The translations under genes and the position numbers were made by a program. 64,000 nucleotides of DNA from IMG/VR virus record IMGVR_UViG_3300028394_000057, positions 27,336-91,335 of that record; one strand, 5' to 3'. Position 1 is the stretch's first letter; each line of letters starts with the position of its first letter. The notes under the pieces are model-generated. The model was not told where the DNA came from. It worked only from the letters and a program-made list of their open reading frames with translations, and ran no database searches. Positions 1-64,000 of the stretch are shown here, in pieces. The stretch comes from a virus.

Positions 1-347
1 ACGCAGAAAACATGCTTAGATTTGGTAATCAATATTACGCTATGGGTGGTATGGTTTATGCAAACAAGGGGCTTAAGGTTGCAGCAAGTAAGTATGCTCT
101 TGGAACTGATACTATTCCTGCTATGCTTACCCCAGGAGAATTTGTAATTAAAAAATCAGCAGTGGATTCAATTGGATTAAATAAACTTAATTCTATAAAC
201 TCTGGAACATTGTCATCTAATTCAGTGTATAATTATAGTATCAATGTTAATGTTAAATCAGATGCAAATGTAAACCAAATTGCAGATACTGTTATTAGAC
301 AAATTAAACAAATTGATTCACAAAGATTAAGGAGTGTCAGTATATAA
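1..347 (+). CDS. Tail tape measure protein, C-terminal end (partial)
   Basis: The frame is open from the left edge of the window, so only about the last 114 codons of a larger gene are present; the in-frame ATG at 12 is probably internal. The visible protein has a glycine-rich patch (YAMGGMVYANKG) followed by TPGEFVIKKSAV, a motif typical of the C-terminal end of siphovirus tape measure proteins, which set tail length and occupy the tail lumen. The stop codon overlaps the next start (TAATG), and the next gene looks like a distal tail protein, the usual neighbour. The identification rests on the motif and the gene order. Confidence 0.75.
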   Translation, partial: AENMLRFGNQYYAMGGMVYANKGLKVAASKYALGTDTIPAMLTPGEFVIKKSAVDSIGLNKLNSINSGTLSSNSVYNYSINVNVKSDANVNQIADTVIRQIKQIDSQRLRSVSI

Positions 348-973
348 TGGCTACTAGTACATATATGCAAGGTCGTAAAGAATATGCTAGACCTCAAGGA
401 ATTTTATTTTCTAAAAATTCTGGAACTTTGGCAGCAAATGGAACTTATGTTCCAAATGGAAATGAATTTGGTGAATCTGGAACATTGGATGCTAATGCAG
501 ATTTTTTAATATTGTCAGATGATAATAGAGGACCAATAGATTTTAAAACCACTAGGATTGAAAATCGTAAAAGAATGATTAATGGTCGTATGCGTTCATA
601 TCATGTTGCAGACAAGTTAACTATTAATCTTTCTTGGAATATGCTTCCATCACGTTCTTATTTTGGAAATCCAAATTTTAACGCAACTACTGGAGTGTCA
701 GATAAAACAGAGTCATGTACAAGTGATGGCGGTGCTGGAGGAGTAGAAATTCTTAGATGGTATGAAAATAACCCAGGTCCATTTTGGATGTTTCTTTCGT
801 ATGATAAATACAGTAATTTTGATAATGATGGCAATGTAAATAGATATACTCACTTAGGAGAATACAGTCAAGTAGTTGAAGTTTATATATCTAGTTTTGA
901 TTATTCCGTTGAAAAACGTGGTGCACGAACAGATGATTTTTGGAATATATCTATATCGTTGGAAGAGGTTTAA
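347..973 (+). CDS. Distal tail / minor tail protein
   Basis: This 208-residue protein follows the tape measure gene with an overlapping TAATG junction, the normal position of the siphovirus distal tail protein that joins tail tube and tip. It is rich in beta-forming residues, has no cysteine pair apart from one isolated cysteine, and no signal peptide. Its C-terminal half (around residues 150-208, with SFDYSVEKRGARTDDFWNIS) resembles minor tail proteins of actinobacteriophages. The role is inferred from size, composition and position; no catalytic motif is visible. Confidence 0.6.
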   Translation: MATSTYMQGRKEYARPQGILFSKNSGTLAANGTYVPNGNEFGESGTLDANADFLILSDDNRGPIDFKTTRIENRKRMINGRMRSYHVADKLTINLSWNMLPSRSYFGNPNFNATTGVSDKTESCTSDGGAGGVEILRWYENNPGPFWMFLSYDKYSNFDNDGNVNRYTHLGEYSQVVEVYISSFDYSVEKRGARTDDFWNISISLEEV

Positions 974-976
974 AAA

Positions 977-3900
977 ATGCTTAAAACATATTCAAACGGC
1001 ACTGAAATTTTTGATTTAAAAAATCATTTGCTAGATTCGCAAACAATAAAAACTCAATCAATTGTTTTGGGTGAATGGAATTTAAACATAGCAGATAATA
1101 TAGAAGAGATAGGAAACTATAGATATAGACCTAGTAATTCTGCAAGTTCTTTTTATACGTTGCCATCTACATTTACAAAAGAAACATCATCAACTACATC
1201 TCCAAAATATTATGGTGCTACATTTGCAGATGTAGTTATAGATGGTGGGTATGATATTGATAGTAATCCAATAAGCATTTTAACTGAAAATGAAAAAATA
1301 AAATTTTATTATTCTTTAGAAGATTGTTTTAATAGGTTTCGACCACGTTCTGGAATTAATAAAGCGGTATTTCGTAAAGGATATTATTCACATTTTACTG
1401 ACCTAAATATGGCAAAAAGACCAAGATATTATGTAGCAGATAAAACAAATATTTTTAAATATTGGACATCCTATAGGACAAACGATAATCTTATACTTGG
1501 TATATCAAAAGATGCAGCACCATCATCTGGTGGATATTATATAGATGATGCTGTTCCTTTTGTTAAATATAAAAACAATATATATGCAAATAGGATTATT
1601 GTAAAAATGCAAACTCATGTAGGTAGTGCTGCAGACAAAACTTTATCTAATGACCCTTTTACTGGCGATGCAAATAAAAAAGTTCCTAAAATTTGGAGTA
1701 TAGAAGTTTTAAGAAAAAATAATTCTGGAGGAACCAATTGGACTACAGAAAAAGTTTTGACTAGTTATACAATTAATAATGATGGATATGTAGAATTAGC
1801 GTATGGACCACAAATACCATCAGAATATCAAGATATTTTTACTTATGTTGCAACTATAGCAAATTCTTCTGCTTTGCCAACAAGTTCAACAAATGGGTAT
1901 GCCTATCTTGTAGAATCAGACAATACATATCGTATATGGCTAAGTTCTACTTCATCTTGGGTAACATTTTCTGCAAGTTCTAGTTGGCAAACAATAGAAT
2001 CTTTTTCAAATAGAACAATTCCATATGCAACAGATTTAGTTGGAGATGAAACAAGTCTTACTACTTTTAATTTGGGAGATAACTATACCAGATATAGAGA
2101 ATTTGATGCTATTCAGGGCATTAGGGTAGCAGTAAAAACAATGAAAAATATCAACACTTCTTTTGATTTAATTGAAATTTCTCCAAGACTTGTAGTTGAC
2201 CTATCAGATAAAACATTAAATTTTTCAATTGAAAAAAAAGCATCCGACTTATCTGTAAGTGGATTACCATTAGGAGACATCCTTGCTTCTACTGGCAAAT
2301 TATCATTATTTGATTACGACCAGGCATTTGATAAAGACAATGCAAACAGTATATTGAAAGATATAACGTTTAAAAATTTGCAATTTAAATTTTATCAAAA
2401 AATTATTGATGTTAATGGTTTAGATTATTTGGTTCCAATTAAAACAATGTATTCAGATGGATTTCCAGATTTAAGTTATTCTGATAGAACATTAGATATT
2501 ACATTAAGAGATTTGTTTTTTTATTTTGAATCAGTAACTGCACCTACCGTTTTTGTTAAAAATAAAACATTAAGTTATATAATTTGTTTATTACTAGATT
2601 CTATTGGTTATTCTAATTATATATTTAAAAGAACTTTAAATGAAAAAGAAAAAATTATTCCAGATTTTTTTATTGCACCAGATAAAACAGTAGCACAAAT
2701 TTTACAAGATTTAGCAAAATCAACACAAGCATCAATGTTTTTTGATGAAGAAAATAATTTTGTTGTTATGAGTAAAAATTATATGATGCCAACATACACA
2801 TCAGATATTGAAAATGGCAGAGTAACAGACATAACTCTTTCTGCTTCTACAGACCAAGGACAAAATGACAGTCCTCTAGAATCTGAAACTTCTATACGCT
2901 CTAATGCCTCAATTGCAAATATTTTAGATATTAAAATAGAAAATCACGATGTTTATAATGATGGAAAAATTATTTATAATTCAAAGTATATTCAAAAAAA
3001 TGTTTCTAATCTAGAGCAGGTATCGGCATTAGATTCAGATAAAACATACACATATCAACCAGTTTTACTTTGGGAATTGTCAACAAAAAGTGACACAAGT
3101 AATGTAGAAAAAAATACAAATGATGGATTTGCTTTGTCTGCTGTAACGTTAAAAAAGGCTATTGTTGAAGCATCACCAAGTATTTCTACAACTACTGGAA
3201 AAATTGTAAACAATACAATAGATATTGGAGAAAGCGTCTATTGGTTAAGTAATTATTCTGGATATTTGTTTGCTAATGGTGAAATTATTAAATATGATGC
3301 AAAAGAATATTCCGTAGTAGGTGTTGATGGACTAAGCAACGTTTGGATTTCTAGTGCAAGCGATAAAGATTATTATTTTTCAAAAGTTCCATATAATGGA
3401 AAAATGTATCCTACTGGACTTATAAAAATTTATACAGAAGTTTCTTATACAGCAGATGGAGCATTGGCTACTGTTGTAAAACATGGTAGAGGACAATTTG
3501 GAACAAAAATTATTGGTCATTCTGCAGGGATACCCCAAGACTCTCCTTGGTTTACAAATACTAGCGGAGCATCAAACGATTTTGAATATTTAAGTGGCGT
3601 TAAAACATTTCCTCCAATGACTACTGAAACTACTCCTGTAGAAATTCCAACAATTTTTGGTTCCCCTGCTGCACCTGCTGGAAAAACTGTTCCATATACT
3701 TTAGCAGGTAGTAATATATATTACGAAAATGATTCAAATTTTAATACAAAAAATGGAATTATAAGAAATTTCTTATCATCAACATATCCGTCAATAAACA
3801 AATACAACAAAAGCACAGATTTACCGTTGGGAGCAGTTCAAGCATCTGCTCTTACAATTTTTGGTAATAAGAATAATGTAAGAACTTTGCCAATTAATTT

Positions 3901-5602
3901 TTTGTCATATTCTTATAAAGATTTAGGAAAATGTAATGATACATTTGGAACAAGAATGAGAATAATGGGGCAATTGACATCAAATAAAAGTACAATTCAG
4001 AATGCAACTGGCTCTATGTCATTTTTTAAAGGAAATAGTGAAACCACCTCTGCTCTTAATGTTTATGGTGGTTCTGGCGGTATTGCAATTTGGTTAAATC
4101 CTACAGCAAATTCTGGATATTATTTTGAGATAGCAGCATTGTCAACATACGAATCTTTAAATGATTCAAATATGTGGTTTTATAAATTAAAAAGAAAAAC
4201 TGGAAATGGACTTAAAACTAATTCAGTGAGTGGCTCATTAACTCAAGTAAATGCAGACTTTACCGATGATAGAACTCAAAATATATTGAAAGCAACAAGT
4301 GTTGGTATTATAAATACTAATACTCAATTTAGTGCAACTCTTGCTGTTGGCGATAGAGTTAAAATATCTGGACAAACAAAAACAGAAAAGAATGGATTTT
4401 ATTTAGTAACTAAATTAGGAACCTCAACTACTAAATGGGAAATGGAACGAGACGAACTTGCAATACCAGAAGTATTGTGGAAAGGAAAAACTAGAATAGT
4501 CGTAGATGCTACTGGTACTGTTGGTTTGTCAAAAACTAATCCAAAAGATGAACTTCCAATATATGATTTAAAAGTAAAATGGGAAACCATTGATAATGGG
4601 GCAATAAGATTTTCTTTATATTTAAATGATATTTTGGTTGGGGTATGCGTAGACACTGTTCCAGAAGAAAAAGGAACTCATGTTGGTCTTTTTGTAAGAG
4701 GTACTTCAAAATGTATGTTTGAACATGTTTATGCACTTACTTCTGATTATCGACAAAAATCTCCAACTGCAACTTATTCTAAAATATTTGGAATAGAAAA
4801 CATAAAAATATCAAATACTTTTAATGCTTATAGGCTTAATGAAACAATTATTACAGATTATTTATCTAGTCAAACTACGACAGGTTTTGAAAATGATTTG
4901 TATTTTGAAGAATTTGGAACAATTTTGCGTGAGTGTGCTTATTTTAATATTCGTTATGATAAAGCATATCCTGCTTTACTTGCAAAGATTGCCAATAATC
5001 AAAATCCATTATTAGGTTATTATGTATCTAATTTTAAATCAAGTCCATATGGTGCAGAATTTATGGTATTTAATACTACAGATTCTGTGTTACCAATGGA
5101 TTCGTCAAGTGGAAATTATTTAAGAATTACTGGAGTTACCTTTACAGCAGAATCAAACAACGAATTAACAGTTGATGATTATTTTAATAAAGCAACTGAT
5201 TATTCACACACTCAGTTTACAAGTTTACCAACCAATGCAACAAATTCAAAAAATGATTTAATTTTAATAAAAAATAGCAGACTTACTTATGGTAAAAAAG
5301 ATTTTTCATTGGAAGCACCTTATATTCAGGATAGGGATACTGCATACGAAATGATGGATTGGATGATTCAAAAAATTAAAAAACCAAAAATTGCAATAGG
5401 TGTAGAAGTTTTTGGATTACCAATTGTTCAACTTGGAGACATTATTAAAATAGATTATTATATATCAAAAATAAAAGATGGAATCACTATAACGGACAAT
5501 GTTCAAATTCCAACAAATTCAAGATTTGTTGTTTATGCTATTACTCATTCAGTAGATGCAAATGGTCCGTCACAAACATTATATTTAAGCGAGGTATCAT
5601 AA
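977..5602 (+). CDS. Large tail tip / baseplate hub protein with LamG-like region
   Basis: This 1541-residue protein is the largest structural gene visible. Residues about 550-600 (KTVAQILQDLAKSTQASMFF) resemble the domain of tail hub proteins that precedes receptor-binding parts. Residues about 990-1255 form a beta-rich region resembling a laminin-G/concanavalin-like jelly roll, suggesting carbohydrate binding. The C-terminal part (about 1455-1541) again looks hub-like. It starts 3 bases after the distal tail gene and its stop overlaps the next ATG, so the tip genes are translationally coupled. A role in host recognition at the tail tip is inferred; domain limits are approximate. Confidence 0.65.
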   Translation: MLKTYSNGTEIFDLKNHLLDSQTIKTQSIVLGEWNLNIADNIEEIGNYRYRPSNSASSFYTLPSTFTKETSSTTSPKYYGATFADVVIDGGYDIDSNPISILTENEKIKFYYSLEDCFNRFRPRSGINKAVFRKGYYSHFTDLNMAKRPRYYVADKTNIFKYWTSYRTNDNLILGISKDAAPSSGGYYIDDAVPFVKYKNNIYANRIIVKMQTHVGSAADKTLSNDPFTGDANKKVPKIWSIEVLRKNNSGGTNWTTEKVLTSYTINNDGYVELAYGPQIPSEYQDIFTYVATIANSSALPTSSTNGYAYLVESDNTYRIWLSSTSSWVTFSASSSWQTIESFSNRTIPYATDLVGDETSLTTFNLGDNYTRYREFDAIQGIRVAVKTMKNINTSFDLIEISPRLVVDLSDKTLNFSIEKKASDLSVSGLPLGDILASTGKLSLFDYDQAFDKDNANSILKDITFKNLQFKFYQKIIDVNGLDYLVPIKTMYSDGFPDLSYSDRTLDITLRDLFFYFESVTAPTVFVKNKTLSYIICLLLDSIGYSNYIFKRTLNEKEKIIPDFFIAPDKTVAQILQDLAKSTQASMFFDEENNFVVMSKNYMMPTYTSDIENGRVTDITLSASTDQGQNDSPLESETSIRSNASIANILDIKIENHDVYNDGKIIYNSKYIQKNVSNLEQVSALDSDKTYTYQPVLLWELSTKSDTSNVEKNTNDGFALSAVTLKKAIVEASPSISTTTGKIVNNTIDIGESVYWLSNYSGYLFANGEIIKYDAKEYSVVGVDGLSNVWISSASDKDYYFSKVPYNGKMYPTGLIKIYTEVSYTADGALATVVKHGRGQFGTKIIGHSAGIPQDSPWFTNTSGASNDFEYLSGVKTFPPMTTETTPVEIPTIFGSPAAPAGKTVPYTLAGSNIYYENDSNFNTKNGIIRNFLSSTYPSINKYNKSTDLPLGAVQASALTIFGNKNNVRTLPINFLSYSYKDLGKCNDTFGTRMRIMGQLTSNKSTIQNATGSMSFFKGNSETTSALNVYGGSGGIAIWLNPTANSGYYFEIAALSTYESLNDSNMWFYKLKRKTGNGLKTNSVSGSLTQVNADFTDDRTQNILKATSVGIINTNTQFSATLAVGDRVKISGQTKTEKNGFYLVTKLGTSTTKWEMERDELAIPEVLWKGKTRIVVDATGTVGLSKTNPKDELPIYDLKVKWETIDNGAIRFSLYLNDILVGVCVDTVPEEKGTHVGLFVRGTSKCMFEHVYALTSDYRQKSPTATYSKIFGIENIKISNTFNAYRLNETIITDYLSSQTTTGFENDLYFEEFGTILRECAYFNIRYDKAYPALLAKIANNQNPLLGYYVSNFKSSPYGAEFMVFNTTDSVLPMDSSSGNYLRITGVTFTAESNNELTVDDYFNKATDYSHTQFTSLPTNATNSKNDLILIKNSRLTYGKKDFSLEAPYIQDRDTAYEMMDWMIQKIKKPKIAIGVEVFGLPIVQLGDIIKIDYYISKIKDGITITDNVQIPTNSRFVVYAITHSVDANGPSQTLYLSEVS

Positions 5603-6168
5603 TGTTAAATGGAGCAAAACCAGTAACATCAAATAATATTTCAACTATTACTGCAACAGCGGCTAAAGCAACCACTACAAAACCAGCAGTTAAAATTGCA
5701 ACATCTAATTTATTTATAGATACATTAAATGTTCCAGACTATAAATCGATAGAAGATTTAATATTTGAAACATTAAACTCTGGAGAAATACTTGATTATG
5801 GTAATACACAGGCTACAGTTGTTGGTAGTGTTGGAACAGGAATAAATGGTTTTCAAGATGATAATTTAAATTTGATAGATACACGTTTATATCCAGACTC
5901 AAACATAGATGAAGAAATTCCTTATGACGGCAATGGACCAAACACTACAGATGGTTCTACAGGTGGTTCTACAGGTGGCATCGTTCCAATTGATTCAAAT
6001 ATAAACTATTACTATCCAATAGTTGGGAATGGAATAGGTGGAGAGTATGTTTATTTTAATACTAATAATAACTTAGTAATTGATTTAATAAATGTAAGGG
6101 AGGGGCAGTATGTAGAGATTGAGTTTTGGAAATACGAAACAGAACTTAATGATACAATATATTCATAA
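5602..6168 (+). CDS. Small tail tip protein, unknown
   Basis: This 188-residue protein overlaps both neighbours by a single base (TAATG junctions), so it belongs to the tail tip operon. The first 35 residues are alanine- and threonine-rich and look disordered; a GSTGGSTGG linker near residue 115-125 separates two parts; the C-terminal segment is beta-rich. No family is recognised. Position suggests a linker or accessory tail-tip protein. Confidence 0.55.
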   Translation: MLNGAKPVTSNNISTITATAAKATTTKPAVKIATSNLFIDTLNVPDYKSIEDLIFETLNSGEILDYGNTQATVVGSVGTGINGFQDDNLNLIDTRLYPDSNIDEEIPYDGNGPNTTDGSTGGSTGGIVPIDSNINYYYPIVGNGIGGEYVYFNTNNNLVIDLINVREGQYVEIEFWKYETELNDTIYS

Positions 6169-7547
6169 TGATTACTTCAAAAGGACAAGAACTTATAACA
6201 AAAAAACTAGCATCTAACACACCATATGCAACACATATTGCATTAGGTTGCGGTGCAAGACCAAGAAACAAATTTAGCGTAAGCATATCATCAACAGAAT
6301 CATCTACTGCTAATGCAACATCTGGGTATGCAAAAATAATTACATCTACAAACCACGATTTTCAGGTGGGGGATTATGTAAAAATATATAATACAGGTGG
6401 TAGTAATATTGCTAGTGCATATCTTGGAACTTGGTTAATAACAAGCATAACCTCGAACAGTTTTAAATTTGCTATTGGTAATAATACAGTAAGAGCATTG
6501 GCATCTCCAAGTCCATCTCCAAAAGTAATTTTAGATTTTTCAAATAAAACATCTTTAGATTTAGAAATGTTTAGAATTCCAATTACAACTTCAACTAGTT
6601 TTAGCGAAGATGGCATTAATAAAATTTTGTTTTCAGCAGATTTGCCAACAACCGAAAGGTATGAAATTAGTGAAATTGGAATATTTTCACAGGTATCAGA
6701 CTCAACATCACAAGTTAATAATAAAGTTTTGTATAGTTTTTTAAATACAGAAAGTTGGAAATATCATTCTTCAACAGCAATAGAAGGAATTTTATTTAAA
6801 ACTACTTTAATAAATACAGCATTGACTACAAATGATATAGTAATAACAGATAAAGCATTTCAAGCAAATGCAAATAATCTTTTATTTAATAATTCTATAA
6901 GAACTTTAAGGCAAGAACGACCAAGATTTTATAATAATTCTTATTTTTTATATGGGGACACCTCTAATTTAGTAGTTAATGGTTCGGGAACTAGCATGAG
7001 ATTAACTCCAACTTCAACAACAAATCATATAGAAATAATTGATAATTCTCTTTCCCAATTAGATAAAGCATCATCAAATGATGAAATAAAGTTTGCACTA
7101 TCAATAGTTAATAAAACACAAAGTGCCGCTGACCCAGATGAAATTAGAGTTTTGCTAGAATTTGCAACTATAGACGGTACTGGAAGTGCTACATCTGAAT
7201 ATAAATATAAAAGATTTCATGCAAAATTAACAAGCACTGAACAAGATTTTTCCAAAAACAGGTACATTGTTTTTACTAAAAAATTAAGTGAAATAGATAG
7301 TTCTGAAAGTTTTTCATGGGAACAAATAAAATTTGTAAAAATATATTCATCAATTATTAAAAGTAGTGCAATAAGCGGAGATTACCTTGCAGCATTTGAT
7401 GCAATAACTTTTAATTTAACAACAAGTACAAATCCACTCTATGGTTTAAGTGCATATACTATAGTAAAAACTAGCGATAATTCAACTATTCCTAAAGAAG
7501 AAAATTCTCAACAATCAGTAGAATTTAAGTTTGGAATTGGAACTTAA
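6168..7547 (+). CDS. Minor tail / fibre protein
   Basis: This 459-residue protein begins MITSKGQELITKKLAS, an N-terminus typical of phage fibre or tail-collar-like proteins where a short helix docks onto the tail and the rest is a beta-rich shaft. Residues about 60-110 contain HDFQVGDYVKIYN, a small beta-barrel-like segment. The C-terminal half has another beta-sandwich-like stretch. No enzymatic motif is seen. It sits between tip proteins in the same tightly packed operon, which supports a structural role. Confidence 0.6.
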   Translation: MITSKGQELITKKLASNTPYATHIALGCGARPRNKFSVSISSTESSTANATSGYAKIITSTNHDFQVGDYVKIYNTGGSNIASAYLGTWLITSITSNSFKFAIGNNTVRALASPSPSPKVILDFSNKTSLDLEMFRIPITTSTSFSEDGINKILFSADLPTTERYEISEIGIFSQVSDSTSQVNNKVLYSFLNTESWKYHSSTAIEGILFKTTLINTALTTNDIVITDKAFQANANNLLFNNSIRTLRQERPRFYNNSYFLYGDTSNLVVNGSGTSMRLTPTSTTNHIEIIDNSLSQLDKASSNDEIKFALSIVNKTQSAADPDEIRVLLEFATIDGTGSATSEYKYKRFHAKLTSTEQDFSKNRYIVFTKKLSEIDSSESFSWEQIKFVKIYSSIIKSSAISGDYLAAFDAITFNLTTSTNPLYGLSAYTIVKTSDNSTIPKEENSQQSVEFKFGIGT

Positions 7548-7548
7548 A

Positions 7549-8127
7549 ATGGTAGATGTTGGAATAAAAAAAATACAAATTACTGAATCAAGTCTGCCAG
7601 CAATTAGGGATACTGAAGAATATCTTTTAAGGTATAGGGTTAAAACTAACACAAATTCTTCTACTTGGTCTAAAGTTTACGTTGTTGGAAAATCTAACTC
7701 TATAGCGTCTTTAGTTGCCATAGAACCAATAAACCCTAGTATTTCACAAATAGATAACAACAACAAACTACAAGTATCTTGGACTATGCCAAATTCAATA
7801 AATTTAAATTATTTCGATGTTTATGTAAAATGGTACTACACAACAGAAATTCCAAACAATAATACTCAAAATGCCACTGAATGGGTTAGGTATGATAAAG
7901 TAGTTTATTTATCAACAATTAATATAGATATACCCTCTACTGCAAAATGGTTTCAAATTGCGGTAACTGCAGAAACATTTCCTAAATTTGTTAATCAAAC
8001 AATACTTAGCGATAAAACAACATTTTTATTTCAAACAGAGTCGGGTGCTAATTTAAGAAGAAGGACCCAAACTATTGATGGTGGGGGAACTGTTGGTGGA
8101 ACCGCTGCTGGTGGAAATACTGGTTAA
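7549..8127 (+). CDS. Tail protein with fibronectin type III-like domain
   Basis: The start at ATG 7549, directly after the previous stop, was preferred over the in-frame TTG at 7531 because it has a GGAATTGGA purine run upstream and gives the usual tight junction. The 192-residue product has a segment at about residues 60-165 (KLQVSWTMPN, YFDVYVKWYY, WFQIAVTAET) with the tryptophan and tyrosine spacing of a fibronectin type III fold, often found on phage tails and thought to help weak surface adhesion. The C-terminal 20 residues are glycine-rich. Confidence 0.55.
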   Translation: MVDVGIKKIQITESSLPAIRDTEEYLLRYRVKTNTNSSTWSKVYVVGKSNSIASLVAIEPINPSISQIDNNNKLQVSWTMPNSINLNYFDVYVKWYYTTEIPNNNTQNATEWVRYDKVVYLSTINIDIPSTAKWFQIAVTAETFPKFVNQTILSDKTTFLFQTESGANLRRRTQTIDGGGTVGGTAAGGNTG

Positions 8128-8159
8128 TGGATTAATTTTTAAAAACACTTTAATATTTA

Positions 8160-8174
8160 TGTTATAATATAAAT
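8160..8174 (+). promoter_or_regulatory. Extended -10 promoter, leaderless
   Basis: TGTTATAATATAAAT contains the extended -10 motif TGN-TATAAT (TATAAT 8163-8168). Only 6 bases separate the -10 box from the ATG at 8175, placing the predicted transcription start on or next to the start codon. Confidence 0.7.
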
Positions 8175-8609
8175 ATGACAAACATACCTATTCCCTCAAC
8201 CAACCAGCCAATCGACTATGATTTTTTAAACACAATTGTCCAAACAATAAATTATCTTTCTGACGCTAATGCGATAGATAATGCAAATTCAATATCTGCA
8301 ATTTTTAATCAGACTGTTGCATCTAATAAAGTAAAAGTTCTTGCATTAACAAATAATGTTGTTTCTGAAACCAAGAGTCAGCCAAATGTTATGGCTACTG
8401 TGCAAATTAGTTTTGGTTCAACAACTTTTAAGGGCAATCCTTTTGTGGTTGCAACACCAAGGGCTGTTAATAGTGCTAATTTTGCTGGATGCAGTTATTT
8501 TATCTCAAACCTTTCATCATCTGGATGTACAATAAACATTAAATGGCTTGTAGAAAAATCCAGCATCAATATGTTTTTTGACGTTTTGGCTATTGGCGTT
8601 CCAGCATAA
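8175..8609 (+). CDS. Tail accessory protein, unknown beta-rich
   Basis: This 144-residue protein is preceded by its own extended -10 promoter, which ends 6 bases before the ATG, so the mRNA is predicted to be leaderless. Its N-terminus (IPIPSTNQPIDYDFLNTIVQTINYL) is a docking-like helix, and the C-terminal 70 residues alternate hydrophobic and polar positions as in a beta sandwich. It shares an N-terminal style (NTxIPSTxxTxN) with the S74 fibre at 61572. A small fibre or receptor-binding role is inferred. Confidence 0.5.
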   Translation: MTNIPIPSTNQPIDYDFLNTIVQTINYLSDANAIDNANSISAIFNQTVASNKVKVLALTNNVVSETKSQPNVMATVQISFGSTTFKGNPFVVATPRAVNSANFAGCSYFISNLSSSGCTINIKWLVEKSSINMFFDVLAIGVPA

Positions 8610-8612
8610 AGA

Positions 8613-9143
8613 ATGGCTGCTCAAACAATGGAGCAATACAATTCTGCTTCTGTAATTACAGGGAATAAAAAGGTTTGGTTTCTTAATGGAAGCCTTGTTC
8701 GTGTATATCATATGAACAACTCTAATGGAATAATGTCTGTTTATAATATCATACTTGACCAGATAGAAAGTTGTTTAATTAGTGATTTTAAAAAGAATAG
8801 ACAAAGAGCATATACCGTAGGAGAGGCTGCAAGCCTTGTTAACAGGCATAAAAAATATATGCCACAATTAATGCTAAAAGGTATTATTCCCTTCCCTATG
8901 GGGTCACAGAAGGGCGGAGAGAGGGGCTGGCAGGTCCGTTCTTACTATTCTGAATCACAGGTAAGAGAAATTCGTGATATACTTGCTTCCTACCATCACG
9001 GTAGACCAAGAAAAGATAAACTAATAACCAACGATGTAACACCTACAAAGCAAGAGTTGACAAGGCGTATGGGCGATGGTATACTGGTATATACAAAGAC
9101 AGAAGATGGCAGATTTGTGCCTATCTGGAATGAATCAATTTAG
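8613..9143 (+). CDS. Helix-turn-helix DNA-binding protein
   Basis: This 176-residue protein starts 3 bases after the tail accessory gene. Residues about 66-95 (AYTVGEAASLVNRHKKYMPQLM) read as a MerR/excisionase-style winged helix-turn-helix, and the C-terminal half is basic (GRPRKDKL near residue 130, like an AT hook). It stands at the boundary between tail genes and the replication operon, so a transcriptional regulator or initiator-type protein is plausible. Its target is unknown. Confidence 0.55.
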   Translation: MAAQTMEQYNSASVITGNKKVWFLNGSLVRVYHMNNSNGIMSVYNIILDQIESCLISDFKKNRQRAYTVGEAASLVNRHKKYMPQLMLKGIIPFPMGSQKGGERGWQVRSYYSESQVREIRDILASYHHGRPRKDKLITNDVTPTKQELTRRMGDGILVYTKTEDGRFVPIWNESI

Positions 9144-9163
9144 TTCTTGAAAGGACAAACGGT

Positions 9164-9373
9164 ATGAATAATGATGAGACTAAGGTTACAGTAGGGCTAG
9201 GCTATACGCTTAATCTAGGTAACTTTCAATCACTCCGCATTGACTTATCTGTATCAGATAACAAGCGTGAGGGAGAAAATATAACAGATGCATTTGAACG
9301 TGTGTATGCTTTTGTTGAAACAAAGTTGGCTGAAAAAGTCAAGGAATCTGTAGAAGAGACAGAAAATAAGTAA
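9164..9373 (+). CDS. Conserved small protein of the replication operon
   Basis: This 69-residue protein is preceded by a GAAAGGA Shine-Dalgarno motif. Its first half is beta-rich (VTVGLGYTLNLGNF) and the second half is a charged helix ending in a lysine/glutamate tail. The stop overlaps the next ATG. No function is recognised; its position just ahead of the helicase suggests a replication accessory protein. Confidence 0.55.
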   Translation: MNNDETKVTVGLGYTLNLGNFQSLRIDLSVSDNKREGENITDAFERVYAFVETKLAEKVKESVEETENK

Positions 9374-9681
9374 TGGCTGACCGCAAAGACCGCATGGCTT
9401 TGCTTAGTCGCTACAGTAAACTGCATACTGCAAAGTACCAAGAAAAGCCATCCCTAAATTTAAATGTAGAGCAGTGGGCAGCAGATGCCTTGATTGCTTC
9501 TTATGGTATTCCCGAATGCTATGACCTGCTAGAATATTACTTTGATGTATCAGAAAATCCATCATGGAAATACTTTGCAAATTATGCAGACAACATTGTT
9601 TACAAACGTAAACAAGTACAACAAGATTTAAAAGAACGCCAAGAGCGTAGACTGAAAGCGAAAGAGTGGCTAAATGAATAA
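9373..9681 (+). CDS. Small helical protein upstream of the helicase
   Basis: This 102-residue, mostly helical protein lies directly upstream of, and overlaps by 8 bases, the DnaB-like helicase gene. The C-terminal 25 residues are strongly basic (KRKQVQQDLKERQERRLKAK). Position and charge are compatible with a helicase loader or primosome adaptor, but no family signature is visible, so this is only a suggestion. Confidence 0.5.
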   Translation: MADRKDRMALLSRYSKLHTAKYQEKPSLNLNVEQWAADALIASYGIPECYDLLEYYFDVSENPSWKYFANYADNIVYKRKQVQQDLKERQERRLKAKEWLNE

Positions 9682-10894
9682 CACAGAATCGAAACTAATC
9701 TCTGCTGTATTAGCAGACAAACAAGTGCACGTTTTGCTACAAGCAAATGTAGAAAACATACTAAGAACTCACAATGACATCTGGACATTCATTCGTAACT
9801 ATTCAGAAGCCAATGGCACAGTGCCACCAACATCATTAGTTGTAGATAAATTTCGTGACTTTATTCCTGCCGAAGGTATTGGTGCCACCAAGTATCACCT
9901 AGAAGAACTACAGGCTGAGTTCCTGAATGATAGTCTAAAGGATGTTCTTAGGACTACCGCTTCAGATGTTCAGGCAGGTCAGGGAACCAAAGCATTAGAA
10001 GACTTAATCCAGAAGACATCAGAACTAAAAAAGAATACAGCAGTTATCCGTGACATTGATGCCACTGATATTGATTCTGCTGTTGCTTACTTTGAAAACC
10101 TTGCTCGTCAGAATGAACTAGGTTCGATTGGTATCAAAACTGGTTTGCCAGGATTTGACAACTATCTTCCTGCTGGTATTACTCCAGGTCAGTTGGGTGT
10201 GTTTCTTGCTTATCCAGGAATTGGTAAGTCTTGGTTCGCTCTTTACATGGCAGTACAGGCATGGAAGCAGGGCAAGTCACCACTAGTAATATCACTCGAA
10301 ATGTCAGAGACGGAGGTTCGTAACCGTGTGTTTGCTATCATGGGTGAAGGTCTTTGGTCACATCGCAAACTTAGCAATGGGCAGGTAGAGATTGATGACC
10401 TGAAGCGTTGGCACAAGAAAGAACTTGAGGGTAAGCCAGAATTTCATATCATCTCTAATGACAACGGTGGAGAAGTAACTCCATCAGTTATTCGTGGTAA
10501 GATTGACCAATATAAACCTGACCTAGTTATTGTTGACTATCTACAGTTGATGTCTCCAAATCAGAAATCAGATAATGAGACTGTTCGTATGAAAAACCTT
10601 TCTCGTGAACTTAAATTGATGTCTATTGGTGAAGAGATTCCTATTATTGCTATCTCTTCTGCTACACCAGATGACGTTACTAAGTTAGATACAGTTCCTA
10701 CTCTTGGTCAAACTGCTTGGTCACGCCAAATTGCGTACGATGCTGACTGGGTTCTTGCTCTTGGTCGTGCCACCAACTCAGACATTCTAGAGTGTGTGTT
10801 CCGTAAGAACCGTAATGGGTTTATGGGAGAATTCTTGGTTCAGGTTGATTTTGACAAAGGTTACTATCGTTATAAGGATTTTGAAGATAACTAG
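9674..10894 (+). CDS. dnaB: Replicative DNA helicase, DnaB-like
   Basis: This 406-residue protein has the RecA-fold ATPase core of the DnaB family: a Walker A motif AYPGIGKS at residues 179-186, a Walker B motif LVIVDYLQLM with D288, and a C-terminal FRKNRNGFMGE motif typical of DnaB. The N-terminal 130 residues are helical, as in the primase-interacting domain. It would unwind the fork, loading or cooperating with the primase encoded at 11152. The length is slightly below bacterial DnaB (about 450 to 470), as usual for phage versions. Confidence 0.85.
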   Translation: MNNTESKLISAVLADKQVHVLLQANVENILRTHNDIWTFIRNYSEANGTVPPTSLVVDKFRDFIPAEGIGATKYHLEELQAEFLNDSLKDVLRTTASDVQAGQGTKALEDLIQKTSELKKNTAVIRDIDATDIDSAVAYFENLARQNELGSIGIKTGLPGFDNYLPAGITPGQLGVFLAYPGIGKSWFALYMAVQAWKQGKSPLVISLEMSETEVRNRVFAIMGEGLWSHRKLSNGQVEIDDLKRWHKKELEGKPEFHIISNDNGGEVTPSVIRGKIDQYKPDLVIVDYLQLMSPNQKSDNETVRMKNLSRELKLMSIGEEIPIIAISSATPDDVTKLDTVPTLGQTAWSRQIAYDADWVLALGRATNSDILECVFRKNRNGFMGEFLVQVDFDKGYYRYKDFEDN

Positions 10895-10895
10895 T

Positions 10896-10906
10896 TATAA
10901 TAGAGT
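10896..10906 (+). promoter_or_regulatory. -10 promoter, leaderless GTG gene
   Basis: TATAAT at 10896-10901 lies just after the helicase stop and 5 bases before the GTG start at 10907. No clear -35 box is visible in the helicase 3' end. The spacing predicts a leaderless or nearly leaderless transcript starting inside the replication operon. Confidence 0.55.
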
Positions 10907-11251
10907 GTGGACAATATATATCACAGACCTATTAAGAACTTTACGTTTGACGGAATCATTAAGAATGATGCCGCAATTGGTAGACTTCGCATAGAACTTG
11001 TGAGACTTAAAGCACTTGAGATGTGCGAGTTGGGGTATGTGCAAAGACTTGACATAGACCCACAATTTACGATAAAATATAATAACGAAAAAGATTACTA
11101 CGAATTTACATTAACAGTATATGGTACATACATAGGAAAGAATAAAGCATTATGGACAATAGGAATAGACGGAACACAAATGGTTCCTACTCAAAGGAAC
11201 AAATTAAGCGAGTTATTGCAGGGTCAGGCATCACAATCGAATCGGAAGTAG
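10907..11251 (+). CDS. Unknown replication-operon protein (GTG start)
   Basis: This 114-residue protein begins at a GTG 5 bases after a -10 box. The middle is beta-rich (FTIKYNNEKDYYEFTLTVYGTY is its most regular stretch), and the C-terminus overlaps the primase gene by 100 bases in another frame. No family is recognised. The frame is maintained over its full length and has a credible promoter, so it is taken as real. Confidence 0.5.
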   Translation: MDNIYHRPIKNFTFDGIIKNDAAIGRLRIELVRLKALEMCELGYVQRLDIDPQFTIKYNNEKDYYEFTLTVYGTYIGKNKALWTIGIDGTQMVPTQRNKLSELLQGQASQSNRK

Positions 11252-12096
11252 ATTCTGATTATATTATATTTTGTCCTTTCCATAATAACTATCGTTCACC
11301 TGCTGGTGAAGTAGATAAAAGTTCTGGACTATTCTTTTGTTTTTCCTGCCACCATGTTTGTGACCTAGCATCTTTAATTATGAATACCTCTGGCAGAACA
11401 TACTTTGAGGCAGTTCGTTACATCAAGTCTAAAGAAACCGAGATTGACCTTTCTTATCAAATTAATCAAACACTTGTAGAAAAGCCAGACTATATTCCAT
11501 ATGATGAATTACAAATTAAAAGATTAAATCAGCAAGCATTAGAATCCGCAAGAGCAACTAGATACTATGATGGCAGATTAATTAATCAAACATCTATTAA
11601 TAAGTTTCAACTCGGATTTTCTGAGAAACAAGATATGGTAACTATACCTGTACATTCCCCAGATGGAATTGCTGTGGGGTTTGTTGGTCGTTCTATTGAG
11701 GGTAAAGATTTCAAGAATACCCCAGGACTTCCAAAAGCAAAAACTTTATTTAACATACATCGTGTCAAGACTGCTGGAAAAGTCTATGTAGTTGAATCAT
11801 CATTTGATGCTATCCGTTTAGACCAATGTGGTTTTCCTGCGGTAGCAACATTGGGTGCAAACGTATCCAATTTTCAAACAGACCTACTCGGAAAGTATTT
11901 CAATAACATAATTGTTATTGCTGATAATGATGAGGCTGGCGGTAATATGAAAGATAAGATAGTTGAACGTCTTGGCTCTCGTGTTAACGTAATTAAAATA
12001 GATAAACAATATAAGGATATTGGCGATATGTCTGACGAAGCAATAAAAAATATTGATGAATCGTTTGACAAAACTATTGCTAGTATGCTAAACTAG
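11152..12096 (+). CDS. dnaG: DNA primase, DnaG-like
   Basis: This 314-residue protein has a CHC2 zinc-binding domain (C41, H44, C63, C66 within CPFH and FCFSC) followed by a TOPRIM catalytic region with E215 (VYVVESSFD) and the metal-binding D258 and D260 (IADNDEAGG). It would synthesise RNA primers for the DnaE polymerase. The ATG at 11152 lies inside the upstream gene; later starts would remove the zinc domain, so the 100-base overlap is accepted. The C-terminal helicase-binding domain is short, as is usual in phage primases. Confidence 0.85.
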   Translation: MDNRNRRNTNGSYSKEQIKRVIAGSGITIESEVDSDYIIFCPFHNNYRSPAGEVDKSSGLFFCFSCHHVCDLASLIMNTSGRTYFEAVRYIKSKETEIDLSYQINQTLVEKPDYIPYDELQIKRLNQQALESARATRYYDGRLINQTSINKFQLGFSEKQDMVTIPVHSPDGIAVGFVGRSIEGKDFKNTPGLPKAKTLFNIHRVKTAGKVYVVESSFDAIRLDQCGFPAVATLGANVSNFQTDLLGKYFNNIIVIADNDEAGGNMKDKIVERLGSRVNVIKIDKQYKDIGDMSDEAIKNIDESFDKTIASMLN

Positions 12097-12126
12097 TATA
12101 CCGCTAAGAAAACATAAGGAGAAATT

Positions 12127-12780
12127 ATGAGCGTAATTAAAGGGCTAAAAGATATCGGTGCATTAATGGATAAGCCAAAATATGAAAACAATGGTCAAAA
12201 AGTTCGCTGGGTAAAACTGGCTGACGGACAATCTGCAAGAGTTCGCTTTGTTGAAGAACTTGATACAGATTCAGCAAACTACGATGAAAGTCGTGGTCTA
12301 TCTGTGGTAATCGCAGAACACACTAATCCAAAGGATTACAAGCGTAAGGCAGTTTGTACAATTGACTCTGAGGGTCGTTGCTATGGTTGTGAAATGGGTC
12401 GTAAAGAACCAAAGGGCGGATGGCGTTCACGTCTTCGCTGGTATGGTAACGTCATCATTGATGATGGTACTGAAGCACCTTATGTGGCTGTATGGTCACA
12501 AGGTATTTCAAAGCAGTCTGCTTTCGGAAATCTCCGTGAGTATGCTATTGAGACTGGCTCTATCTCTAACCTAGAGTGGAAGATTAAGCGTAATGGTCAG
12601 GGAACTGAAACCAACTACACATTGCTTCCAACTAAGCCTGACACAGAACCATTCAAGTTCGATGGCATTGAGCCATTCAATCTTGAAAAGGTTGTTCGTG
12701 AAGTCGCTTATGCAGAGCAGGAGAATTTCTACTTCGGTTTTGATGCTCCATCTCTAACATCCAGCAACACTGACTGGTAA
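12127..12780 (+). CDS. Single-stranded DNA-binding protein, T4 gp32-like
   Basis: This 217-residue protein has the layout of phage T4 gp32: a short basic N-terminus, KLADGQSARVRF as the first OB-fold strand, and a zinc site with H65, C77, C85 and C88. T4 gp32 uses H64, C77, C87 and C90 for zinc, so the spacing is nearly the same. The C-terminus is short, polar and ends in DW, unlike the long acidic tail of gp32. It would coat ssDNA at forks and during recombination. It is preceded by an AAGGAG Shine-Dalgarno motif and followed by a terminator-like hairpin. Confidence 0.65.
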   Translation: MSVIKGLKDIGALMDKPKYENNGQKVRWVKLADGQSARVRFVEELDTDSANYDESRGLSVVIAEHTNPKDYKRKAVCTIDSEGRCYGCEMGRKEPKGGWRSRLRWYGNVIIDDGTEAPYVAVWSQGISKQSAFGNLREYAIETGSISNLEWKIKRNGQGTETNYTLLPTKPDTEPFKFDGIEPFNLEKVVREVAYAEQENFYFGFDAPSLTSSNTDW

Positions 12781-12790
12781 AAATAAATGT

Positions 12791-12830
12791 AATGGGGGTA
12801 GACGATTCGCTCTCTGCCCCCATTCTTCAT
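12791..12830 (+). terminator. Terminator-like hairpin after the ssDNA-binding gene
   Basis: AATGGGGG (12791-12798) pairs with CCCCCATT (12817-12824), an 8-bp perfect stem with an 18-base loop, followed by a moderately T-rich CTTCATCTCT. It probably reduces read-through into the polymerase gene, so that ssDNA-binding protein is made in larger amounts. Confidence 0.6.
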
Positions 12831-12853
12831 CTCTAACTTAAGGAAAATTTTAT

Positions 12854-15800
12854 ATGAGTTATGCTGGACTGCACGTTCACACTCACTACTCGCTATTTGA
12901 TGGAATAGCAACACCACAAGAATATGTGGACAGGGCAATCGAAATTGGAATGCCAGCCATCGCAATCACAGACCACGGTTCGCTATCTGGACATCGTGAA
13001 ATGTATCGTACCGCTATTGAAAAGGGTATAAAACCAATTCTTGGTGTTGAAGGATATATTGCACAAGACCGCTTTGACCAGAGAGATAAAACAGAGCGTG
13101 AAGACACACCACTAAACCCTGTATACAATCACTTAATTATTCTTGCTAAGAATGAAAAAGGTCTAGAGAATCTAAACAAACTAAATGAGATTGCTTGGAC
13201 TGAGGGTTTCTATAAGAAGCCTCGTATGGATTGGGAATCTCTAGAAAAATATAAAGAAGGACTTATCATTACTTCTGGATGTCTATCTGGTTTCTTGGCT
13301 AAGGCTATTGAAGCAGATGACCTTGCTGCTGCTAAAGAACATTTGCAGTGGGCTAAGAAAACATTTGGCGATGACTACTACATTGAAGTTATGCCACACA
13401 ATCCACCAGAGATTAATAAAACTATTCTTGCTCTTGCAGATGAGTTTGGTATCAAGCCTATCGTTACTCCAGATTGTCACCACGCTAGTCCAGAACAGCG
13501 TGAGATTCAGGAACTTAAACTAATCCTAAATACTTATTCAAACAAAGTTCAGAAAGATGCAAACTTTGCTGGTACTCAAAAGTATGACAACCTTATGGAT
13601 AAGTTAGATTACTTGTATGGGGCTGACCGTCAGATTACTTTTAGAGATTATGAAATTCATTTGCTTTCTGATGAAGAGATGCACAAGTCTATGGAATCGC
13701 AGGGTATTGTAAGACAAGATATGTATGATAATACTATTGAGATTATGAACAAGGTTGAAGATTACAATATCAAAGACCACTTAGACTTGCTACCAGCACA
13801 GTATCAGAATCCAGACCAAGAACTTTATGAACTTGCTATGGAGGGTTTGGTTGCTCGTGGTGTAGGTGCTGACCCTGCATATCACATTAGGGCTGAAGAA
13901 GAACTTCAAATCATTAAGGATAAAAACTTTGCTCCTTACTTCCTAGTTGTTCGTAACATGATTAACTGGGCTAAGAAAGAAGGCATTATGGTTGGTCCAG
14001 GACGTGGTTCGTCTGCTGGTTCTCTAGTTTGTTATGCGTTAGGGATTACTGATATTGACCCTATTGAGCATGGTCTTCTTTTCTTCCGTTTTATCAATCC
14101 AGAACGTAATGACTTTCCAGATATTGATACAGATATTCAAGATTCAAGACGTGAAGATGTCAAAGATTATCTAGTTAGACAGTATAGGCATGTTGCTTCT
14201 ATTGCCACATTCCTTGAGTTCAAGGGTAAAGGTATGATTAGAGATATTGCTCGTGTGTTAAACATTCCACTACCAGATGTGAACAAGGTTCTCAAACTGG
14301 TTGATGACTGGGATGATTATTTAAGGTCTAAGTCTACTCAGGAGTTCCGTGAGAAGTATCCAGAGATTGAACTTTATGGTGAACAAATGCGTGGTCGTAT
14401 TCGTGGTACTGGTATTCACGCTGCTGGTGTAGTTACTGCTAAAGAGCCTATCTTTAAGTATGCACCACTAGAGACTAGAACAACTCCAGGTAGCAAGGAA
14501 CGTATTCCAGTAGTAGCAGTAGACATGGAAGAAGCAGAACGTATTGGTCTAATTAAGATTGATGCTTTGGGTCTTAAGACTTTATCTGTTATTCAGGATA
14601 CTTTGGCTATCATTAAGGAACGTACTGGTACTGATGTTGACTTATATAAACTAGATATGAAAGATGCAAATGTATATCGCATGCTTTCTGATGGCTATAC
14701 CAAGGGCGTATTCCAATGTGAAGCAACACCTTATACTAACTTGCTTGTTAAAATGGGTATCAAAAACTTTTCAGAACTTGCTGCTTCTAACGCTTTGGTT
14801 CGTCCAGGTGCTATGAATACAATTGGTAAAGATTATGTTGCTCGTAAACATGGTAAGCAAAATATTGATTACAAGCATGAAGTGTTAAAAGCATTCACAC
14901 AAGAAACCTATGGATGTATTCTATATCAGGAACAGGTTATGCTTGCCTGTGTGGAACTTGGTGGAATGACAATGGCTGAAGCGGATAAGGTTCGTAAGAT
15001 TATTGGTAAGAAGAAAGATGCTAAAGAATTTGATGTGTTCAAAGACAAGTTCGTTGCTGGTGCTTCTAGATTCTTAACTCCAAATGCTGCTCAAGACCTT
15101 TGGCATGACTTCGAAGCCCACGCTGGATACTCGTTTAACAAGTCTCACGCTGTGGCTTACTCAACAGTTTCTTACTGGACTGCATGGCTAAAGCACAATT
15201 ATCCTATTGAGTTTATGTATTCATTGCTCAAGAATGAAAGTGATAAAGATGCTCGTACTGAATATTTGATTGAAGCAAAACGTATGGGTATTCCTGTTCG
15301 CTTGCCACACATCAACGAATCAGATGTTGATTTTAAAATCGAGGGTAAAGGAATTCGCTTTGGACTATCATCTATTAAGTTTATTAGTGATAACATTGCT
15401 AATAAGTATCTTGCCGCTAGACCTTTTGGTTCTTACAAAGAACTAGAAGAGTTTACATTTGGTAAGGGCAATGGTGTTAACAGTCGTGCATTACAGGCTC
15501 TACGCCTTGTAGGAGCCGCTACTTTTGAAGACCAACCTAGAAACGATGAAGAAGTTCGTGAGAACCTTTACGAGTATCTTAACCTACCAGAATTTAATAC
15601 ATCAATTCCACAACACTATCACGCATTCATTAATGACGTGGAAGAGTACGAAGAAAAGGGTGCATACATTCTAATGGGGATGATTAAGAACATCAAGCGT
15701 GGTGATGGCTGGTCAAGAGTAGAACTACTAGATAAAACTGGTAGCACTGGAATCTTTGATGAAGCAAACACAACTATTGAAGCAGGTAAGACCTATATAG

Positions 15801-16135
15801 TTCTTGCAAGTGATAATAGAATTGTTACTGCTATTCCAGCAGATGAAACTAAAGGTAATTTGTCTGGGCTAATTAAGATTCTTAACTATCGTCAGTTGCC
15901 ATACAAAGATGATGAACTATTTGTAGTGTCATTTAAGCCAAGGGTAACTAAGGCTGGTAAAAAGATGGCTTCTCTCGTTCTGGCAGACACTAATCGTGAT
16001 ATGCACAGCGTAACAGTATTTCCAACAGCATTCCCAAGGGCTTACATGAAGATTGATGAAGGAAATGTGTATAAATTCTCTTTAGGTAAAACTAAAGATG
16101 GAACAACAATTATGGAAGATGTAGAAAATGTTTGA
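12854..16135 (+). CDS. dnaE: DNA polymerase III alpha subunit (DnaE-type)
   Basis: This 1093-residue protein matches bacterial DnaE in order and length. An N-terminal PHP domain begins HVHTHYSLFDG. The palm contains GPGRGSSAGSL and the metal-binding PDIDTD near residues 421-426, and the third catalytic aspartate lies in KIDALGLKTL near residue 570. Further on, YQEQVM and SHAVAYS motifs are present, and the C-terminal part is OB-fold-like. It is the replicative polymerase. No separate clamp or exonuclease gene was recognised in the window, so the host may supply them, or the PHP domain may proofread. The stop overlaps the MazG start by 8 bases. Confidence 0.92.
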   Translation: MSYAGLHVHTHYSLFDGIATPQEYVDRAIEIGMPAIAITDHGSLSGHREMYRTAIEKGIKPILGVEGYIAQDRFDQRDKTEREDTPLNPVYNHLIILAKNEKGLENLNKLNEIAWTEGFYKKPRMDWESLEKYKEGLIITSGCLSGFLAKAIEADDLAAAKEHLQWAKKTFGDDYYIEVMPHNPPEINKTILALADEFGIKPIVTPDCHHASPEQREIQELKLILNTYSNKVQKDANFAGTQKYDNLMDKLDYLYGADRQITFRDYEIHLLSDEEMHKSMESQGIVRQDMYDNTIEIMNKVEDYNIKDHLDLLPAQYQNPDQELYELAMEGLVARGVGADPAYHIRAEEELQIIKDKNFAPYFLVVRNMINWAKKEGIMVGPGRGSSAGSLVCYALGITDIDPIEHGLLFFRFINPERNDFPDIDTDIQDSRREDVKDYLVRQYRHVASIATFLEFKGKGMIRDIARVLNIPLPDVNKVLKLVDDWDDYLRSKSTQEFREKYPEIELYGEQMRGRIRGTGIHAAGVVTAKEPIFKYAPLETRTTPGSKERIPVVAVDMEEAERIGLIKIDALGLKTLSVIQDTLAIIKERTGTDVDLYKLDMKDANVYRMLSDGYTKGVFQCEATPYTNLLVKMGIKNFSELAASNALVRPGAMNTIGKDYVARKHGKQNIDYKHEVLKAFTQETYGCILYQEQVMLACVELGGMTMAEADKVRKIIGKKKDAKEFDVFKDKFVAGASRFLTPNAAQDLWHDFEAHAGYSFNKSHAVAYSTVSYWTAWLKHNYPIEFMYSLLKNESDKDARTEYLIEAKRMGIPVRLPHINESDVDFKIEGKGIRFGLSSIKFISDNIANKYLAARPFGSYKELEEFTFGKGNGVNSRALQALRLVGAATFEDQPRNDEEVRENLYEYLNLPEFNTSIPQHYHAFINDVEEYEEKGAYILMGMIKNIKRGDGWSRVELLDKTGSTGIFDEANTTIEAGKTYIVLASDNRIVTAIPADETKGNLSGLIKILNYRQLPYKDDELFVVSFKPRVTKAGKKMASLVLADTNRDMHSVTVFPTAFPRAYMKIDEGNVYKFSLGKTKDGTTIMEDVENV

Positions 16136-16466
16136 TGAAGTAGCAAAAGAACTGCACGAAGCCGCAGTAGAAAAAGGTTTTTGGGGCATTGCCTATAACA
16201 ATGATGACAAGGAATCCTTGGATATATTTATGACTAAACAACTAATGATGATTGTGTCAGAGGCGGTAGAGGTTATGGAAGCAATTCGAAAGTCCAAAGG
16301 ACCAGAAGAAGTAGCAGATGAAATGGCTGACATTATTATTCGCACTCTTGACTTGTACGCAGGTCTCCGTGAGTTTGAGTATGTCAATGGTAGCCTTGAC
16401 GATGCTTTTGAAAAGAAGACTGGCTACAATAAGTCTAGACCAGAAAGACATGGGGTTCGTTTCTAA
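16128..16466 (+). CDS. mazG: MazG-like nucleotide pyrophosphohydrolase
   Basis: This 112-residue all-helical protein carries the metal-binding signature of the MazG/all-alpha NTP pyrophosphohydrolase family: E45 and E48 (SEAVE), then E65 and D68 (ADEMAD). Such phage enzymes remove unwanted dNTPs or modulate (p)ppGpp or other nucleotide pools. It overlaps the polymerase gene upstream and the RecA gene downstream, so it is part of the replication operon. Confidence 0.8.
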   Translation: MFDEVAKELHEAAVEKGFWGIAYNNDDKESLDIFMTKQLMMIVSEAVEVMEAIRKSKGPEEVADEMADIIIRTLDLYAGLREFEYVNGSLDDAFEKKTGYNKSRPERHGVRF

Positions 16467-17473
16467 TGACAACTATCGAAGAAGCAATGGCAGCACTAGA
16501 CCCACGCATTCGTAAGCGTTTGACTAATGGTGTTGGATTTAAAACAGAATATCAGGCTACCCCTAGTTTTGGACTTAACCGTGCACTTAATGGTGGACTA
16601 CCTATGGGCAGACAGGTATTGGTTTGGGGAAGCAAGTCTTCTGCTAAGTCTTCACTTTGTCTACAGATGGTTGCTCTGGCTCAGGAAGAAGGCAAGTTGT
16701 GTGCTTGGATTGATGCAGAGATGGCTTACTCTGAAGACTGGGCTAAAAGACTTGGGGTAGACACAGATAAACTTATTGTGTCACAAGCCAGAACTATTAA
16801 TGAGATGGTTGATGTGGGAACTAACCTAATGAACGCAGGGGTAGACTTGATTGTAATTGATTCAATTACATCACTGCTACCTGCTATCTATTTTGAAAAG
16901 GATACTGATGAACTTAAACAATTGGAAAATACTAAACAGATTGGTGCGGAGTCTAGAGATTTTAGTAACGCTTGGAAGATGCTTAATTATGCTAATAATA
17001 AAGTTAAGCCAACCCTTATGGTTCTTATTTCGCAATCTCGTAACAATATTTCTGCTATGTATACTAGTCAACAGCCTTCAGGCGGTCAGGCTACTAAGTT
17101 TTATTCATCAACGGTTATCAAGTTATTCTCTTCCGAATCAGACAATCAAGCAATTAAAGGCAAGATTGCAATTGGCGATAAACTCATTGAAGAAAAGATT
17201 GGTAGGAAAGTTCGTTGGGAGATTCAATTTAGCAAAACATCGCCAGCCTTCCAATCTGGAGAATACGATTTTTATTTCCGAGGCGATGTTGGCATTGATA
17301 GCATTGGTGATTTGGTTGATACTGCAGAGATGATGGGTATTGTAGAACGCACAGGTGCTTGGTATATCCTACCAGATGGAACTAAATTACAGGGTAGAGA
17401 TAAGTTTGTGGCTCGTGTTCGTGAAGACTTGGACCTACAAGATGATATTAAGGCTAGGGTTGTTCGTGGGTAA
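16466..17473 (+). CDS. recA: RecA-like recombinase
   Basis: This 335-residue protein has a RecA/UvsX-type ATPase core: Walker A at residues 55-62, a catalytic glutamate in WIDAE (E85), Walker B LIVIDS (D132) and an LISQSRNN motif near residue 190. The Walker A reads GSKSSAKS, with alanine where most RecA proteins have glycine. It would promote strand exchange, with the gp32-like protein and the Cas4-like nuclease. It overlaps both neighbours. The C-terminal 60 residues have a small separate domain. Confidence 0.85.
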   Translation: MTTIEEAMAALDPRIRKRLTNGVGFKTEYQATPSFGLNRALNGGLPMGRQVLVWGSKSSAKSSLCLQMVALAQEEGKLCAWIDAEMAYSEDWAKRLGVDTDKLIVSQARTINEMVDVGTNLMNAGVDLIVIDSITSLLPAIYFEKDTDELKQLENTKQIGAESRDFSNAWKMLNYANNKVKPTLMVLISQSRNNISAMYTSQQPSGGQATKFYSSTVIKLFSSESDNQAIKGKIAIGDKLIEEKIGRKVRWEIQFSKTSPAFQSGEYDFYFRGDVGIDSIGDLVDTAEMMGIVERTGAWYILPDGTKLQGRDKFVARVREDLDLQDDIKARVVRG

Positions 17474-17648
17474 ATACACAGTCTACACAGGTAAGTTTCC
17501 TTGTCATACATGCAGGGTAGAAGTAAAATCTGTAAGAGTATATCCATCAGACAAATTAATAACTTGGATGTGTCCAGACAAACATTTAAATGAAGTTAGT
17601 TTAAAAAACAATAAGAAGAAAGACTATGAGCGAGAGAAGCGAGAGTAA
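17466..17648 (+). CDS. Zinc-ribbon microprotein
   Basis: The start is set at GTG 17466, overlapping the RecA stop, because the purine-rich GGCTAGGGT lies just upstream; an ATG at 17355 would need a 119-base overlap. The 60-residue product has CHTC near residue 13 and MCPDK near residue 36, a possible partial zinc site, and a lysine-rich C-terminus. The function is unknown. Confidence 0.55.
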   Translation: MGKYTVYTGKFPCHTCRVEVKSVRVYPSDKLITWMCPDKHLNEVSLKNNKKKDYEREKRE

Positions 17649-17925
17649 GCGTATTGGTGCTAAACAGCACAAGAACTCTGGCAGGGGTACTCACAAGGGC
17701 GATGCTTCTTGGGAAGGGTTTACTGTTGACTTCAAAGAGGTTGGCAAGTCCTTTACCCTGAATAAAGATGTTTGGGCTAAGGCAACTACAGATGCTATTC
17801 GTAATAATAATAACCCAGCAATTGTAGTTGTCCTTGGCGATACTGGAATCAAAACAAGACTAGCAGTCATTGAGTTGTCTTTGCTAGAGATGATACTTGA
17901 CCTATTACCACCTGATAGTGTATAA
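17626..17925 (+). CDS. Putative PD-(D/E)XK-type nuclease/resolvase-like protein
   Basis: This 99-residue protein contains GRGTHKGDASWEGFTVDFKE (residues 20-39), matching the D...(D/E)XK pattern of small nuclease or Holliday-junction-resolvase-like phage proteins, followed by helices. It lies between RecA-like and Cas4-like genes, which fits a recombination role. The short length and the weak motif keep this tentative. Confidence 0.45.
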   Translation: MSERSESKRIGAKQHKNSGRGTHKGDASWEGFTVDFKEVGKSFTLNKDVWAKATTDAIRNNNNPAIVVVLGDTGIKTRLAVIELSLLEMILDLLPPDSV

Positions 17926-17926
17926 T
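17897..17926 (+). promoter_or_regulatory. Sigma-A type promoter inside the replication operon
   Basis: TTGACC (17897-17902) and a perfect TATAAT (17921-17926) are separated by 18 bases, and the -10 box overlaps the stop codon of the upstream gene. It provides a second entry point for transcription of the recombination and terminase genes. The downstream gene has an AAGGAAA Shine-Dalgarno motif. Confidence 0.7.
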
Positions 17927-17951
17927 AGAACTATAACATTAAGGAAACAAA

Positions 17952-18257
17952 ATGGAACAAACACAGACAACAATTGAACAGGTCAATGGTCTTACAGAGA
18001 TTGCTGACTTTATGAATGATGAAGAACTGACTACTGCTCTTACCTTTATTGCTAAGGTAATTCTTAAGCCAGATATTCCCCTTAACGTTGCACAAGTAGA
18101 AATCGTTCGTTTGCAAGCAATTGCTGCGAAGATGTCTTTCAAAGCCACATGGCTTACTAACGTAGATAAAGGAGACAGAGCGAAAAAGAATATTTACTAC
18201 ACCGCTGCAGAGGCTATTAACAACCTCGTATCGGCTCTTAAATATATTACTCGCTAA
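17952..18257 (+). CDS. Conserved helical protein of recombination operon
   Basis: This 101-residue helical protein follows a strong internal promoter and an AAGGAAA ribosome-binding motif. No catalytic signature is visible; the central part (DIPLNVAQVEIVRLQAIAAK) is amphipathic and ends in a short basic tail. It is separated by 6 bases from the Cas4-like nuclease gene, with which it may act. Confidence 0.5.
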   Translation: MEQTQTTIEQVNGLTEIADFMNDEELTTALTFIAKVILKPDIPLNVAQVEIVRLQAIAAKMSFKATWLTNVDKGDRAKKNIYYTAAEAINNLVSALKYITR

Positions 18258-18263
18258 ATTATC

Positions 18264-19073
18264 ATGGCTAAAAATTTATTGCAACAAGTGATGCTCAAGA
18301 AGATTGATGCGAATCCAAATTCAAAACCTTCATTCCTTGACAAAGAAGCATTGATTGAAAAGATTAACTCTGGTTATACTGTCAATCGTGTAGATAAGTT
18401 TCAAACAAAGAAAACATTTGCACCTAGCACAATAGCATTCTCTCATGGAGAATGTCCACGCTATTGGTATCTAGCCTTTGAGGGTGCAAACTTTACAGAC
18501 AATGCTGATGCTTATGGCGGTGCGAACATGACTGCTGGTACAAAGGCACACGAAAGAATTCAAGCAGCAATGGGCAATGTCCCTGGTCTGCTTGTAGATT
18601 CGGAATTCAAGGTAACATACGACAGCCCACCAATTTTTGGCTATGGGGATGTTATTCTTAATTGGGAAGACCAAGAGTTACTTGGTGAGATTAAGACAAT
18701 GCCGAATGAAGGATTTGAGTATCGCAAAAGTGCAGGTAAGCCAAAACTAGGGCATATGGTCCAGTTGCTTATTTACATGAAGATTCTTAATAGAAGCAAA
18801 GCAATCCTGATTTATGAAAACAAGAACAATCACGAACTGTTGATTTTTCCTGTAGAATTAAATCAGTATATGTACGAGTGGGTAGAGAACGCTTTTGAAT
18901 GGATGAGGAATGTTCGAAAGGCTTGGGAAGATAAAACCCTGCCAGAGAAAAATTATCGTTCTAATTCAAAGATATGCAAGACATGCCCTATACAAGCGGC
19001 TTGTGCTTCTGCAGGTTCTGGAGAGATAAAAATTAAATCTCTGGAGCCTTTAAATGAAGAACAAACACTGTAA
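18264..19073 (+). CDS. Cas4/RecB-like PD-(D/E)XK exonuclease with iron-sulfur cysteines
   Basis: This 269-residue protein has the features of Cas4-type nucleases: one N-terminal cysteine (C64 in GECPRYW), the nuclease motif D129...E142-x-K144 (GYGDV and GEIKT), a QLLIYMKIL motif-IV-like helix, and three C-terminal cysteines C238, C241 and C247 (CKTCPIQAAC). These four cysteines typically hold a 4Fe-4S cluster. It probably resects DNA ends for RecA-mediated recombination. No CRISPR genes are nearby, so a CRISPR role is not implied. Confidence 0.8.
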   Translation: MAKNLLQQVMLKKIDANPNSKPSFLDKEALIEKINSGYTVNRVDKFQTKKTFAPSTIAFSHGECPRYWYLAFEGANFTDNADAYGGANMTAGTKAHERIQAAMGNVPGLLVDSEFKVTYDSPPIFGYGDVILNWEDQELLGEIKTMPNEGFEYRKSAGKPKLGHMVQLLIYMKILNRSKAILIYENKNNHELLIFPVELNQYMYEWVENAFEWMRNVRKAWEDKTLPEKNYRSNSKICKTCPIQAACASAGSGEIKIKSLEPLNEEQTL

Positions 19074-19353
19074 TTGGTGCGATAAGCAATTTCAAACTAA
19101 ACTATCTTATCAGATATACTGCTCTGCTGAATGCAGGGAACAAGCAACTAGAGAAAAGATTGCTGAAAAATATTTAAAGGATAAGGTAAAGAAGCGTGTT
19201 GGAAAAGTCAGACTTTGTAAATCTTGTAACAAACAATTGTCAATCTACACCGAGGAAACTATTTGTCAAAATTGCGAGGTAAATCCAGATGACGTTAAAG
19301 ACACTCTTAAAGAGATTAAGGATATCCTAAATGGTAAAACTAAACTTGACTAA
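19054..19353 (+). CDS. Double zinc-finger protein
   Basis: This 99-residue protein overlaps the nuclease gene by 20 bases. It has a first zinc motif CNWCDKQF plus YCSAECR, resembling MYM/FCS-type fingers, and a second motif CKSCNKQL plus CQNCE, with a basic linker between and an acidic helix at the end. It probably binds nucleic acid or a protein partner of the recombination machinery; no specific function is recognised. Confidence 0.6.
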   Translation: MKNKHCNWCDKQFQTKLSYQIYCSAECREQATREKIAEKYLKDKVKKRVGKVRLCKSCNKQLSIYTEETICQNCEVNPDDVKDTLKEIKDILNGKTKLD

Positions 19354-19906
19354 AAAACCAAAACGATTCTGTGCTATTGATGCCAGTACAAACAGCCTAG
19401 CGTTTGCCATCTTTGACGATAATAAAATTATTGCTTGTGGCAAGATTAAGTTTGAGGGCGTGTCTACCTATGACAAGGTTATGGATGCTGCTAAGAAAAC
19501 AAAAGCCTTCTTTGATAAGTTTGATTTTGATACTATTATAATTGAACACACAGTCTTTATGAACAGTCCTAAGACTGCCGCTCAGTTGGCTATGGTTCAG
19601 GGAGCATTGCTTGGTGCTGCATCTATGGCTGGGGTAAAGAAGATTGGCTCAGTCTCACCTATGACATGGCAGAACTTTATTGGCAACAAGAAGATAACCA
19701 AAGAAGAAAAACACGAGATACAGAAAAAGAATCCAGGAAAATCTGTGTCTTGGTTTAAGAATGAAGAACGAAGTATTCGAAAACAAAGAACAATTAACTT
19801 TGTTAATATAAACTATGATAAGCAGTTAGACGATGACGATGTTGCAGATGCTTGTGCTATTGGTCATTGGGCTTTAAAAAATTGGGACAAGGCGTTTGGA
19901 TACTGA
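19331..19906 (+). CDS. RuvC-like Holliday junction resolvase
   Basis: This 191-residue protein has the RNase H fold signature of RuvC: D17 in the first strand (FCAIDASTN), E72 (IIIEHT), and a C-terminal acidic cluster D167-D170 with D173 (DDDDVADA). It would resolve branched DNA before packaging, consistent with its position between the recombination and terminase genes. It overlaps the previous gene by 23 bases and the next one by one base. Confidence 0.8.
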   Translation: MVKLNLTKKPKRFCAIDASTNSLAFAIFDDNKIIACGKIKFEGVSTYDKVMDAAKKTKAFFDKFDFDTIIIEHTVFMNSPKTAAQLAMVQGALLGAASMAGVKKIGSVSPMTWQNFIGNKKITKEEKHEIQKKNPGKSVSWFKNEERSIRKQRTINFVNINYDKQLDDDDVADACAIGHWALKNWDKAFGY

Positions 19907-20061
19907 TGGCTAATAAATTTTATACCAATGAGGCATGGCTTCGCAAAAGATTCCATGTAGATAAAAAAACTCCAGAGCAAATTGCTTTAGAGTGTGGCAC
20001 TAGCGTAGAAACAGTCTATGTTTATTTAGCCAAGTTTAAGTTAAGGAAGTCAAAAAGATGA
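19906..20061 (+). CDS. Small helix-turn-helix protein
   Basis: The start at ATG 19906 overlaps the RuvC stop (TGATG), and no earlier in-frame start is better placed. The 51-residue product is almost entirely a helix-turn-helix (TPEQIALECGTSVETVYVYL) with a basic tail (KLRKSKR). It could regulate the operon or bind packaging sites. Confidence 0.6.
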   Translation: MANKFYTNEAWLRKRFHVDKKTPEQIALECGTSVETVYVYLAKFKLRKSKR

Positions 20062-20345
20062 AAAAAGTAAAATTAGTTAAACAAATTCAAACAAAATTTG
20101 ACAAAGAAGATAGCCTAGAAATCGGCAATTTTACTATTGCTAAAGGTGATATCATTAAGATAGATGGGGAACATGGCGTAAAGTTTATGTTTGAAAGTCT
20201 TGTTACCAATACAGAAACTGGTAAAATTTGGGTGGACTGCTTTGAAATGCAAAAAGCAAAGCCTACCATATGGCGTTCTTTTACTCCAGACAGAATAAAA
20301 AGAATTCCAACAAAACGAGGAAGACCAAAGAAAAATGTCAATTGA
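20058..20345 (+). CDS. Unknown protein with AT-hook-like tail
   Basis: This 95-residue protein is beta-rich in the middle (IAKGDIIKIDGEHGVKFMF), resembling a small SH3-like barrel, and ends in a basic KRGRPKK motif, an AT-hook-like DNA-binding element. It overlaps neighbours on both sides and lies just upstream of the small terminase, so a DNA-binding accessory role is likely. Confidence 0.5.
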   Translation: MKKVKLVKQIQTKFDKEDSLEIGNFTIAKGDIIKIDGEHGVKFMFESLVTNTETGKIWVDCFEMQKAKPTIWRSFTPDRIKRIPTKRGRPKKNVN

Positions 20346-20868
20346 AGAATTAACAGTTGAACATCTCGATGAGATGAACAAGGTTGTGGAGAAGTACCTC
20401 CAAGGTGAAGAACCTACCCAAATTTCTAAAGCACTTGCACTACCACGTCAAAAAGTTGTAGCCCACATTAATCAGTGGCGTGTAATGGCTTCTGACAATG
20501 CCGCTATTCGTGCTAGGGCAAAGGAAGCATTGGTTGGTGCAGACACACACTATAACAAACTAATTAGTAAAGCATACGAAGTTATGGATGATGCTACCAC
20601 TGTTGCTAATCTTGGTGCCAAGACTGCCGCAATTAAACTTGTTATGGATATTGAAAGCAAACGTATAGACATGCTACAAAAGGCTGGTCTACTTGAGAAT
20701 AAAGAACTGGCAGAAGAGATGCTAAACATTGAACACAAACAAGATGTACTTGTTGGTATTCTTAGAGATATTGCAAGTGAGTATCCACAGATTCGTGACG
20801 AGATTATGCGTAGGCTTTCGCAGGTATCAAAAGAGCAAGAGGTTATAACCATTGTCAATGTTCAATGA
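20335..20868 (+). CDS. terS: Terminase small subunit
   Basis: This 177-residue protein has an N-terminal helix-turn-helix (EEPTQISKALALPRQKVVAH, residues about 25-45) followed by long helices, the layout of phage small terminases that recognise the packaging site. It lies directly upstream of, and overlaps, the large terminase gene. The fold and position together make the call fairly firm, though the sequence itself is divergent. Confidence 0.7.
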   Translation: MSIEELTVEHLDEMNKVVEKYLQGEEPTQISKALALPRQKVVAHINQWRVMASDNAAIRARAKEALVGADTHYNKLISKAYEVMDDATTVANLGAKTAAIKLVMDIESKRIDMLQKAGLLENKELAEEMLNIEHKQDVLVGILRDIASEYPQIRDEIMRRLSQVSKEQEVITIVNVQ

Positions 20869-22648
20869 TTTTCTTGAGGTACTAAAGAGCAACGTTTTTG
20901 CAGAGATACCAGTAGATGTTAAAACATTTGTTGAAGGTGAAGACTATTTGCAACAGCCACCACTATCTCAAATTCAGTATGACATTGTTGAAGCAATGTC
21001 ACAAATTTATAGACTAGAAGAGGTTATAGAACTACTTGGTGAAGAAGAAGGTCGTAGATACTACAAAAAATATACAAAGAATGAAGTAATCCTACAACTT
21101 GGAAAAGGTTCTGGTAAGGATTTTGTTTCTACTGTCGCTTGTTCCTATATTGTTTATAAATTACTTTGTCTTAAAGACCCTGCTCGTTATTTTGGCAAAC
21201 CTACTGGAGACGCTATTGATATTATCAACATTGCTGTTAACGCACAACAGGCTAAGAACGTTTTTTTTAAGGGTTTCAAAAACAAAATTGAGCGTTCACC
21301 TTGGTTCGCTGGTAAATATTATGCAAAAGTAGATAGCATTGAGTTTAATAATGCTATTACTGTTTATTCTGGACACTCAGAACGAGAGTCTCACGAAGGT
21401 CTAAACCTTATTCTGGCAGTGCTGGATGAAATTTCTGGTTTTGCTAATGAAGTTGGAACTGGAAATGACCAAGGAAAAACCGCAGACAACATCTATAAAG
21501 CCTTCCGTGCCTCCGTAGACAGTCGTTTTCCAGACTTAGGCAAAGTAGCACTACTTTCTTTTCCACGCTATCCTGGGGACTTTATTAGCCAAAGGTATGA
21601 CTCAGTTATTGCCGAAAAAGAAGTGGTAATAAAGAAACATAAGTTTATTATGAATGCAGATTTGCCAGAAGACGCAGATGGAAATAGCCTAGATATTGAA
21701 TGGGAAGAAGATAATATTTTGTCTTATAAATTTCCAGGAATGTTTGCTATTAAAAGACCTACATGGGTGGTAAATCCTACTCGTAAAATTGATGACTTTA
21801 AATTAGCGTTCTATACAGACCTGGGAGATGCCATGATGCGTTTTGCTTGTGTCCCCACCTACGCCTCTGACGCTTTCTTTAAGCAACAGGAAAAAGTTCG
21901 TGCTTGTATGACAATTGTAAACCCCATTGATTCTAATAAAAGTTTTATGGAATCATTTAAACCAGACCCAGATAAAAAATACTTTGTCCATGCTGACCTT
22001 GCACAACGCCACGACAAATGTGCTGTGGCTATTGCTCACGTTGAAAAATGGGTAAATGTGCAGGTAGTTAAAGATTATGCCCAAGTAATGCCTATCGTAG
22101 TGGTAGATGCAGTAGTATATTGGGAACCAAAAGTTGAAGGTCCTGTTAACCTTTCAGAGGTAAAGCAATGGATTCAGAACTTGAGGAGACTTGGATTTGA
22201 TTTGGGTATGGTATCGTTTGACCGTTGGCAATCGTTTGATATTCAAAATGAACTGAAGTCTGTTGGTATAAAGACTGAAACTGTTTCTGTTGCCAAGAAG
22301 CATTATGAAGATATGGCTATGCTTGTTTACGAAGAGCGTCTTGCTATGCCAGCCATAGAGTTGCTGTTTGAAGAACTAACAGAATTAAAAATTATGAGGG
22401 GTAATCGTGTAGACCACCCTAGAAAGTCCTCTAAGGACCTTGCAGATGCTGTATGCGGTGCTATCTTTGGTGCTATCTCTCACACTGTAAAAGACATGAA
22501 TCAGATGGTAGAAATACATACATTTCGTGACAGAAAACCAACAGAAGAAATGCATGAGTTTGACAAGCGTAATATCATTCAACGCAATAAACCAGAGCAA
22601 AAAGATTTAGATGCATACTTTAAACAGTTCAACATAAATATAATGTAG
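20852..22648 (+). CDS. terL: Terminase large subunit
   Basis: This 598-residue protein has the packaging ATPase motifs LGKGSGKD (Walker A-like, residues 83-90) and ILAVLDEIS (Walker B with D192 and E193), and a C-terminal RNase H-like nuclease with three acidic motifs: FVHADLAQRHD, VSFDRWQS and SKDLADAV. The Walker A ends in aspartate rather than serine or threonine. TTG 20852 has a better placed AAGAGG motif; ATG 20858 is the alternative start. The enzyme pumps DNA into the capsid and cuts it. Confidence 0.9.
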   Translation: MSMFNDFLEVLKSNVFAEIPVDVKTFVEGEDYLQQPPLSQIQYDIVEAMSQIYRLEEVIELLGEEEGRRYYKKYTKNEVILQLGKGSGKDFVSTVACSYIVYKLLCLKDPARYFGKPTGDAIDIINIAVNAQQAKNVFFKGFKNKIERSPWFAGKYYAKVDSIEFNNAITVYSGHSERESHEGLNLILAVLDEISGFANEVGTGNDQGKTADNIYKAFRASVDSRFPDLGKVALLSFPRYPGDFISQRYDSVIAEKEVVIKKHKFIMNADLPEDADGNSLDIEWEEDNILSYKFPGMFAIKRPTWVVNPTRKIDDFKLAFYTDLGDAMMRFACVPTYASDAFFKQQEKVRACMTIVNPIDSNKSFMESFKPDPDKKYFVHADLAQRHDKCAVAIAHVEKWVNVQVVKDYAQVMPIVVVDAVVYWEPKVEGPVNLSEVKQWIQNLRRLGFDLGMVSFDRWQSFDIQNELKSVGIKTETVSVAKKHYEDMAMLVYEERLAMPAIELLFEELTELKIMRGNRVDHPRKSSKDLADAVCGAIFGAISHTVKDMNQMVEIHTFRDRKPTEEMHEFDKRNIIQRNKPEQKDLDAYFKQFNINIM

Positions 22649-22692
22649 TGGTATAATAGTTTTGTTGGACATTCCCAACAAGGAGACTACAA
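22649..22692 (+). promoter_or_regulatory. Extended -10 promoter with hairpin leader and ATT start
   Basis: TGG-TATAAT (TATAAT 22652-22657) lies right after the terminase stop. The predicted transcript begins with a 7-bp hairpin, TTGTTGG (22662-22668) pairing with CCAACAA (22675-22681) around a 6-base loop, and the stem reaches the AAGGAG Shine-Dalgarno sequence. The hairpin could control ribosome access or stabilise the 5' end. Confidence 0.6.
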
Positions 22693-24633
22693 ATTAATAA
22701 CAAAACCTCAAGATTTATACTAGCAATATTTTTAGCCTTTTTCTGTTTATTTTTTCCATCAACAGCCTCTGCAGAAACAAGGGCTGAATATGATGCAGTT
22801 GTAGCAGAAGCACAGGCTTTAGTTGATGCTACCAAAACCGCTTTGACAGTTGCTCAGGAAGCATACCAGACAGCCTTGAATGAAAAGGCTACAATAGATT
22901 CCATGGTAGAGTCAAACAAAACAGTTTTAGATAATGCAATCCTAGATGTTGAAAGCAAGCAATTGCTGGTAGATAAAGCACAAGTAGACTTAGATTTGGC
23001 TAAGGAAAATTACAACACAAAATTAATTTCAGACCCTAATTGGACTAGACCTGATAAAGAGGTCACACAAACTATTGACGTTCCATATACAGTTCAAGTT
23101 CCATATACGGAGTTAGTTCCAAGAACAGAACTTGTACCGAGAACAATCTTAGTTCCTAATACAAGGATGGAGTCTTATCTAGATTATGAGCCAGTTGAAG
23201 TCACAACTTTGGTTCCAGGTGGACTTACAGCAACTTCTTACAACAGACAAGGGTACAACAATGCTCCACCACTACCAACAGAAACAGAAACACCACTAGC
23301 AACTAAGAATGTTCCTAACATTGATTTCCAATGGGGCGGTGGCTTGGTCTTAAACTCTGGAAAAACTGAAGATGTTTTAGTAAAGTTTGAAGGTAACCTA
23401 ATGGTTCCACAAGATGGATGGTATAGTTTTTACGCTCCAGGAGATGACGGAGTTAAGTTAACAATTGCTGGCATGAGCCTTATCAATGATTGGCGTGACA
23501 AAGGTGGAGGTGGCAGCACCTCACAAGAAGTATGGATTAGAGCAGGTGTTTTTTATCCAACCACACTATACTATTATGAAAATGGTGGTGGAGCATGGGT
23601 ACAACTTTATTCAAAAATTTCTGGTGGTAATATGCAAATTGTTCCTGCATCATGGTTTGGAGAAAGAACAGTAACAGAGATAGTATATCAACCAGTTGTA
23701 AAGTACTACGAGGTAACTTATTACACAGAGGAAATTGTTTATGATGAGGTAATTGTGTATGATGAAATTACTTTATTTAGAGAAGAAATTAGATATAGAA
23801 AAGAAGATATCATCATTGTTGTTCCAGATGAGGATGCTAGTGCTCCACTAATCAATAACCCAGAACTACTGCTGGTTGTTGGTATAGCACAGACCAACTT
23901 AGATGAAAAACAATCTACTTTGTTATTTGCAATATCCGATAGAGATAAGTTGCAGCAAAACTACGAGTCTTCTTTGCTAGTTCAAACAGAAAAAGCAGGT
24001 ATAATTGAAGTAACATCGCAGGGTGTAATAACAAAACAGGAGGAACTACTTGTCGCAGAACAAGAACTACAAGCCATTCCACCTTATGAAGAGCCAACAC
24101 CTACACCTACGGAGACCGAGGAACCTGTTGAAAAGCCAACAGAAGTTATCCCAGAGCCGCTACCAGAGCCAGAGCCGCCAGTGTCCCCCGAACCCAATCA
24201 ACCTGAGTTACCAGTAGATATAGCCACGGTAGACCCACAATCACTTTCAAATGAACAAGTAGCAGAACTTATATCTGTAGCAAATGAAATATTAAATAAT
24301 TCCGAGCAAGGCTCACCAGAGTATGAAGAAGCCCTTGACGCTTTGTTTGTTGCTGCTCAGGCAGATGACATTGTAATCTCTGAAGAACTTGCAGCCATTC
24401 CAGGTGCAGCGGCTTTAGTTGGTGCAATTAACTTTATGGGTAACGTTGGTTCTGACATGTCTCCAAAGGTAAGAGAAGAATCTAAAAAGATTGTTGTAAC
24501 AGCAGTTGTTGCTGTTGGAGCAGCAGTCAACGCAGCAACAGGAGCAGCATTATCTGCAGCAGCACCATCAGCGGCAGCATCTGCATCAGCAGGTGGCTCA
24601 GGTGGAACATCAAGTACAAGGAGGAAAGATTAA
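22693..24633 (+). CDS. Secreted PA14-domain protein (ATT start)
   Basis: After the in-frame TAG at 22657 there is no ATG, GTG or TTG until 22843, which would remove the signal peptide. An ATT at 22693, 7 bases after AGGAG, gives a typical signal peptide (basic start, hydrophobic FILAIFLAFFCLFF, cleavage after ASA). The mature part of this 646-residue protein has coiled-coil stretches, a VPYT/VPRT repeat (about 129-156), a PA14 beta-barrel (about 206-310), a proline-rich stalk (about 464-508) and an alanine-rich C-terminal hydrophobic region (about 599-633). PA14 domains often bind carbohydrate. A surface or lysis-stage role is inferred from its place beside the membrane and lysis genes. Confidence 0.65.
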   Translation: MNNKTSRFILAIFLAFFCLFFPSTASAETRAEYDAVVAEAQALVDATKTALTVAQEAYQTALNEKATIDSMVESNKTVLDNAILDVESKQLLVDKAQVDLDLAKENYNTKLISDPNWTRPDKEVTQTIDVPYTVQVPYTELVPRTELVPRTILVPNTRMESYLDYEPVEVTTLVPGGLTATSYNRQGYNNAPPLPTETETPLATKNVPNIDFQWGGGLVLNSGKTEDVLVKFEGNLMVPQDGWYSFYAPGDDGVKLTIAGMSLINDWRDKGGGGSTSQEVWIRAGVFYPTTLYYYENGGGAWVQLYSKISGGNMQIVPASWFGERTVTEIVYQPVVKYYEVTYYTEEIVYDEVIVYDEITLFREEIRYRKEDIIIVVPDEDASAPLINNPELLLVVGIAQTNLDEKQSTLLFAISDRDKLQQNYESSLLVQTEKAGIIEVTSQGVITKQEELLVAEQELQAIPPYEEPTPTPTETEEPVEKPTEVIPEPLPEPEPPVSPEPNQPELPVDIATVDPQSLSNEQVAELISVANEILNNSEQGSPEYEEALDALFVAAQADDIVISEELAAIPGAAALVGAINFMGNVGSDMSPKVREESKKIVVTAVVAVGAAVNAATGAALSAAAPSAAASASAGGSGGTSSTRRKD

Positions 24634-24812
24634 TGAAGAATTTTTTAAATGACCTACTGGGTCAAGCATGGACACTCCTTGGTATGTTTGTAGCATGGCT
24701 GGTCCTTGAGGGTTCAGCAAAAGAAGTTGTAGGATATGCAATCTTTGGAACATCAGTTCTATGGATGATTACTTATCCACTTAGAAATCCAAAAGACAAG
24801 GAGGAAGATTAA
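24633..24812 (+). CDS. Small membrane protein, holin candidate
   Basis: This 59-residue protein overlaps both neighbours by TAATG junctions and has a GGAGGAAAG Shine-Dalgarno motif. It has two hydrophobic segments (LLGMFVAWLVL and YAIFGTSVLWMITY) and a charged C-terminus (PKDKEED). Size, topology and proximity to an M23 endolysin fit a holin or antiholin, but small membrane proteins are too variable for certainty. Confidence 0.55.
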   Translation: MKNFLNDLLGQAWTLLGMFVAWLVLEGSAKEVVGYAIFGTSVLWMITYPLRNPKDKEED

Positions 24813-25099
24813 TGAAACTATTCGGTAATGTATTTATGCGTATCGTTGCTACGTTCGTTGCATCTGCACTTGGTGTAGTTGGTGCAGGAACAGTGGCAAG
24901 CGGTATAAGCGGAATTGATATCCCAGTTTGGTTTAGTGCTGTTATGGGTGGTATTTTGGCAGTAGCCAAGGTTGTAGAACTCCTAGCCCTAGCATTCCTT
25001 GAAGATGGCAAACTATCTCGTAATGAGATTAATGCTGCTTTCCGTCAGACTGTTGCTCTTAAAGATGTAAAAGAAGATGTAGAAACATCAAAGAAATAA
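24812..25099 (+). CDS. Holin-like membrane protein
   Basis: This 95-residue protein has two predicted membrane helices (ATFVASALGVVGAGTVASG and FSAVMGGILAVAKVVELLAL) and a soluble charged C-terminus, the class II holin layout. It directly follows another small membrane protein and precedes the endolysin region, so the pair may be holin and antiholin. Confidence 0.55.
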   Translation: MKLFGNVFMRIVATFVASALGVVGAGTVASGISGIDIPVWFSAVMGGILAVAKVVELLALAFLEDGKLSRNEINAAFRQTVALKDVKEDVETSKK

Positions 25100-25100
25100 C

Positions 25101-25129
25101 TTGACAAACCTCTTTCAGTAGTTTATACT
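25101..25129 (+). promoter_or_regulatory. Canonical sigma-A promoter
   Basis: TTGACA (25101-25106) and TATACT (25124-25129) are separated by exactly 17 bases, immediately after the holin-like gene. It drives the 79-codon gene at 25157 and probably the two tRNAs that follow. A GAAAGGGG Shine-Dalgarno motif precedes the ATG. Confidence 0.8.
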
Positions 25130-25156
25130 AGATATAGACCTGAAAGGGGTTTTTCT

Positions 25157-25396
25157 ATGTCAATGACTTTTGACGAATGGCTACAACATGGCTTAACACA
25201 AGGCTGGATTGGTCCTGCTGTATGCAGTACACACGATGGCGTTCCTACCACTAGAGATGAAGATTTAGAGTGGGAAACTGGAGACCCATGTATCCATGTA
25301 CTAAGACTATATGAAGATGAAGCAACCAAGTTGGCTGTTGAAGAAAATCATGCTCCGTCTGTATGGCGAGCAACAAACAGTGGTTACACTGTATAA
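25157..25396 (+). CDS. Conserved small acidic protein
   Basis: This 79-residue protein has its own canonical promoter and a GAAAGGGG ribosome-binding motif. The sequence has conserved-looking features (PAVCSTHDGVPTT, GDPCIHVLRLY) with two cysteines and two histidines that could bind metal. Similar small proteins occur in actinobacteriophages, but no function is known to me. Confidence 0.6.
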   Translation: MSMTFDEWLQHGLTQGWIGPAVCSTHDGVPTTRDEDLEWETGDPCIHVLRLYEDEATKLAVEENHAPSVWRATNSGYTV

Positions 25397-25407
25397 TTAA
25401 ATAGTGA

Positions 25408-25480
25408 TGGGCATTAACTCAGTTGGCAGAGTGTTCGACTGTTAATCGAAATGTCCCTGGTTCGAGCCCAGGATGCCCAG
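25408..25480 (+). tRNA. tRNA-Asn (GTT)
   Basis: A complete cloverleaf is present: acceptor TGGGCAT with ATGCCCA, D-stem ACTC/GAGT, anticodon stem TTCGA/TCGAA with loop CTGTTAA (anticodon GTT, 25441-25443), and T-arm CCTGG/CCAGG with loop TTCGAGC. The CCA end is not encoded. It lies downstream of the promoter at 25101. Confidence 0.95.
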
Positions 25481-25484
25481 CAAA

Positions 25485-25556
25485 GCCACCTTAACTCAGC
25501 GGTAGAGTGCCATACTTGTAATATGGAGGTCAACAGTTCAAATCTGTTAGGTGGCT
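25485..25556 (+). tRNA. tRNA-Thr (TGT)
   Basis: The cloverleaf is complete: acceptor GCCACCT with AGGTGGC, D-stem ACTC/GAGT, anticodon stem CCATA/TATGG with loop CTTGTAA (anticodon TGT, 25517-25519), and T-arm AACAG/CTGTT with loop TTCAAAT. CCA is not encoded. It follows the tRNA-Asn by 4 bases; it reads ACA, a favoured codon in this AT-rich phage. Confidence 0.95.
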
Positions 25557-25564
25557 CTGATGAA

Positions 25565-25596
25565 TGCTATAATAGTATTACTATGAGCAATCGTAG
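25565..25596 (+). promoter_or_regulatory. Extended -10 promoter with GNRA hairpin leader for the endolysin
   Basis: TGC-TATAAT (TATAAT 25568-25573) is an extended -10 promoter. The predicted RNA starts with a 6-bp hairpin, CTATGA (25581-25586) with TCGTAG (25591-25596), closed by a GCAA tetraloop of the stable GNRA class. The AAAGGAAG Shine-Dalgarno motif and ATG 25623 follow. Confidence 0.65.
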
Positions 25597-25622
25597 AATA
25601 CATCTTGAAAGGAAGTATAATT

Positions 25623-26087
25623 ATGACAGCAATTTATAAAGAACCATTCCCAGCAAAAACTCGTGGAGATGAATTCGGAAACCTAGCCCCTTATCGTGAG
25701 GGTAGACCACACAGAGGTCAGGACTGGAGTCCAAAGGAACTTTCACCAATTCCAGCAATCACTGATGGAACAGTTTTTCTTAATGAGTGGAGTGATGGTC
25801 TAGGTTGGTTTCTAGTTCATTCAGCAAAAGACGGACACTTCGTTTTATACGCTCACCTAGCAGAACAGTCACCATTGAAGAAAGACTCTAAAGTTAAACT
25901 TGGAGATATCATTGGTAAAGTTGGCGGTGGAAAGAAAACTCCATCAGGTAAATTCTCAACTGGAGCACACCTACACCTGAGCATTGGTAAGGCTAACAAG
26001 GCTTGGAGCAATCCAACAATTCACCTATCGGCATATGATGACTTGGTAGACCCACTAAAGCACATTCTAGCAAACTCAGGAAAGTAA
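25623..26087 (+). CDS. M23-family peptidase endolysin
   Basis: ATG 25623 is chosen because the GAAAGGAAG motif lies just upstream; the TTG at 25605 would include it. The 154-residue protein has the LytM/M23 zinc site: H30 and D34 (HRGQD), H78 (YAHLA), and H116 with H118 (HLHLS). Such enzymes cut peptidoglycan cross-bridges. No signal peptide is present, so it should need one of the neighbouring holin-like proteins for export. Its own promoter with a leader hairpin suggests late, strong expression. Confidence 0.85.
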   Translation: MTAIYKEPFPAKTRGDEFGNLAPYREGRPHRGQDWSPKELSPIPAITDGTVFLNEWSDGLGWFLVHSAKDGHFVLYAHLAEQSPLKKDSKVKLGDIIGKVGGGKKTPSGKFSTGAHLHLSIGKANKAWSNPTIHLSAYDDLVDPLKHILANSGK

Positions 26088-26088
26088 A

Positions 26089-26265
26089 ATGCCAGAATAC
26101 ACTTTTAAATGTCCAACATGTAATAAGATTGATAAAGATACCAGAACTTTTGAAGATGCTGCAAAAGAATTTTTATGCAAATCTTGTAATGCTCCAATGA
26201 ATAAAGTATATTCTATTGGTGTTGTCAAGTTTAACGGTGGAGGATTTTACTCAAATGACAAATAG
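26089..26265 (+). CDS. FmdB-like zinc-ribbon protein
   Basis: This 58-residue gene follows the endolysin by one base. It has two CxxC knuckles, C8/C11 (CPTC) and C30/C33 (CKSC), and an N-terminus MPEYTFKC that is characteristic of the FmdB family of putative regulatory zinc ribbons. The C-terminus overlaps the next gene by 11 bases. It may be a small transcriptional or protein-interaction factor. Confidence 0.7.
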   Translation: MPEYTFKCPTCNKIDKDTRTFEDAAKEFLCKSCNAPMNKVYSIGVVKFNGGGFYSNDK

Positions 26266-26482
26266 CCTAATTGAACAAATTGATAAGAAGTGGACACTAT
26301 CAGCATTAGATAGATGTGATGCATGTGGCTCACAGGCTTATGTTCAAGCATTAGGAACAGCAGGGGATTTGCTTTTCTGTGCTCATCATTACGAGGGTAT
26401 TCTAAGAAATGAAAAGGCACAGGAAGCAATGACCAAATTTGCTTATCAAATTATTGATGAGCGTGAACAATTGAGTGAGTAG
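26255..26482 (+). CDS. Zinc protein of an actinobacterial type (DUF7455-like)
   Basis: The ATG at 26255 is preferred to an upstream in-frame GTG because a GGAGG motif sits upstream and the overlap is shorter. The 75-residue product contains RCDACGSQAYVQAL and LLFCAHHY, a CxxC plus CxHH zinc site that is characteristic of a small actinobacterial protein family. It is one of the host-range clues of this window. The function is unknown. Confidence 0.65.
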   Translation: MTNSLIEQIDKKWTLSALDRCDACGSQAYVQALGTAGDLLFCAHHYEGILRNEKAQEAMTKFAYQIIDEREQLSE

Positions 26483-26484
26483 TT

Positions 26485-26898
26485 ATGGAATATTTTTTAG
26501 GGTCAGTAGTTACCTTAGTAAGCATTTTTATTACTGTTAAATTTATTAGACAGCCAAAAAATAAATTTATCAATAACTTTATTGTTCATAATCAATCAAG
26601 GCTGCACGATTTAACAAAATATATGCTTCCAGAAATTAAGTCAGAACCTATCAAAACACAGGCAACCGAATATTTTGATTCAAAGCATATTAAGGTTGTA
26701 TATACCAGTAGCAGTGTTTATTGGATTCAGGACGGTGTCTTCTATACCGCTGATTTTATTAATGGAGAAGTTTTACAAGAAACTAAGAAAAAGGTTGACA
26801 CAAGTACCATGAGTAAGGTAGAATTAGATAAGATAAGTTTTATCGTAGATATATTAGCAAAGGATGAAAAGAATGATAGTGGCAATTCAGGGAAGTAA
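26485..26898 (+). CDS. Membrane-anchored unknown protein
   Basis: This 137-residue protein starts with one membrane helix (FLGSVVTLVSIFITVKFI) followed by a basic stretch (RQPKNK), so the bulk should be cytoplasmic or on the inner face. The C-terminal domain has a beta-rich middle (KVVYTSSSVYWIQDGVFY) and a helical end. No family is recognised. It overlaps the next gene by 26 bases. Confidence 0.5.
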   Translation: MEYFLGSVVTLVSIFITVKFIRQPKNKFINNFIVHNQSRLHDLTKYMLPEIKSEPIKTQATEYFDSKHIKVVYTSSSVYWIQDGVFYTADFINGEVLQETKKKVDTSTMSKVELDKISFIVDILAKDEKNDSGNSGK

Positions 26899-27223
26899 GA
26901 ACTTCAATGACTACAACGTATTCTTAAGAGCAATGGGGGTAGCCCTATCTAGCCTACCAGAAGGCGATACTGACATACTTTTTGCATCTGCTGGACCATT
27001 AAACATTAATAACATGGGCATGGAATTTACTAACATATCTGAACGCAGTCTAAAGGCTCGTGGAATTAACATTAAGTTAATTAAGGTTCCACCTACTTGG
27101 ATTAAAAATAATATTAATAGCATTGGTTATTTTGCTTATTTTAGCAAACCAAAAGAACCACTATCTGAATTAGTAAACTTGGCTGAAGCCAAGGATATTG
27201 AGGTAGGGGTTTATCGTTACTAA
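26873..27223 (+). CDS. Rossmann-like protein, unknown (SLOG-like)
   Basis: ATG 26873 (MIVAIQGSKNF) is preferred over 26864 because the AAAGGATG Shine-Dalgarno motif is then at normal distance. The 116-residue protein opens with a beta strand and glycine-serine loop like a SLOG/LOG Rossmann fold and has a second nucleotide-loop-like turn (FASAGPLNINN). It could sense or bind a nucleotide; the substrate is unknown. Similar proteins occur in other actinophages. Confidence 0.5.
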   Translation: MIVAIQGSKNFNDYNVFLRAMGVALSSLPEGDTDILFASAGPLNINNMGMEFTNISERSLKARGINIKLIKVPPTWIKNNINSIGYFAYFSKPKEPLSELVNLAEAKDIEVGVYRY

Positions 27224-27237
27224 ACGAAAGGGTGATT

Positions 27238-27459
27238 ATGTTAATTAAATCACTAGAAGAAATGGAAACAATTGTAGAAAACAATAAGTTTCTATCATGG
27301 GATGGCTGGACAGTTTTAGAACTGAAAAAGTCTGCAATGGCATGGTTAAAACCAAATGCTAAGTTTATTAAACACGAATGGTATACTGCTAATCGTTTTG
27401 ATGTAAACGAGAGTGGCTGGAATATACCTGCTAGTTTGGTAAAGAAGAATGCCAAATGA
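27238..27459 (+). CDS. Small unknown protein upstream of WhiB
   Basis: ATG 27238 follows an AAAGGGTG Shine-Dalgarno motif; the GTG at 27232 lies inside this motif and is less likely. The 73-residue product is mixed alpha/beta with a tryptophan-rich core (FLSWDGWTVLEL). The stop overlaps the WhiB gene by 11 bases, suggesting co-translation. No family is recognised. Confidence 0.5.
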   Translation: MLIKSLEEMETIVENNKFLSWDGWTVLELKKSAMAWLKPNAKFIKHEWYTANRFDVNESGWNIPASLVKKNAK

Positions 27460-27739
27460 AAATTGGAAAGATGAAGCCTTATGTAAAGGTGACGATGTTA
27501 ATCTATTCTTTGATACTTATGAGCAAGATGTTGAAGTCAGAAAAGAAGTAGATTCTTTATGTTCTATTTGTCCAATGGCTCGTATATGTTTTGCAGTTGG
27601 GGTATCTCAAAAATCATATGGTGTTTGGGGTGGAGTTTACTTAGATAGAGGTAAAGTTTCCAGGGAATTTAATAAGCACAAAACCAAGCAAGACTGGACA
27701 GAAACATGGCAACACCTAACAACAGATAAGGAATTCTAA
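27449..27739 (+). CDS. whiB: WhiB-family iron-sulfur transcription regulator
   Basis: This 96-residue protein has the four cysteines of the Wbl family, C12, C38, C41 and C47 (CSICPMARIC), and the G[VI]WGG turn (GVWGG, residues 58-62), followed by a basic tail. Wbl proteins are limited to actinobacteria and their phages; they bind a 4Fe-4S cluster and usually contact region 4 of the principal sigma factor, changing promoter selection. This gene could alter which promoters the host polymerase uses during infection. Confidence 0.9.
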   Translation: MPNENWKDEALCKGDDVNLFFDTYEQDVEVRKEVDSLCSICPMARICFAVGVSQKSYGVWGGVYLDRGKVSREFNKHKTKQDWTETWQHLTTDKEF

Positions 27740-27981
27740 TGTATACACCAGAGATGGCAACAGCATTTAAAGCAATAGTGCCACCAAAGAATTTTGGTCT
27801 CACTATCTATGACAATGATAATTTTGTTACGCTTGAAATTAATCCTAAAGATTTGGTTGATTTGCTTGACGAAGACAAGACAGCAGTGGTAAAATATATC
27901 AATGATGTCAAAAGTATTTTGGAAGAACTTGGAGCAATTGTGTTTATAGTTAGAGAGGCGTTAGAATCTAATGTGGATTAA
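27739..27981 (+). CDS. Small acidic unknown protein
   Basis: This 80-residue protein overlaps the WhiB gene by one base and the following gene by 11 bases. It is acidic, mostly helical after a beta hairpin (FGLTIYDNDNFVTLEI), and has no cysteine. Co-translation with WhiB suggests a related, perhaps modulatory role, which is speculative. Confidence 0.5.
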   Translation: MYTPEMATAFKAIVPPKNFGLTIYDNDNFVTLEINPKDLVDLLDEDKTAVVKYINDVKSILEELGAIVFIVREALESNVD

Positions 27982-28402
27982 TATTTCAATTGGAGTGGTG
28001 GTAACAGTCGTACTATTCTACACAACCTATAGATTGCTTAGATATAGAATTGCTTTTCAAAATCTAGCAAACGAGTATCTTCAAAAGTTATCCGATAACG
28101 AACTTTTGCTTAAAGAAATAAACAGACTTAATCAGCAAATAAACAATAAAGAACTTGAAAATTCAGATGGTTTTTTAAAATTTGTTTCAGATTCTCGTGA
28201 CTGGGCTTTTCAGTATATTGAACAGGTTCAAAAAGCACTTAATGAATTTGATGAAGAGGTTGCACCCCAACTTGAATGGGCTAATACCTTTGGTCAGGCT
28301 GCAGGTGACACAGTTCACACAGGAACAATGAAAAAGATTTCCGAGGCATACGATAAACTAAAATCAATATTGCCAGAGAATACCGAAACGCCTAATAACT
28401 AG
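27971..28402 (+). CDS. Membrane-anchored coiled-coil protein
   Basis: This 143-residue protein has an N-terminal membrane helix (SIGVVVTVVLFYTTYRLL) and a long charged coiled coil (about residues 35-65) followed by a helical domain. This layout resembles spanin or cell-envelope scaffolding proteins, but no lipoprotein partner or signature is present. It precedes a holin-like gene. Confidence 0.5.
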   Translation: MWINISIGVVVTVVLFYTTYRLLRYRIAFQNLANEYLQKLSDNELLLKEINRLNQQINNKELENSDGFLKFVSDSRDWAFQYIEQVQKALNEFDEEVAPQLEWANTFGQAAGDTVHTGTMKKISEAYDKLKSILPENTETPNN

Positions 28403-28424
28403 GCACTAAACAAGGAGAAACAAA

Positions 28425-28709
28425 ATGAGTACAACTCAACTAAAGGCTCTGTTCGCATCATATTTGCGTAGCATCCTATCCGCAGTGGCAGCACTATACT
28501 TGGCTGGCATTACAGACCCACAGACTCTTCTATGGTCTTTGGTTGCTGCATTGCTACCAGTTGCAACAAGAGCAGTAAATCCAAAGGACAAGGCATTTGG
28601 TATTGTTCCATCTGCTGAAGTTGTTGCAGAGGCTCTTAAGGATGTCAAGGTAACAAAGGCACCAGTTAAGAAGACTGTGACGGTCAAGAAGACGGTTACA
28701 AAGAAGTAA
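28425..28709 (+). CDS. Holin-like membrane protein with basic tail
   Basis: This 94-residue protein has a hydrophobic region, mainly LSAVAALYLAGI and LLWSLVAALLPVA, and a lysine-rich C-terminus of VTKAPVKK-type repeats. An AAGGAG Shine-Dalgarno motif precedes it. Topology with two membrane segments and a basic cytoplasmic tail is typical of many actinophage holins; with the two earlier small membrane proteins there are three candidates in the window. Confidence 0.5.
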   Translation: MSTTQLKALFASYLRSILSAVAALYLAGITDPQTLLWSLVAALLPVATRAVNPKDKAFGIVPSAEVVAEALKDVKVTKAPVKKTVTVKKTVTKK

Positions 28710-28725
28710 TCTTAATAAATATTAA

Positions 28726-28755
28726 GGCGAGTCTAGAAATAGGCTCGTCTTTCTA
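28726..28755. terminator. Bidirectional terminator between convergent genes
   Basis: GGCGAGTC (28726-28733) pairs with GGCTCGTC (28742-28749) through 8 base pairs including two G-U pairs, around an 8-base loop, followed by TTTCT on the plus strand. It separates the rightward holin-like gene from the leftward glycosyltransferase operon, whose last stop codon lies in the hairpin. Confidence 0.7.
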
Positions 28756-29833
28756 TATTTGGCAATATTTCTTTTACCTTTAATAATATCTCTAGGTATT
28801 CAAATAAATTTAAATAATTTTGTTTTAAAGATTCTTGAGAAAATTGATTATATCCAATTTTGTATGCACTTTCTTTCAAAGAACTATCGTCTTCCATAGC
28901 CATGTAAGAGTCTATTTTTTGTGCCAACTCAACTGGCGACCCTGCATAAGCAGTTATAGTTCTTCTTGTATTAAATGTTTTAATCTGAGTAGACCTGATA
29001 AGCCATTCTTTTGGTAGCACCTTGTCATTTGGAGAAATGTTGGTCATAATTACTGGCAAGCCACTAAGCAAAGCCTCGTTCATTGGTAAACATAATCCAG
29101 CAAACCTTCTTGGCAAAATTAAAGCATCAAATCCATCATACAAATCTGCTCTATTGACAACATTAAAATATTCTATTCTTGCCCTGGGGTCATTACAAAT
29201 AAAGTTAGAACCAGTTTGAACCTTAAAAACAATTTCAAAATCTGACTCTGCATACTTTAACATTTCAATTACTGTATTTGTTCCATTTCTATCTTGTGTT
29301 GCTGCTTTTCCAACAACATGAAGCAAACGTCTATGTTTTTTAGATAAATTGTTTTGTCTAACTTTGTCAAACTGAGTGTGTTCTGTTGGTGGCGGCAAGT
29401 GAAGAACCTCACAGTGGTTTCCATATAATTCTTTAACTTCTTCTAAATACCAAAAACTTGGAGAGAGTAATACATCTGGCAAATGTGTTGGTTCCATGTG
29501 ATGCAAAAATTCATAATTGAATTGTAATATTGTTTTTATTCCTCTATCCCTGGCAAATGGAACAACATTGTCAGAATAGAATAGTTCGCAAGAAATTACA
29601 ACATCCAAATCGTTTAAAAATTCTAAAACTTCTTGTTCTTGTATCCAGCCTTCTGGATTTCCTAACTGAGTGTTATAGTCTTTATACCATTCTGGATGTG
29701 TTGCAAACTTGCCCTCATTCCAACTAGAAGAATCTACTAAAAATACTTTAGATGGATTAAGCATTTTTGCTAATTCTAAACATTGATTACCTAAACCAGT
29801 ATCATCCATTCTTGCTATAAGACCTATTTTCAT
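28733..29833 (-). CDS. GT-B type glycosyltransferase
   Basis: ATG at 29833 is preferred over an upstream TTG because it overlaps the previous stop (ATGA). The 366-residue protein has two Rossmann-like halves; the C-terminal half has LHVVGKAATQDRNGTNTV and the GLCLPMNEALLSGLPVIMT block, which matches the donor-binding E-x7-E-like region of GT4-type glycosyltransferases. It is the last gene of the six-gene leftward sugar operon and probably transfers a sugar to a glycan or protein acceptor; the substrate is unknown. Confidence 0.7.
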   Translation of the reverse strand: MKIGLIARMDDTGLGNQCLELAKMLNPSKVFLVDSSSWNEGKFATHPEWYKDYNTQLGNPEGWIQEQEVLEFLNDLDVVISCELFYSDNVVPFARDRGIKTILQFNYEFLHHMEPTHLPDVLLSPSFWYLEEVKELYGNHCEVLHLPPPTEHTQFDKVRQNNLSKKHRRLLHVVGKAATQDRNGTNTVIEMLKYAESDFEIVFKVQTGSNFICNDPRARIEYFNVVNRADLYDGFDALILPRRFAGLCLPMNEALLSGLPVIMTNISPNDKVLPKEWLIRSTQIKTFNTRRTITAYAGSPVELAQKIDSYMAMEDDSSLKESAYKIGYNQFSQESLKQNYLNLFEYLEILLKVKEILPNIERRAYF

Positions 29834-30564
29834 TCTGTTAGACCCCAAGCAATATCATCGCTAGTGAATTTTCTAGTTCCAGCACGACCATCTAAATGAT
29901 AAGAGGATGCAACATCAACCCCATTGTTTGGATAATATATCCAAACTTTATTTACATTCCAATTATTGATAACAACATAACTGTAAAACCTATCTTCAAT
30001 AAACTCTTTATCATGGGACTGTGCAAGCACCACGTCTCTATAATAAGACACTTTAGATATGTGTGGTCTTTGGCTCCATTGAATTGTTTTTAAAAAGTTT
30101 CCTTCTTTTTCTAACATCAAATAATCATGCTCTTCTGGAATTTCTTTCATAGGATGGAATCTAACTGTATTGCAGTTGTCTGTCTCTAACATGTCTAAAC
30201 ATTCTTGTATATTAATTTTGTTTTTAATGAGAGGGGTATCAGATTCAATATACAGAATAAGAGAAGTGTTAACTAAATCAATAGTCTCTTTCATCATAGT
30301 GGTTTGATGTTTATGTTCTGTAAAGATAATAGGCAATACGTTTGTCCACTCATGCAATGACTTCCAAAGAATTCTATTCTTATATTCGTCATATCTGTCT
30401 TTCCAAGTAAGTCTTTCATCTCTAAGACCATCTACTTGTAAAATAATTTCGCTGTCAGGAAAATAATGTCTAACACTATCCATGGTTTCTTCAAGAATAC
30501 TGGTATCTGGATGACTTGGTATTACAGATGTTGGTATAATTATTGTTACATCTTTAGAGTTCAT
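29830..30564 (-). CDS. GT-A type glycosyltransferase-like protein
   Basis: This 244-residue protein begins VTIIIPTSVIPSHPD, the first strand of GT2-like nucleotide-sugar enzymes, and contains an acidic SLILYIESDTPL (residues about 98-109) that fits the DxD-like metal site. It overlaps both neighbouring genes by 4 and 11 bases. It is likely a glycosyltransferase of the operon at 28.7-34.0 kb; the acceptor is unknown. Confidence 0.6.
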   Translation of the reverse strand: MNSKDVTIIIPTSVIPSHPDTSILEETMDSVRHYFPDSEIILQVDGLRDERLTWKDRYDEYKNRILWKSLHEWTNVLPIIFTEHKHQTTMMKETIDLVNTSLILYIESDTPLIKNKINIQECLDMLETDNCNTVRFHPMKEIPEEHDYLMLEKEGNFLKTIQWSQRPHISKVSYYRDVVLAQSHDKEFIEDRFYSYVVINNWNVNKVWIYYPNNGVDVASSYHLDGRAGTRKFTSDDIAWGLTE

Positions 30565-31408
30565 TATATTCCTTGACTATTTTAATAGCAAAATCTCTTT
30601 TAAATTTAATCCACCAAGACACGAGCAAATGCATATTTTGTGGATAATCTTTTAATAAACTATCAACAATTTGTGGTAATTCATTCCAATTATTAGTCTT
30701 TGCTATATCTATTTTACCATCAAAAACAAAATCCCAGAAGTCAAAGTCTTGTTCTATGGCACTTTTAATGTCACCAATGGGCAAACAAAGCAACTCTATG
30801 GCTTCGTAGAACCTGAATGAATCAATTGTTACGTTTCCAGCAGGAGCAGGAGCAATCCTACCTTTAATGAATTTTTCATAATACTTTTTTGGCTCATAAC
30901 CCTTCATAAAGCCATCTGTTAAATTAAATACACAGTTATCTATAGTGGGCAAAACTTCAGCCAATTCTTTTCTTCTACTATGATTTATTTGACCAGAGTA
31001 AAAGACATCATATTCTTTTTCTGCATATTCTGGCAGATTTGTTTTTAAAAATTCTGGTGCACCAAGAGGAAATTTATTATGTTTTTCATGTTTTAAAAAT
31101 GGATATTGCATCCAAAACTTTATATCTCTGTGACTAATTTGATTATCTTGAAATTGTCCAGTTTCATTGGAAGTAACAAAAAGCATAACTCTATCTATTT
31201 TACTTAACTCATTATCAATCACATGCTCTTTTGTATAAAAATCTCCACCACATATAACAACAATAGCCTTATCGGTCTTTGGTAGGGACTGAACCCTAAC
31301 TGTCTCTATGTTAGCCCTATTAAAAACTTCTTGCAAAAATGCAAAATCAGATTTTGTGTCTGGGTAATTATCACTTTTAGAGTATAGGTATGCTTTAATT
31401 TGACTCAT
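30554..31408 (-). CDS. Putative glycosyltransferase (exostosin/GT-B-like)
   Basis: This 284-residue protein has a Rossmann-like start (YLYSKSDN and AIVVICGGDFYT), a YDVFYSGQINHSRRKELAE segment typical of exostosin-like or GT-B enzymes, and a SFRFYEAIELLCLPIGD block resembling the donor site region. It overlaps the methyltransferase upstream and the GT-A gene downstream. The family call is tentative; the operon context strongly supports a glycan role. Confidence 0.5.
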   Translation of the reverse strand: MSQIKAYLYSKSDNYPDTKSDFAFLQEVFNRANIETVRVQSLPKTDKAIVVICGGDFYTKEHVIDNELSKIDRVMLFVTSNETGQFQDNQISHRDIKFWMQYPFLKHEKHNKFPLGAPEFLKTNLPEYAEKEYDVFYSGQINHSRRKELAEVLPTIDNCVFNLTDGFMKGYEPKKYYEKFIKGRIAPAPAGNVTIDSFRFYEAIELLCLPIGDIKSAIEQDFDFWDFVFDGKIDIAKTNNWNELPQIVDSLLKDYPQNMHLLVSWWIKFKRDFAIKIVKEYNEL

Positions 31409-32108
31409 AATAAAGATGAACCTCGTGTTGATAATCTAAAATTGTTTCGGTATACCCAAGTTGTTTAATCCAACCTCTAAGTTCACTAAGATACAAACCC
31501 CATTGATGAAACATAAACTCTGGATGTCCAGATAACCAAATCTTTGGTTTATATTGTTTTAACACTTCTTCGGCACCACGCAACACCTTAAATTCGCTTC
31601 CCTCTACATCTAGAGTGATAATTGTTGGTGGCTTTAATCCATAAAAAGAAACGCAGTCATCTATCTTTACTTGACCATACATGCTTCCCTCTAGATATAA
31701 TTCTTTAAACCCATGTGCCGCTTCAATATTTTGATATGCTTCTGGTGGAAATTCATCTCTATATATTCTAATAAGTGAATTGTTTTCATCAGATGCAAAG
31801 CATGGAATAGTTGCTAATGGATTTTTTAAATTATTTGCTTCCCAGATTGCTGGCATGTGTGACCAAACTTTTGGGTTAGGTTCAAACAAAACTACTTCTG
31901 CACCCCAAATTTGACACAAGGCAGACATCTCTCCCTCTTCTGCACCAACATAATACACAACATCCCCATCTACAAGATTGTCGTGCATGGATTTTAGCCT
32001 TAGTTTCTCCCAACCATTTTCAGTATACCATTCTGGTCTATCTGCTCTGTGCTTTGGAATGGTAATTTCCCATTCGCCATTTAGAATGGCTTTAACCATT
32101 TCTGTCAT
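31395..32108 (-). CDS. FkbM-family methyltransferase
   Basis: This 237-residue protein has the class I methyltransferase fold of the FkbM family: a glycine-containing SAM loop (VVYYVGAEEGEMSAL), an acidic second strand end (VVLFEPNPKV), and the diagnostic IITLDVEGSEFKVLRGA. FkbM enzymes methylate sugars or small molecules on hydroxyl groups. Here it probably caps or modifies the phage-directed glycan. It overlaps the epimerase gene by 4 bases. Confidence 0.8.
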   Translation of the reverse strand: MTEMVKAILNGEWEITIPKHRADRPEWYTENGWEKLRLKSMHDNLVDGDVVYYVGAEEGEMSALCQIWGAEVVLFEPNPKVWSHMPAIWEANNLKNPLATIPCFASDENNSLIRIYRDEFPPEAYQNIEAAHGFKELYLEGSMYGQVKIDDCVSFYGLKPPTIITLDVEGSEFKVLRGAEEVLKQYKPKIWLSGHPEFMFHQWGLYLSELRGWIKQLGYTETILDYQHEVHLYYESN

Positions 32109-33037
32109 TTGTTTTCCTCCATATAAAATTTAATTATTTCTTTCATGCTATCTTTCATAGTATGCTTTGATTCCCATCCAGTTTTTTCGTATAGCAAAGA
32201 TGAGTTCATAAATTGTTTCTTAATTTCAAACCCATCACTTTCAACCATTTTATAATTGACTTCTTTGCCAATAGCATCTCTAACAATATTAAACACTTGA
32301 AGTGTGGAATATCTTTCCCCAGATGATATATTAAATGATGCAACATCATTAACTGTTTCTGCGTATGTTAGTATATTAGCATATGCTGAAACAACATCTT
32401 TCACATTTATATATTCTCTAACATCTCTACCATTATTTCTTATTGTAAATGATAAATTATCTTTATGTGCTTTTAAAATTCCAGGTATTAGTCTTTGAAT
32501 GTTGTTATCTCCAGTGCCATAAATATTACAAGCACGAGTAGTTACAATAGGCATACTGTATGTATTTCTATATGAGTTACACATAATGTCTGTAATAGAT
32601 TTAGAGGCATCGTATGGATATATTCCATTAAGGATATGGTCTTCAAAGTATTCGTCATTAGTTAGTTCTCCGTATGCTTTGTCGCTAGAAGCAACAATGA
32701 TTGACTTACATTCTTTATATTCTCTCAATGATTCAAGCACGTTTAGAGTGCCAACAGCATTTGTATAGAAAGTATTGTACGGATATTTAATTGAATCATG
32801 TGCTTGAGTTTGTGCTGCAAGATGAATAAAATAGTCTGGTCTTGACTTTTCTATAAAGAAATCAACATCTGTTTTGTTATTGATATTTCCATATACCTTG
32901 TTAACATTCTTAGAAAGTTCTGTACGACTGTGTTCGTCTTTCAATAAAACAAACACATCCCAACCAAGAGATAAATAATGGTTTGAAAGGTGTGAACCCA
33001 AAAGTCCAGTAGCACCAGTGATTGCTATACTTTTCAT
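32105..33037 (-). CDS. NAD-dependent sugar epimerase/dehydratase
   Basis: This 310-residue extended short-chain dehydrogenase has the NAD-binding GATGLLG (residues 8-14) and the catalytic YDASK (Y142, K146), with VASSDKAYGE containing the partner residues. The SSDKAYG context resembles CDP-glucose or GDP-mannose 4,6-dehydratases that start deoxysugar synthesis. It would provide an activated sugar for the neighbouring glycosyltransferases. Confidence 0.8.
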   Translation of the reverse strand: MKSIAITGATGLLGSHLSNHYLSLGWDVFVLLKDEHSRTELSKNVNKVYGNINNKTDVDFFIEKSRPDYFIHLAAQTQAHDSIKYPYNTFYTNAVGTLNVLESLREYKECKSIIVASSDKAYGELTNDEYFEDHILNGIYPYDASKSITDIMCNSYRNTYSMPIVTTRACNIYGTGDNNIQRLIPGILKAHKDNLSFTIRNNGRDVREYINVKDVVSAYANILTYAETVNDVASFNISSGERYSTLQVFNIVRDAIGKEVNYKMVESDGFEIKKQFMNSSLLYEKTGWESKHTMKDSMKEIIKFYMEENK

Positions 33038-33999
33038 TCTATGCCTAACTTGTTAACAATTGTTTCCCAGCGATGTGCGTAGGTGTGTTCATTTTTTGTT
33101 CTTTGATGTCCAGCAAAACGAATCTGTTCTCTCTCTTCATCATTATCTAAATAGTAATCAATTTTTTCTTTTAGTTTATCTAGATTACCATGTGGGTAAA
33201 ATGCAATCTCTTTACCGTCTTCAAAAAATTGGTCAAGACCTGTGATGTCTGGGTAGATAGTAAATCCACCACGACCAGTAGACTCAAATAGTCTGTCGCT
33301 ACTGTAATAAGGATATGAAAAATTAATGTTTAAACTATCTCCAATAGCAATCTTGCTGCGAGCATAAATTCTATTTAAAGCATCTCCTCTTACCGTTCCA
33401 GTTTCACCATCTGGACCAACATGTAAGAATCTATTTCCGTAAGTATATTTTAAAAATTCAATTAGTTGTGGTCTGTATGGATACTCTGGATGATATCCCT
33501 TGCTTCCAACAAAGATAACATCATAATCAAAGTTACTTGCATCGTAATCTGGGTGAACGTAAACCTCTTTATCGTAAACACCTGCTGGAAGATAGTGACC
33601 GATTACATCGGTTTCTTTGTTAAACCAATCAGCCATGAGTTTATCTGTTGCAAAAAAGTGACCAATCTTAGAATAAAAACCATCATTTTCTAAATCTACT
33701 TGTCTTTGCAATCCAAACCAAAGGTCTAAGTGATAGGTCATAGTTGGAATATTTGCTACCTTTAATAATTCTAATAGTCTTGTTAGGTCTAAGTCTCCTG
33801 GATTTGACCAACCATGCGTATGTACCCAAACAAACAAATCTGACCTCATTGCTTCAAATAAAATGTCTGATGTTTTTGCTCCCCAAACACCTTCTTGAAG
33901 TCTGATTACTTCGTGTCCTAGGGATTCTAATGATTTAGCGTGATGATTTTCGCTAGAGTAATCTACCTGAAAATTACCTAAAAATGCTATTCTAGCCAA
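33034..33999 (-). CDS. CgeB/GT-B-like glycosyltransferase
   Basis: This 321-residue protein starts at a TTG (33999) with AGGAA upstream; no ATG is available at the N-terminus. It opens with a Rossmann strand (ARIAFLGNFQVDY) and has a C-terminal SSDRLFESTGRGGFTIYPD block characteristic of the CgeB/GT-B group, in which the E contacts the nucleotide-sugar. It is the first gene of the leftward sugar operon, directly behind its promoter. Confidence 0.7.
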   Translation of the reverse strand: MARIAFLGNFQVDYSSENHHAKSLESLGHEVIRLQEGVWGAKTSDILFEAMRSDLFVWVHTHGWSNPGDLDLTRLLELLKVANIPTMTYHLDLWFGLQRQVDLENDGFYSKIGHFFATDKLMADWFNKETDVIGHYLPAGVYDKEVYVHPDYDASNFDYDVIFVGSKGYHPEYPYRPQLIEFLKYTYGNRFLHVGPDGETGTVRGDALNRIYARSKIAIGDSLNINFSYPYYSSDRLFESTGRGGFTIYPDITGLDQFFEDGKEIAFYPHGNLDKLKEKIDYYLDNDEEREQIRFAGHQRTKNEHTYAHRWETIVNKLGIE

Positions 34000-34036
34000 T
34001 GTGTTCCTGTCTGTTTGTTCACAATGTGATACTTAC

Positions 34037-34045
34037 ATTATACCA
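34037..34045 (-). promoter_or_regulatory. Leftward extended -10 promoter of the sugar operon
   Basis: On the minus strand TGG-TATAAT (-10 at 34037-34042) lies 37 bases upstream of the TTG start at 33999. It is arranged back to back with the Hsp20 promoter 10 bases away, giving a compact divergent control region. Confidence 0.65.
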
Positions 34046-34051
34046 GATATA

Positions 34052-34089
34052 TGCTATAATTTACTTGTACCTGCCAAAAGGGGGTACAA
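34052..34089 (+). promoter_or_regulatory. Rightward promoter and leader hairpin of hsp20
   Basis: TGC-TATAAT (TATAAT 34055-34060) is an extended -10 promoter. The predicted transcript starts with a 7-bp hairpin, TTGTACC (34065-34071) pairing with GGTACAA (34083-34089). The Shine-Dalgarno AAAGGAGA follows at 34103-34110. Confidence 0.6.
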
Positions 34090-34118
34090 AATAACTCGCT
34101 TAAAAGGAGATGATACAA

Positions 34119-34523
34119 ATGGTAATCTACACAGACCCATTCGCAGCACTTAGTCAGGAATTTGATAAGATGTTTGCACAACCAACAAGGGCTACATACC
34201 CACCCTACAACGTAATCCACTCAAAGGAAAAGAACGAATGGTATCTTGAGTTCGCTCTAGCAGGATTTGAGAAGGATGATGTAACCATCACAACAGATAA
34301 GAATGTTTTGACTGTTGCTGGTGAAACAAAAGAAGACAAAGAACTACCAGAGGATATCCGCTATGTTTATAAGGGCATTGCTGGTCGTAAGTTCACTCGT
34401 TCTTTTACTCTACCAGAATACGCTGAAGTCGCTAAGGCTGAATTGAAGCATGGTATTCTGACTATTGATTTAGTTATCAATGTTCCAGAGGAAAAGAAAC
34501 CTAAGACTATTATTATTAAGTAA
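34119..34523 (+). CDS. Small heat-shock protein Hsp20
   Basis: ATG 34119 is preferred over 34110, which lies in the AAAGGAGA Shine-Dalgarno sequence. The 134-residue protein is an alpha-crystallin domain: N-terminal TDPFAAL helix, YLEFALAGFEKDDVTIT, LTVAGE, and the conserved RKFTRSFTLPE and A-x-L-x-G-I-L motif (AELKHGILTI). Phage Hsp20 proteins are thought to assist capsid or tail folding or protect host proteins. Its leader begins with a hairpin next to a divergent promoter. Confidence 0.9.
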   Translation: MVIYTDPFAALSQEFDKMFAQPTRATYPPYNVIHSKEKNEWYLEFALAGFEKDDVTITTDKNVLTVAGETKEDKELPEDIRYVYKGIAGRKFTRSFTLPEYAEVAKAELKHGILTIDLVINVPEEKKPKTIIIK

Positions 34524-34568
34524 GTCGGAAGTCCTGGGTATGACAGTAAACTGCCCACCTAATAGATA

Positions 34569-34583
34569 TGGTATAATAAGACA
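34569..34583 (+). promoter_or_regulatory. Extended -10 promoter, leaderless dps
   Basis: TGG-TATAAT (TATAAT 34572-34577) ends 6 bases before the ATG at 34584, predicting a leaderless Dps mRNA. Confidence 0.7.
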
Positions 34584-35039
34584 ATGGAAAACTTACTAGC
34601 ACAACTAAGAACGCTACTGGCAGATAACGTTGCCCTTAAATTTAAAGCACACGGATATCATTGGAATGTAGAAGGACATGATTTTTCACAATACCACAAA
34701 TTTTTTCAGAAAATCTATGAGGACTATGATGCTGCAACAGACACTTATGCAGAATGGCTTCGCATATTGAAAGAGTATGCACCATACAGACTAACAGATT
34801 TCTTTGACATGTCAACAGTTCCAGAACCAGTAATTGTTGGTGAACCACAGGGTATGCTGCATGACCTATATCTTTCAATTGAGGCACATATAGAAGCCTT
34901 GGTGATTGCAGGTGGTGTTGCAACAGAAGCAAAACAATACGGATTAGCAAATTTCTTTGCTGACCGTCAAACAGCCTCGCAGAAATTCTGCTGGCAAATT
35001 CGTGTAAGTCACGAAATGGAAATGGAGATAGAAAACTAA
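34584..35039 (+). CDS. dps: Dps-like ferritin family protein
   Basis: This 151-residue four-helix protein matches the Dps family: AHGYHWNVEG followed by the ferroxidase residues H26, H38, D53 and E57, which keep the usual spacing (HWNV...H...D-x3-E). Dps proteins store iron and protect DNA. It may limit Fenton damage during infection. It has a leaderless promoter and overlaps the next gene by one base. Confidence 0.85.
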   Translation: MENLLAQLRTLLADNVALKFKAHGYHWNVEGHDFSQYHKFFQKIYEDYDAATDTYAEWLRILKEYAPYRLTDFFDMSTVPEPVIVGEPQGMLHDLYLSIEAHIEALVIAGGVATEAKQYGLANFFADRQTASQKFCWQIRVSHEMEMEIEN

Positions 35040-36292
35040 TGCCTTATTCAGTAGGAGCACAAAATTCAAATGGATGCTCAGGGTATCCAGTAGTAAAAGA
35101 AGGTGGCGAAGTAATGGGATGCCACAAGACAGAAGCAGATGCAACAGCACAGGTTCGTGCCCTGTATGCTGCTGAAGCAGACAAGGCTGATGGTCCTAAC
35201 AGTGTTAATCCATCGTCTACCCCAAACCCAACATACCCAAATGTTGGAGTGAAGACACCAACATCTATGCGTGGTGGAAAGAAAGTTAAGATTCGTAAAC
35301 CAAAGAATCAACCAGGAAATGGTTCAGATAGTTCTGGTGCAGTTTCTAGTGGTGGAACATCCATTAGTTCTATGTATAAGGCAGATACAATCGTTGAAGG
35401 AGATTATGTAATGGGGCTAACAACTGAAGGTGCAGTTGTTGGTCTTGTTGAGCATGTTATGACTGAGGGTGGAGTTTATGGTGTTGCAGGAACAGAATAC
35501 GCTATTCAATCCACGCCAGAAAATCCAGCAATGGCTGTTAGAATTTATGAGTATGAAGAAGATGAAGACCAATGGTGTCCAACAGCATACTCAATCGGAA
35601 TGCTAATGTCCGATGCACACAAAATTGCAGAACTTGATGTAGAGGTTCAAGAACCAATGGATGGTATGCCAGAAATGGACATGGAAGAAATGTATAAGGC
35701 TGATGGATATTCTCCAACTGCTGGAATGAAGTCTGCTGCTGCTCGTGCTATCCGTTGGAAAGAAGAAGGTAAAGCCACTGGTGCAGGAACTCCTGTAGGA
35801 TGGGGTAGAGCAAGAGATATCGTAGCAGGACGCTCAATGTCTCTCAGCGTGGTCAAACGAATGTACTCTTTTTTCTCCAGACACGAGGTAGACAAAAAAG
35901 GCAAAGACTTTAACAATACAAGTAACCCAAGCAACGGTAGAATTATGTGGGACGCTTGGGGCGGTGACGCTGGATTCTCTTGGAGTCGTGGCATTGCAAC
36001 TAGAGAAGCAGATAAGGCTTTGTTTGCTGATTTTGGTAAAGATTATTCTAGAGATGAAATGTCCGTATCTAAGGGTGGTAGCGTTGGTAGCATGGTTTCT
36101 TGGAATTCTTCTGGCGGTACAGCAACAGGAAAGATTGTTAGAATTATTAGAAATGGTAAGTACAATGTTCCTAACTCAGACTTTGCAGTAACAGGAACAC
36201 CAGAAGACCCTGCCGCAGTTGTCAGAGTATATAAAGATGGTAAACCAACAGACACACTTGTTGGACATAAACTTAAGACTCTTAGAGGATAG
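35039..36292 (+). CDS. Multidomain protein with Tudor/SH3-like modules
   Basis: This 417-residue protein has an N-terminal MPYSVGAQNSNGCSGYP segment with two cysteines, a disordered basic linker (KKVKIRKPK), a beta module around residues 115-175 (GDYVMGLTTEGAVVGLVEHV), a central block containing MYSFFSRHEVDKKGKDF and WDAWGGDAGFSWSR, and a C-terminal module (about 345-417) resembling hypervirulence-associated Tudor-like domains (DUF2945-type). Similar central blocks occur in phage head-maturation fusion proteins. It follows Dps by one overlapping base. Function is inferred to be structural or regulatory. Confidence 0.55.
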   Translation: MPYSVGAQNSNGCSGYPVVKEGGEVMGCHKTEADATAQVRALYAAEADKADGPNSVNPSSTPNPTYPNVGVKTPTSMRGGKKVKIRKPKNQPGNGSDSSGAVSSGGTSISSMYKADTIVEGDYVMGLTTEGAVVGLVEHVMTEGGVYGVAGTEYAIQSTPENPAMAVRIYEYEEDEDQWCPTAYSIGMLMSDAHKIAELDVEVQEPMDGMPEMDMEEMYKADGYSPTAGMKSAAARAIRWKEEGKATGAGTPVGWGRARDIVAGRSMSLSVVKRMYSFFSRHEVDKKGKDFNNTSNPSNGRIMWDAWGGDAGFSWSRGIATREADKALFADFGKDYSRDEMSVSKGGSVGSMVSWNSSGGTATGKIVRIIRNGKYNVPNSDFAVTGTPEDPAAVVRVYKDGKPTDTLVGHKLKTLRG

Positions 36293-36295
36293 GTA

Positions 36296-36544
36296 ATGAA
36301 GGAACTAATTCATTTTAGTGCTACATGGTGTCAACCATGCAAACAAATGCAGCCAGTATTAGATAAGTTTCTTAGTGATAACCCAGACATTGTTTATACT
36401 AAGTATGATGCTGATGAAAATGTAAGCGTTTTCCAGGAACATGAGGTTAGGGGAGTCCCTGCTTTTATTGGCAAGGTAGATGGCAAGGAAACTTTTCACA
36501 AGGGGGCAGCCACCGAAGCCAGACTTTCCTCACTATTTGCTTGA
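36296..36544 (+). CDS. trxA: Thioredoxin
   Basis: This 82-residue protein is a compact thioredoxin with active site C12-Q-P-C15 and the conserved cis-proline P55 (RGVPAF). It is shorter than bacterial thioredoxins (about 105 residues). The active-site spacing is intact, so reductase or redox chaperone activity is likely. Phage thioredoxins may support nucleotide reduction or polymerase processivity, but no ribonucleotide reductase is present in this window. Confidence 0.85.
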   Translation: MKELIHFSATWCQPCKQMQPVLDKFLSDNPDIVYTKYDADENVSVFQEHEVRGVPAFIGKVDGKETFHKGAATEARLSSLFA

Positions 36545-36575
36545 CAAATACCGCCATATACGGTAAAATATATAT
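36541..36575 (+). promoter_or_regulatory. Canonical sigma-A promoter, leaderless
   Basis: TTGACA (36541-36546), a 17-base spacer and TAAAAT (36564-36569) are followed after 6 bases by ATG 36576. This is the clearest complete promoter whose predicted start coincides with the start codon. It overlaps the end of the thioredoxin gene. Confidence 0.85.
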
Positions 36576-36827
36576 ATGAGTAAACCAGATTGGGCTACAC
36601 GCCTACAACGCACATTTAAACGTAAATACGACAAGGGCTATGAAGATGGCTATAACAAGGGCTGGGGTGAAGGCTTTGAAACTGGCAGGAAGAAAGCAAT
36701 TGCAGAACAACGTAAAGTAATTATTGCTGCTCTTCAAAAAGATATCAATAAAAATAAACAGCATTACAGCACAGGAGTTCTTGCAGGTCTTAATGCATCC
36801 ATTAGTCTAATTAGGAAAGTAAAGTAA
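36576..36827 (+). CDS. Helical protein with GYxxGxxxG repeats
   Basis: This 83-residue basic, helical protein has the sequence YDKGYEDGYNKGWGEG (residues about 18-33) and a charged helix behind it. The gene has a leaderless promoter. Related short segments occur in the proteins at 40951, 41178 and 43431, indicating a small phage-specific family. The function is unknown. Confidence 0.6.
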   Translation: MSKPDWATRLQRTFKRKYDKGYEDGYNKGWGEGFETGRKKAIAEQRKVIIAALQKDINKNKQHYSTGVLAGLNASISLIRKVK

Positions 36828-37177
36828 TGATTAAGTCAGTTAAAATTGGTCCACAAAAGTTTGACGTTGTTGAACGTGATTCTAGAGAAGATGGTATGCT
36901 CAATGATGGTGCCTATGGCTATACCATGGATGGCAAGAACCTTATTGTAATTGCATCTGGTTTGGGTAATGGTAAGCAACAAGTTACACTGCTACACGAA
37001 ATTCTACATGCTGTTCGTATGAGTTACGATGGTATGTCTAGACCAACTAAAGAAGACGACTTTGAATCATGGGAGCATTACTTTATCGCCATGTATGAAA
37101 TTGGATTACTAGCGGTACTTAAAGATAATCCAAAACTAGTAGAATGGTTAACTAATGACAAAACAACAAATAAGTAA
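36827..37177 (+). CDS. Zinc metallopeptidase-like protein (HExxH)
   Basis: This 116-residue protein has HEILH (H57, E58, H61) and a downstream glutamate-rich helix (ESWEHYFIAMYE) that may supply the third ligand, a gluzincin-like arrangement related to ImmA/IrrE or SprT-type proteins. It is short but not visibly truncated. It might cleave a host regulator or a phage precursor. It overlaps both neighbours. Confidence 0.6.
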   Translation: MIKSVKIGPQKFDVVERDSREDGMLNDGAYGYTMDGKNLIVIASGLGNGKQQVTLLHEILHAVRMSYDGMSRPTKEDDFESWEHYFIAMYEIGLLAVLKDNPKLVEWLTNDKTTNK

Positions 37178-37331
37178 TGATGGCATGGTATGGTTGATAA
37201 TCATATCTGGTATTTTTATTGTTGCAACAGTTATTACAATGATTGTACAAGCAAACTTACCTAAAGAAAACTGTTGGGATAAGTATCCTAACAATGAAAA
37301 TCAAGCAATAATTAACTGCGAGGAGCACTAA
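37155..37331 (+). CDS. Small single-pass membrane protein
   Basis: This 58-residue protein has one membrane helix (VWLIIISGIFIVATVITMI) and a C-terminal tail with two cysteines (C40 and C55) that may sit outside the membrane. Its ATG lies 23 bases inside the upstream gene and its stop overlaps the next ATG. The function is unknown. Confidence 0.6.
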   Translation: MTKQQISNDGMVWLIIISGIFIVATVITMIVQANLPKENCWDKYPNNENQAIINCEEH

Positions 37332-37501
37332 TGGAACACAGTATATTAGATGTAGTATTTGGCGTTGACCATATCATTGCTGAATTCTTTTGGAATGCAG
37401 TATTTGCAGTGATTGTTTATGCATTCTCAAAGGCAAGAACGTTACGCAAGATTCACAAGTATGTGGACAGTAAACATAGCATAGAACACGAGGAGTACTA
37501 A
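37331..37501 (+). CDS. Small membrane protein
   Basis: This 56-residue protein has a hydrophobic stretch (FFWNAVFAVIVYAF) followed by a basic segment (KARTLRKIHKY), suggesting a cytoplasmic C-terminus. Both ends overlap neighbours by one base (TAATG), so it is clearly part of the operon. GAGGAG precedes the start. The function is unknown. Confidence 0.6.
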   Translation: MEHSILDVVFGVDHIIAEFFWNAVFAVIVYAFSKARTLRKIHKYVDSKHSIEHEEY

Positions 37502-37833
37502 TGCACAAAGAAACAGAATTAACTTTGCCAGTCATTGAAAAAATGATGGAACAGACACCATTTGAAAAGGCTGTATCAAGTAAATATATCGAAGCAGAAA
37601 ATTTACTGCTTAGTAAGCATAGAGACTATGGACCAAAGAATATTTCTGGTAGTCCAGGGGGAGCAATAAATGGACTTAGGGTACGGATACACGACAAGTT
37701 GGCTCGCATTAACAATCTTTATGATTCTGGTGCTACCCCCGAAAATGAAAGTCTTAGGGATTCTTTTATTGATATGGCAAATTACGCACTTATCGCACTA
37801 TTAGTTCTTGATGGAGAGTGGGATAATGATTAA
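37501..37833 (+). CDS. Nmad1-like (DUF1599) nucleotide-modification-associated protein
   Basis: This 110-residue protein shows the pattern of nucleotide modification associated domain 1: KHRDYGPKN, GLRVRIHDKLARINNL and DSFIDMANYALIALLVL. The domain is a small helical enzyme-like module often located near genes for modified bases. No base-hypermodification enzymes are seen in the window, so the substrate is unknown. The gene overlaps the GroES gene by 8 bases. Confidence 0.7.
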   Translation: MHKETELTLPVIEKMMEQTPFEKAVSSKYIEAENLLLSKHRDYGPKNISGSPGGAINGLRVRIHDKLARINNLYDSGATPENESLRDSFIDMANYALIALLVLDGEWDND

Positions 37834-38167
37834 AGCCCCAGAAGATATAATCATTATTAAGTTAGATAAAAAAAATACAGAGCCAGAAAAGTCTGCCAGC
37901 GGTCTTCTTATCATTCAAAGTGAGGCAGACAAGCCAAAAAACATTGGCGTTGCTTTTGCTGTAGGCGAGGGTAGACAATTAAAGAGTGGTGTCCGTGTAC
38001 CAATGGATGTAAAAGTAGGAGACAGAATCATGTTTAATCCTAATAATGTTATGAAGTTTAAACATGATGGGGATGACTATCTATCTTTATACAGTGCCAG
38101 CGTTCTTGCAATACTAGGAGATGAAGATGAAGACGGTTCTAGTGATACCGTGGAAGTCAACTCCTAG
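37826..38167 (+). CDS. groES: GroES-like co-chaperonin
   Basis: ATG 37826 is supported by GGAGAGTGG upstream. The 113-residue protein follows the GroES pattern: IIIIKLDKKNTEPEKSASGLLI, AVGEGRQLKSGVRVPMDVKVGDRIMF and a C-terminal DDYLSLYSASVLAIL. It probably works with the host GroEL, as phage T4 gp31 does, to fold a capsid or tail protein. The C-terminus ends in an acidic extension. Confidence 0.85.
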   Translation: MIKAPEDIIIIKLDKKNTEPEKSASGLLIIQSEADKPKNIGVAFAVGEGRQLKSGVRVPMDVKVGDRIMFNPNNVMKFKHDGDDYLSLYSASVLAILGDEDEDGSSDTVEVNS

Positions 38168-38804
38168 CAGAGAAAGACCTTTACAAGCAGTACTTGATTG
38201 GTATAAAATTAATCTACCAGACATTGAGATTATTTTTGCTAATGCTTCTGAAGATATCTGGCTTCCTAGTGCTAGTCGTAATATAGGGGTAAAAAGGGCA
38301 CAGGAGGCTTGTGCAGACGTTATTATTATTAATGACGCTGATACTATACCCGAAATTGAATCATTGCTAGAAGCCATTGAAACCTGTCAAAAAGATAAAT
38401 TAATTCATTTACCATACAGATATTGTAAATACTACACTATGGTGGAAAGTGAAAAATATTATGATGGCACAGATATCAATTTATTAAAACGCTCCCTACA
38501 TGATTCTAATGGTGGTGTTTGGGTATTTACACCAGAAACTTGGTGGAGTGTTGGTGGTATGGATGAAAAGTTTCAGCAATGGGGCAAAGAAGATACAGCA
38601 CTAGAGATAGCACACACAGTTATCAAAAATAGTAAGTTTATTAGGCATGATGGATTCATTTATTGTTTTGGTCATGTTAAACAGATTCAGGACAATGGCT
38701 ATGAGCAGAGTAATGTTCGTAATACAGAACTTTATAAACAATATTTAAATACTTTTACTCCAGAAGATATGTTGAACTTAGTTAAACAGGTTAAACATAA
38801 ATAG
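38127..38804 (+). CDS. GT2-family glycosyltransferase (chondroitin-polymerase-like)
   Basis: ATG 38127 has AGGAG 7 bases upstream; ATG 38121 is less well placed. The 225-residue protein has a GT-A core: VIPWKSTPSRERPL, IIINDADTIPE (the DxD metal motif), and a C-terminal GGVWVFTPETWWSVGGMDEKF with GKEDTALEIAH, typical of galactosyltransferase-like GT2 domains. It is separate from the leftward sugar operon. Confidence 0.75.
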   Translation: MKTVLVIPWKSTPSRERPLQAVLDWYKINLPDIEIIFANASEDIWLPSASRNIGVKRAQEACADVIIINDADTIPEIESLLEAIETCQKDKLIHLPYRYCKYYTMVESEKYYDGTDINLLKRSLHDSNGGVWVFTPETWWSVGGMDEKFQQWGKEDTALEIAHTVIKNSKFIRHDGFIYCFGHVKQIQDNGYEQSNVRNTELYKQYLNTFTPEDMLNLVKQVKHK

Positions 38805-38808
38805 GAGT

Positions 38809-38820
38809 TATACTTGTAAT
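38809..38820 (+). promoter_or_regulatory. -10 promoter, leaderless
   Basis: TATACT (38809-38814) ends 6 bases before the ATG at 38821, again the leaderless spacing. An obvious -35 box is not seen. Confidence 0.5.
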
Positions 38821-39027
38821 ATGAATTGTTCATTGTGCCAGGAACTTTTAGTTCCAGTTGTTTACGGATTTCCAACTTACGAGCAGATAATGTCTGCCAA
38901 AGAAGACAAGATTGTTTTAGGCGGATTGCCTAGACCTCTTGCCCCTACTCATTTTTGTATTGCTTGCCAGGAAGAGTATCGTTTGGATGGGGACATTCGC
39001 ACACCCAAGTTTTCTCATAATAAGTAA
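38821..39027 (+). CDS. Zinc-ribbon microprotein
   Basis: This 68-residue protein has two CxxC knuckles, CSLC near the N-terminus and CIAC near residue 46, with a GFPTYEQIMSAKEDKIVLGG segment between them. Similar small zinc proteins occur in actinobacteria. The gene has a leaderless promoter and ends the rightward operon. The function is unknown. Confidence 0.6.
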   Translation: MNCSLCQELLVPVVYGFPTYEQIMSAKEDKIVLGGLPRPLAPTHFCIACQEEYRLDGDIRTPKFSHNK

Positions 39028-39077
39028 TAATCTTTTTACAGTTCCAATGATGTCCAGTCATGCAAAACCCACAAATT

Positions 39078-39452
39078 CTAATTTCCAATTTGATGCTCAA
39101 CAATGTGTGACAGTTTAATTAGGTATCCTTTAGATGGGTTTGGTTCAATATTGCATTTAATGGCTCTGCCACTCTTCTCTACAACAGCCTTCAAATCTTC
39201 GGTGGTAGTTATGACAACCATGTTCTCAAGAACAAACGCATAGTGAGTAGCCTTAGATACACTAAGACCAGATGGTTTCCAAGATTGAGAAGCATTATAC
39301 CAACATTCAGTTTCAATGTATAGGTTGCCTGTTTCTTTCCAACGCTTATCACGCTTCACCTCTACTGTCTCAATGGACAGGATGTTTGCTACTGTTGCTT
39401 CGCCTTGCTGACCAAACTTTAGGTCAATGTCAAAGTCGCTATTTGCTGGCAT
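39078..39452 (-). CDS. PD-(D/E)XK-like nuclease
   Basis: This 124-residue protein has FDIDLKFGQQGEATVANIL, then VEVKRDKRWKETGNLYIE, the D...E-x-K pattern of small restriction-like nucleases with the TGNxYI motif. It could be a host-DNA-degrading or recombination nuclease. It is the last gene of the four-gene leftward operon 39078-39937. Confidence 0.65.
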   Translation of the reverse strand: MPANSDFDIDLKFGQQGEATVANILSIETVEVKRDKRWKETGNLYIETECWYNASQSWKPSGLSVSKATHYAFVLENMVVITTTEDLKAVVEKSGRAIKCNIEPNPSKGYLIKLSHIVEHQIGN

Positions 39453-39453
39453 A

Positions 39454-39561
39454 TCAAACCCTAACTAGTTTGCGTTTGATTGAGTCAAACCTGAGTGGAT
39501 GCTTCTTAGAAGCCTTACCATTCTGTCTATTGCTGTTTCTTGCACCTTTTGCTTTAGCCAT
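39454..39561 (-). CDS. 35-residue basic peptide
   Basis: The gene has a strong AGGAGG Shine-Dalgarno motif 7 bases before its ATG, and its start overlaps the upstream stop. The 35-residue product is strongly basic (MAKAKGARNSNRQNGKASKK then FDSIKRKLV) and would bind nucleic acid or membranes. Its stop lies 1 base before the nuclease ATG. No family is recognised. Confidence 0.6.
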   Translation of the reverse strand: MAKAKGARNSNRQNGKASKKHPLRFDSIKRKLVRV

Positions 39562-39746
39562 TATATATCCTCCTTCACCAACATCAATGCTGTTATGATT
39601 ACGGTAACAATAGCGGTAAAGAATTCAAGACCAAGCACCAGCCCTGATTTGTAATTAAAAGCAGAGAATATAATAAGTAATACTATTTGAGATAAAGCAA
39701 AGAGTGTTCCCCATGTAATTAAGAATGCTAATCGTAATCTAGCCAT
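39561..39746 (-). CDS. Small two-pass membrane protein
   Basis: ATG 39746 overlaps the upstream stop (TAATG), preferred over 39761 inside the upstream gene. The 61-residue product has two membrane helices (LAFLITWGTLFALSQIVLLI and EFFTAIVTVIITALMLV). It is in the leftward operon with the basic peptide and nuclease. The function is unknown. Confidence 0.6.
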   Translation of the reverse strand: MARLRLAFLITWGTLFALSQIVLLIIFSAFNYKSGLVLGLEFFTAIVTVIITALMLVKEDI

Positions 39747-39937
39747 TAGAACCAACTCCATTCATTTTCTTCATTATCTTCTAAATCCCTAAAAGCCTGA
39801 AGTAATTTTTGAGTTTTTCGGACATGGTATCCCATTTGGATAATGTCTAGACCAGTAACCTCTACTTCATCGCTATCGTCTAGCGTAACCACATAGGTGC
39901 GGTCAGGGTCAATTACAAATCGTGTTTTATTCGGCAT
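39746..39937 (-). CDS. Small unknown protein with leaderless promoter
   Basis: This 63-residue protein starts 6 bases downstream of an extended -10 box. It is acidic with a beta-rich N-terminus (TRFVIDPDRTYVVTLDD) and a helical C-terminus. It heads the leftward operon 39078-39937. No family is recognised. Confidence 0.55.
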   Translation of the reverse strand: MPNKTRFVIDPDRTYVVTLDDSDEVEVTGLDIIQMGYHVRKTQKLLQAFRDLEDNEENEWSWF

Positions 39938-39943
39938 AGAATT

Positions 39944-39952
39944 ATTATAGCA
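39944..39952 (-). promoter_or_regulatory. Leftward extended -10 promoter, leaderless
   Basis: On the minus strand TGC-TATAAT (-10 at 39944-39949) is followed after exactly 6 bases by the ATG at 39937. Confidence 0.7.
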
Positions 39953-39956
39953 CTAA

Positions 39957-40322
39957 CTAAGAAATTGTCCAGAACTTTTTCATATCTGGAACATCGTTAG
40001 GATGGATAGCCTTGATGCCAGCCTTTGAATAGGCAGACCTTGCTCCAGCATTATCATCAATGGCTAGAGTTGCTTCTTTTAATTTTTCAGCAGTTTCTGC
40101 TTTCCATTTATTTGATTCTTTATATGAATAAGGATTCATCAATAAAGAGTTGTACTTTACTCCAGCAGCCTTGAGTGCATCTACAGTCTCAGAACGCTGA
40201 CTTCTTTCTCTACCTGTAACTATAACTACCCTAGTTTTAAGTGAATTTATATAATCAATCGTCTTTTGGATTGGTTGTGTCCCATTACGGAGTAGGGTAT
40301 TATCAATGTCGCATATAATCAT
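39957..40322 (-). CDS. HAD-superfamily phosphatase
   Basis: This 121-residue protein has the HAD motifs: D5-I-D7-N-T-L-L (nucleophile and acid), VVIVTGRERSQ (second motif), the lysine helix near KWKAETAEKL, and AIDDNAGARS (third motif). This arrangement resembles the phosphatase domain of polynucleotide kinase or small sugar/nucleotide phosphatases. It is transcribed alone from a leaderless promoter. Confidence 0.8.
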   Translation of the reverse strand: MIICDIDNTLLRNGTQPIQKTIDYINSLKTRVVIVTGRERSQRSETVDALKAAGVKYNSLLMNPYSYKESNKWKAETAEKLKEATLAIDDNAGARSAYSKAGIKAIHPNDVPDMKKFWTIS

Positions 40323-40328
40323 ATATTC

Positions 40329-40337
40329 ATTATACCA
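40329..40337 (-). promoter_or_regulatory. Leftward extended -10 promoter, leaderless
   Basis: On the minus strand TGG-TATAAT (-10 at 40329-40334) is followed after exactly 6 bases by the ATG at 40322. Confidence 0.7.
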
Positions 40338-40392
40338 GCAAAAGTTCAGTTTGTAAAGGGTAAAATCGGGCGAAAATATGAGGTCTTAACGC

Positions 40393-40421
40393 TTGACAAG
40401 CAAGCGATTATCCTGTACAAT
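40393..40421 (+). promoter_or_regulatory. Canonical sigma-A promoter
   Basis: TTGACA (40393-40398), a 17-base spacer and TACAAT (40416-40421) precede the pyrimidine-dimer glycosylase gene by about 34 bases, with an ATAGGAACG Shine-Dalgarno-like motif before ATG 40455. Confidence 0.75.
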
Positions 40422-40454
40422 TGATGTATAAGGTCCATTAAACGATAGGAACGT

Positions 40455-40985
40455 ATGCAAACCTTTTTACCATATAAGCAGTTCGATAAGTCTGCACAAG
40501 CCCTAGATAATAAGCGATTAAATAAACAGATATTGGAGTCTTACCAGATTCTTAAGGTGTTGTCTAATGATGACCCGAAGGCTGCTTGGCGTAATCATCC
40601 TGCTGTTAAGATGTGGCGTAACCATGAGGGACAGTTGTGGCTATATACTATGGCTATGGTTGAGGAAGCAGATGTTCGTGGCATTAAGACTGACAAGAAT
40701 GTTAGTAATCTTAATGAACTTAAGTCTTGGGCTGGTGATTTGTGGGGGTATGGAAAACCTAAGTGGTATACAAACCCATTTGCAATGGATAGATTAACTA
40801 CTACACATAAGGCTAATCTATATACTAAGGATTCTATATACTATTTTGAGTTCTATGATTCATTGGCTACATCTAATCCTTGTTGCCCTGAGCGTAAAGA
40901 ACCTTGTAAGTATTATTGGGTTACACATGACCCACTATTTAAGGAGAACCATGAAACTACTAAAAGTTTTCAGATGGCGAGTTAA
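40455..40985 (+). CDS. Pyrimidine-dimer DNA glycosylase-like protein
   Basis: This 176-residue protein starts MQTFLPYKQFDKSAQALDNK, with KQILESYQIL and HPAVKMWRNHE further on, matching the pyrimidine-dimer glycosylase domain (T4 endonuclease V-like, PF03013-type) of phages and bacteria. Two C-terminal cysteine clusters (CCPERKEPC) could bind metal. It would repair UV damage in phage DNA, useful in sunlit water. It has its own canonical promoter. Confidence 0.7.
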   Translation: MQTFLPYKQFDKSAQALDNKRLNKQILESYQILKVLSNDDPKAAWRNHPAVKMWRNHEGQLWLYTMAMVEEADVRGIKTDKNVSNLNELKSWAGDLWGYGKPKWYTNPFAMDRLTTTHKANLYTKDSIYYFEFYDSLATSNPCCPERKEPCKYYWVTHDPLFKENHETTKSFQMAS

Positions 40986-41190
40986 GTTAGTTCAGCAAGG
41001 ATATGATAAGGGCTGGGAGCATGGCTATGAAGCAGGTATGGTTGAGCAGAAGAACCAGATTATAGATTTGTTGTCTAGTCATATTGAGAAGATTGATTGG
41101 TTACAGGAAACACCGATAGAAGTGAAAGATATTTTACCTATCGTAAAGAGCCACGAAGAAGAGAAGGAGTTAGTTGGATGGGCAGAATAA
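40951..41190 (+). CDS. Helical protein, GYxxG family
   Basis: ATG 40951 follows a perfect AAGGAG motif and overlaps the glycosylase gene by 35 bases. The 79-residue product has a basic N-terminus and GYDKGWEHGYEAG, the same pattern as in the proteins at 36576 and 43431, followed by a charged helical tail. The function is unknown. Confidence 0.6.
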   Translation: MKLLKVFRWRVKLVQQGYDKGWEHGYEAGMVEQKNQIIDLLSSHIEKIDWLQETPIEVKDILPIVKSHEEEKELVGWAE

Positions 41191-41345
41191 AGGATATAGA
41201 TGCAGAGATGCATGAGTTACCTGACTATGAGAAAGGTATTCAGTTTGAGAGAGAACGTATCATAAAGATACTTCAGGATGAGATAGGTATAGACTATCCA
41301 CCAATTGATGACATTATCGAGTCTATCAAAAATTTCGGGGAATAA
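41178..41345 (+). CDS. Small helical protein, unknown
   Basis: ATG 41178 follows GAGAAGGAG; in-frame upstream codons would only extend into the previous gene. The 55-residue product is charged and helical, with YEKGIQFERERIIKIL reminiscent of the neighbouring GYxxG proteins. It overlaps the upstream stop by 13 bases. The function is unknown. Confidence 0.55.
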   Translation: MGRIKDIDAEMHELPDYEKGIQFERERIIKILQDEIGIDYPPIDDIIESIKNFGE

Positions 41346-41398
41346 AAAGAACCATCGTAATCCCTAGTATAAAATACACCTAGTAGAAAGAATAACAC

Positions 41399-41605
41399 AT
41401 GAGCAGATATGTACACACATACAAATATAATAAACTCACACAAGGAACAAGAAAGTATAGTCCTATCAGAGTAAAGTTCTGGCTATGGGGCTTTGAATTT
41501 ACCTATGAAACAAAGAAGTCTTTAGGTGGATTTGCTATCGCAGACAAACAAAATGTTCCTGATGTCAAGTCAGATGCATTCAAAAGAAAATATCCTAAAG
41601 CATAG
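41399..41605 (+). CDS. Small basic unknown protein
   Basis: This 68-residue basic protein has a beta-rich core (RVKFWLWGFEFTYETKK). A -10-like TATAAA lies about 25 bases upstream, close to a TCGTAAT box. It is the last rightward gene before the candidate origin. No family is recognised. Confidence 0.5.
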   Translation: MSRYVHTYKYNKLTQGTRKYSPIRVKFWLWGFEFTYETKKSLGGFAIADKQNVPDVKSDAFKRKYPKA

Positions 41606-41648
41606 TTATACACAGGAAATACCCTGAAAAAATACACACATCGTAAAG

Positions 41649-41681
41649 TTATCCACAGAGTTATCCACATGTTTATCCACA
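41649..41681 (+). promoter_or_regulatory. Three tandem DnaA boxes
   Basis: Three perfect TTATCCACA sequences begin at 41649, 41661 and 41673, with a 12-base period, and a fourth match (TTATACACA) lies at 41606. The pattern fits cooperative binding of host DnaA on one face of the helix at an origin, or DnaA-controlled transcription. Confidence 0.7.
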
Positions 41682-42221
41682 GATAAATCTTACTGATATA
41701 AACAGATATCATAGTGGAGCAAAGTGGAGAATAATTGTATGTGTAATTGAGCATATCTAACTATCCTCGTAATCATTTTTGCCAAACATCCTAGCCCCCT
41801 ATGCCAAACACCCCCTATCATATTTTGTGCATTTTGTCAAGTATTTTAACGATATTGTTATAAAAAACATATCAAATATTAAATAAACAAACATAATATG
41901 TATAAAAATGTGCAAAAATTATATAGGTTCGTAATCCCATATCCGCCTATGTGTTTATACTTATACTAGGGGAAATGTGTATCAAGGGTTGTTTGTGTAC
42001 CCTGGCTCTGCCAGCCCCTTCGGGGGTATATAAAAGAGTGTTCGTAATACCCCTATAGTAAATACACCTGATATAAACTCTGGGGATTTTTTTATGTCCT
42101 TCGTAATGTCAAATAAACTTATTTTATATACATAGACTTTGGGGAAAAATATTATACCTTCGTAATGTCTATTTATCAATAGCATGGCTATCATTGTTAT
42201 GGGATTGTTATAATTTTTGCG

Positions 42222-42254
42222 CAAAAAAATATACCCCTGCATCTCTGCAAGGGC
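42222..42254 (-). terminator. Leftward intrinsic terminator
   Basis: On the minus strand CCCTTGCA and TGCAGGGG form a stem with a GAGA loop and one bulged base (42234-42253), followed by a run rich in T (42223-42229). It ends the leftward transcript of the 42267 gene beside the candidate origin. Confidence 0.7.
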
Positions 42255-42266
42255 ATATCTAATTAG

Positions 42267-42461
42267 TTAGTCGAACTTAGAATCTTGTTCAACAATGCTA
42301 TCTAGGTTTTCTACGATAGCAGGTAGGTCAGACCATAGGTAATGGTAGAAGATACTTTCTATCTCACTAGCCAATACTTCCCACTGCTTATCTGTGAATG
42401 TGCGTGAGAAGAATGTCTCTACTTCTGAACGGTGAACTGTGTAATCTACTTTATTTTCCAT
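42267..42461 (-). CDS. Small acidic protein, unknown
   Basis: This 64-residue acidic, mostly helical protein (TFTDKQWEVLASEIESIFY) has a canonical leaderless promoter that lies within the 3' end of the upstream gene. It is the last gene of the leftward region and is followed by a terminator. The function is unknown. Confidence 0.6.
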   Translation of the reverse strand: MENKVDYTVHRSEVETFFSRTFTDKQWEVLASEIESIFYHYLWSDLPAIVENLDSIVEQDSKFD

Positions 42462-42467
42462 AATACA

Positions 42468-42496
42468 ATTATACTCCTACTACTGCTGATTGTCAA
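42468..42496 (-). promoter_or_regulatory. Leftward canonical promoter, leaderless
   Basis: On the minus strand TTGACA (42491-42496), a 17-base spacer and TATAAT (42468-42473) are followed after 6 bases by ATG 42461. The -35 box lies in the end of the upstream coding region. Confidence 0.8.
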
Positions 42497-42746
42497 GGAA
42501 GATGTCATCTAATGTTACATAACCGTTATCTGTTTGCTCTAGGCTACCCAGCAATAAATCAAAGGTCTCATTGATAAACTTAGTAGACAGGGCTGTTGGC
42601 TTTACAATCTCATTGTCTAGCAGGTATGCCAGAGGAAGCCCTAAGTCATTATAGGAAATGAAGTCAGTAAAATTCTGGTCGTTACGATAGTTCATCCATA
42701 GTTCCGCTAGGATACTACATCTATCATCAAATGATGTTGCTGTCAT
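42480..42746 (-). CDS. Small acidic helical protein, unknown
   Basis: This 88-residue protein overlaps the upstream gene by 20 bases. It is helical and acidic with a tryptophan-tyrosine segment (LAELWMNYRNDQNFTDFI). No signature is recognised. It shares a transcript with the gene at 42727. Confidence 0.55.
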   Translation of the reverse strand: MTATSFDDRCSILAELWMNYRNDQNFTDFISYNDLGLPLAYLLDNEIVKPTALSTKFINETFDLLLGSLEQTDNGYVTLDDIFLDNQQ

Positions 42747-42927
42747 TTTTATTTTCTCTTTCGTGTTTCATTGCTTCTAATACAATTAGTAATCTTCTAT
42801 ATGCTACATTTGATAAGGTCATTGCTAAATACCGTCCAGCAAATTCTAAATCAAATCTTAGGTCTGATATCCAATTACTAAGTATCTCAGCAAACTTTTC
42901 TTCTTTTGTTCTTGTTTGTCTTCTCAT
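42727..42927 (-). CDS. Small basic helical protein, unknown
   Basis: ATG 42927 is preceded by TTGGAG and lies downstream of the promoter -10; a start at 42975 would lie upstream of the transcription start. The 66-residue product is charged and helical with a basic N-terminus (MRRQTRTKEEKF). The function is unknown. Confidence 0.55.
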   Translation of the reverse strand: MRRQTRTKEEKFAEILSNWISDLRFDLEFAGRYLAMTLSNVAYRRLLIVLEAMKHERENKNDSNII

Positions 42928-42946
42928 ATTTATACTCCAATATTCT

Positions 42947-42955
42947 ATTATACCA
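42947..42955 (-). promoter_or_regulatory. Leftward extended -10 promoter
   Basis: On the minus strand TGG-TATAAT (-10 at 42947-42952) is located directly after a terminator hairpin and about 20 bases before ATG 42927. Confidence 0.6.
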
Positions 42956-43002
42956 AAAATGTTGGGGAAGCACAAGTAGCAATATACCGCTCATGCTTCC
43001 CC
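42956..43002 (-). terminator. Leftward terminator with 9-bp stem
   Basis: GGGGAAGCA (42964-42972) pairs perfectly with TGCTTCCCC (42994-43002); on the minus strand it is followed by AACATTTTT. It ends the operon of 43057-44157 just upstream of the promoter for 42927. Confidence 0.7.
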
Positions 43003-43056
43003 TGGTAGTCAGACACAGAAACCCCTAACTGCTCTGACCATTAGTAGGGAGTGTTC

Positions 43057-43434
43057 TCAACCCACTAAGTCGTGAAGTTTACTTATACTATCTATCTCAT
43101 ATAGAGAGTCTTGACCTTCGATGTCTATACTATAGGGGTCAGGCAGGTCATTTAGGAAGTCGTTTATGTCCTTGCTGATTTCAAGGGCATACAGTTCGTC
43201 CCTAAAGTCCCACCAGTCAGTACCGTATTCTAGTTCACTACGGAACGCTCGTATCTTTGCAGTCTCGTTGATGTTACACTTATAAAGGATTCCTGTGTAT
43301 ACATGCGTAACCGCTTCTCCATCTAATATATATAAAGCAGGATTAAGAGTGATTACATCTTCCCATTGGTTGACACCATTCTCGTCATGTCCTAAATCTA
43401 CAAACCAAACATTTATATCCCAATACTTTGTCAT
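43057..43434 (-). CDS. Unknown acidic protein
   Basis: This 125-residue acidic protein starts MTKYWDINVWFVDLGHDENG and ends in a helical, aspartate-rich tail. It overlaps the upstream gene by 4 bases (ATGA-type). There is one cysteine only. No family is recognised; anti-restriction or DNA-mimic activity cannot be excluded from the acidity, but there is no direct evidence. Confidence 0.55.
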   Translation of the reverse strand: MTKYWDINVWFVDLGHDENGVNQWEDVITLNPALYILDGEAVTHVYTGILYKCNINETAKIRAFRSELEYGTDWWDFRDELYALEISKDINDFLNDLPDPYSIDIEGQDSLYEIDSISKLHDLVG

Positions 43435-43604
43435 ACGATTCGTTGCTCCAGTTCTTCTAGGGTTTCATTATTCCAACTAAGGTTATCATTATACCGCATC
43501 TGCTGTGAGATGTCAAGCACATTGTTGATAGCGTTTGTCCAGCCTTCTTCGTACCCTGCATCGTAGTCAGGGTTGTTGTTATACTTATTAATTTTATCTT
43601 CCAT
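43431..43604 (-). CDS. Small protein of the GYxxGW family
   Basis: ATG 43604 overlaps the upstream stop, while in-frame upstream starts would lie within that gene. The 57-residue product has PDYDAGYEEGWTNAINNVL, the pattern seen in the proteins at 36576 and 40951, and is otherwise acidic and polar. The function is unknown. Confidence 0.6.
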   Translation of the reverse strand: MEDKINKYNNNPDYDAGYEEGWTNAINNVLDISQQMRYNDNLSWNNETLEELEQRIV

Positions 43605-43975
43605 TAGTAGTTCCAATCTGTGTAGGTTCCATCGCCACCACATTGGTCGCAATCTTGGTCAGGTTCAGTCTCTTCATCATCTGGATTATAGCAGTCACAT
43701 ACGACAAACTTGCAGATGGTAATGCAAATGTCATCGCTGTCATCCCACGGTATTTCAGTAACATAATAACTAATCCTATTAGCCAAGTGATAACCTTGAA
43801 CAAGATATACACCTTCATCACCATCTAACTCAGTCCATACGGTAGAGTTAGGTTGCTCACAAACAAATAGCACTTCATCACCATAGGTCTCAAATGATGT
43901 AGTGTCATCTTTAACTAAATGGTTTTTGATAGGCTTGTACTTATTTACCCATTCTTCATAGGTCATCTCACTCAT
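43604..43975 (-). CDS. Acidic protein with C-terminal zinc site
   Basis: This 123-residue protein has an N-terminal EEWVNKYKPIKNHL, a beta-rich middle, and a C-terminal cluster CDCYNPDDEET plus CDQCGGDGTY, a rubredoxin/DnaJ-like zinc knuckle. It overlaps the upstream and downstream genes by one base. It is one of several zinc microproteins in this region. The function is unknown. Confidence 0.6.
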   Translation of the reverse strand: MSEMTYEEWVNKYKPIKNHLVKDDTTSFETYGDEVLFVCEQPNSTVWTELDGDEGVYLVQGYHLANRISYYVTEIPWDDSDDICITICKFVVCDCYNPDDEETEPDQDCDQCGGDGTYTDWNY

Positions 43976-44157
43976 CAGAACTCAATCTCGTAGTCATCAA
44001 ACTCAACTGTGTATGAGTTGTTGCCATCCCATACCTTTATCTCGTTGGCAAGTTCAGCCACCTTATCGTGGATGTCATTGTCATCGTTAGGGTCTTCTAT
44101 CTCAACTTCAAACTCTTGTGAATACCAAAAGCGAACTGTTGCTGTTATCTTTTCCAT
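43975..44157 (-). CDS. Small acidic beta-rich protein
   Basis: This 60-residue very acidic protein consists of alternating strands (ITATVRFWYSQEFEVEIEDP and YTVEFDDYEIEF) around a helix. It overlaps the downstream gene by one base. An AGAGAGAGTAAACCC leader precedes the ATG. The function is unknown. Confidence 0.55.
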   Translation of the reverse strand: MEKITATVRFWYSQEFEVEIEDPNDDNDIHDKVAELANEIKVWDGNNSYTVEFDDYEIEF

Positions 44158-44174
44158 AGGGTTTACTCTCTCTC

Positions 44175-44723
44175 TTAGAAGTGGAAATCTACTGGCACTA
44201 AACAGTATACACTACGATAGGCTGTCTTGTCAATACCCAGTTTTTTTCTCAGGTATTCAGTCTTTACTGTGCAGTCGCCAGTGTCAAAGAAACCACTGTC
44301 CCAGTTCCAATAGCCACGCATAATCTTCAAAGCACTTGACAGGCTAGGAATGTTGGCTTCGTAAATCTCACCAAAATCAAGGGTATCTCCATTAGAATAC
44401 TTAGTCATAACAGCATTGATAGTAGGAAAATCAAACTCAGAAAAGTATTCGTTGAACTGTGCCAACTGCTTTTGGTCAATCAAATCTAATGCTTCTAAGA
44501 ATGAACAAGCATTGTCATCATTGTAGATAAGGACAGGAACATCTTCCCACCTGCCACCAACCTGATACCAATCAGACCAGCCACCAACAAAGCCCTCTGA
44601 TGTTGCTTCGTGGTTCAGCCATTCACCTACTTCTTCCTGTGCTAAGGCTCTAAGTTCTTCGTCTGTGTATTCATCTTCTAAATCAAGTTCTAGTTCTGTT
44701 GCTAGGTATTGCATAGTATGCAT
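44175..44723 (-). CDS. Unknown acidic protein (182 residues)
   Basis: This 182-residue acidic protein is the first gene of the operon 43057-44723. It has a helical acidic N-terminus (LELDLEDEYTDEELRAL), a GGWSDWYQVGGRWEDVPVLI segment with several tryptophans, and two cysteines near the C-terminus. ATG 44723 or 44714 could be the start. The promoter is of the TGTCAGTGG type (variant CCCCTGACA at 44767). The function is unknown. Confidence 0.55.
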   Translation of the reverse strand: MHTMQYLATELELDLEDEYTDEELRALAQEEVGEWLNHEATSEGFVGGWSDWYQVGGRWEDVPVLIYNDDNACSFLEALDLIDQKQLAQFNEYFSEFDFPTINAVMTKYSNGDTLDFGEIYEANIPSLSSALKIMRGYWNWDSGFFDTGDCTVKTEYLRKKLGIDKTAYRSVYCLVPVDFHF

Positions 44724-44912
44724 GGGTTTACTCTTTCTCTAGGTTATATATCTATGATACAGGATACCCCTGACATTTGCAATAGTTCTGGGGAAAATGT
44801 TATGCTTTCGTAATCAACCAGGATGTTTACAGGTTTACATAATCATGGGGAAATTGTTATAGCATCGTAATACTACCCAATGTTTATTAGTTTACATAAT
44901 TATTTTCTGCGC

Positions 44913-44951
44913 ACAAAACCAGGGCAGTCAGATTGCTCCAACCACCCTGGT
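44913..44951 (-). terminator. Leftward terminator
   Basis: ACCAGGG (44918-44924) pairs with CCCTGGT (44945-44951), a 7-bp stem with a 20-base loop, followed on the minus strand by TTTTGTGCGCAG. It lies just after the stop of the 44964 gene and contains the GCGC box shared by many intergenic regions here. Confidence 0.6.
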
Positions 44952-44963
44952 CCCCTATTATCC

Positions 44964-45134
44964 CTATATGTCAGCCAAAACATTTCTAGCAGTCTCAACA
45001 AACTCATTGAATTCGTCTTCACGCTTTAGTCTCATCTCTATTAGTTTCAATACTTCTAGAGTAGGCATTTGATTTATACCCTTGACTTTTTTGAAACCGT
45101 CAATCATGGACAAGACGATTTCTTTGTCAGTCAT
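44964..45134 (-). CDS. Small helical protein, unknown
   Basis: This 56-residue protein overlaps the upstream gene by 8 bases. It has the sequence MTDKEIVLSMIDGFKK followed by two amphipathic helices (LEVLKLIEMRL and FNEFVETARNVL). It ends an operon of four small genes and is followed by a terminator. The function is unknown. Confidence 0.6.
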   Translation of the reverse strand: MTDKEIVLSMIDGFKKVKGINQMPTLEVLKLIEMRLKREDEFNEFVETARNVLADI

Positions 45135-45363
45135 TTACTTCTACCACTTCTATCATTTGATAAAGGTCATTATACTTTACGCTGTTGTATAGAATTTCCA
45201 GTAGTTCGTGATGAGCATAGTGAACCATGTCTTCCATTGTTCGTGGTTCCAGAGTTTCGCCTTCTTCAAGTTCGCTTTCAAGATACTCTCGTTCATTCTC
45301 GGTGTATCCATCATCTTCAAACTCAAAGTCCATTGTGATTTGTGCTCTAAGCATTTTAGGCAT
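45127..45363 (-). CDS. Acidic helical microprotein
   Basis: ATG 45363 follows GGAGAAGAAGT and is compatible with the 8-base overlap with the upstream gene. The 78-residue product starts MPKMLRAQITMDFEFED and continues with a very acidic helix (ENEREYLESELEEGETLE). The N-terminus resembles that of the gene at 45699 (MPKYYVKTIVEFSNEVEAD). The function is unknown. Confidence 0.55.
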   Translation of the reverse strand: MPKMLRAQITMDFEFEDDGYTENEREYLESELEEGETLEPRTMEDMVHYAHHELLEILYNSVKYNDLYQMIEVVEVND

Positions 45364-45706
45364 ACTTCTTCTCCTGCTTCTCCCAGTATTCGTCCTGAGC
45401 AATCATACTATCCAAATCGCTAATGCGACCTTCAATACAAGCAATAGCAAATCTGCTCAATGCTTTTGTGTGTAGTTCGTTTTCTAGTATTGCTAGTTCT
45501 TCTCTGTGTTGTTCCAACATAGTTTTTTCCAAGTCTTCTTCTCTTTCCTTATACATAGTTAGATAAATGTTTGCTTGTTCTGCTTCCCATTCATCGTGGG
45601 TAGGGCAGTAATCTTGATTGCCTTCGCAGATGTCGCAGAATGAATGGCAGTCAAAACTACCGTGATGTTTTGGACATTCTACTCTTTCGCAATCGCAATC
45701 ACTCAT
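45356..45706 (-). CDS. Cysteine-rich N-terminal zinc protein with coiled coil
   Basis: This 116-residue protein has a cysteine/histidine-rich N-terminus (CDCERVECPKHHG, CHSFCDICE, YCPTH), probably one or two zinc sites, followed by a long charged coiled coil. It overlaps neighbours on both sides by 8 bases. The function is unknown; it is typical of the zinc microproteins in this region. Confidence 0.6.
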   Translation of the reverse strand: MSDCDCERVECPKHHGSFDCHSFCDICEGNQDYCPTHDEWEAEQANIYLTMYKEREEDLEKTMLEQHREELAILENELHTKALSRFAIACIEGRISDLDSMIAQDEYWEKQEKKYA

Positions 45707-45875
45707 TATCTTCTTCTTCTTCGTCTGCTTCTAGTTCTTCAACTTCAATAGAATAAACTCCGTCATAGTGTAGGTCATCTTCCCACTTCCAACCAATCGC
45801 TTCTGCTTCTGCTTCGCTATCTGCTTCTACTTCGTTGCTGAACTCAACAATGGTCTTTACATAGTATTTTGGCAT
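45699..45875 (-). CDS. Small acidic protein, unknown
   Basis: This 58-residue protein starts MPKYYVKTIVEFSNEVEADS and has a very acidic C-terminus (ELEADEEEEDNE). The N-terminus is beta-rich with a WKWEDDLHYDGVYSIEV segment. A GAAAGA Shine-Dalgarno motif precedes it and the promoter lies at 45910-45931. The function is unknown. Confidence 0.6.
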   Translation of the reverse strand: MPKYYVKTIVEFSNEVEADSEAEAEAIGWKWEDDLHYDGVYSIEVEELEADEEEEDNE

Positions 45876-45932
45876 TTGTTATCTTTCTGTTAGGGGGTGT
45901 TGTGTTTCTATTATAGGGGATACCACTGACAT

Positions 45933-46241
45933 CTAGGACATCATAGACGCTTTTTCAAGCATCTCGTCATAGAGTATCTTGGAATTATCATAGGATAGTT
46001 TGTCTTCTAGGTTGCTCTTGATAGTTCTGAGCATTCGCAGATAGGACTGGAACTCAGGACCACTGGTATCGTGCCAACCACGCTCCGCACTGTCCCATAG
46101 TTGTCTCTCTAATGCTTCTATCCCCCAAGTGTAGAATTGCCTAGTCTGCCATTGTTCTAGGTCATTTCCGTCAGGGTAGATGTAAGGAGCATCTTCTTCA
46201 TCATAAACAGGGGTAAGGATAATAGTTTCGTTTTCATTCAT
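45933..46241 (-). CDS. Acidic helical protein, leaderless
   Basis: This 102-residue acidic protein starts exactly 6 bases after a TATAAT box of the TGTCAGTGG family (46248-46253). It has a tryptophan/tyrosine-rich helix (WQTRQFYTWGIEALERQLW) and a helical C-terminus. The function is unknown. Confidence 0.6.
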   Translation of the reverse strand: MNENETIILTPVYDEEDAPYIYPDGNDLEQWQTRQFYTWGIEALERQLWDSAERGWHDTSGPEFQSYLRMLRTIKSNLEDKLSYDNSKILYDEMLEKASMMS

Positions 46242-46415
46242 AAGTCAATTATACAGACTACCACTGACAAAAGCAATAGGCTTGGGGAAATCGTAACCCT
46301 TTCGTAATCAAGGTTTTTTGTTTATATAAACTATCTAAAATTTTGCGCACCGATTTGCCCACTTTGTCAAGTAGGAAATGGTGAGCAGTTTGAAATCTTG
46401 CTCAGGATTGTTTTA

Positions 46416-47429
46416 CTATACGGAAGCCAAAACCAAGTTCATCAAACGGTTTTTCTCAGCGTTGATTACAGGGTCAAAGCCAGAAGCAGAAGCGTAAATA
46501 CTTTCGTTGTTTGTGCCACGAGCATTACGATACCAGTCTAGGCGTTCTGTTAGAGCATTCATAGCACCCCAAGCAGTTCCAGCAATGGTGTTGTTGTATG
46601 TGCCAGTGTAGATAGATTGGATTAGTTCAATCTTATCAGACCACTTCTTCATAGAACCCTTGCTGTCCTTAGTTGGCATTGGATACGCTTTTAGAACAAT
46701 GTCGTTGAATTGCTGATTTGTGATTTCAGTTTCAATCATAGACTTAGCAAGAATGTCAAACTCGTCTAGGTAGTGATTAGCCAAGCCCAACGCTTCACGA
46801 GCAACAGCAATTTTACCCTCTGCGGTTTGTGTGTGTCTAATCTTGAATGATTGCTTCAAACCCTTTTTACCTTTTAGAGAAGATAGAGCAAGGTTGAGAG
46901 TGTTAGCACATACAACACGAACAGGAGTAATAGACGCTTGGATAGCGATACTTCCATCGTGGCTTGTGTTTAGTAGCAGGTATGACTTGACAACATCAGA
47001 CACGCCATTAGGGTCAAGGATAGTTTCACGCTCTAATGCGATTGAACCGAATACTTGTCTGCCACCCTTGATTGAACCAGCAGTTTCCCAACGACCGCCA
47101 CCATCTAGCAGGTTATCACCAAAAGAAAACAAGTCTTCATTTTGTAATGGAACATAACGCTCACCAACGACACCAAGAATGTCTGTCTGCTCTGCGTTGA
47201 ATGGATTAGTTCGTGATACGAATGAGTAGTTTCTATCGCTAGTGAAACCAGCAGGAACAACAACATCTTCAAGTCTGACATTCCAGTTGTCTAGGCTTGC
47301 GAGTGATAGCATTTCTGCGGTAGAAACTTCTTCATTGAATACAGTTCCTAGATTATGCCAAGCAGGTTGGCGGAGTGAAGCAAAACTAGCCTGACCAGTT
47401 GCTTCGTTGATTTCTAATTCGTGAGCCAT
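46416..47429 (-). CDS. DUF932 family protein
   Basis: ATG 47429 is preceded by AAAGG and lies downstream of a canonical promoter; earlier ATGs lie too close to or upstream of the transcription start. The 337-residue product (MAHELEINEATGQASFASLR, with VVGERYVPLQNEDLFSF, NTSHDGSIAI and VVCANTLNLAL) matches the DUF932 family of phage/plasmid-like proteins. The family has no firm function, but is common in large phages. It is followed by a conserved hairpin (46383-46403). Confidence 0.8.
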   Translation of the reverse strand: MAHELEINEATGQASFASLRQPAWHNLGTVFNEEVSTAEMLSLASLDNWNVRLEDVVVPAGFTSDRNYSFVSRTNPFNAEQTDILGVVGERYVPLQNEDLFSFGDNLLDGGGRWETAGSIKGGRQVFGSIALERETILDPNGVSDVVKSYLLLNTSHDGSIAIQASITPVRVVCANTLNLALSSLKGKKGLKQSFKIRHTQTAEGKIAVAREALGLANHYLDEFDILAKSMIETEITNQQFNDIVLKAYPMPTKDSKGSMKKWSDKIELIQSIYTGTYNNTIAGTAWGAMNALTERLDWYRNARGTNNESIYASASGFDPVINAEKNRLMNLVLASV

Positions 47430-47469
47430 AGGGACTACACCTTTCATTGTTGGATTTATTTGATAGTCA

Positions 47470-47498
47470 ATTATCCCACGATTTCGGGGATTTGTCAA
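47470..47498 (-). promoter_or_regulatory. Leftward canonical promoter of DUF932 gene
   Basis: On the minus strand TTGACA (47493-47498), a 17-base spacer and GATAAT (47470-47475) precede ATG 47429 by about 40 bases. A TTACGAA box lies just upstream of the -35 box, as at 48461 and 50595. Confidence 0.8.
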
Positions 47499-47556
47499 GT
47501 GTTTCGTAAAACAATTTTGCATTCTTTACCATTTCGTTACTTTTCGGGGCGCAGAA

Positions 47557-47608
47557 AAATCCCCCTGCTACTTTCGGGATTGTGTCCAGACTTCACAGGG
47601 GGATTGTA
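47557..47608 (-). terminator. Leftward terminator, large loop
   Basis: On the minus strand AATCCCCCTG pairs with CAGGGGGATT and is followed by TTTCTGCGCCCCG. The loop is about 30 bases. It ends the transcript of 47697-48134 and passes directly into the CTGCGC box of the next promoter module. Confidence 0.65.
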
Positions 47609-47696
47609 AGCAGTTTAGACACTTGCTTAGGTGTTTGGCTAACACAAGCCCTGTGATTTACCCTTACGGAACAGGGGGCTAGGGGAAGCCAATGGT

Positions 47697-48134
47697 TTAT
47701 AGCAAATCAAGAACAGAGTTGTATGTGCTTGATGTGATTGTTTCCTGAGTGGTTAGTTTTAGAAGCGATAGTGTCTTCTCCAACTTTTCCTTTTTGTCCC
47801 TGTTCTGCCAAGTGTCAGGGTCGCTAGGCTTCTCTGGCTTTGTGCCAATCTTAGCAACGATTTCCTTGCCAACTGCGATAGAAACAGAACCACGATAATC
47901 GCTGTTGATAGAGATGTTGTCTTCTTGATTACCATAGTCGCTGTAATCAACAATAGACTTTTTGTTTTTGCTAACCAAGTCAATTAGGTCTGCTGTGAAA
48001 GAAACAATCTCTTTCTTGTATGCTGAAAGCAACTTTGGATAATCTGCTTCTGCCTTAGCAATTTCTGCTAACTTGTTCTCAATCATCTCTACTACTACTG
48101 ATGTTGGGAGTTTTACGGATACGGAACGAGCCAT
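47697..48134 (-). CDS. Unknown protein with coiled coil
   Basis: This 145-residue protein has an N-terminal MARSVSVKLPTSVVVEMIEN motif, helical regions, and a beta-rich middle (ISINSDYRGSVSIAVGKEIV). It resembles small conserved proteins found in actinophages, but the function is unknown. A GAAAGTAGT motif precedes the start. A canonical promoter (TTTACA-17-TATAAT) lies upstream. Confidence 0.6.
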   Translation of the reverse strand: MARSVSVKLPTSVVVEMIENKLAEIAKAEADYPKLLSAYKKEIVSFTADLIDLVSKNKKSIVDYSDYGNQEDNISINSDYRGSVSIAVGKEIVAKIGTKPEKPSDPDTWQNRDKKEKLEKTLSLLKLTTQETITSSTYNSVLDLL

Positions 48135-48176
48135 AATGTTTTACTACTTTCTATTAGTGGGTTTTTGTATAATACA

Positions 48177-48205
48177 ATTATACAGGATTTAGGGGGATTT
48201 GTAAA
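48177..48205 (-). promoter_or_regulatory. Leftward sigma-A promoter
   Basis: On the minus strand TTTACA (48200-48205), a 17-base spacer and TATAAT (48177-48182) drive the gene starting at 48134. Confidence 0.7.
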
Positions 48206-48250
48206 TAGGCAGTTTAGACATTTGCCTAGATGTTATAGTTCTGTTATGAA

Positions 48251-48409
48251 CTACTTGGCAGTTGTCCAGCGTGGCTGTCCAGCAACATCAAGTTTGATAC
48301 GGACAGAGCCGTTTGCGTTCTTGATTACTTCCTGAACAGTGCCAACAACGCCAGACTTCTGGGTTGCGAACTGTGAGCCAACAGATGGAATGGTAAATGA
48401 ATTAGCCAT
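48251..48409 (-). CDS. KOW/SH3-like small protein
   Basis: ATG 48409 is preceded by GAAAGAAGC, while the in-frame start at 48460 would lie at the -10 box. The 52-residue product (MANSFTIPSVGSQFATQ, then VVGTVQEVIKNANGSVRIKL and PRWTTAK) resembles a KOW-like barrel. It could bind nucleic acid or the transcription machinery. A conserved hairpin follows. Confidence 0.6.
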   Translation of the reverse strand: MANSFTIPSVGSQFATQKSGVVGTVQEVIKNANGSVRIKLDVAGQPRWTTAK

Positions 48410-48749
48410 TTTTTGCTTCTTTCTACTTGTAGTTTTTCTCAACTTTTGTTGATAATACAAGTATAAGGCATAATCGGGGAAAAGTCAAGGGTATTCGTAA
48501 AAGATTTTTGTATCGTTATCATTTCGTTATCAAAATCGGGGCGCAGAATTTTAGTGAGCAGTTTATACACTTGCTCAGGTGTTAGGTATGTTATTATTCA
48601 GCAGTATTACCTCAATACCCTTTACTTGCCACTGCCTATTATGTTTTCTCCTTTTATCAAACATAAAAACTTTACCCAACTTTACCGCTTGGTGCGAGAG
48701 CAGTTTCAACACTTGCTCAGGTGCTTAGGCAGAAAAGAAAGGGAACTGC
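48410..48749. other. 340-base intergenic stretch with promoter module and two hairpins
   Basis: This stretch holds the promoter at 48460-48488, a TTCGTAA box (48494), two GTTATC boxes (about 48515-48533), a CGGGGCGCAG box (48537-48546), and two copies of a conserved hairpin (48556-48576 and 48698-48718). A leftward AAAAGGAG motif occurs near 48650 without a convincing start codon. No gene is supported. Confidence 0.6.
48460..48488 (-). promoter_or_regulatory. Leftward sigma-A promoter
   Basis: On the minus strand TTGACT (48483-48488), a 17-base spacer and TATACT (48460-48465) drive the 52-residue gene. A TTACGAA box lies directly upstream of the -35. Confidence 0.7.
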
Positions 48750-49133
48750 CTAAGATGTGATGTTCCAGTCATCTAATTCCCAGTGAGAGTTGTCTAGGTA
48801 TTCTTCTGCTACTCCCAAAGGATTTTCGGTAATGCCAAAATCTTCTGCTAACTTATCAGTATCAAAACCGATAGGGACAGTAAAGGTTGCTTGAACTTTG
48901 AAAGTCAATTCCATTTCAACTTCTTCTGTTAGTGTAAAGCCAAAGATTTCTGCTATCTCTGTTGCTGTGTCAAAGTCAATCTGCGAATTGGTTAGGGCTT
49001 CTTTCAACCAGTCTTCAAGTGTTTCTGTGTTTCTGGTCATCATACCTAATGCTTGCCAAAGGTCTTTGTTTTCTGTTGTTAGTTTTTCTAGTTCTTGTTT
49101 TAGTGCTGATAATACAGGGTGGTTGCTTTCCAT
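48750..49133 (-). CDS. Acidic protein with coiled coil, unknown
   Basis: This 127-residue protein starts with a coiled coil (KQELEKLTTENKDLWQAL), has a helical middle, and a beta-rich C-terminus (LTFKVQATFTVPIGFD) ending in acidic residues. The C-terminal beta segment resembles those of the small proteins at 43975 and 45699. Its promoter carries the TGTCAGTGG motif (49176). The function is unknown. Confidence 0.6.
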   Translation of the reverse strand: MESNHPVLSALKQELEKLTTENKDLWQALGMMTRNTETLEDWLKEALTNSQIDFDTATEIAEIFGFTLTEEVEMELTFKVQATFTVPIGFDTDKLAEDFGITENPLGVAEEYLDNSHWELDDWNITS

Positions 49134-49190
49134 TGTTTTCTTCTTTCTTTTAGTGTATCTCTATTATAAACCTAACCACTGACATTGTGA

Positions 49191-49568
49191 TTAGTCTTCG
49201 TCTTCTTCGTCATAGTCTTCACAGGTATCTCCACAGGCAGAGAAGCAAAGTTCGCATTCGTCTTCTTCTTGTTCTGCCCCTTGTGGAATAAGTGTTGTGA
49301 AGCCATCATTAGCATCTTCGTCTTCGCCTACGCTATGGACACCCTGAATAAACTTCAAGGCACAACTTTCGGCATACCACTTTTTTAGAGTGTCAAACAT
49401 TTCTGCTGGTTTCATTTCACTTCTGGTTCTAATCTCGTCATACTGATACTCACGCATAAGTTCTACTTGCTTGTCATCCATAAGCACATAGATTTTGTGG
49501 CAGGTATCAAAAGCGATACCCTGAGCAAACTGAACTGACATCTCTACATCATCCCAATAATCTTCCAT
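49191..49568 (-). CDS. Acidic protein with cysteine-rich tail
   Basis: ATG 49568 is preceded by GAAAGGAAACC; an earlier in-frame ATG at 49595 overlaps the -10 box. The 125-residue product has a helical body (EDYWDDVEMSVQFAQGIAF) and a C-terminal cluster with four closely spaced cysteines (CELCFSACGDTCEDY) in a very acidic context, probably a zinc site. The function is unknown. Confidence 0.6.
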   Translation of the reverse strand: MEDYWDDVEMSVQFAQGIAFDTCHKIYVLMDDKQVELMREYQYDEIRTRSEMKPAEMFDTLKKWYAESCALKFIQGVHSVGEDEDANDGFTTLIPQGAEQEEDECELCFSACGDTCEDYDEEDED

Positions 49569-49693
49569 TGGTTTCCTTTCTTCTTTGTATTTCAATTATA
49601 CAGGCTACCCCTGACATTTCGGGGATATTTAGCGTGTTTCGTAAATGTGTTATGAGTTTGTTATAAAAATCTGCGCACCCCGAAGGGTAGGAA

Positions 49694-49876
49694 CTAAGCC
49701 CTAGCCTTATCCCATTCATACTGCTCAATAAAGTTCTTAGCAGATAACCAAGCACGATACATTATTTCGTCATCAGGGCTTCCCTGTATGTCCCAACGCA
49801 ATAGTCTTCCTATTGTGTGTGAGTTTCTGTCTTCTAAGTCTGCTAATACTATTTCGTATGCTTTCTGTAATTCCAT
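49694..49876 (-). CDS. Small helical protein, unknown
   Basis: This 60-residue helical protein (MELQKAYEIVLADLEDRN) overlaps the upstream gene by one base (TAATG) and is preceded by AGGAAA. It is the last gene of a three-gene microoperon (50102 to 49694) and is followed by a UUCG-loop hairpin and a GCGCAG box. The function is unknown. Confidence 0.6.
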   Translation of the reverse strand: MELQKAYEIVLADLEDRNSHTIGRLLRWDIQGSPDDEIMYRAWLSAKNFIEQYEWDKARA

Positions 49877-50001
49877 TATGCTTTCCTAACTATAATTACT
49901 TCTTCACAAGTTTCACACTCTAAGGCGTAGTCTGTTGGTTTTTCCCAACTAGAATACTTTGCGATTACTATGTCGTGGTCAAAGTGTTCTGCTAAATCCA
50001 T
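49876..50001 (-). CDS. 41-residue CxxC microprotein
   Basis: This 41-residue protein (MDLAEHFDHDIVIAKYSSWE, then YALECETCEEVIIVRKA) has a single CxxC knuckle and overlaps both neighbours by one base. It has an AGGA motif upstream. Metal binding may require dimerisation. The function is unknown. Confidence 0.6.
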   Translation of the reverse strand: MDLAEHFDHDIVIAKYSSWEKPTDYALECETCEEVIIVRKA

Positions 50002-50102
50002 TAGTATCCTGCTTTCTCTAAAATTGCTAATAGGGCTTCTGCTTCTTCTTCTGTTAGTTTTGCTATTGCTTCTTCGTTGATTACATTATCAAAGTTTATC
50101 AT
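50001..50102 (-). CDS. 33-residue acidic microprotein
   Basis: This 33-residue acidic helical peptide (INEEAIAKLTEEEAEALLAI) is preceded by GAAAGGAAAC and a TGTCAGTGG-type promoter. Its stop overlaps the next start, so it may work partly as a translational leader for the two following genes. The function is unknown. Confidence 0.55.
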   Translation of the reverse strand: MINFDNVINEEAIAKLTEEEAEALLAILEKAGY

Positions 50103-50147
50103 TTGTTTCCTTTCGTTAGAGTTCTATTATATTTGCTACCACTGACA

Positions 50148-50351
50148 TTAGACTTCATCTTGCCATTTACCACAATTTTCACAAACTGCATCTCCAATAC
50201 CCATGTTCCAAATCAAAGGCTCAAAGGAACAAGAATTACATTTATGATAAGACACTCCATACAACTCCATGTCTTTTTCAGACATCTCATCCCAATAGAT
50301 TTTATGTGTTTTAGTTTCACACTCTTTACAATTTATACTAACTGACATCAC
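50148..50351 (-). CDS. Zinc-finger microprotein
   Basis: This 67-residue protein has three CxxC knuckles (CKEC, CNSC and CENC) arranged like double zinc ribbons. ATG 50351 or 50348 may start it; both overlap the upstream stop. It lies in an operon with 50338-50565. The function is unknown, possibly nucleic-acid binding. Confidence 0.6.
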   Translation of the reverse strand: MMSVSINCKECETKTHKIYWDEMSEKDMELYGVSYHKCNSCSFEPLIWNMGIGDAVCENCGKWQDEV

Positions 50352-50565
50352 TTAGCCACTCATCACAAACTGAACAAGCCCACTCTAAGTTTTCTGCTTG
50401 TGTAAAATCGTGGTCGTTCTTCTCAAACCACTCTGCGAAACTAGGTCTGTTCCAATCAGCACAACTGTCAAGGTAGTTGTAAAAGTGTTCGTCAAAACTT
50501 TCGTTATCTACAACAACCATACCTTCGCTATCGCCATAACTTCCGTCAAATGCTACATACAACAT
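50338..50565 (-). CDS. Small acidic protein with CxxC
   Basis: This 75-residue acidic protein (MLYVAFDGSYGDSEGMVVVD) has an N-terminal beta hairpin, a FAEWFEKNDHDFTQAENL helix, and a C-terminal CSVCDEWL knuckle. It is preceded by AAGGAGAACC. It shares a transcript with the zinc-finger gene. The function is unknown. Confidence 0.6.
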   Translation of the reverse strand: MLYVAFDGSYGDSEGMVVVDNESFDEHFYNYLDSCADWNRPSFAEWFEKNDHDFTQAENLEWACSVCDEWLSDVS

Positions 50566-50594
50566 AGGGGTTCTCCTTCTTTATCTTATAATCC

Positions 50595-50623
50595 ATTATC
50601 CCAGAAAATCAGGGAAAAGTCAA
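50595..50623 (-). promoter_or_regulatory. Leftward canonical promoter
   Basis: On the minus strand TTGACT (50618-50623), a 17-base spacer and GATAAT (50595-50600) drive the gene starting at 50565. A TTACGAA box lies just upstream, as at 48460. Confidence 0.75.
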
Positions 50624-50682
50624 GGCTATTCGTAAATGAGTTATGGGTTTGTTATCAAAATCGCTGCGCAGCCTTTCGCCTA

Positions 50683-50748
50683 CTATTGTAGGAAAAAGAC
50701 TACTAAGATTATTAGTATTAGTGTGCCGATTATCTGTAATGTATTCAT
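50683..50748 (-). CDS. 21-residue transmembrane micropeptide
   Basis: This 21-codon gene starts 5 bases after a GATAAT -10 box with a TTGACT -35 box at a 17-base spacing, so it is predicted to be leaderless. The product (MNTLQIIGTLIL, then IILVVFFLQ) is essentially one membrane helix. A second similar micropeptide occurs at 53696. Short size makes it easy to overlook; the promoter is the main evidence. Confidence 0.55.
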   Translation of the reverse strand: MNTLQIIGTLILIILVVFFLQ

Positions 50749-50753
50749 ACTCA

Positions 50754-50782
50754 ATTATCTCACGATTGTCTTAGTAAGTCAA
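50754..50782 (-). promoter_or_regulatory. Leftward canonical promoter, leaderless micropeptide
   Basis: On the minus strand TTGACT (50777-50782), a 17-base spacer and GATAAT (50754-50759) are followed after 5 bases by ATG 50748. The promoter overlaps the 3' end of the 50760 gene. Confidence 0.7.
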
Positions 50783-50906
50783 GAGCCTTTTTGTGTTCCA
50801 TGATGTCTGCACAATAGCGACACAAATCAGTTCCTTCCCAATTTTCGTCAATACATGCAACAGGGTCATTGTCATCTTCTACATTTTGACATGCAATCCA
50901 AGCCAT
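50760..50906 (-). CDS. 48-residue acidic zinc microprotein
   Basis: This 48-residue protein (MAWIACQNVEDDNDPVACID, then WEGTDLCRYCADIMEH) has four cysteines, including CRYC, and could bind zinc. It is directly downstream of the 50909 gene. Its 3' end carries the promoter for the next gene. The function is unknown. Confidence 0.6.
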   Translation of the reverse strand: MAWIACQNVEDDNDPVACIDENWEGTDLCRYCADIMEHKKALDLLRQS

Positions 50907-50908
50907 TT

Positions 50909-51427
50909 TTACAACTCCACTTCTTCGTCATTGTGAGTAAAGTAATCATTAGAGCAGTCAATACACATACCCAGTTCTTCAGCGTGTATGTCTTTAGACA
51001 TTAGTTCTCCACAGTTATCACAAGGCAGGGTATGAACAAAATCAAAATCAAAATAAGCACCCATTGGCTCATCGTGAGAGCCACGCCTAGCAGTTAGTTT
51101 CTTGTTTGGAATGTCAAGTGTCCAAGTGATAGTGAAATCTCCGTTGATAGTCAAAATACTATCAAGTTTATCAAGCGTAGTTTTAGCAGAGCCTTCCAAG
51201 TTTTGCCAAGTCATTCTTCTGCCCTTGATTAGAATAAAGTCATCTTCTGCAATCTCATTTAGTTTCTGCCACTCACCAATAACATAAGCGGTATCTTCTT
51301 TCTGCATCTCATAGCAATCGCCATAGCAGTATTCCATAGGCACAAACTCGCCTAGTTCTTCGTTGTAATCTTCGCAAGTGCAATCTGAAGATAGTGTTGC
51401 AATCATTACATCTAAGTTCTGTTCCAT
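50909..51427 (-). CDS. Acidic protein with zinc-ribbon C-terminus
   Basis: ATG 51427 is preceded by AAAAGGAAACC; an in-frame start at 51523 would include the promoter. The 172-residue product has an N-terminal cysteine cluster (DCTCEDYNEE and YCYGDCYEM), a helical and beta-rich middle, and a C-terminal zinc ribbon (CDNCGEL plus CIDCSND). The function is unknown. Confidence 0.6.
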   Translation of the reverse strand: MEQNLDVMIATLSSDCTCEDYNEELGEFVPMEYCYGDCYEMQKEDTAYVIGEWQKLNEIAEDDFILIKGRRMTWQNLEGSAKTTLDKLDSILTINGDFTITWTLDIPNKKLTARRGSHDEPMGAYFDFDFVHTLPCDNCGELMSKDIHAEELGMCIDCSNDYFTHNDEEVEL

Positions 51428-51458
51428 TAGGGTTTCCTTTTCTTTTGATAATACTATT

Positions 51459-51572
51459 TTACTTGATACCACTGACATTATGACAATCGCAAGAGCAACA
51501 ATTACAATCACTAAAATTGTCATTACAGGTAGCGTGATAACCTAAATCACATCTAGGGGTAATGTAAATCAT
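51459..51572 (-). CDS. 37-residue cysteine-rich peptide
   Basis: This 37-residue peptide has seven cysteines, four of them in CNCCSC-DC (residues 23-30). It is preceded by GAAAGGAAG and a TGTCAGTGG-type promoter (51609). The end of its coding sequence (HNVSGI) includes the conserved motif of the next promoter. It could be metal-binding or a redox peptide. The function is unknown. Confidence 0.55.
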   Translation of the reverse strand: MIYITPRCDLGYHATCNDNFSDCNCCSCDCHNVSGIK

Positions 51573-51695
51573 AGTCTTCCTTTCTTGATAATACTATTTT
51601 ACACCTAACCACTGACATTGGCGGTATTTAGGGGGAGTTTCGTATGTATCGTAACATAAGCGTTACAATCGGGTGCGCAGCCCGAAGGCTACCGT

Positions 51696-51812
51696 TTATA
51701 GGTAATCGAAAACATCTCCGTCAAATCTGGATGTTTCTAGTTCTTCCATTAGTTGAAAAACATCTATTTCGCCATTGTGATACTGGTCAAATAGTTCTTG
51801 GGCTTCTTCCAT
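51696..51812 (-). CDS. 38-residue acidic microprotein
   Basis: This 38-residue acidic helical peptide (MEEAQELFDQYHNGEIDVFQ) is preceded by AAGGAGAG and a TGTCAGTGG-type promoter (51851). A UUCG-loop hairpin (GTAGCC/GGCTGC) follows its stop. The function is unknown. Confidence 0.55.
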   Translation of the reverse strand: MEEAQELFDQYHNGEIDVFQLMEELETSRFDGDVFDYL

Positions 51813-51846
51813 TTATCTCTCCTTGTTTGATAATACTATTATAGAA

Positions 51847-51975
51847 CTAACCACTGACATTGCAGGGGTCATCACATTCAGCGTCATGTTCGTGGTCACA
51901 CACATAACAAACCATGAACTCATTTAGGTCTTCTGGGTCGTAGTCATCTAAACATTCTTTACAGGTATTAAGCAT
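51847..51975 (-). CDS. 42-residue zinc microprotein
   Basis: This 42-residue protein has CKEC, CYVC and a C-terminal C...C pair, a clear zinc-ribbon composition, and ends CNVSG*, whose codons contain the conserved promoter motif of the next gene. It overlaps the upstream gene by 8 bases. The function is unknown. Confidence 0.6.
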   Translation of the reverse strand: MLNTCKECLDDYDPEDLNEFMVCYVCDHEHDAECDDPCNVSG

Positions 51976-52267
51976 TTAGCACACTTTCTACGATGTAGTC
52001 TTCTAAACCAAAATACTTTACTAAGTCAATAGCAGGAACTCCGTCTTCGCCTGTCAAATCTGGCAGGGTATTTAGAATAATAGGTTGATTAGCATTATCT
52101 CCATTTACAAAGTCAAGAGCAAATACCATTTCTTCTGCCAACTCTCTAAGGTCAATACGATTACCATAAGTAGAGCGTAAGCCCTTACCAATAAAGATTT
52201 GATATATTTGTTCTTCTAGGGGATAACTCTCAATGCCTAGTAGATTTAGTTTAGTTGATTTAGCCAT
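51968..52267 (-). CDS. Unknown acidic helical protein
   Basis: This 99-residue protein (MAKSTKLNLLGIESYPLEEQ) has mixed helices and strands, an RSTYGNRIDLRELAEEMVFAL segment and no cysteine. It overlaps the upstream gene by one base. The function is unknown; it shares the operon with a basic protein. Confidence 0.6.
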   Translation of the reverse strand: MAKSTKLNLLGIESYPLEEQIYQIFIGKGLRSTYGNRIDLRELAEEMVFALDFVNGDNANQPIILNTLPDLTGEDGVPAIDLVKYFGLEDYIVESVLNA

Positions 52268-52437
52268 TAGTTATACTCCTTGATAGCCTTGATGATGTTT
52301 GATTTGCGACTACCCTTGCGAGTGGCAGGAGTAGCGACTAGGTGCTTATTTAGCAACAGACTTCTAAAAAGTTCTGCCGAGTGAGCGTTGCGAGTAGCCT
52401 GTGCTACTTTATTTAGTGGTGGCTTTCTTTTCTTCAT
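52267..52437 (-). CDS. 56-residue basic protein, leaderless
   Basis: ATG 52437 lies 6 bases after TATAAT (52444-52449) of a TGTCAGTGG-type promoter, so the in-frame start at 52491 is upstream of the promoter. The 56-residue product is strongly basic (MKKRKPPLNKVAQATRN, KHLVATPATRKGSRKSN) and probably binds nucleic acid. The function is unknown. Confidence 0.6.
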   Translation of the reverse strand: MKKRKPPLNKVAQATRNAHSAELFRSLLLNKHLVATPATRKGSRKSNIIKAIKEYN

Positions 52438-52529
52438 AGTCCTATTATACATTACACCACTGACATTGTGGGGATTTGGGAAACATTTCATAACTATCGT
52501 AACTCAATTGTGACCTTTCGGGTGCGCAG

Positions 52530-52556
52530 AAAAATTGCCACCCCGAAGGGTAGCAA
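52530..52556 (-). terminator. Leftward terminator with UUCG loop
   Basis: On the minus strand TTGCTACCC pairs with GGGTGGCAA (52535-52543 and 52548-52556) around the stable loop TTCG, followed by TTTTTCTGCGC. It ends the transcript of 52564-52716. Confidence 0.75.
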
Positions 52557-52563
52557 TCAAAAC

Positions 52564-52716
52564 CTAAAAAGGTTTGAGTGTGTCTATTGTTCTAGACAAC
52601 TTGACGATAACATCTTTTTGGTTATCAACAATTTTCTTATACTGACTAAGCAAATAACTCTGCCAGAATAAATAACCAACTAGAATAACTCCAATAACTG
52701 CGAATACAATTTCCAT
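52564..52716 (-). CDS. Single-pass membrane protein with coiled tail
   Basis: This 50-residue protein has an N-terminal membrane helix (IVFAVIGVILVGYLFW) followed by a charged helical tail. It is preceded by TTGGGAGAG, overlaps none of its neighbours, and is followed by a UUCG terminator. The function is unknown. Confidence 0.6.
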   Translation of the reverse strand: MEIVFAVIGVILVGYLFWQSYLLSQYKKIVDNQKDVIVKLSRTIDTLKPF

Positions 52717-52905
52717 TTATCTCTCCCAACAAGCGTCAAAAAACTTACCAGATAAAAATCTGTCGTTGTCATTTTTGAACATCTCAGCAAACTCATTTAC
52801 TAAATCGCTAAAAATCTGCTCACCCTCTAAACCCAAACTTTCAAGAGCAGGTCTAAATGCTGAGAGTATGTCAGCAGTTTCAACATAGTCCTTGCGTGTC
52901 ATCAT
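52717..52905 (-). CDS. Small acidic helical protein
   Basis: This 62-residue acidic, helical protein (MTRKDYVETADILSAFRPAL) starts at 52905 or 52902 and overlaps the upstream gene by one base. One cysteine is present near the end. The function is unknown. Confidence 0.55.
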   Translation of the reverse strand: MMTRKDYVETADILSAFRPALESLGLEGEQIFSDLVNEFAEMFKNDNDRFLSGKFFDACWER

Positions 52906-53114
52906 TAGTTATCTTCCTTACCTGCGTTGATTAGGATTGTGATTAGTTCTTGGCGTTCTTCGGTTGATAATTCCAAAGCCAGTTCTAATGCGTGGCTTGT
53001 TCCGTGTCCAGTGTGATTGCGAGTTCTGATTGTTAGATTGAACCAGTTTTCACTTCCAAAACTAAAACCGCCAAAAGTGTATCTTTCATTTTTATTTTCC
53101 ATTTTATTTTCCAT
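52905..53114 (-). CDS. Small protein, unknown
   Basis: This 69-residue protein has a beta-rich glycine/phenylalanine segment (YTFGGFSFGSENWFNLTI) and a helical C-terminus (STEERQELITILINAGK). A second in-frame ATG at 53102 is possible. It is preceded by a TGTCAGTGG-type promoter (53145). The function is unknown. Confidence 0.55.
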   Translation of the reverse strand: MENKMENKNERYTFGGFSFGSENWFNLTIRTRNHTGHGTSHALELALELSTEERQELITILINAGKEDN

Positions 53115-53154
53115 TTCTTCTTGATGTTATTATTATACAACCTACCACTGACAT

Positions 53155-53331
53155 TTAGAGTTGGTCAGCAGTATAGTCTTTTAGTTCTTCACGCCAATCG
53201 TCAGGGTCTTCACCCAGATAGTTCAGGGTATCCAAGTTTAGTGGCATTACGCCATCATAGTCTTTACAGGTATAGCAGATGTGGTCATCTATGCTAAATA
53301 GGGAGTAGCAAAATACGCAGATGTTTTTCAT
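53155..53331 (-). CDS. Zinc microprotein (ICxxC-CKxYDGxM family)
   Basis: This 58-residue protein has CVFC and CYTC knuckles followed by KDYDGVMPLN, and shares the pattern IC-x-TCK-x-YDG-x-M with the 52-residue product of 55286. Both are zinc-ribbon microproteins of the same family. It has a TGTCAGTGG-type promoter (53375, C variant). The function is unknown. Confidence 0.6.
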   Translation of the reverse strand: MKNICVFCYSLFSIDDHICYTCKDYDGVMPLNLDTLNYLGEDPDDWREELKDYTADQL

Positions 53332-53438
53332 TTATTTCTCATTTCTTTTCTTGATAATACTATTATACCCCCTACCACCGACATTTGGCAATAGGCAATT
53401 TTCGGGGCGCAGGTCTGCGCACCCCGAAGGGTAATGAG

Positions 53439-53552
53439 TTAGCAATCTCCGAAGAGTTCACTCTCAACAGTAGACCAGTCATCTTCATACTCGTTCAGGT
53501 CTTGGTCGCCCTCATAGTCATCAGACTCGTAGTTATCGCTGTATAGTAGCAT
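53439..53552 (-). CDS. 37-residue acidic microprotein
   Basis: This 37-residue, extremely acidic peptide (about half aspartate and glutamate, with DDYEGDQDLNEYEDDW) is preceded by GAAAGG and a TGTCAGTGG-type promoter (53592). An acidic peptide could mimic DNA, but this is speculation. A GCGC hairpin follows it. Confidence 0.5.
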   Translation of the reverse strand: MLLYSDNYESDDYEGDQDLNEYEDDWSTVESELFGDC

Positions 53553-53695
53553 AGTTGCCTTTCTTGGTTGATAGAATAATTATACTTTGAACCACTGACA
53601 TCGGGGAAAAACCAGGAGAAACGTAATTACCTTCGTAAATCGTTTCGGGGCGCAGGTTAGCGCAGAAAGTTGCGCAGAAATTTTGGTGCAATTAT

Positions 53696-53752
53696 TTATT
53701 GTATAAAATAAATAACTACAACCAAAACTAAAACTACACAAATAAAAATCAC
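53696..53752 (-). CDS. 18-residue transmembrane micropeptide (GTG start)
   Basis: A GTG at 53752 overlaps the stop of the upstream gene (GTGA) and is preceded by GAAGATGAAGA. The 18-residue product is a single hydrophobic helix (VVLVLVVVIYFIQ at the end), like the 21-residue peptide at 50683. No independent promoter is visible. Its small size keeps confidence low. Confidence 0.35.
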   Translation of the reverse strand: MIFICVVLVLVVVIYFIQ

Positions 53753-53949
53753 TCTTCATCTTCCTGCTCTTGCAAGAAATCAATATATTCATCAACAGAA
53801 ATTTGATACATGATTGGGTCGCAGTTTGCAAGAATTTGAGATGCATAAAAATCTGAGTATCCAATTTTGTAAGGTGGATAAAGTTCGTCTAGCATTTCGT
53901 CATGCATGGCTTCTAGTTCTTCTTGGCTGTGCTGTTCTCTAATGTCCAT
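53749..53949 (-). CDS. Acidic microprotein, unknown
   Basis: This 66-residue acidic helical protein (MDIREQHSQEELEAMHDEML) overlaps the upstream gene by one base and ends in an acidic tail (EQEDEE). The function is unknown. Confidence 0.55.
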   Translation of the reverse strand: MDIREQHSQEELEAMHDEMLDELYPPYKIGYSDFYASQILANCDPIMYQISVDEYIDFLQEQEDEE

Positions 53950-54035
53950 TAGTTTTGCTCCTCTGCTTGATAGTTGAAAAGATAATCTAAAAATTCTTCT
54001 AGTGCTTGACTTTGTAGTGTGTGAAAACTTAGCAT
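53949..54035 (-). CDS. 28-residue helical micropeptide
   Basis: This 28-codon frame is preceded by a strong AAGGAGC motif and overlaps both neighbours by one base (TAATG). The product (MLSFHTLQSQALEEFLDY...) is an amphipathic helix. It may be a translational coupler as much as a protein. The function is unknown. Confidence 0.45.
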   Translation of the reverse strand: MLSFHTLQSQALEEFLDYLFNYQAEEQN

Positions 54036-54235
54036 TAGTTTTGCTCCTTGTTTTTGTCTAGTTGGTAAAGTGAACCTAGCGTATAGGCTTGGTCAAATAT
54101 TTGTCTAAAGTTTACAACTTGATAAATGTCAATGCCAGCATCATCAGCATAAGATTTTACCTTATTCCAATAAGTCCAAAAGTCTTGCTCACGCTTGGCG
54201 TAAAACTTTTCCATATTATCCATTTTATTTTCCAT
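54035..54235 (-). CDS. Small helical protein, unknown
   Basis: ATG 54235 (MENKMDNMEKFYAKREQDFW) is chosen because the -10 box lies at 54250-54255; an in-frame TTG at 54250 is inside the promoter. The 66-residue product is charged and helical, with a tyrosine-rich core. The function is unknown. Confidence 0.55.
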   Translation of the reverse strand: MENKMDNMEKFYAKREQDFWTYWNKVKSYADDAGIDIYQVVNFRQIFDQAYTLGSLYQLDKNKEQN

Positions 54236-54277
54236 TTCTTTAGATTTCAATTATACAACTAACCACTGACATTTATC

Positions 54278-54418
54278 CTAGCGGACACGCTTGGCTTCAG
54301 GGTGTTCAATTAGAAATAACATTAGGTCTAATTGGTGAATAGCAGAAATAACGGTTTCTCCGTTGCTAGTGTATTCAAATAGGGTGTATCTCTTGCTAGG
54401 GTTTTTGTGTAATCTCAT
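54278..54418 (-). CDS. 46-residue basic microprotein
   Basis: This 46-residue protein (MRLHKNPSKRYTLFEYTSNG) has a short beta hairpin and a helix ending in a basic tail. It is preceded by GAAAGA and a TGTCAGTGG-type promoter (54459). The function is unknown. Confidence 0.55.
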   Translation of the reverse strand: MRLHKNPSKRYTLFEYTSNGETVISAIHQLDLMLFLIEHPEAKRVR

Positions 54419-54469
54419 TAGTTATCTTTCTTTTTAGTTAGTTCAATTATAGCGGATACCACTGACATC

Positions 54470-54592
54470 TTACCAGCGGTAAGCGTGTTCGTGTTCATTC
54501 ACTAACTTTTCAAACTCTTCGCTTGTAGCGAACTCAATTACAGTTCCACACTTGGCACATTCGGCAGTATCTTTACTCAATTTATTTCTCAT
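54470..54592 (-). CDS. 40-residue CxxC microprotein
   Basis: This 40-residue protein (MRNKLSKDTAECAKCGTVIE) has one CAKC knuckle and a helical C-terminus (FATSEEFEKLVNEH). Two histidines follow and may help bind zinc. Its TGTCAGTGG-type promoter starts at 54611 (-10 TATACT). The function is unknown. Confidence 0.55.
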   Translation of the reverse strand: MRNKLSKDTAECAKCGTVIEFATSEEFEKLVNEHEHAYRW

Positions 54593-54711
54593 TTCTTTTT
54601 ATCTACTTACAGTATAAACCTAACCACTGACATTTAGGCGGACAAACACACATTTTTATGCCTTTATAACAATAGTGTTATAAATGTTTTTCGGGCGTGT
54701 CGTTCGGGGCG

Positions 54712-54739
54712 CAGAAAATTTTGGGTAGTTAGCCCAAAA
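54712..54739 (-). terminator. Leftward terminator after membrane gene
   Basis: On the minus strand TTTTGGG (54733-54739) pairs with CCCAAAA (54719-54725) around a 7-base loop, followed by TTTTCTGCGC. It lies just after the stop of 54751-54969. Confidence 0.7.
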
Positions 54740-54750
54740 CTTTTTTACTT

Positions 54751-54969
54751 TTACTTTTTGCGTGAGCGAATTATAAATACTAACGCTAAAATAAATGCTA
54801 AGATAAAAAACTGAACGCTTACAAATCCCCAAATACCAGACTGAACTTTATCAGTAGCGTCATCAGTAAATACTGATAAATAATTTAGAGTGTCAGAGAT
54901 GAAGAAAGAAAAGATACCAGCAATCAACGCTGACATTACAATTCCAATTTTTAGAAAGTTTTTTTCCAT
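54751..54969 (-). CDS. Small two-pass membrane protein
   Basis: This 72-residue protein has membrane helices IGIVMSALIAGIFSFFISD and FVSVQFFILAFILALVFII, followed by a basic tail (RSRKK). The stop of the upstream gene overlaps its ATG. It is the last gene of a three-gene operon and is followed by a terminator. The function is unknown. Confidence 0.6.
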   Translation of the reverse strand: MEKNFLKIGIVMSALIAGIFSFFISDTLNYLSVFTDDATDKVQSGIWGFVSVQFFILAFILALVFIIRSRKK

Positions 54970-55064
54970 TAGTTATTTTCCTTTTTGTCAGTTTTGATTT
55001 GAGAGATAAAGTCTTCTCTCATTGACTTTTGGATTTCTGCCAAAGCAATTTTCCAGTCTTCCAT
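54969..55064 (-). CDS. 31-residue micropeptide
   Basis: This 31-residue helical peptide (MEDWKIALAEIQKSMREDFI) is preceded by GGAG and overlaps the genes on both sides by one base. The function is unknown. Confidence 0.5.
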   Translation of the reverse strand: MEDWKIALAEIQKSMREDFISQIKTDKKENN

Positions 55065-55234
55065 TATTTATTCTCCATCTTATTTACAATTTGAGCAATC
55101 AACGCTTTTTGCTTTTGAGTTAGTTGTCCAAAACATAGACCATAAGCATAGGCAACAGGATTTTCACCAGCAACGCCATCTTTTAGTCTTAGTTCGTTCA
55201 TTAGTCTAAAAGTGTCAAAGTCTTTATCTAACAT
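55064..55234 (-). CDS. Small helical protein, unknown
   Basis: This 56-residue protein (MLDKDFDTFRLMNELRLKDG) has a helical C-terminus (LTQKQKALIAQIVNK) and is preceded by AGGAAAAT and a TGTCAGTGG-type promoter (55276). The function is unknown. Confidence 0.55.
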   Translation of the reverse strand: MLDKDFDTFRLMNELRLKDGVAGENPVAYAYGLCFGQLTQKQKALIAQIVNKMENK

Positions 55235-55285
55235 TTATTTTCCTATTCTTTTCTTACTTACAATTATACAGGATACCACTGACAT

Positions 55286-55444
55286 TTATTCAGCAGTTTC
55301 CAATTCATCAGCATACATTTCAGCAATAAAGTCATACTCTTTTACTGCCTTGCTGATTTCCATTAGACCATCATACTCTTTACAAGTAGGGCAGATGTAA
55401 GCCCAAGTTTTAGTTCCGTCATAGACACAGATAATTCCAACCAT
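55286..55444 (-). CDS. Zinc microprotein (CPTCKEYDGLM family)
   Basis: This 52-residue protein (MVGIICVYDGTKTWAYICPT and CKEYDGLMEI) shares the ICxTCKxYDGxM pattern with the product of 53155, so the two are paralogues or derive from one module. It has three cysteines and is followed by an acidic helix. No clear promoter of the TGTCAGTGG type precedes it, so it is probably read through from upstream. The function is unknown. Confidence 0.6.
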   Translation of the reverse strand: MVGIICVYDGTKTWAYICPTCKEYDGLMEISKAVKEYDFIAEMYADELETAE

Positions 55445-55475
55445 TTTTTTTATTTCCTATTCTTTTTGTAGATTA

Positions 55476-55604
55476 TTATTTAGTTATGCTTTTTAGTTTT
55501 GCGAACATTGCCATAAGTTCATCAAACTCACTTGCGAGCATTGTGTCGCTTTCAGCGATAGCCATTAGTTCTTTGTATCTTGCTTTGATTTCGTAGTTGG
55601 TCAT
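55476..55604 (-). CDS. 42-residue helical microprotein
   Basis: This 42-residue helical protein (MTNYEIKARYKELMAIAESD) is preceded by AAAGGAC and a TGTCAGTGG element (55645) with a weak -10 box. It is part of a near-duplicated promoter pair with the gene at 55699. The function is unknown. Confidence 0.55.
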   Translation of the reverse strand: MTNYEIKARYKELMAIAESDTMLASEFDELMAMFAKLKSITK

Positions 55605-55642
55605 TTGTTAGTCCTTTCTTTGACTACTATTACACTACCAGC

Positions 55643-55871
55643 GACCACTGACATTTAGGGGATGTTTAGGGGTGTGTTGCTATTTCGTTATCGAACTGTT
55701 ATTTTTTGCCTAGTAGATACTTTACAAGGTTCTTTTCAGCAGTAGTTAGGGGGATACCTGCTCTGGCATACTTAGCAAGCATTATGGTTAGTTCTGTCTT
55801 TTTATCTTTCATAGTATTACTATACACTAGACCACTGACATTTAGGGGATGTTTAGGGGTGTGTTGCTATT
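55643..55871 (-). repeat. 42-base direct repeat in two adjacent promoters
   Basis: Positions 55643-55684 and 55830-55871 are identical over 42 bases (beginning GACCACTGACATTTAGG) and cover the TGTCAGTGG motif and the upstream element. It indicates recent duplication of a whole promoter-gene unit, or gene conversion between promoters. Confidence 0.75.
55699..55812 (-). CDS. 37-residue basic microprotein, leaderless
   Basis: This 37-residue basic helical protein (MKDKKTELTIMLAKYARAGI) starts 6 bases after a TATAGT -10 box (55819-55824) in the TGTCAGTGG family and so should be leaderless. Its promoter is nearly identical to the one before 55604 (42-base direct repeat). The function is unknown. 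Confidence 0.55.
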   Translation of the reverse strand: MKDKKTELTIMLAKYARAGIPLTTAEKNLVKYLLGKK

Positions 55872-55918
55872 ATGTTATCTATTTGTTATACTTGGGGGCG
55901 CAGCCCGAAGGCTAGACC

Positions 55919-56068
55919 CTAGTAGTCAGAGTCATCAGCAAACCAATCATCACCGCCTATGTATGGCGAGTAAGCCACACCTGTAACCTCATCACGCCCA
56001 CACTTGTGGTCTTTGCTGAATGGAAGAGAAACCCAGCCCTCGCAAGAGTCGCAGAAAATGTGCTTCAT
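55919..56068 (-). CDS. 49-residue zinc microprotein
   Basis: This 49-residue protein (MKHIFCDSCEGWVSLPFSKD) has CDSC and a further CG pair, a zinc-knuckle composition with an acidic C-terminus. A UUCG-type hairpin (AGCC/GGCT) follows its stop. It has a canonical promoter upstream (56094-56122). The function is unknown. Confidence 0.6.
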   Translation of the reverse strand: MKHIFCDSCEGWVSLPFSKDHKCGRDEVTGVAYSPYIGGDDWFADDSDY

Positions 56069-56093
56069 AGTTTTTACCTTTCGTTATAAGATA

Positions 56094-56122
56094 ACCTTAG
56101 CAGAACTAACATACATTGTCAA
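56094..56122 (-). promoter_or_regulatory. Leftward sigma-A promoter (weak -10)
   Basis: On the minus strand TTGACA (56117-56122) and TAAGGT (56094-56099) are separated by 17 bases. It drives the gene starting at 56068. The -35 is perfect, the -10 weak, so an activator may help. Confidence 0.55.
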
Positions 56123-56176
56123 TAGCAACACACCTATCGTTATCATCTTGTTACATATCGGGGGGCGCAGAAAAAT

Positions 56177-56251
56177 TGGGGTGTCTAGAGAGAATTGAAC
56201 TCTCATTGCTTAGACCACAACTAAGCGTTCTACCATTGAACTATAGACACC
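56177..56251 (-). tRNA. tRNA-His (GTG) with encoded CCA
   Basis: A complete minus-strand cloverleaf is present. The acceptor GTGTCTA pairs with TAGACAC, with an extra 5' G-1 and C73 that are diagnostic for tRNA-His. The D-stem is GTTC/GAAC, the anticodon stem CTTAG/CTAAG with loop TTGTGGT (anticodon GTG), and the T-arm GAGAG/CTCTC with loop TTCAATT. The 3' CCA is encoded at 56177-56179. Confidence 0.95.
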
Positions 56252-56277
56252 ATATTTTATTTAGTATTGTTATTGCG

Positions 56278-56386
56278 TGGTCTAAGTGAGTTACGCTCTC
56301 ACACTCTTACAATCTAGTAGGTGCTTATCTGTTTTACCAGTGTAGCGTTCCTATCGCTGTTGTCGCTCTCTATGAGCCATTAGACC
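56278..56386 (-). ncRNA. tRNA-like element of unusual shape (109 bases)
   Basis: On the minus strand, GGTCTAA (56380-56386) pairs with TTAGACC (56279-56285), followed by A73. After a TG spacer comes a 4-bp D-arm (GCTC/GAGC). A 5-bp stem GTGAG/CTCAC with a 7-base loop abuts the acceptor as a T-arm should. The loop, AGCGTAA, lacks the TTC of a T-loop. The middle is about 60 bases and holds a small AGCG/CGCT hairpin with a 7-base loop (ATAGGAA). It has the geometry of a tRNA with an insertion or a degenerate or novel tRNA-like RNA. It follows a TGTCAGTGG-type promoter (56435) and precedes the tRNA-His. Confidence 0.45.
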
Positions 56387-56679
56387 TTATTTAGTTATCA
56401 ACTTTTATTTCTTATAGTATTACTATACACCTAACCACTGACATTTGACGCACCAACACACCTTTATTACATTTCGTTATCAATTAGTTATAATTGGGGG
56501 CGCAAAGGGTAGCGTGTAGGTACAAATGTATTTAACAAAGGGTAGCGTGTACCCTCTGTGTGCTCACTATAAGTGGTAGCGTGTACCCTACATATCATGT
56601 ATCATACACATTAGCAAAATATTCAGATTTTGTTAAATATGATTTTAAAATATTTTTCAGATTTTGGCGGTATGTATGT
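56387..56679. other. Gene-free stretch between zinc membrane gene and tRNA-like RNA
   Basis: This 293-base region holds the TGTCAGTGG-type promoter of the tRNA-like element (-10 at 56422-56427), GTTAT boxes near 56475-56490, a GGGGGCGC box (56496) and the three hairpin repeats at 56507-56588. No gene is supported. Confidence 0.6.
56507..56588. repeat. Three GGTAGCGTGTACCC repeats
   Basis: GGGTAGCGTGTA-type repeats lie at 56507-56518, 56540-56554 and 56574-56588. The second is the perfect hairpin GGGTA-GCGTG-TACCC. They occupy the gene-free part between the tRNA-like promoter and the 56680 gene and could be regulator sites or a terminator of the 56680 operon. Confidence 0.55.
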
Positions 56680-56904
56680 TTACTGTCTTTTGACAAAGTA
56701 TGAACCATAACTATCGTGTTTAACATACCAGTATGATTTACATTTGTTGCATTGCCAATCTTGTTTTGGATGAAAGTATTGTACATATGGTACTTTGCAG
56801 TGGTGTATTTTGTTTTCTGTGTCTCTAAATTTGATTTGGTGATGTAGATAAGCAAATATGCCTATAAATATTAATATAGATAACGATATGATAACGATTT
56901 CCAT
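56680..56904 (-). CDS. Membrane-anchored zinc protein
   Basis: This 74-residue protein has an N-terminal membrane helix (IVIISLSILIFIGIFAYL) and a C-terminal zinc-knuckle region (HHCKVPYVQYFHP, CNKCKSYW). The adjacent downstream ORF is only a shadow. It overlaps the 56904 gene by one base. The function is unknown; a membrane-bound zinc sensor is possible. Confidence 0.6.
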   Translation of the reverse strand: MEIVIISLSILIFIGIFAYLHHQIKFRDTENKIHHCKVPYVQYFHPKQDWQCNKCKSYWYVKHDSYGSYFVKRQ

Positions 56905-57086
56905 TATGGTAACCTAATTTCTGGGGTATTGCGAAGCAACCCATGCTTTATCAGCCACCAGTTAATAAGTTTATACGACACTTTACTCTGATTGGCTATA
57001 TCCTTTGATGTCATCTTGGCTGCTATGCATGCTTCAAGATATTCTTTTGATTCGTAATGTTTGATGTACGGAACTTTTTCTTCCAT
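56904..57086 (-). CDS. Helix-turn-helix regulator
   Basis: ATG 57086 follows GAAAGAGAGAGAC and avoids the -10 at 57112. The 60-residue product (MEEKVPYIKHYESKEYLEAC) has a helix-turn-helix (TSKDIANQSKVSYKLINWWL). It is the first gene of the leftward region, so it may regulate it. Its target is unknown. Confidence 0.55.
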   Translation of the reverse strand: MEEKVPYIKHYESKEYLEACIAAKMTSKDIANQSKVSYKLINWWLIKHGLLRNTPEIRLP

Positions 57087-57304
57087 AAGTCTCTCTCTTT
57101 CGGTAGATTTATAGTATATCATATTTTGGGGGTATCTGTGTTAGGAAGCATAGGTTCTAATCGCTCTATGGGGCATTTAAACCCCTATTTGACCTATCTG
57201 GCAACTTTGTTGCATACTGGGAGATATGAGGGTTTGGTGTCTCACATTTTTACCGTTTTAAAAAACTCAAAACACTCAAAAGATAGTGTATAATTATTTA
57301 TATT
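57087..57304. other. Divergent control region
   Basis: This 218-base region separates the leftward regulator gene from a rightward gene. It contains a leftward TATACT (57112-57117) and a rightward TATAAT (57289-57294). An 78-codon ORF across it has no ribosome-binding site and is not accepted. No other structure is clear. Confidence 0.5.
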
Positions 57305-57598
57305 ATGACAATTACAGATTGGGCAGGTTTAACACTAACCGCATTATCTATCATCGCTATTATTATTGGCGGAATCAAATGGTTCATTACCGCAGAAATT
57401 AAAGTCCTATCAACCGAACTTAAAAATAATTTATCAGAACTCAAGCCTAATGGTGGGTCATCTATGAAAGACCAGGTATCACGACTAGAGGAAAAGTCTC
57501 ATAAATTAGAAGATAAAATCGACAACCTTTATAACGTTCTTATAAACGAAGGTGTCAAAACTAACAAAACTAAAAAATCAGAAAATAACGAACTTTGA
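57305..57598 (+). CDS. Membrane-anchored coiled-coil protein
   Basis: This 97-residue protein has an N-terminal membrane helix (LTLTALSIIAIIIGGIKWFI) and a long coiled coil (QVSRLEEKSHKLEDKIDNLY). Its TATAAT (57289-57294) lies 10 bases before the ATG, so the leader is at most a few bases. A DUF2746-like membrane anchor is suggested; no function is recognised. Confidence 0.55.
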   Translation: MTITDWAGLTLTALSIIAIIIGGIKWFITAEIKVLSTELKNNLSELKPNGGSSMKDQVSRLEEKSHKLEDKIDNLYNVLINEGVKTNKTKKSENNEL

Positions 57599-57657
57599 TT
57601 ATTATTATATAATATATAAACTATTAAGTAAATTATTATATTAATATATAGATATAG

Positions 57658-57805
57658 CCCTAAACCTTTATAGTTTAGAGGGTATCACACTTTTTGTGAT
57701 TTGTCAAATGAAAATAAAAATCCCTACAAAATGATATAATTTATCATATAGAGCCAGTGTCTGATACTCTCTCTCATACCCACTTCAGGCACTGGTTCTT
57801 TATTT
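57658..57805 (+). terminator. Terminator region upstream of tail fibre genes
   Basis: Two hairpins follow the 57598 stop. CCCTAAAC (57658-57665) pairs with GTTTAG-GGG (57673-57682). GAGCCAGTG (57751-57759) pairs with CACTGGTTC (57790-57798) through 9 bp, including one G-U, and is followed by TTTATTTAT. They isolate the following gene, which has its own leaderless promoter. Confidence 0.6.
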
Positions 57806-57811
57806 ATAGTG

Positions 57812-57823
57812 TATAATGTTTAT
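57812..57823 (+). promoter_or_regulatory. -10 promoter, leaderless
   Basis: TATAAT (57812-57817) is followed by exactly 6 bases and ATG 57824. An upstream in-frame GTG at 57809 would lie before the -10 box, confirming the ATG start. Confidence 0.7.
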
Positions 57824-58219
57824 ATGTCTTGTTCATCCTGTTCTTCTGATTCCGTGATTTCTATTGGAGCAGAACCCTCAAATATTAAATGGACCATTGT
57901 TCGTGGTGATGATGCATCTGCTACGTTTTATTGGTATGAGGATGATGGTGCTACCGCCAAAGATACCACAGGATGGACTTATTTGGCAAGTGCTTACAAT
58001 GCTAAAACATCAACAAAATACACCCTGACGGTTGCATCTGCTGCAGGATATGTAACAGTTTCTATCCCAAATGCAACAAGTGCACAATGGGGTACTGGAA
58101 GTTCCAATATCGTTGCTGAACTCAAATTTGATTTACAAGTAACAATTTCATCTAAGAAATGGACACCAGTTATTGGAAATATAGTAGTATATTCTGATAT
58201 CACAGGAAGTGCTCTTTAG
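57824..58219 (+). CDS. Beta-sandwich tail/fibre protein (LtfC-like)
   Basis: ATG 57824 is fixed by the promoter position. The 131-residue product starts MSCSSCSSDSVISIG and has a beta-sandwich pattern (IKWTIVRGDDASATFYWY, YTLTVASAAGYVTVSI, ELKFDLQVTI) resembling small baseplate or head-decoration proteins of actinophages. The cysteines near the start may bind metal. The role is inferred from neighbouring fibre genes. Confidence 0.5.
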   Translation: MSCSSCSSDSVISIGAEPSNIKWTIVRGDDASATFYWYEDDGATAKDTTGWTYLASAYNAKTSTKYTLTVASAAGYVTVSIPNATSAQWGTGSSNIVAELKFDLQVTISSKKWTPVIGNIVVYSDITGSAL

Positions 58220-58506
58220 TGACTACTTTTAGTATTATTCCAGACACCACGCAAAATTCAAATTTAAAAATTATTTCAAATACAACAAATGTCAAAGTAA
58301 CTTCACCAAATACGGAATCAAAAGTAACAGTTGTTGACGGCTTACAAGTTTCAAATTTAAAAATTTTTTCATCAAATACATCGGCAAATGTTTCTATTGT
58401 TGGCTTTGGCGGTCCATCTGGAATAGTGGCTGCAAATAGTCCACTAGTTTATAATTCGGCAACAAAGACCTTATCATTAAATGCAATCGATGGCGGAAAC
58501 ATTTAA
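58219..58506 (+). CDS. Small tail fibre-like protein (GTG start)
   Basis: A GTG at 58219 overlaps the previous stop (TAGTG). The 95-residue product has repeated short beta motifs (NSNLKIISNTTNVKVTS, NLKIFSSNTSANVSIV) like a fibre shaft. The C-terminus LSLNAIDGGNI resembles other phage fibre proteins. The function is inferred. Confidence 0.5.
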   Translation: MTTFSIIPDTTQNSNLKIISNTTNVKVTSPNTESKVTVVDGLQVSNLKIFSSNTSANVSIVGFGGPSGIVAANSPLVYNSATKTLSLNAIDGGNI

Positions 58507-58524
58507 CTTAAAGAACGAGAGAGA

Positions 58525-59574
58525 ATGAAAGTAGCAGTATATACAATTGCTCTAAATGAAGAGCAATTTGTTAAAAGATGGTATGAATCAGCCAGGGATG
58601 CTGACTACTTATTAATAGCAGACACAGGTTCTACTGATAAAACTATCAAACTTGCAAAATCTTTGGGTATTAATGTTATCAATATTAATGTTGTTCCCTG
58701 GCGTTTTGACGATGCTCGTAATGCAGCACTCGCTGCTTTACCAAATGATATTGACTATTGCATAGCACTTGATATGGATGAGGTTTTGCAAACAGGTTGG
58801 AAAAATGAACTACAAAAAGCATTTGATGCTAAATACACAAGACCTAGATATCAATATACTTGGTCATGGCTTGAGGATGGAAAACCTGGGTTACAATACG
58901 GTGGAGATAAAATTCATTCTAGAAAAGATTATAGGTGGAAACATCCAGTTCACGAAGTATTGGGAACATCTACAATAGATGAAGTTCAAGGATGGATTGG
59001 GTTAGAAATTCATCATTATCCAGATAGTTCAAAATCTCGTGGACAGTATCTGCCTCTTCTTGCTTTATCGGTTAAAGAAGACCCGCACGATGATAGAAAT
59101 GCTTTTTATTATGCTAGAGAATTATTTTTTAATGATTCTATTGAACAGGCTACCGAAGAATTTAAAAGATATTTAAATTTACCTACAGCGTTGTGGGGTG
59201 CTGAAAGAGGAAGAGCATATAGATATCTTGCACAATGTAATCCAAATGAAGCATTAGACTATTTAAATAAATCTTTATATGAAGATGCTTCTAGACGAGA
59301 AACATATGTAGATATTGCTTTATATTATTATAGATTAGAAGATTGGAAAAATGTTTTTGAGTTTTCAGAGAAAGCGTTAGCCATTAAAGATAAGCCATTA
59401 GACTATCTTTGTGAAGAGTTTGCTTGGAATGAGTTGCCTTATGATTTAGCAGCCATTTCAGCCTATAATTTACAGAATTTTGATTTAGCAAAAAGTTATG
59501 GTAAAATTGCTTTAGACTTGCAGCCAAACGATAAAAGATTGCAAAATAATTACAAACACTATTTAGAAAGTTAA
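58525..59574 (+). CDS. GT2 glycosyltransferase with TPR-like C-terminus (paralogue 1)
   Basis: This 349-residue protein starts MKVAVYTIALNEEQFVKRW and has a GT2 core: ADYLLIADTGSTDKT, PWRFDDARNAAL, and LDMDE with D83-x-D85 metal site. The C-terminal half has tetratricopeptide-like helices (YYARELFFNDSIEQATEEF and following). Two paralogues follow at 59577 and 60515. It probably transfers a sugar to a phage fibre or host glycan; TPR regions often hold the protein acceptor. It is preceded by AACGAGAGAGA. Confidence 0.8.
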   Translation: MKVAVYTIALNEEQFVKRWYESARDADYLLIADTGSTDKTIKLAKSLGINVININVVPWRFDDARNAALAALPNDIDYCIALDMDEVLQTGWKNELQKAFDAKYTRPRYQYTWSWLEDGKPGLQYGGDKIHSRKDYRWKHPVHEVLGTSTIDEVQGWIGLEIHHYPDSSKSRGQYLPLLALSVKEDPHDDRNAFYYARELFFNDSIEQATEEFKRYLNLPTALWGAERGRAYRYLAQCNPNEALDYLNKSLYEDASRRETYVDIALYYYRLEDWKNVFEFSEKALAIKDKPLDYLCEEFAWNELPYDLAAISAYNLQNFDLAKSYGKIALDLQPNDKRLQNNYKHYLES

Positions 59575-59576
59575 AT

Positions 59577-60518
59577 ATGAAAATCGCAGTTTACACAATT
59601 GCACTTAATGAAGAAAAACACGTTGAACGTTGGTATAACTCCGTAAAGGATGCTGACTATATTCTTATTGCTGATACTGGTTCTACTGACCGTACCGTGG
59701 AAATTGCTAAATCACTTGGCATCAACGTATTTAATATCTCAATCAAACCTTGGAGATTTGACACATCCAGAAATACAGCCTTAGCCTTGTTACCAGCCGA
59801 TATTGATATGTGTGTATCACTTGATATGGATGAAGTTCTTTCAGAAGGTTGGAGAGAAGCACTAGAACAGACAACTGGAAATCAAATTACTTATGTTTTT
59901 AATAACGAAAAAAACTTTATTAACAACAGAATTCATTCCAGACATGGTTTTATTTGGAAGTTTTTAATGCACGAAGGATTGCAACCAGACAGAACAGAAG
60001 TTGTTGAAGAGTTTTGTGCTGGAATAGAGGCAACCCACATACCTGACCTAGAAAAGTCTAGAGGTCAGTATCTAGAATTACTTAAAGATGCTTTAAATGA
60101 AAATCCAGAACTTGGCAGGTACTACAAATATTTGACTAATGCTTTGGTTGCTCAAGGCAACATGGAAGAAGCAGAAGAATACTATCTAAAAGTATTAGAC
60201 ATTCCTAATTTTACTATTGAAGATACTGCTCGTGTTTATAAAATTCTTTCAGAACTTATACCCGAAAAAACTGGAGAATATTTATTGCTATGCCTTCAAA
60301 CAGCACCAAAAAGACGTGAACCACATTATTATATTGCAAAATGGTATGCAGAACATGAACGATGGGAAGAATGCTTGTCATGGTGTAATCAAGCACTCGC
60401 TATTACTGAAATAACTATGGATGTATTTAAAGATAATGATGCTTGGGGTGCACCAATGCAAGAAATACATCAAAAGGCTCTATGGTATACTAAGAATGAA
60501 CAAAGGATTAAAGAATGA
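59577..60518 (+). CDS. GT2 glycosyltransferase (paralogue 2)
   Basis: This 313-residue protein shares the first 85 residues with paralogue 1 (MKIAVYTIALNEEKHVERWY, DMDE motif), but its PWRFDTSRNTAL has changes and its C-terminal helices are shorter. It starts 2 bases after paralogue 1 and its stop overlaps paralogue 3 (ATGA). The tandem arrangement indicates duplication. The substrate is unknown. Confidence 0.8.
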   Translation: MKIAVYTIALNEEKHVERWYNSVKDADYILIADTGSTDRTVEIAKSLGINVFNISIKPWRFDTSRNTALALLPADIDMCVSLDMDEVLSEGWREALEQTTGNQITYVFNNEKNFINNRIHSRHGFIWKFLMHEGLQPDRTEVVEEFCAGIEATHIPDLEKSRGQYLELLKDALNENPELGRYYKYLTNALVAQGNMEEAEEYYLKVLDIPNFTIEDTARVYKILSELIPEKTGEYLLLCLQTAPKRREPHYYIAKWYAEHERWEECLSWCNQALAITEITMDVFKDNDAWGAPMQEIHQKALWYTKNEQRIKE

Positions 60519-61552
60519 AAATTGCGGTATACACAATTGCCCTGAATGAAGAAAAATTTGTAGAGCGTTGGTATGAGTCTGCCAAAGACGCAGACTACCT
60601 ACTAATTGCAGACACAGGCTCTACAGATAAGACTATTAGAATTGCTAAAAAACTTGGTATTAATGTTATAAAAATTTCTGTCAACCCTTGGCGTTTTGAC
60701 GATGCTCGTAATGCAGCACTGGCTGCCTTGCCAGACGACATTGATTATTGTGTTTCTATGGATATGGACGAAACTCTTTCAGAAGGTTGGAGACCAGCAT
60801 TAGAAAAAATGACTGGTACACAAATTGAACATATGTTTCATTTTACTTTTAGAGATAAAGAAGAGAAGCATCCAGAAAGTTCTTTTATTGCCTGTAGAGT
60901 TCATAAACGTCATGGCTATCGCTGGAAGTGGCTAGTACATGAAGCAATTGTTCCAGACAGAATTGATGCAGTTGTAGAGTTTTCCGATGACTTTATTATG
61001 GAGCATCACCCAGACCCAGACAAATCTCGTCAACAGTATGACAACATGATTGAAGATGCTTTTAATGAATATAAGATTGGCAGATACTATATTTACCATG
61101 CGATGCAATTAACTAGTTTTGGTAGACTTAATGAGTCTGCAGAAATTTGGAAAGGTTTCCTAAAACTTGATGAACCCATTACAACTTTTAACAAAGCATC
61201 CGCATATCGTTGGTTGGCTAAGTGTGAACCTAAAAAACAAAAAATATATTGGAGAAAATCACTTAAGACTATGAAAACAAGAGAGACCTATCTTGAACTA
61301 GCCATTTATCATTATAATAAAGAAAATTGGAAAAGGTGTGAATATTATGCAAGTAAAGCGTTAGATATTAAGGTTCAAGTGGATAGTCTTTTGCGTGGTA
61401 ACTGGTCTTGGGGGTATTTGGGACATAACTTGCAACTAGCCGCTAGATACAATAAGAAACTGTTTAAATGGTCTAAATCTTATAAACAAAAGAAAAGAAT
61501 TGTTTCTATTGGTTCCAGTATTACTCATAATTTTAAGTTATTTGAAGACTAG
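60515..61552 (+). CDS. GT2 glycosyltransferase (paralogue 3)
   Basis: This 345-residue protein has the same N-terminal GT2 core (ADYLLIADTGSTDKTIRIAK, MDMDETLSEGWR) and a helical, TPR-like C-terminal half that differs from the other two. It overlaps paralogue 2 by 4 bases. Together the three genes may build a short chain of sugars or modify different acceptors. It precedes the S74 fibre. Confidence 0.8.
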   Translation: MKIAVYTIALNEEKFVERWYESAKDADYLLIADTGSTDKTIRIAKKLGINVIKISVNPWRFDDARNAALAALPDDIDYCVSMDMDETLSEGWRPALEKMTGTQIEHMFHFTFRDKEEKHPESSFIACRVHKRHGYRWKWLVHEAIVPDRIDAVVEFSDDFIMEHHPDPDKSRQQYDNMIEDAFNEYKIGRYYIYHAMQLTSFGRLNESAEIWKGFLKLDEPITTFNKASAYRWLAKCEPKKQKIYWRKSLKTMKTRETYLELAIYHYNKENWKRCEYYASKALDIKVQVDSLLRGNWSWGYLGHNLQLAARYNKKLFKWSKSYKQKKRIVSIGSSITHNFKLFED

Positions 61553-61559
61553 AATATGT

Positions 61560-61571
61560 TATAATTAAATT
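61560..61571 (+). promoter_or_regulatory. Extended -10 promoter, leaderless fibre
   Basis: TGT-TATAAT (TATAAT 61560-61565) is followed after exactly 6 bases by ATG 61572, predicting a leaderless fibre mRNA. Confidence 0.7.
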
Positions 61572-62663
61572 ATGCCACAAGATATTAAAGCAAATTCTGC
61601 GTATAATACACAAATACCCTCAACAACAGATACAGCAAATATTCTTGCTGCTTTTATAAATTATCATTATGGAGTAACCAATGGCACCGCTCCAGAAGAC
61701 AATGCACTTACTCCTGGTCTTGGTGTTGTTGGATTGTTAAATTTAAAAGCAAACTTAGCCTCACCAATTTTTACTGGAACAGTATATGCTCCAACAATTA
61801 AGCCAGCCGTATCTGCTAATACCTCTTTAAGTTTATCTACAAACAATGTCTCCGCTTCTGCTGGAAACATAACTTTAAATGCTGGTAACTCAACCTCAGC
61901 AGGTAATGGGGGAAGCATAACCTTAACATCGGGAACTTCCGCAAACTCTAATCCAGGAAATATAACATTAGCCGCTGGCTCTGGAACTGTTAATCTAACA
62001 TCGACAACAGTTGCAGTTTCAGGAGGACTTACAGTTGGTGGAGGATACGGTTCTTCTGGTGTTACAATTACTAGTCTTGGAGCATTGTCACTAGACTCAA
62101 CTCTAACTTCTGGTTCAAATATTGTTTCTGAAGGAAAAACTAGTTCAGTTACAGAGCAAGCCGCTGGTTTCTTTTTTGGTTCATCTGGACAGGTACAAGC
62201 AACTAGGGACAATGGAACACCAATTTATGCACATAGATATGGTTCAATAAGCGGTTCTCAAACTATGATTCAATTTGTCTATAAGGGAGTGCTTAGTGGA
62301 ACAATTGCGACTACTTCTGCAGGTACTCCAGCATTTGTTGCCGCATCCGACTACAGAATAAAAACAAATATTACACCAATCACTGACGCTATCGAGCGTA
62401 TGAAAAATGCTAAAGCATATACTTTTTATAAAAATATAGACCCAACCCATACTCTTCAAACAGGTTTTATTGCTCACGAATTAGCAAAAGTTCAATCAGA
62501 TTTAGTTGTTGGTGAAAAAGATGGGGTAGACAAAGATGGAAACCCCATCTATCAAGAGGTTATGGAAACAAAACTTATACCAGTAATGGCACAAGCCATC
62601 AATGACTTAATAGGTCTAGTTGAAAAATTAACATCTAGAATTGAAGAACTAGAAACTAAGTAG
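61572..62663 (+). CDS. Tail fibre with C-terminal S74 intramolecular chaperone
   Basis: This 363-residue protein starts with a docking helix (MPQDIKANSAYNTQIPST), has a glycine/serine/threonine-rich repetitive shaft (residues about 65-185), and ends in a peptidase S74 domain starting at SDYRIKTNI (about residue 258) and finishing in a coiled coil (LTSRIEELE). S74 domains fold the fibre trimer and cut themselves off. It follows three glycosyltransferase genes, which may modify it. Confidence 0.8.
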   Translation: MPQDIKANSAYNTQIPSTTDTANILAAFINYHYGVTNGTAPEDNALTPGLGVVGLLNLKANLASPIFTGTVYAPTIKPAVSANTSLSLSTNNVSASAGNITLNAGNSTSAGNGGSITLTSGTSANSNPGNITLAAGSGTVNLTSTTVAVSGGLTVGGGYGSSGVTITSLGALSLDSTLTSGSNIVSEGKTSSVTEQAAGFFFGSSGQVQATRDNGTPIYAHRYGSISGSQTMIQFVYKGVLSGTIATTSAGTPAFVAASDYRIKTNITPITDAIERMKNAKAYTFYKNIDPTHTLQTGFIAHELAKVQSDLVVGEKDGVDKDGNPIYQEVMETKLIPVMAQAINDLIGLVEKLTSRIEELETK

Positions 62664-63213
62664 TCTTTACAATCCTTACAAATCTTATTTGACTATTGCT
62701 GTAATCAGATAGATATTCAATAACCGTAGTTCCATAATAACTATTAGAGTTTACAATCTTACCCTTGCCAATATAAATACCAGAGTGATAGAAATTAGTA
62801 GAACCATTATAAGCAAATACAACAATGTCTCCTAGTTTTGGATTAGAAACTCTTTTGCCCACATGTGCTTGTTTGTTGGCGGAATGTGGAAGTTCAATCC
62901 CAAATTGTTTATATGTCCAAACAACCATTCCAGAACAATCCCATCCATATGGGGTAGAACCAGAAAACACATAAGGTGTTTTGTTTACACGATGAAATAT
63001 TTTTATTAGAGTTTCTTTCATCTTGGCAGTATTGTTATTTAATTTAGCAGTGTGAACTAAATCAGTAGTTATATTTTTAGAATTAATTAATTTGGCTGTA
63101 GTGACCTTTGTTGGCGGCATTTCACTAGCACTGGCTTGAGGGGTAACACAACCAGTTAAAGTCAAACTTAAAATTCCTGTGGCGAGTAATCTTTTGATTT
63201 TTAAATTATTCAT
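62656..63213 (-). CDS. NlpC/P60 lipoprotein endopeptidase
   Basis: This 185-residue protein has a lipoprotein signal ending LTGC with C22, a linker, and an NlpC/P60 domain: C93 in WDCSGMVVW, H143 in FYHSGIYIG, and GDIVVFAYNG before it. Such enzymes cut peptidoglycan stems. As a predicted surface lipoprotein, it may alter the cell wall, exclude superinfecting phages or aid release, unlike a soluble endolysin. It is on the reverse strand between fibre genes, with its own promoter and a hairpin leader. Confidence 0.8.
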   Translation of the reverse strand: MNNLKIKRLLATGILSLTLTGCVTPQASASEMPPTKVTTAKLINSKNITTDLVHTAKLNNNTAKMKETLIKIFHRVNKTPYVFSGSTPYGWDCSGMVVWTYKQFGIELPHSANKQAHVGKRVSNPKLGDIVVFAYNGSTNFYHSGIYIGKGKIVNSNSYYGTTVIEYLSDYSNSQIRFVRIVKTT

Positions 63214-63233
63214 ATTTTCCTCCTCAACGGAAA

Positions 63234-63270
63234 AACACCTTTTTGAAGGGTGTTCATATAAATTATACCA
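63234..63270 (-). promoter_or_regulatory. Promoter and terminator-like leader hairpin of the lipoprotein gene
   Basis: On the minus strand TGG-TATAAT (-10 at 63262-63267) is followed, at the predicted start, by a hairpin made of AACACCCTT and AAGGTGTT (63234-63254), then TTTTTCC. The following Shine-Dalgarno is GAGGAGG. The hairpin plus T-tract has the form of an intrinsic terminator/attenuator. Confidence 0.6.
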
Positions 63271-63299
63271 CGATTTAACCTATTTGACAATAGTATATA

Positions 63300-63308
63300 T
63301 GCTATAAT
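63300..63308 (+). promoter_or_regulatory. Extended -10 promoter
   Basis: TGC-TATAAT (TATAAT 63303-63308) lies 32 bases upstream of ATG 63340. A TTGACA (63284-63289) is present but only 13 bases upstream, too close for a standard -35. An ATG at 63310 is ruled out by position. Confidence 0.6.
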
Positions 63309-63339
63309 TATGTTACTACATTCGAAAGGTGGCAAAATC

Positions 63340-63582
63340 ATGTCTATTGATTTTAATTCATTACTTACCGTTGAAGAAAGAAAAGCGGTAGCAACTCAAA
63401 GAGTACAGCAGTTGGCAGTTGAAGCATATCAACTAAGTCTAAATTTAAAAGTACTTGAAATACAAGAAACACCAAATGAGCAAGCACTTACAGATATTGG
63501 CAATAACCTCAACTTGCTTGACCAGATGATTTCTATTTACAATCAAGAAATAGATTCTTTATCAAAAGAGGTAACTGAGTAA
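63340..63582 (+). CDS. Small helical protein before collagen-like fibre
   Basis: ATG 63340 follows GAAAGGTGG and replaces a longer call starting at 63310, which is upstream of the transcription start. The 80-residue product ([20 protein letters not shown]) is mostly helical with a possible coiled coil. It may be a fibre chaperone or a small tail protein; this is inferred from its position one base before the fibre gene. Confidence 0.5.
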
Positions 63583-63583
63583 C

Positions 63584-64000
63584 ATGTCAACAACCATGCA
63601 GCAAAAAAGGGGAGTAGCCACCGACTGGACTACAAACAATCCCATTTTGCTTGCTGGTGAGATAGGTTTTGAAACTGACACCAATAAGTTTAAAATTGGT
63701 AATGGTTCTACTGCATGGAATAGTCTTAGTTATATTACCGTCACTGGTCCTACAGGACCAACAGGACCAACAGGTGCTACTGGTGCAGCCTCAACTGTCA
63801 CTGGTCCTACTGGTGCTACTGGTCCTACAGGACCAACAGGGTCTGCAAGCACAGTAACTGGTCCTACAGGACCAACAGGGTCTGCAAGCACAGTAACTGG
63901 TCCTACAGGACCAACAGGTGCTACTGGTTCTGCTTCTACAGTTACAGGACCAACTGGTCCTACAGGACCAACAGGGTCTGCAAGCACAGTTACTGGTCCT
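63584..64000 (+). CDS. Collagen-like tail fibre, N-terminal part (partial)
   Basis: The frame starts at ATG 63584 and runs off the window after 139 codons. The N-terminus ([20 protein letters not shown] and [16 protein letters not shown]) resembles tail-fibre N-terminal domains that attach to the baseplate. From residue 50 on, it consists of Gly-Pro-Thr-type collagen repeats ([13 protein letters not shown]), including a 39-base tandem unit that encodes [13 protein letters not shown]. Collagen-like stretches form trimeric shafts. Confidence 0.75.

Follow-up and report, generated by a model that had tools for sequence, protein, structure and literature searches.

A spacer element at a fixed distance from the -10 box marks a putatively activator-dependent promoter class in a WhiB-carrying phage family

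Promoters in a 64,000-nucleotide stretch of an uncultivated phage genome (the whole stretch is referred to as the window) carry a fixed word ahead of an ordinary -10 box. By analogy with T4 in E. coli, such a word suggests that the phage brings a protein that redirects the host RNA polymerase. With a probability of roughly two in three, we take the element promoters to be an activator-dependent class, read by a phage-encoded factor together with the host polymerase and its main sigma factor.

The element in the window and across the family

The pattern TGTCAGTGG-N7-TANNNT, allowing at most one mismatch, matches the window at 20 places, every one on the minus strand between 44754 and 56443, while the shuffled window gives a mean of 0.31 and a maximum of 3. 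The 9-mer is exactly TGTCAGTGG at 17 of these sites, TGTCAGGGG at two and TGTCGGTGG at one, and a T directly follows GTGG at all 20. The -10 box is TATAAT-like at 19 sites and TAGTGT, in the same position, at the twentieth. The original prediction, i.e., 20 leftward sites sharing a motif and exactly seven bases from it to a TATAAT-like box in 19 of them, is thus reproduced by both the match count and the spacing count. It also proposed a motif search of the complete genome and of related phages. Over the entire 91,335-base record the exact full pattern occurs 17 times on the minus strand and never on the plus strand, none of them beyond the window sites, and the reversed-pattern control has no exact full match in the record. 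In relatives, the element recurs at its fixed spacing in 80 loci and nine genomes.

All sites listed here lie on the minus strand. The -10 box is TATAAT at 45910-45931 (TGTCAGTGG; predicted +1 at 45903), 46248-46269 (+1 at 46241, the A of the ATG of the leaderless ORF 45933-46241), 49163-49184 (+1 at 49156; gene 48750-49133), 49595-49616 (TGTCAGGGG; +1 at 49588), 50126-50147 (+1 at 50119), 51838-51859 (+1 at 51831), 52444-52465 (+1 at 52437, on an ATG and hence leaderless, with comparable leaderless starts in loci L165-L168), 53132-53153 (+1 at 53125; gene 52905-53114), 53362-53383 (TGTCGGTGG; +1 at 53355), 53579-53600 (+1 at 53572), 54250-54271 (+1 at 54243; gene 54035-54235), 54446-54467 (+1 at 54439) and 55263-55284 (+1 at 55256; gene 55064-55234). 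It is TAAAAT at 51456-51477 (+1 at 51449; gene 50909-51427) and 51596-51617 (+1 at 51589), TATCAT at 44754-44775 (TGTCAGGGG, N7; +1 at 44747; gene 44175-44723), TATACT at 54611-54632 (+1 at 54604), and TATAGT at 55819-55840 (+1 at 55812, on an ATG, leaderless) and 56422-56443 (+1 at 56415). The site at 55632-55653, with the weak TAGTGT, is the odd one among the 20. Some upstream flanks of the element sites are alike in the window lineage. A search of 42-58 kb against Rfam returned tRNA only.

Related loci, 80 in number, were fetched by the neighbouring DUF932 protein, i.e., selected without use of the motif. In these unbiased loci AAATGTC(A)G is the strongest element upstream of TATAAT, in the same register as in the window, and de novo k-mer enrichment ranks AAATGTCAG first and TTGACA-17 second. 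The spacing is rigid: AATGTCAG is found in 243 copies at spacing 10 and in at most six at any other spacing, and TAnnnT stands at exactly seven bases in 182 of the 191 TGTCAGTGG copies (reversed 9-mers: 4). In the loci obtained by motif scan, all 327 of 327 TGTCAGTGG copies have TAnnnT at seven bases.

The nine family genomes compared all peak at [AT]ATGTC-N12-TAnnnT (d=12). Since all nine share this peak, TGTCAGTGG is, as far as sequence can tell, the variant that the window lineage has of a family-wide element in the spacer, AAATGTC-N12-TAnnnT. The invariant core AAATGTC is 12 bp away from the -10 box and does not comprise all of TGTCAGTGG. In this phage AAATGTC(A)G plus a GG/CC step takes the form AATGTCAGTGGT, spanning -30 to -19. 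Between the conserved blocks the sequence at -18 to -14 is free to vary, and no strongly conserved sequence is seen upstream of -32 in element promoters. The core is kept across genomes with only about 50% DNA polymerase identity. The element is not an inverted -35 box (TGTCA is the reverse complement of TGACA), as -23 is G in 82% and not the expected A.

Start sites and the -35 region

At the 182 distinct TGTCAGTGG sites, taken without any filter on the -10, T at -12, A at -11 and T at -7 are each present in 98%. The predicted +1 is an A in 81% of them, preceded at -1 by T (71%) or C (18%). Leaderless start codons fall on the predicted +1 (47) or +2 (17) and hardly ever on other positions. 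The A at the predicted +1 and the leaderless starts there are, judged by their sequence, independent signs of real promoters.

Of the 18 sites in the window whose -10 is strong, a single one has 5/6 of TTGACA at a spacing of 16-18 (0.32 expected), namely the TGTCGGTGG site at 53362-53383 with TTGCCA at spacing 18, and none has the TG of an extended -10. Lacking both -35 and TGn, these sites should be recognised poorly by sigma alone. However, in the wider family a good -35 is kept in 88 of 369 sites (about 24%; 4.4 expected; spacings tested 16-18). The claim that these promoters have no -35 box stands for the window lineage, but not for every site of the wider family. The sites with a good -35 place the element in the spacer, and it is not always a substitute for the -35.

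Ordinary promoters near the element sites lack the motif, as originally noted. Three of these belong to minus-strand genes: the DUF932 protein used as bait (46416-47429; TTGACA-17, +1 at 47463), a 145-aa family-specific protein (47697-48134; TTTACA-17, +1 at 48170) and a 52-aa family-specific protein with an all-beta model (48251-48409; TTGACT-17, +1 at 48453). A fourth promoter of the TTGACA-17 type has its +1 at 50588. The DUF932 gene and two neighbours have TTGACA-type promoters in the genomes G000 and G018 and element promoters in G009 and G024, a point against an early/middle division of the two types.

Phage family and candidate readers

The hosts of this uncultivated phage family are probably actinobacteria. 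Among named phages no close relative is found by DNA, and the proteins point to Streptomyces phages. By gene content and order the nearest isolated relative is the Streptomyces phage BillNye (Stanwilliamsviridae), which has orthologues of the capsid, tail, helicase, primase, DNA polymerase, RecA-like, RuvC and WhiB proteins. Judged by this common core gene set and order, the family is allied to Stanwilliamsviridae. However, promoters in BillNye are canonical TTGACA-17/18-TAnnnT, and its complete genome contains no AAATGTC-N12 site.

Of the 120 loci found by motif scan, 116 have proteins in common with the family. Across 84,980 species genomes of bacteria and archaea the strict 18-base form occurs as 10 singletons against about 7.5 expected, i.e., at chance level, in unrelated taxa, none titled actinobacterial. 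In the sequences searched, the element is restricted to one WhiB-carrying phage family allied to actinophages.

No gene turned up that tracks the element, whether by its presence or by its recognition helix, and the WhiB, MerR-like and mini-HTH proteins are all common to BillNye. A protein with an apparent MerR-like HTH (8613-9143, plus strand; phrog_9440), where the HTH was seen by eye and the BillNye orthologue is annotated as HTH, is a weaker candidate; its recognition helix does not track the element, and BillNye shares the protein while lacking the element. The same holds for a 51-aa helix-turn-helix protein (19906-20061, plus strand), whose orthologues match PF04545 (sigma-70 region 4) below the cut-off, since its recognition helix in G009 and G024 is nearer to that of BillNye than to those of G000 and G020. 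A phage sigma factor was rejected, with region 2 (PF04542) in 0 of 32 records and in 10 of 14 control genomes. The 145-aa and 52-aa proteins were also dismissed: the AlphaFold model of the former is a long helix plus a small domain and that of the latter an all-beta, Tudor/SH3-like fold, and neither has a significant fold or sequence match or a sign of DNA binding. One genome, G034, was wrongly taken to have lost the element; it carries AAATGTC-N12 at 18 sites, each with TGn ahead of a degenerate -10 (TGn-TAnnnT), so the gene-loss comparison gave no lead to the reader.

Known systems, rival explanations and a proposed mechanism

The comparison with T4 middle promoters, already drawn in the original prediction, is apt. 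Between the MotA box, (a/t)(a/t)(a/t)TGCTTtA, and the -10 lie 12 +/- 1 bp (PMC2988021), and between AAATGTC and the -10 lie 12 bp in the nine genomes and 80 loci; both boxes start with an A/T triplet followed by TG. In both systems the host -10 is kept and a short, asymmetric, phage-specific box stands at a fixed distance from it, in T4 and in the window lineage in place of the -35. However, the family box is AAATGTC(A)G and not wwwTGCTTtA, its TG lies about 3 bp nearer the -10, many wider-family sites keep a -35, and the phage families are unrelated. The MotA and AsiA profiles (PF09158, PF09010) match 0 of 21 records in a search that had no positive-control match, and distant analogues are possible. 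The class is thus analogous to T4 middle promoters, homology not being implied. The MerR type of activator, whose operator is a palindrome within a spacer of 19-20 bp, does not fit: the element is asymmetric, and the spacer is 16-18 where a -35 was found (the range tested).

The sites may also be compared with the operators and stoperators of L5 and cluster A phages, likewise numerous in each genome, asymmetric and oriented with transcription, in actinobacterial phages. The L5 site also contains TGTCA, and stoperators also occupy intergenic spaces away from promoters. It is improbable, however, that the element is an operator at which a phage repressor, perhaps an L5-like monomer on an asymmetric site, silences the small-gene promoters. 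The element is asymmetric and oriented with transcription as L5 sites are (PMC9283540), and a spacer operator would fit the near-consensus -35 kept in about a quarter of wider-family sites. However, in the window there would be little to repress at promoters lacking both -35 and extended -10, the element differs from L5 sites in sequence and, unlike stoperators, stays at its fixed distance from a -10 (182/191 unbiased, 327/327 by motif scan), and the tyrosine integrase profile PF00589 matches 0 of 27 records (controls 14/14). Somewhat less improbable, although still unlikely, is that the phage WhiB itself reads the element, sitting on host sigma-A region 4, displacing or modifying the -35 contact and recognising AATGTC. 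WhiB proteins bind sigma-A region 4, and WhiB7 also contacts promoter DNA at A/T-rich sites just upstream of the -35. The family shares with WhiB7-dependent promoters the possible aid of a small region-4-bound factor at sigma-A promoters: one WhiB, with four cysteines and a GVWGG turn, is found in 30 of 32 records, in the window at 27449-27739 on the plus strand (PF02467, 3.9e-11). However, the family element is located within the spacer, a -35 is not always present, no strongly conserved sequence precedes -32, no AT-hook is seen in the window WhiB, and BillNye has a 44%-identical orthologue in a genome without the element.

Two further explanations are harder to reconcile with the data. A reader encoded by the host, a transcription factor that the phages exploit, would agree with no phage gene being tied to the element, but is very unlikely given the chance-level count of the strict 18-base form in species genomes. 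Least probable of all is that the motif is a by-product of promoter duplication, where ancestral copies spread with the small genes and the spacer was kept by recent descent. The window lineage does have 17 copies that are letter-identical over nine bases, with some flanks alike, but the freely varying -18 to -14 lies between conserved blocks, and AAATGTC persists both at about 50% DNA polymerase identity and next to the changed -10 of G034.

We return to the phage-encoded activator. The class would be transcribed by the host RNA polymerase and its main sigma factor, with sigma region 2 reading the ordinary -10 at -12 to -7. The factor, which we infer to be of phage origin, to bind in trans, to activate, and to act after the TTGACA promoters, would read AAATGTC(A)G plus the GG/CC step in the spacer and stabilise the polymerase there. 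We propose that this makes the -35 contact dispensable, and in the window lineage the -35 would then have been lost. The class would drive a run of very small genes, the majority of which would have a promoter to themselves and a 5' leader that is either about 20 nt long or missing. WhiB may act as the partner of sigma-A region 4, in an AsiA-like role.

No paper was found in which the motif is a phage promoter, in agreement with the original remark that no such motif was known from actinobacteriophages, and a promoter class with a fixed-position activator-type box was not found described for them in the literature searched. More tentatively, and at somewhat less than even odds, a new phage activator, possibly with WhiB on sigma-A region 4, redirects the polymerase to some 10-30 promoters in each genome, having evolved inside the spacers of TTGACA promoters before the -35 became unnecessary; this would be an undescribed, sigma-appropriation-like system of actinobacteriophages. 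We know of no agreed role in phage transcription for the widespread phage WhiB genes. A family-wide class defined by sequence, with intermediates that keep a -35, opens the role of such factors to testing, and the intermediates may represent a route from ordinary to activator-dependent promoters. The element also enables the annotation of promoters and start sites in hundreds of uncultivated phage contigs.

Fixed spacing of the element and promoter signs

In the window, 20 minus-strand sites between 44754 and 56443 fit TGTCAGTGG-N7-TAnnnT when up to one mismatch is allowed (shuffled expectation 0.31), in agreement with the original prediction of 20 leftward promoters, 19 of them with a fixed 7-base gap to a TATAAT-like box. 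The exact TGTCAGTGG 9-mer is present in 17 of the 20, and a T directly 3' of GTGG in all of them. The sites precede genes in a leftward-oriented array of very small genes, called with a simple script, and 18 of the 20 have an ORF start no more than 90 nt from the predicted +1, at a median distance of 21 nt. At 46241, 52437 and 55812 (-), the sequence predicts leaderless starts with the ATG exactly on the predicted +1.

The motif search proposed earlier covered the whole record and related phages. Outside the window (bases 27336–91335 of the 91,335-base uncultivated virus record) there is no exact full match, the reversed-pattern control has no match anywhere in the record, and the same register is found in 80 related loci. 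This unbiased set, picked via the neighbouring DUF932 protein, has TAnnnT at 7 for 182 of 191 TGTCAGTGG, and reversed 9-mers number 4. An IMG/VR scan for TGTCAGTGGN7TATAAT yields at least 120 stretches (1.07 Mb), where 327/327 TGTCAGTGG, many of them selected by the pattern, have TAnnnT at 7 and the reversed 9-mer occurs once. The records are uncultivated and partly incomplete; in 28 whole ones almost every site is on a single strand, with no hit for the reversed control. De novo k-mer counts upstream of TATAAT-like boxes rank AAATGTCAG, in a single register, strongest and TTGACA-17 second. The gap between AATGTCAG and the -10 is 10 bases in 243 cases, and no other spacing occurs more than 6 times; site counts of this kind are not probabilities, because related sequences are non-independent.

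Two promoter signs, the base at +1 and leaderless start codons, played no part in site choice. Even with TGTCAGTGG as the sole selection criterion, the predicted +1 is A in 81%, with T or C before it in 89%; in these genomes the equivalent base of ordinary TTGACA promoters is A in 69%. Leaderless start codons coincide with the predicted +1 at 47 sites and with +2 at 17; hardly any lie at other positions within 15 bases. Both signs support the element sites as predicted promoters.

Form and carriers of the element

In the logo of 464 distinct sites, positions -30 to -20 read AATGTC(A)G(T/A)(GG or CC) and positions -12 to -7 read TATAAT. Fixing only AATGTC leaves G at -23 in 82% of sites and either GG or CC at -21/-20, GC/CG being very rare; the -22 to -20 triplets at 441 sites of related loci L163–L242 are mostly TGG (188), ACC (126) and AGG (63). 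The GG-or-CC unit hints that a base step may be read rather than single letters, as in shape readout. Since the wider logo keeps AATGTC(A)G while the following letters vary, TGTCAGTGG is, judging from these sites, the form on which the window's lineage converged. Other lineages prefer GGTGG, AGACC, TGACC and CGTGG. All 9 family genomes compared show a peak at [AT]ATGTC-N12-TAnnnT, a position with zero sites in the complete genome of Streptomyces phage BillNye, the nearest isolated relative. In family genome G034 (L244–L249; L184), 18/18 AAATGTC-N12 sites have a degenerate TAnnnT preceded by TGn (extended -10); this is the same element in a different balance of promoter parts.

Family proteins are encoded on 116 of the 120 motif-scan stretches, and the remaining 4 are without the AATGTC core. 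Among named phages, the closest are Stanwilliamsviridae that infect Streptomyces (55% for DNA polymerase), and a single WhiB gene in 30/32 records points to actinobacterial hosts. Metagenomes and a single isolation study have shown low-G+C actinophages with whiB in fresh water (PMC6802176, PMC10202952), a setting that is plausible here as context only. A host regulon based on the strict 18-base form, AATGTCAGTGGTN6TATAAT, is unlikely, because 84,980 bacteria and archaea (one genome per species) hold 10 single occurrences in unrelated taxa vs ~7.5 expected from base counts. Among the 10, L136 is a 5-kb contig binned as Candidatus Saccharibacteria with family homologues and two element-type sites, probably a mis-binned phage fragment.

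Elsewhere in the window, G+C is ~0.30 over the large tail genes of 1–8000 vs ~0.37 for most of the rest. A phage-encoded small heat-shock protein (HSP20, PF00011; 34119–34523, +) is kept in most of the family, and six leftward genes of 237–366 aa (28733–33999, -) have relatives in family genome G020 and in none of the other genomes first compared.

Loss and retention of the -35 box

The predicted lack of a -35 box holds for the window's lineage; in the wider family, part of the sites keep one. A -35 is found at 1/18 window sites (0.3 expected) and at 8/107 sites of the nearest relatives (2.2 expected), which is chance level or slightly higher. In the other loci, 88/369 sites still match TTGACA at 5 or 6 positions with a spacing of 16–18, against 4.4 expected. 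One example in G020 is AATTGACAAATGTCAGACCCTCATAGTATAAT; composite promoters of this genome (L156 ~19726–19756; L157 ~282–312) consist of TTGACA abutting AATGTCAG or ATTGTCAG, followed by TATAAT/TATACT. The element is therefore a spacer element, compatible with a -35 and standing alone in this lineage. BillNye shows enrichment of TTGACA-17/18 only. We infer that the element probably arose within ordinary promoters and that the -35 later became dispensable because of it. A near-perfect TTGACA-17-TACAAT promoter also lies ahead of the window's pyrimidine-dimer DNA glycosylase gene (PF03013; 40455–40985, +).

Candidate readers and known systems

Most likely, the host holoenzyme would read the -10 and a phage factor the spacer element. 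A -10 site without -35 or TGn should be a poor promoter for sigma alone; as the window lineage's sites have neither, their sequence favours activation rather than repression. No phage gene for sigma region 2 was found among 32 records. WhiB proteins bind sigma-A region 4, so the phage WhiB (27449–27739, +) would be a natural partner and a candidate; it is also present in element-free BillNye. BillNye also shares the MerR-like protein (8613–9143, +) and the 51-aa HTH (19906–20061, +), whose recognition helices do not track the element. Orthologues of this HTH, conserved to BillNye gp161, are weakly similar to sigma-70 region 4, and its listed ORF runs back to an upstream TTG. In the family-specific 145-aa and 52-aa DUF932 neighbours a DNA-binding fold was not seen. 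The DUF932/145-aa/52-aa block (46416–48409) is a conserved three-gene set in ~75/80 loci, its last two members without known relatives. The block's promoters are of TTGACA type in the window's lineage. Such promoters at these genes in genomes G000 and G018 suggest a possible early-then-middle programme, but in G009 and G024 the block has promoters of the element class.

T4 middle promoters carry, in place of the -35, a MotA box whose distance to the -10 is 12 +/- 1 bp (PMC2988021). The predicted likeness to T4 applies to the architecture, a box at a fixed distance from the -10; however, the box sequence differs and part of the family keeps its -35. MotA and AsiA had no match among 21 records, in searches without a positive control. 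L5 operators/stoperators are asymmetric and oriented (PMC9283540), as is the element, but L5 sites also occur away from promoters, unlike the element sites; no tyrosine integrase was found in 27 family records. The element sites would group with phage promoters of the activator type, in which a box keeps a fixed distance from the -10.
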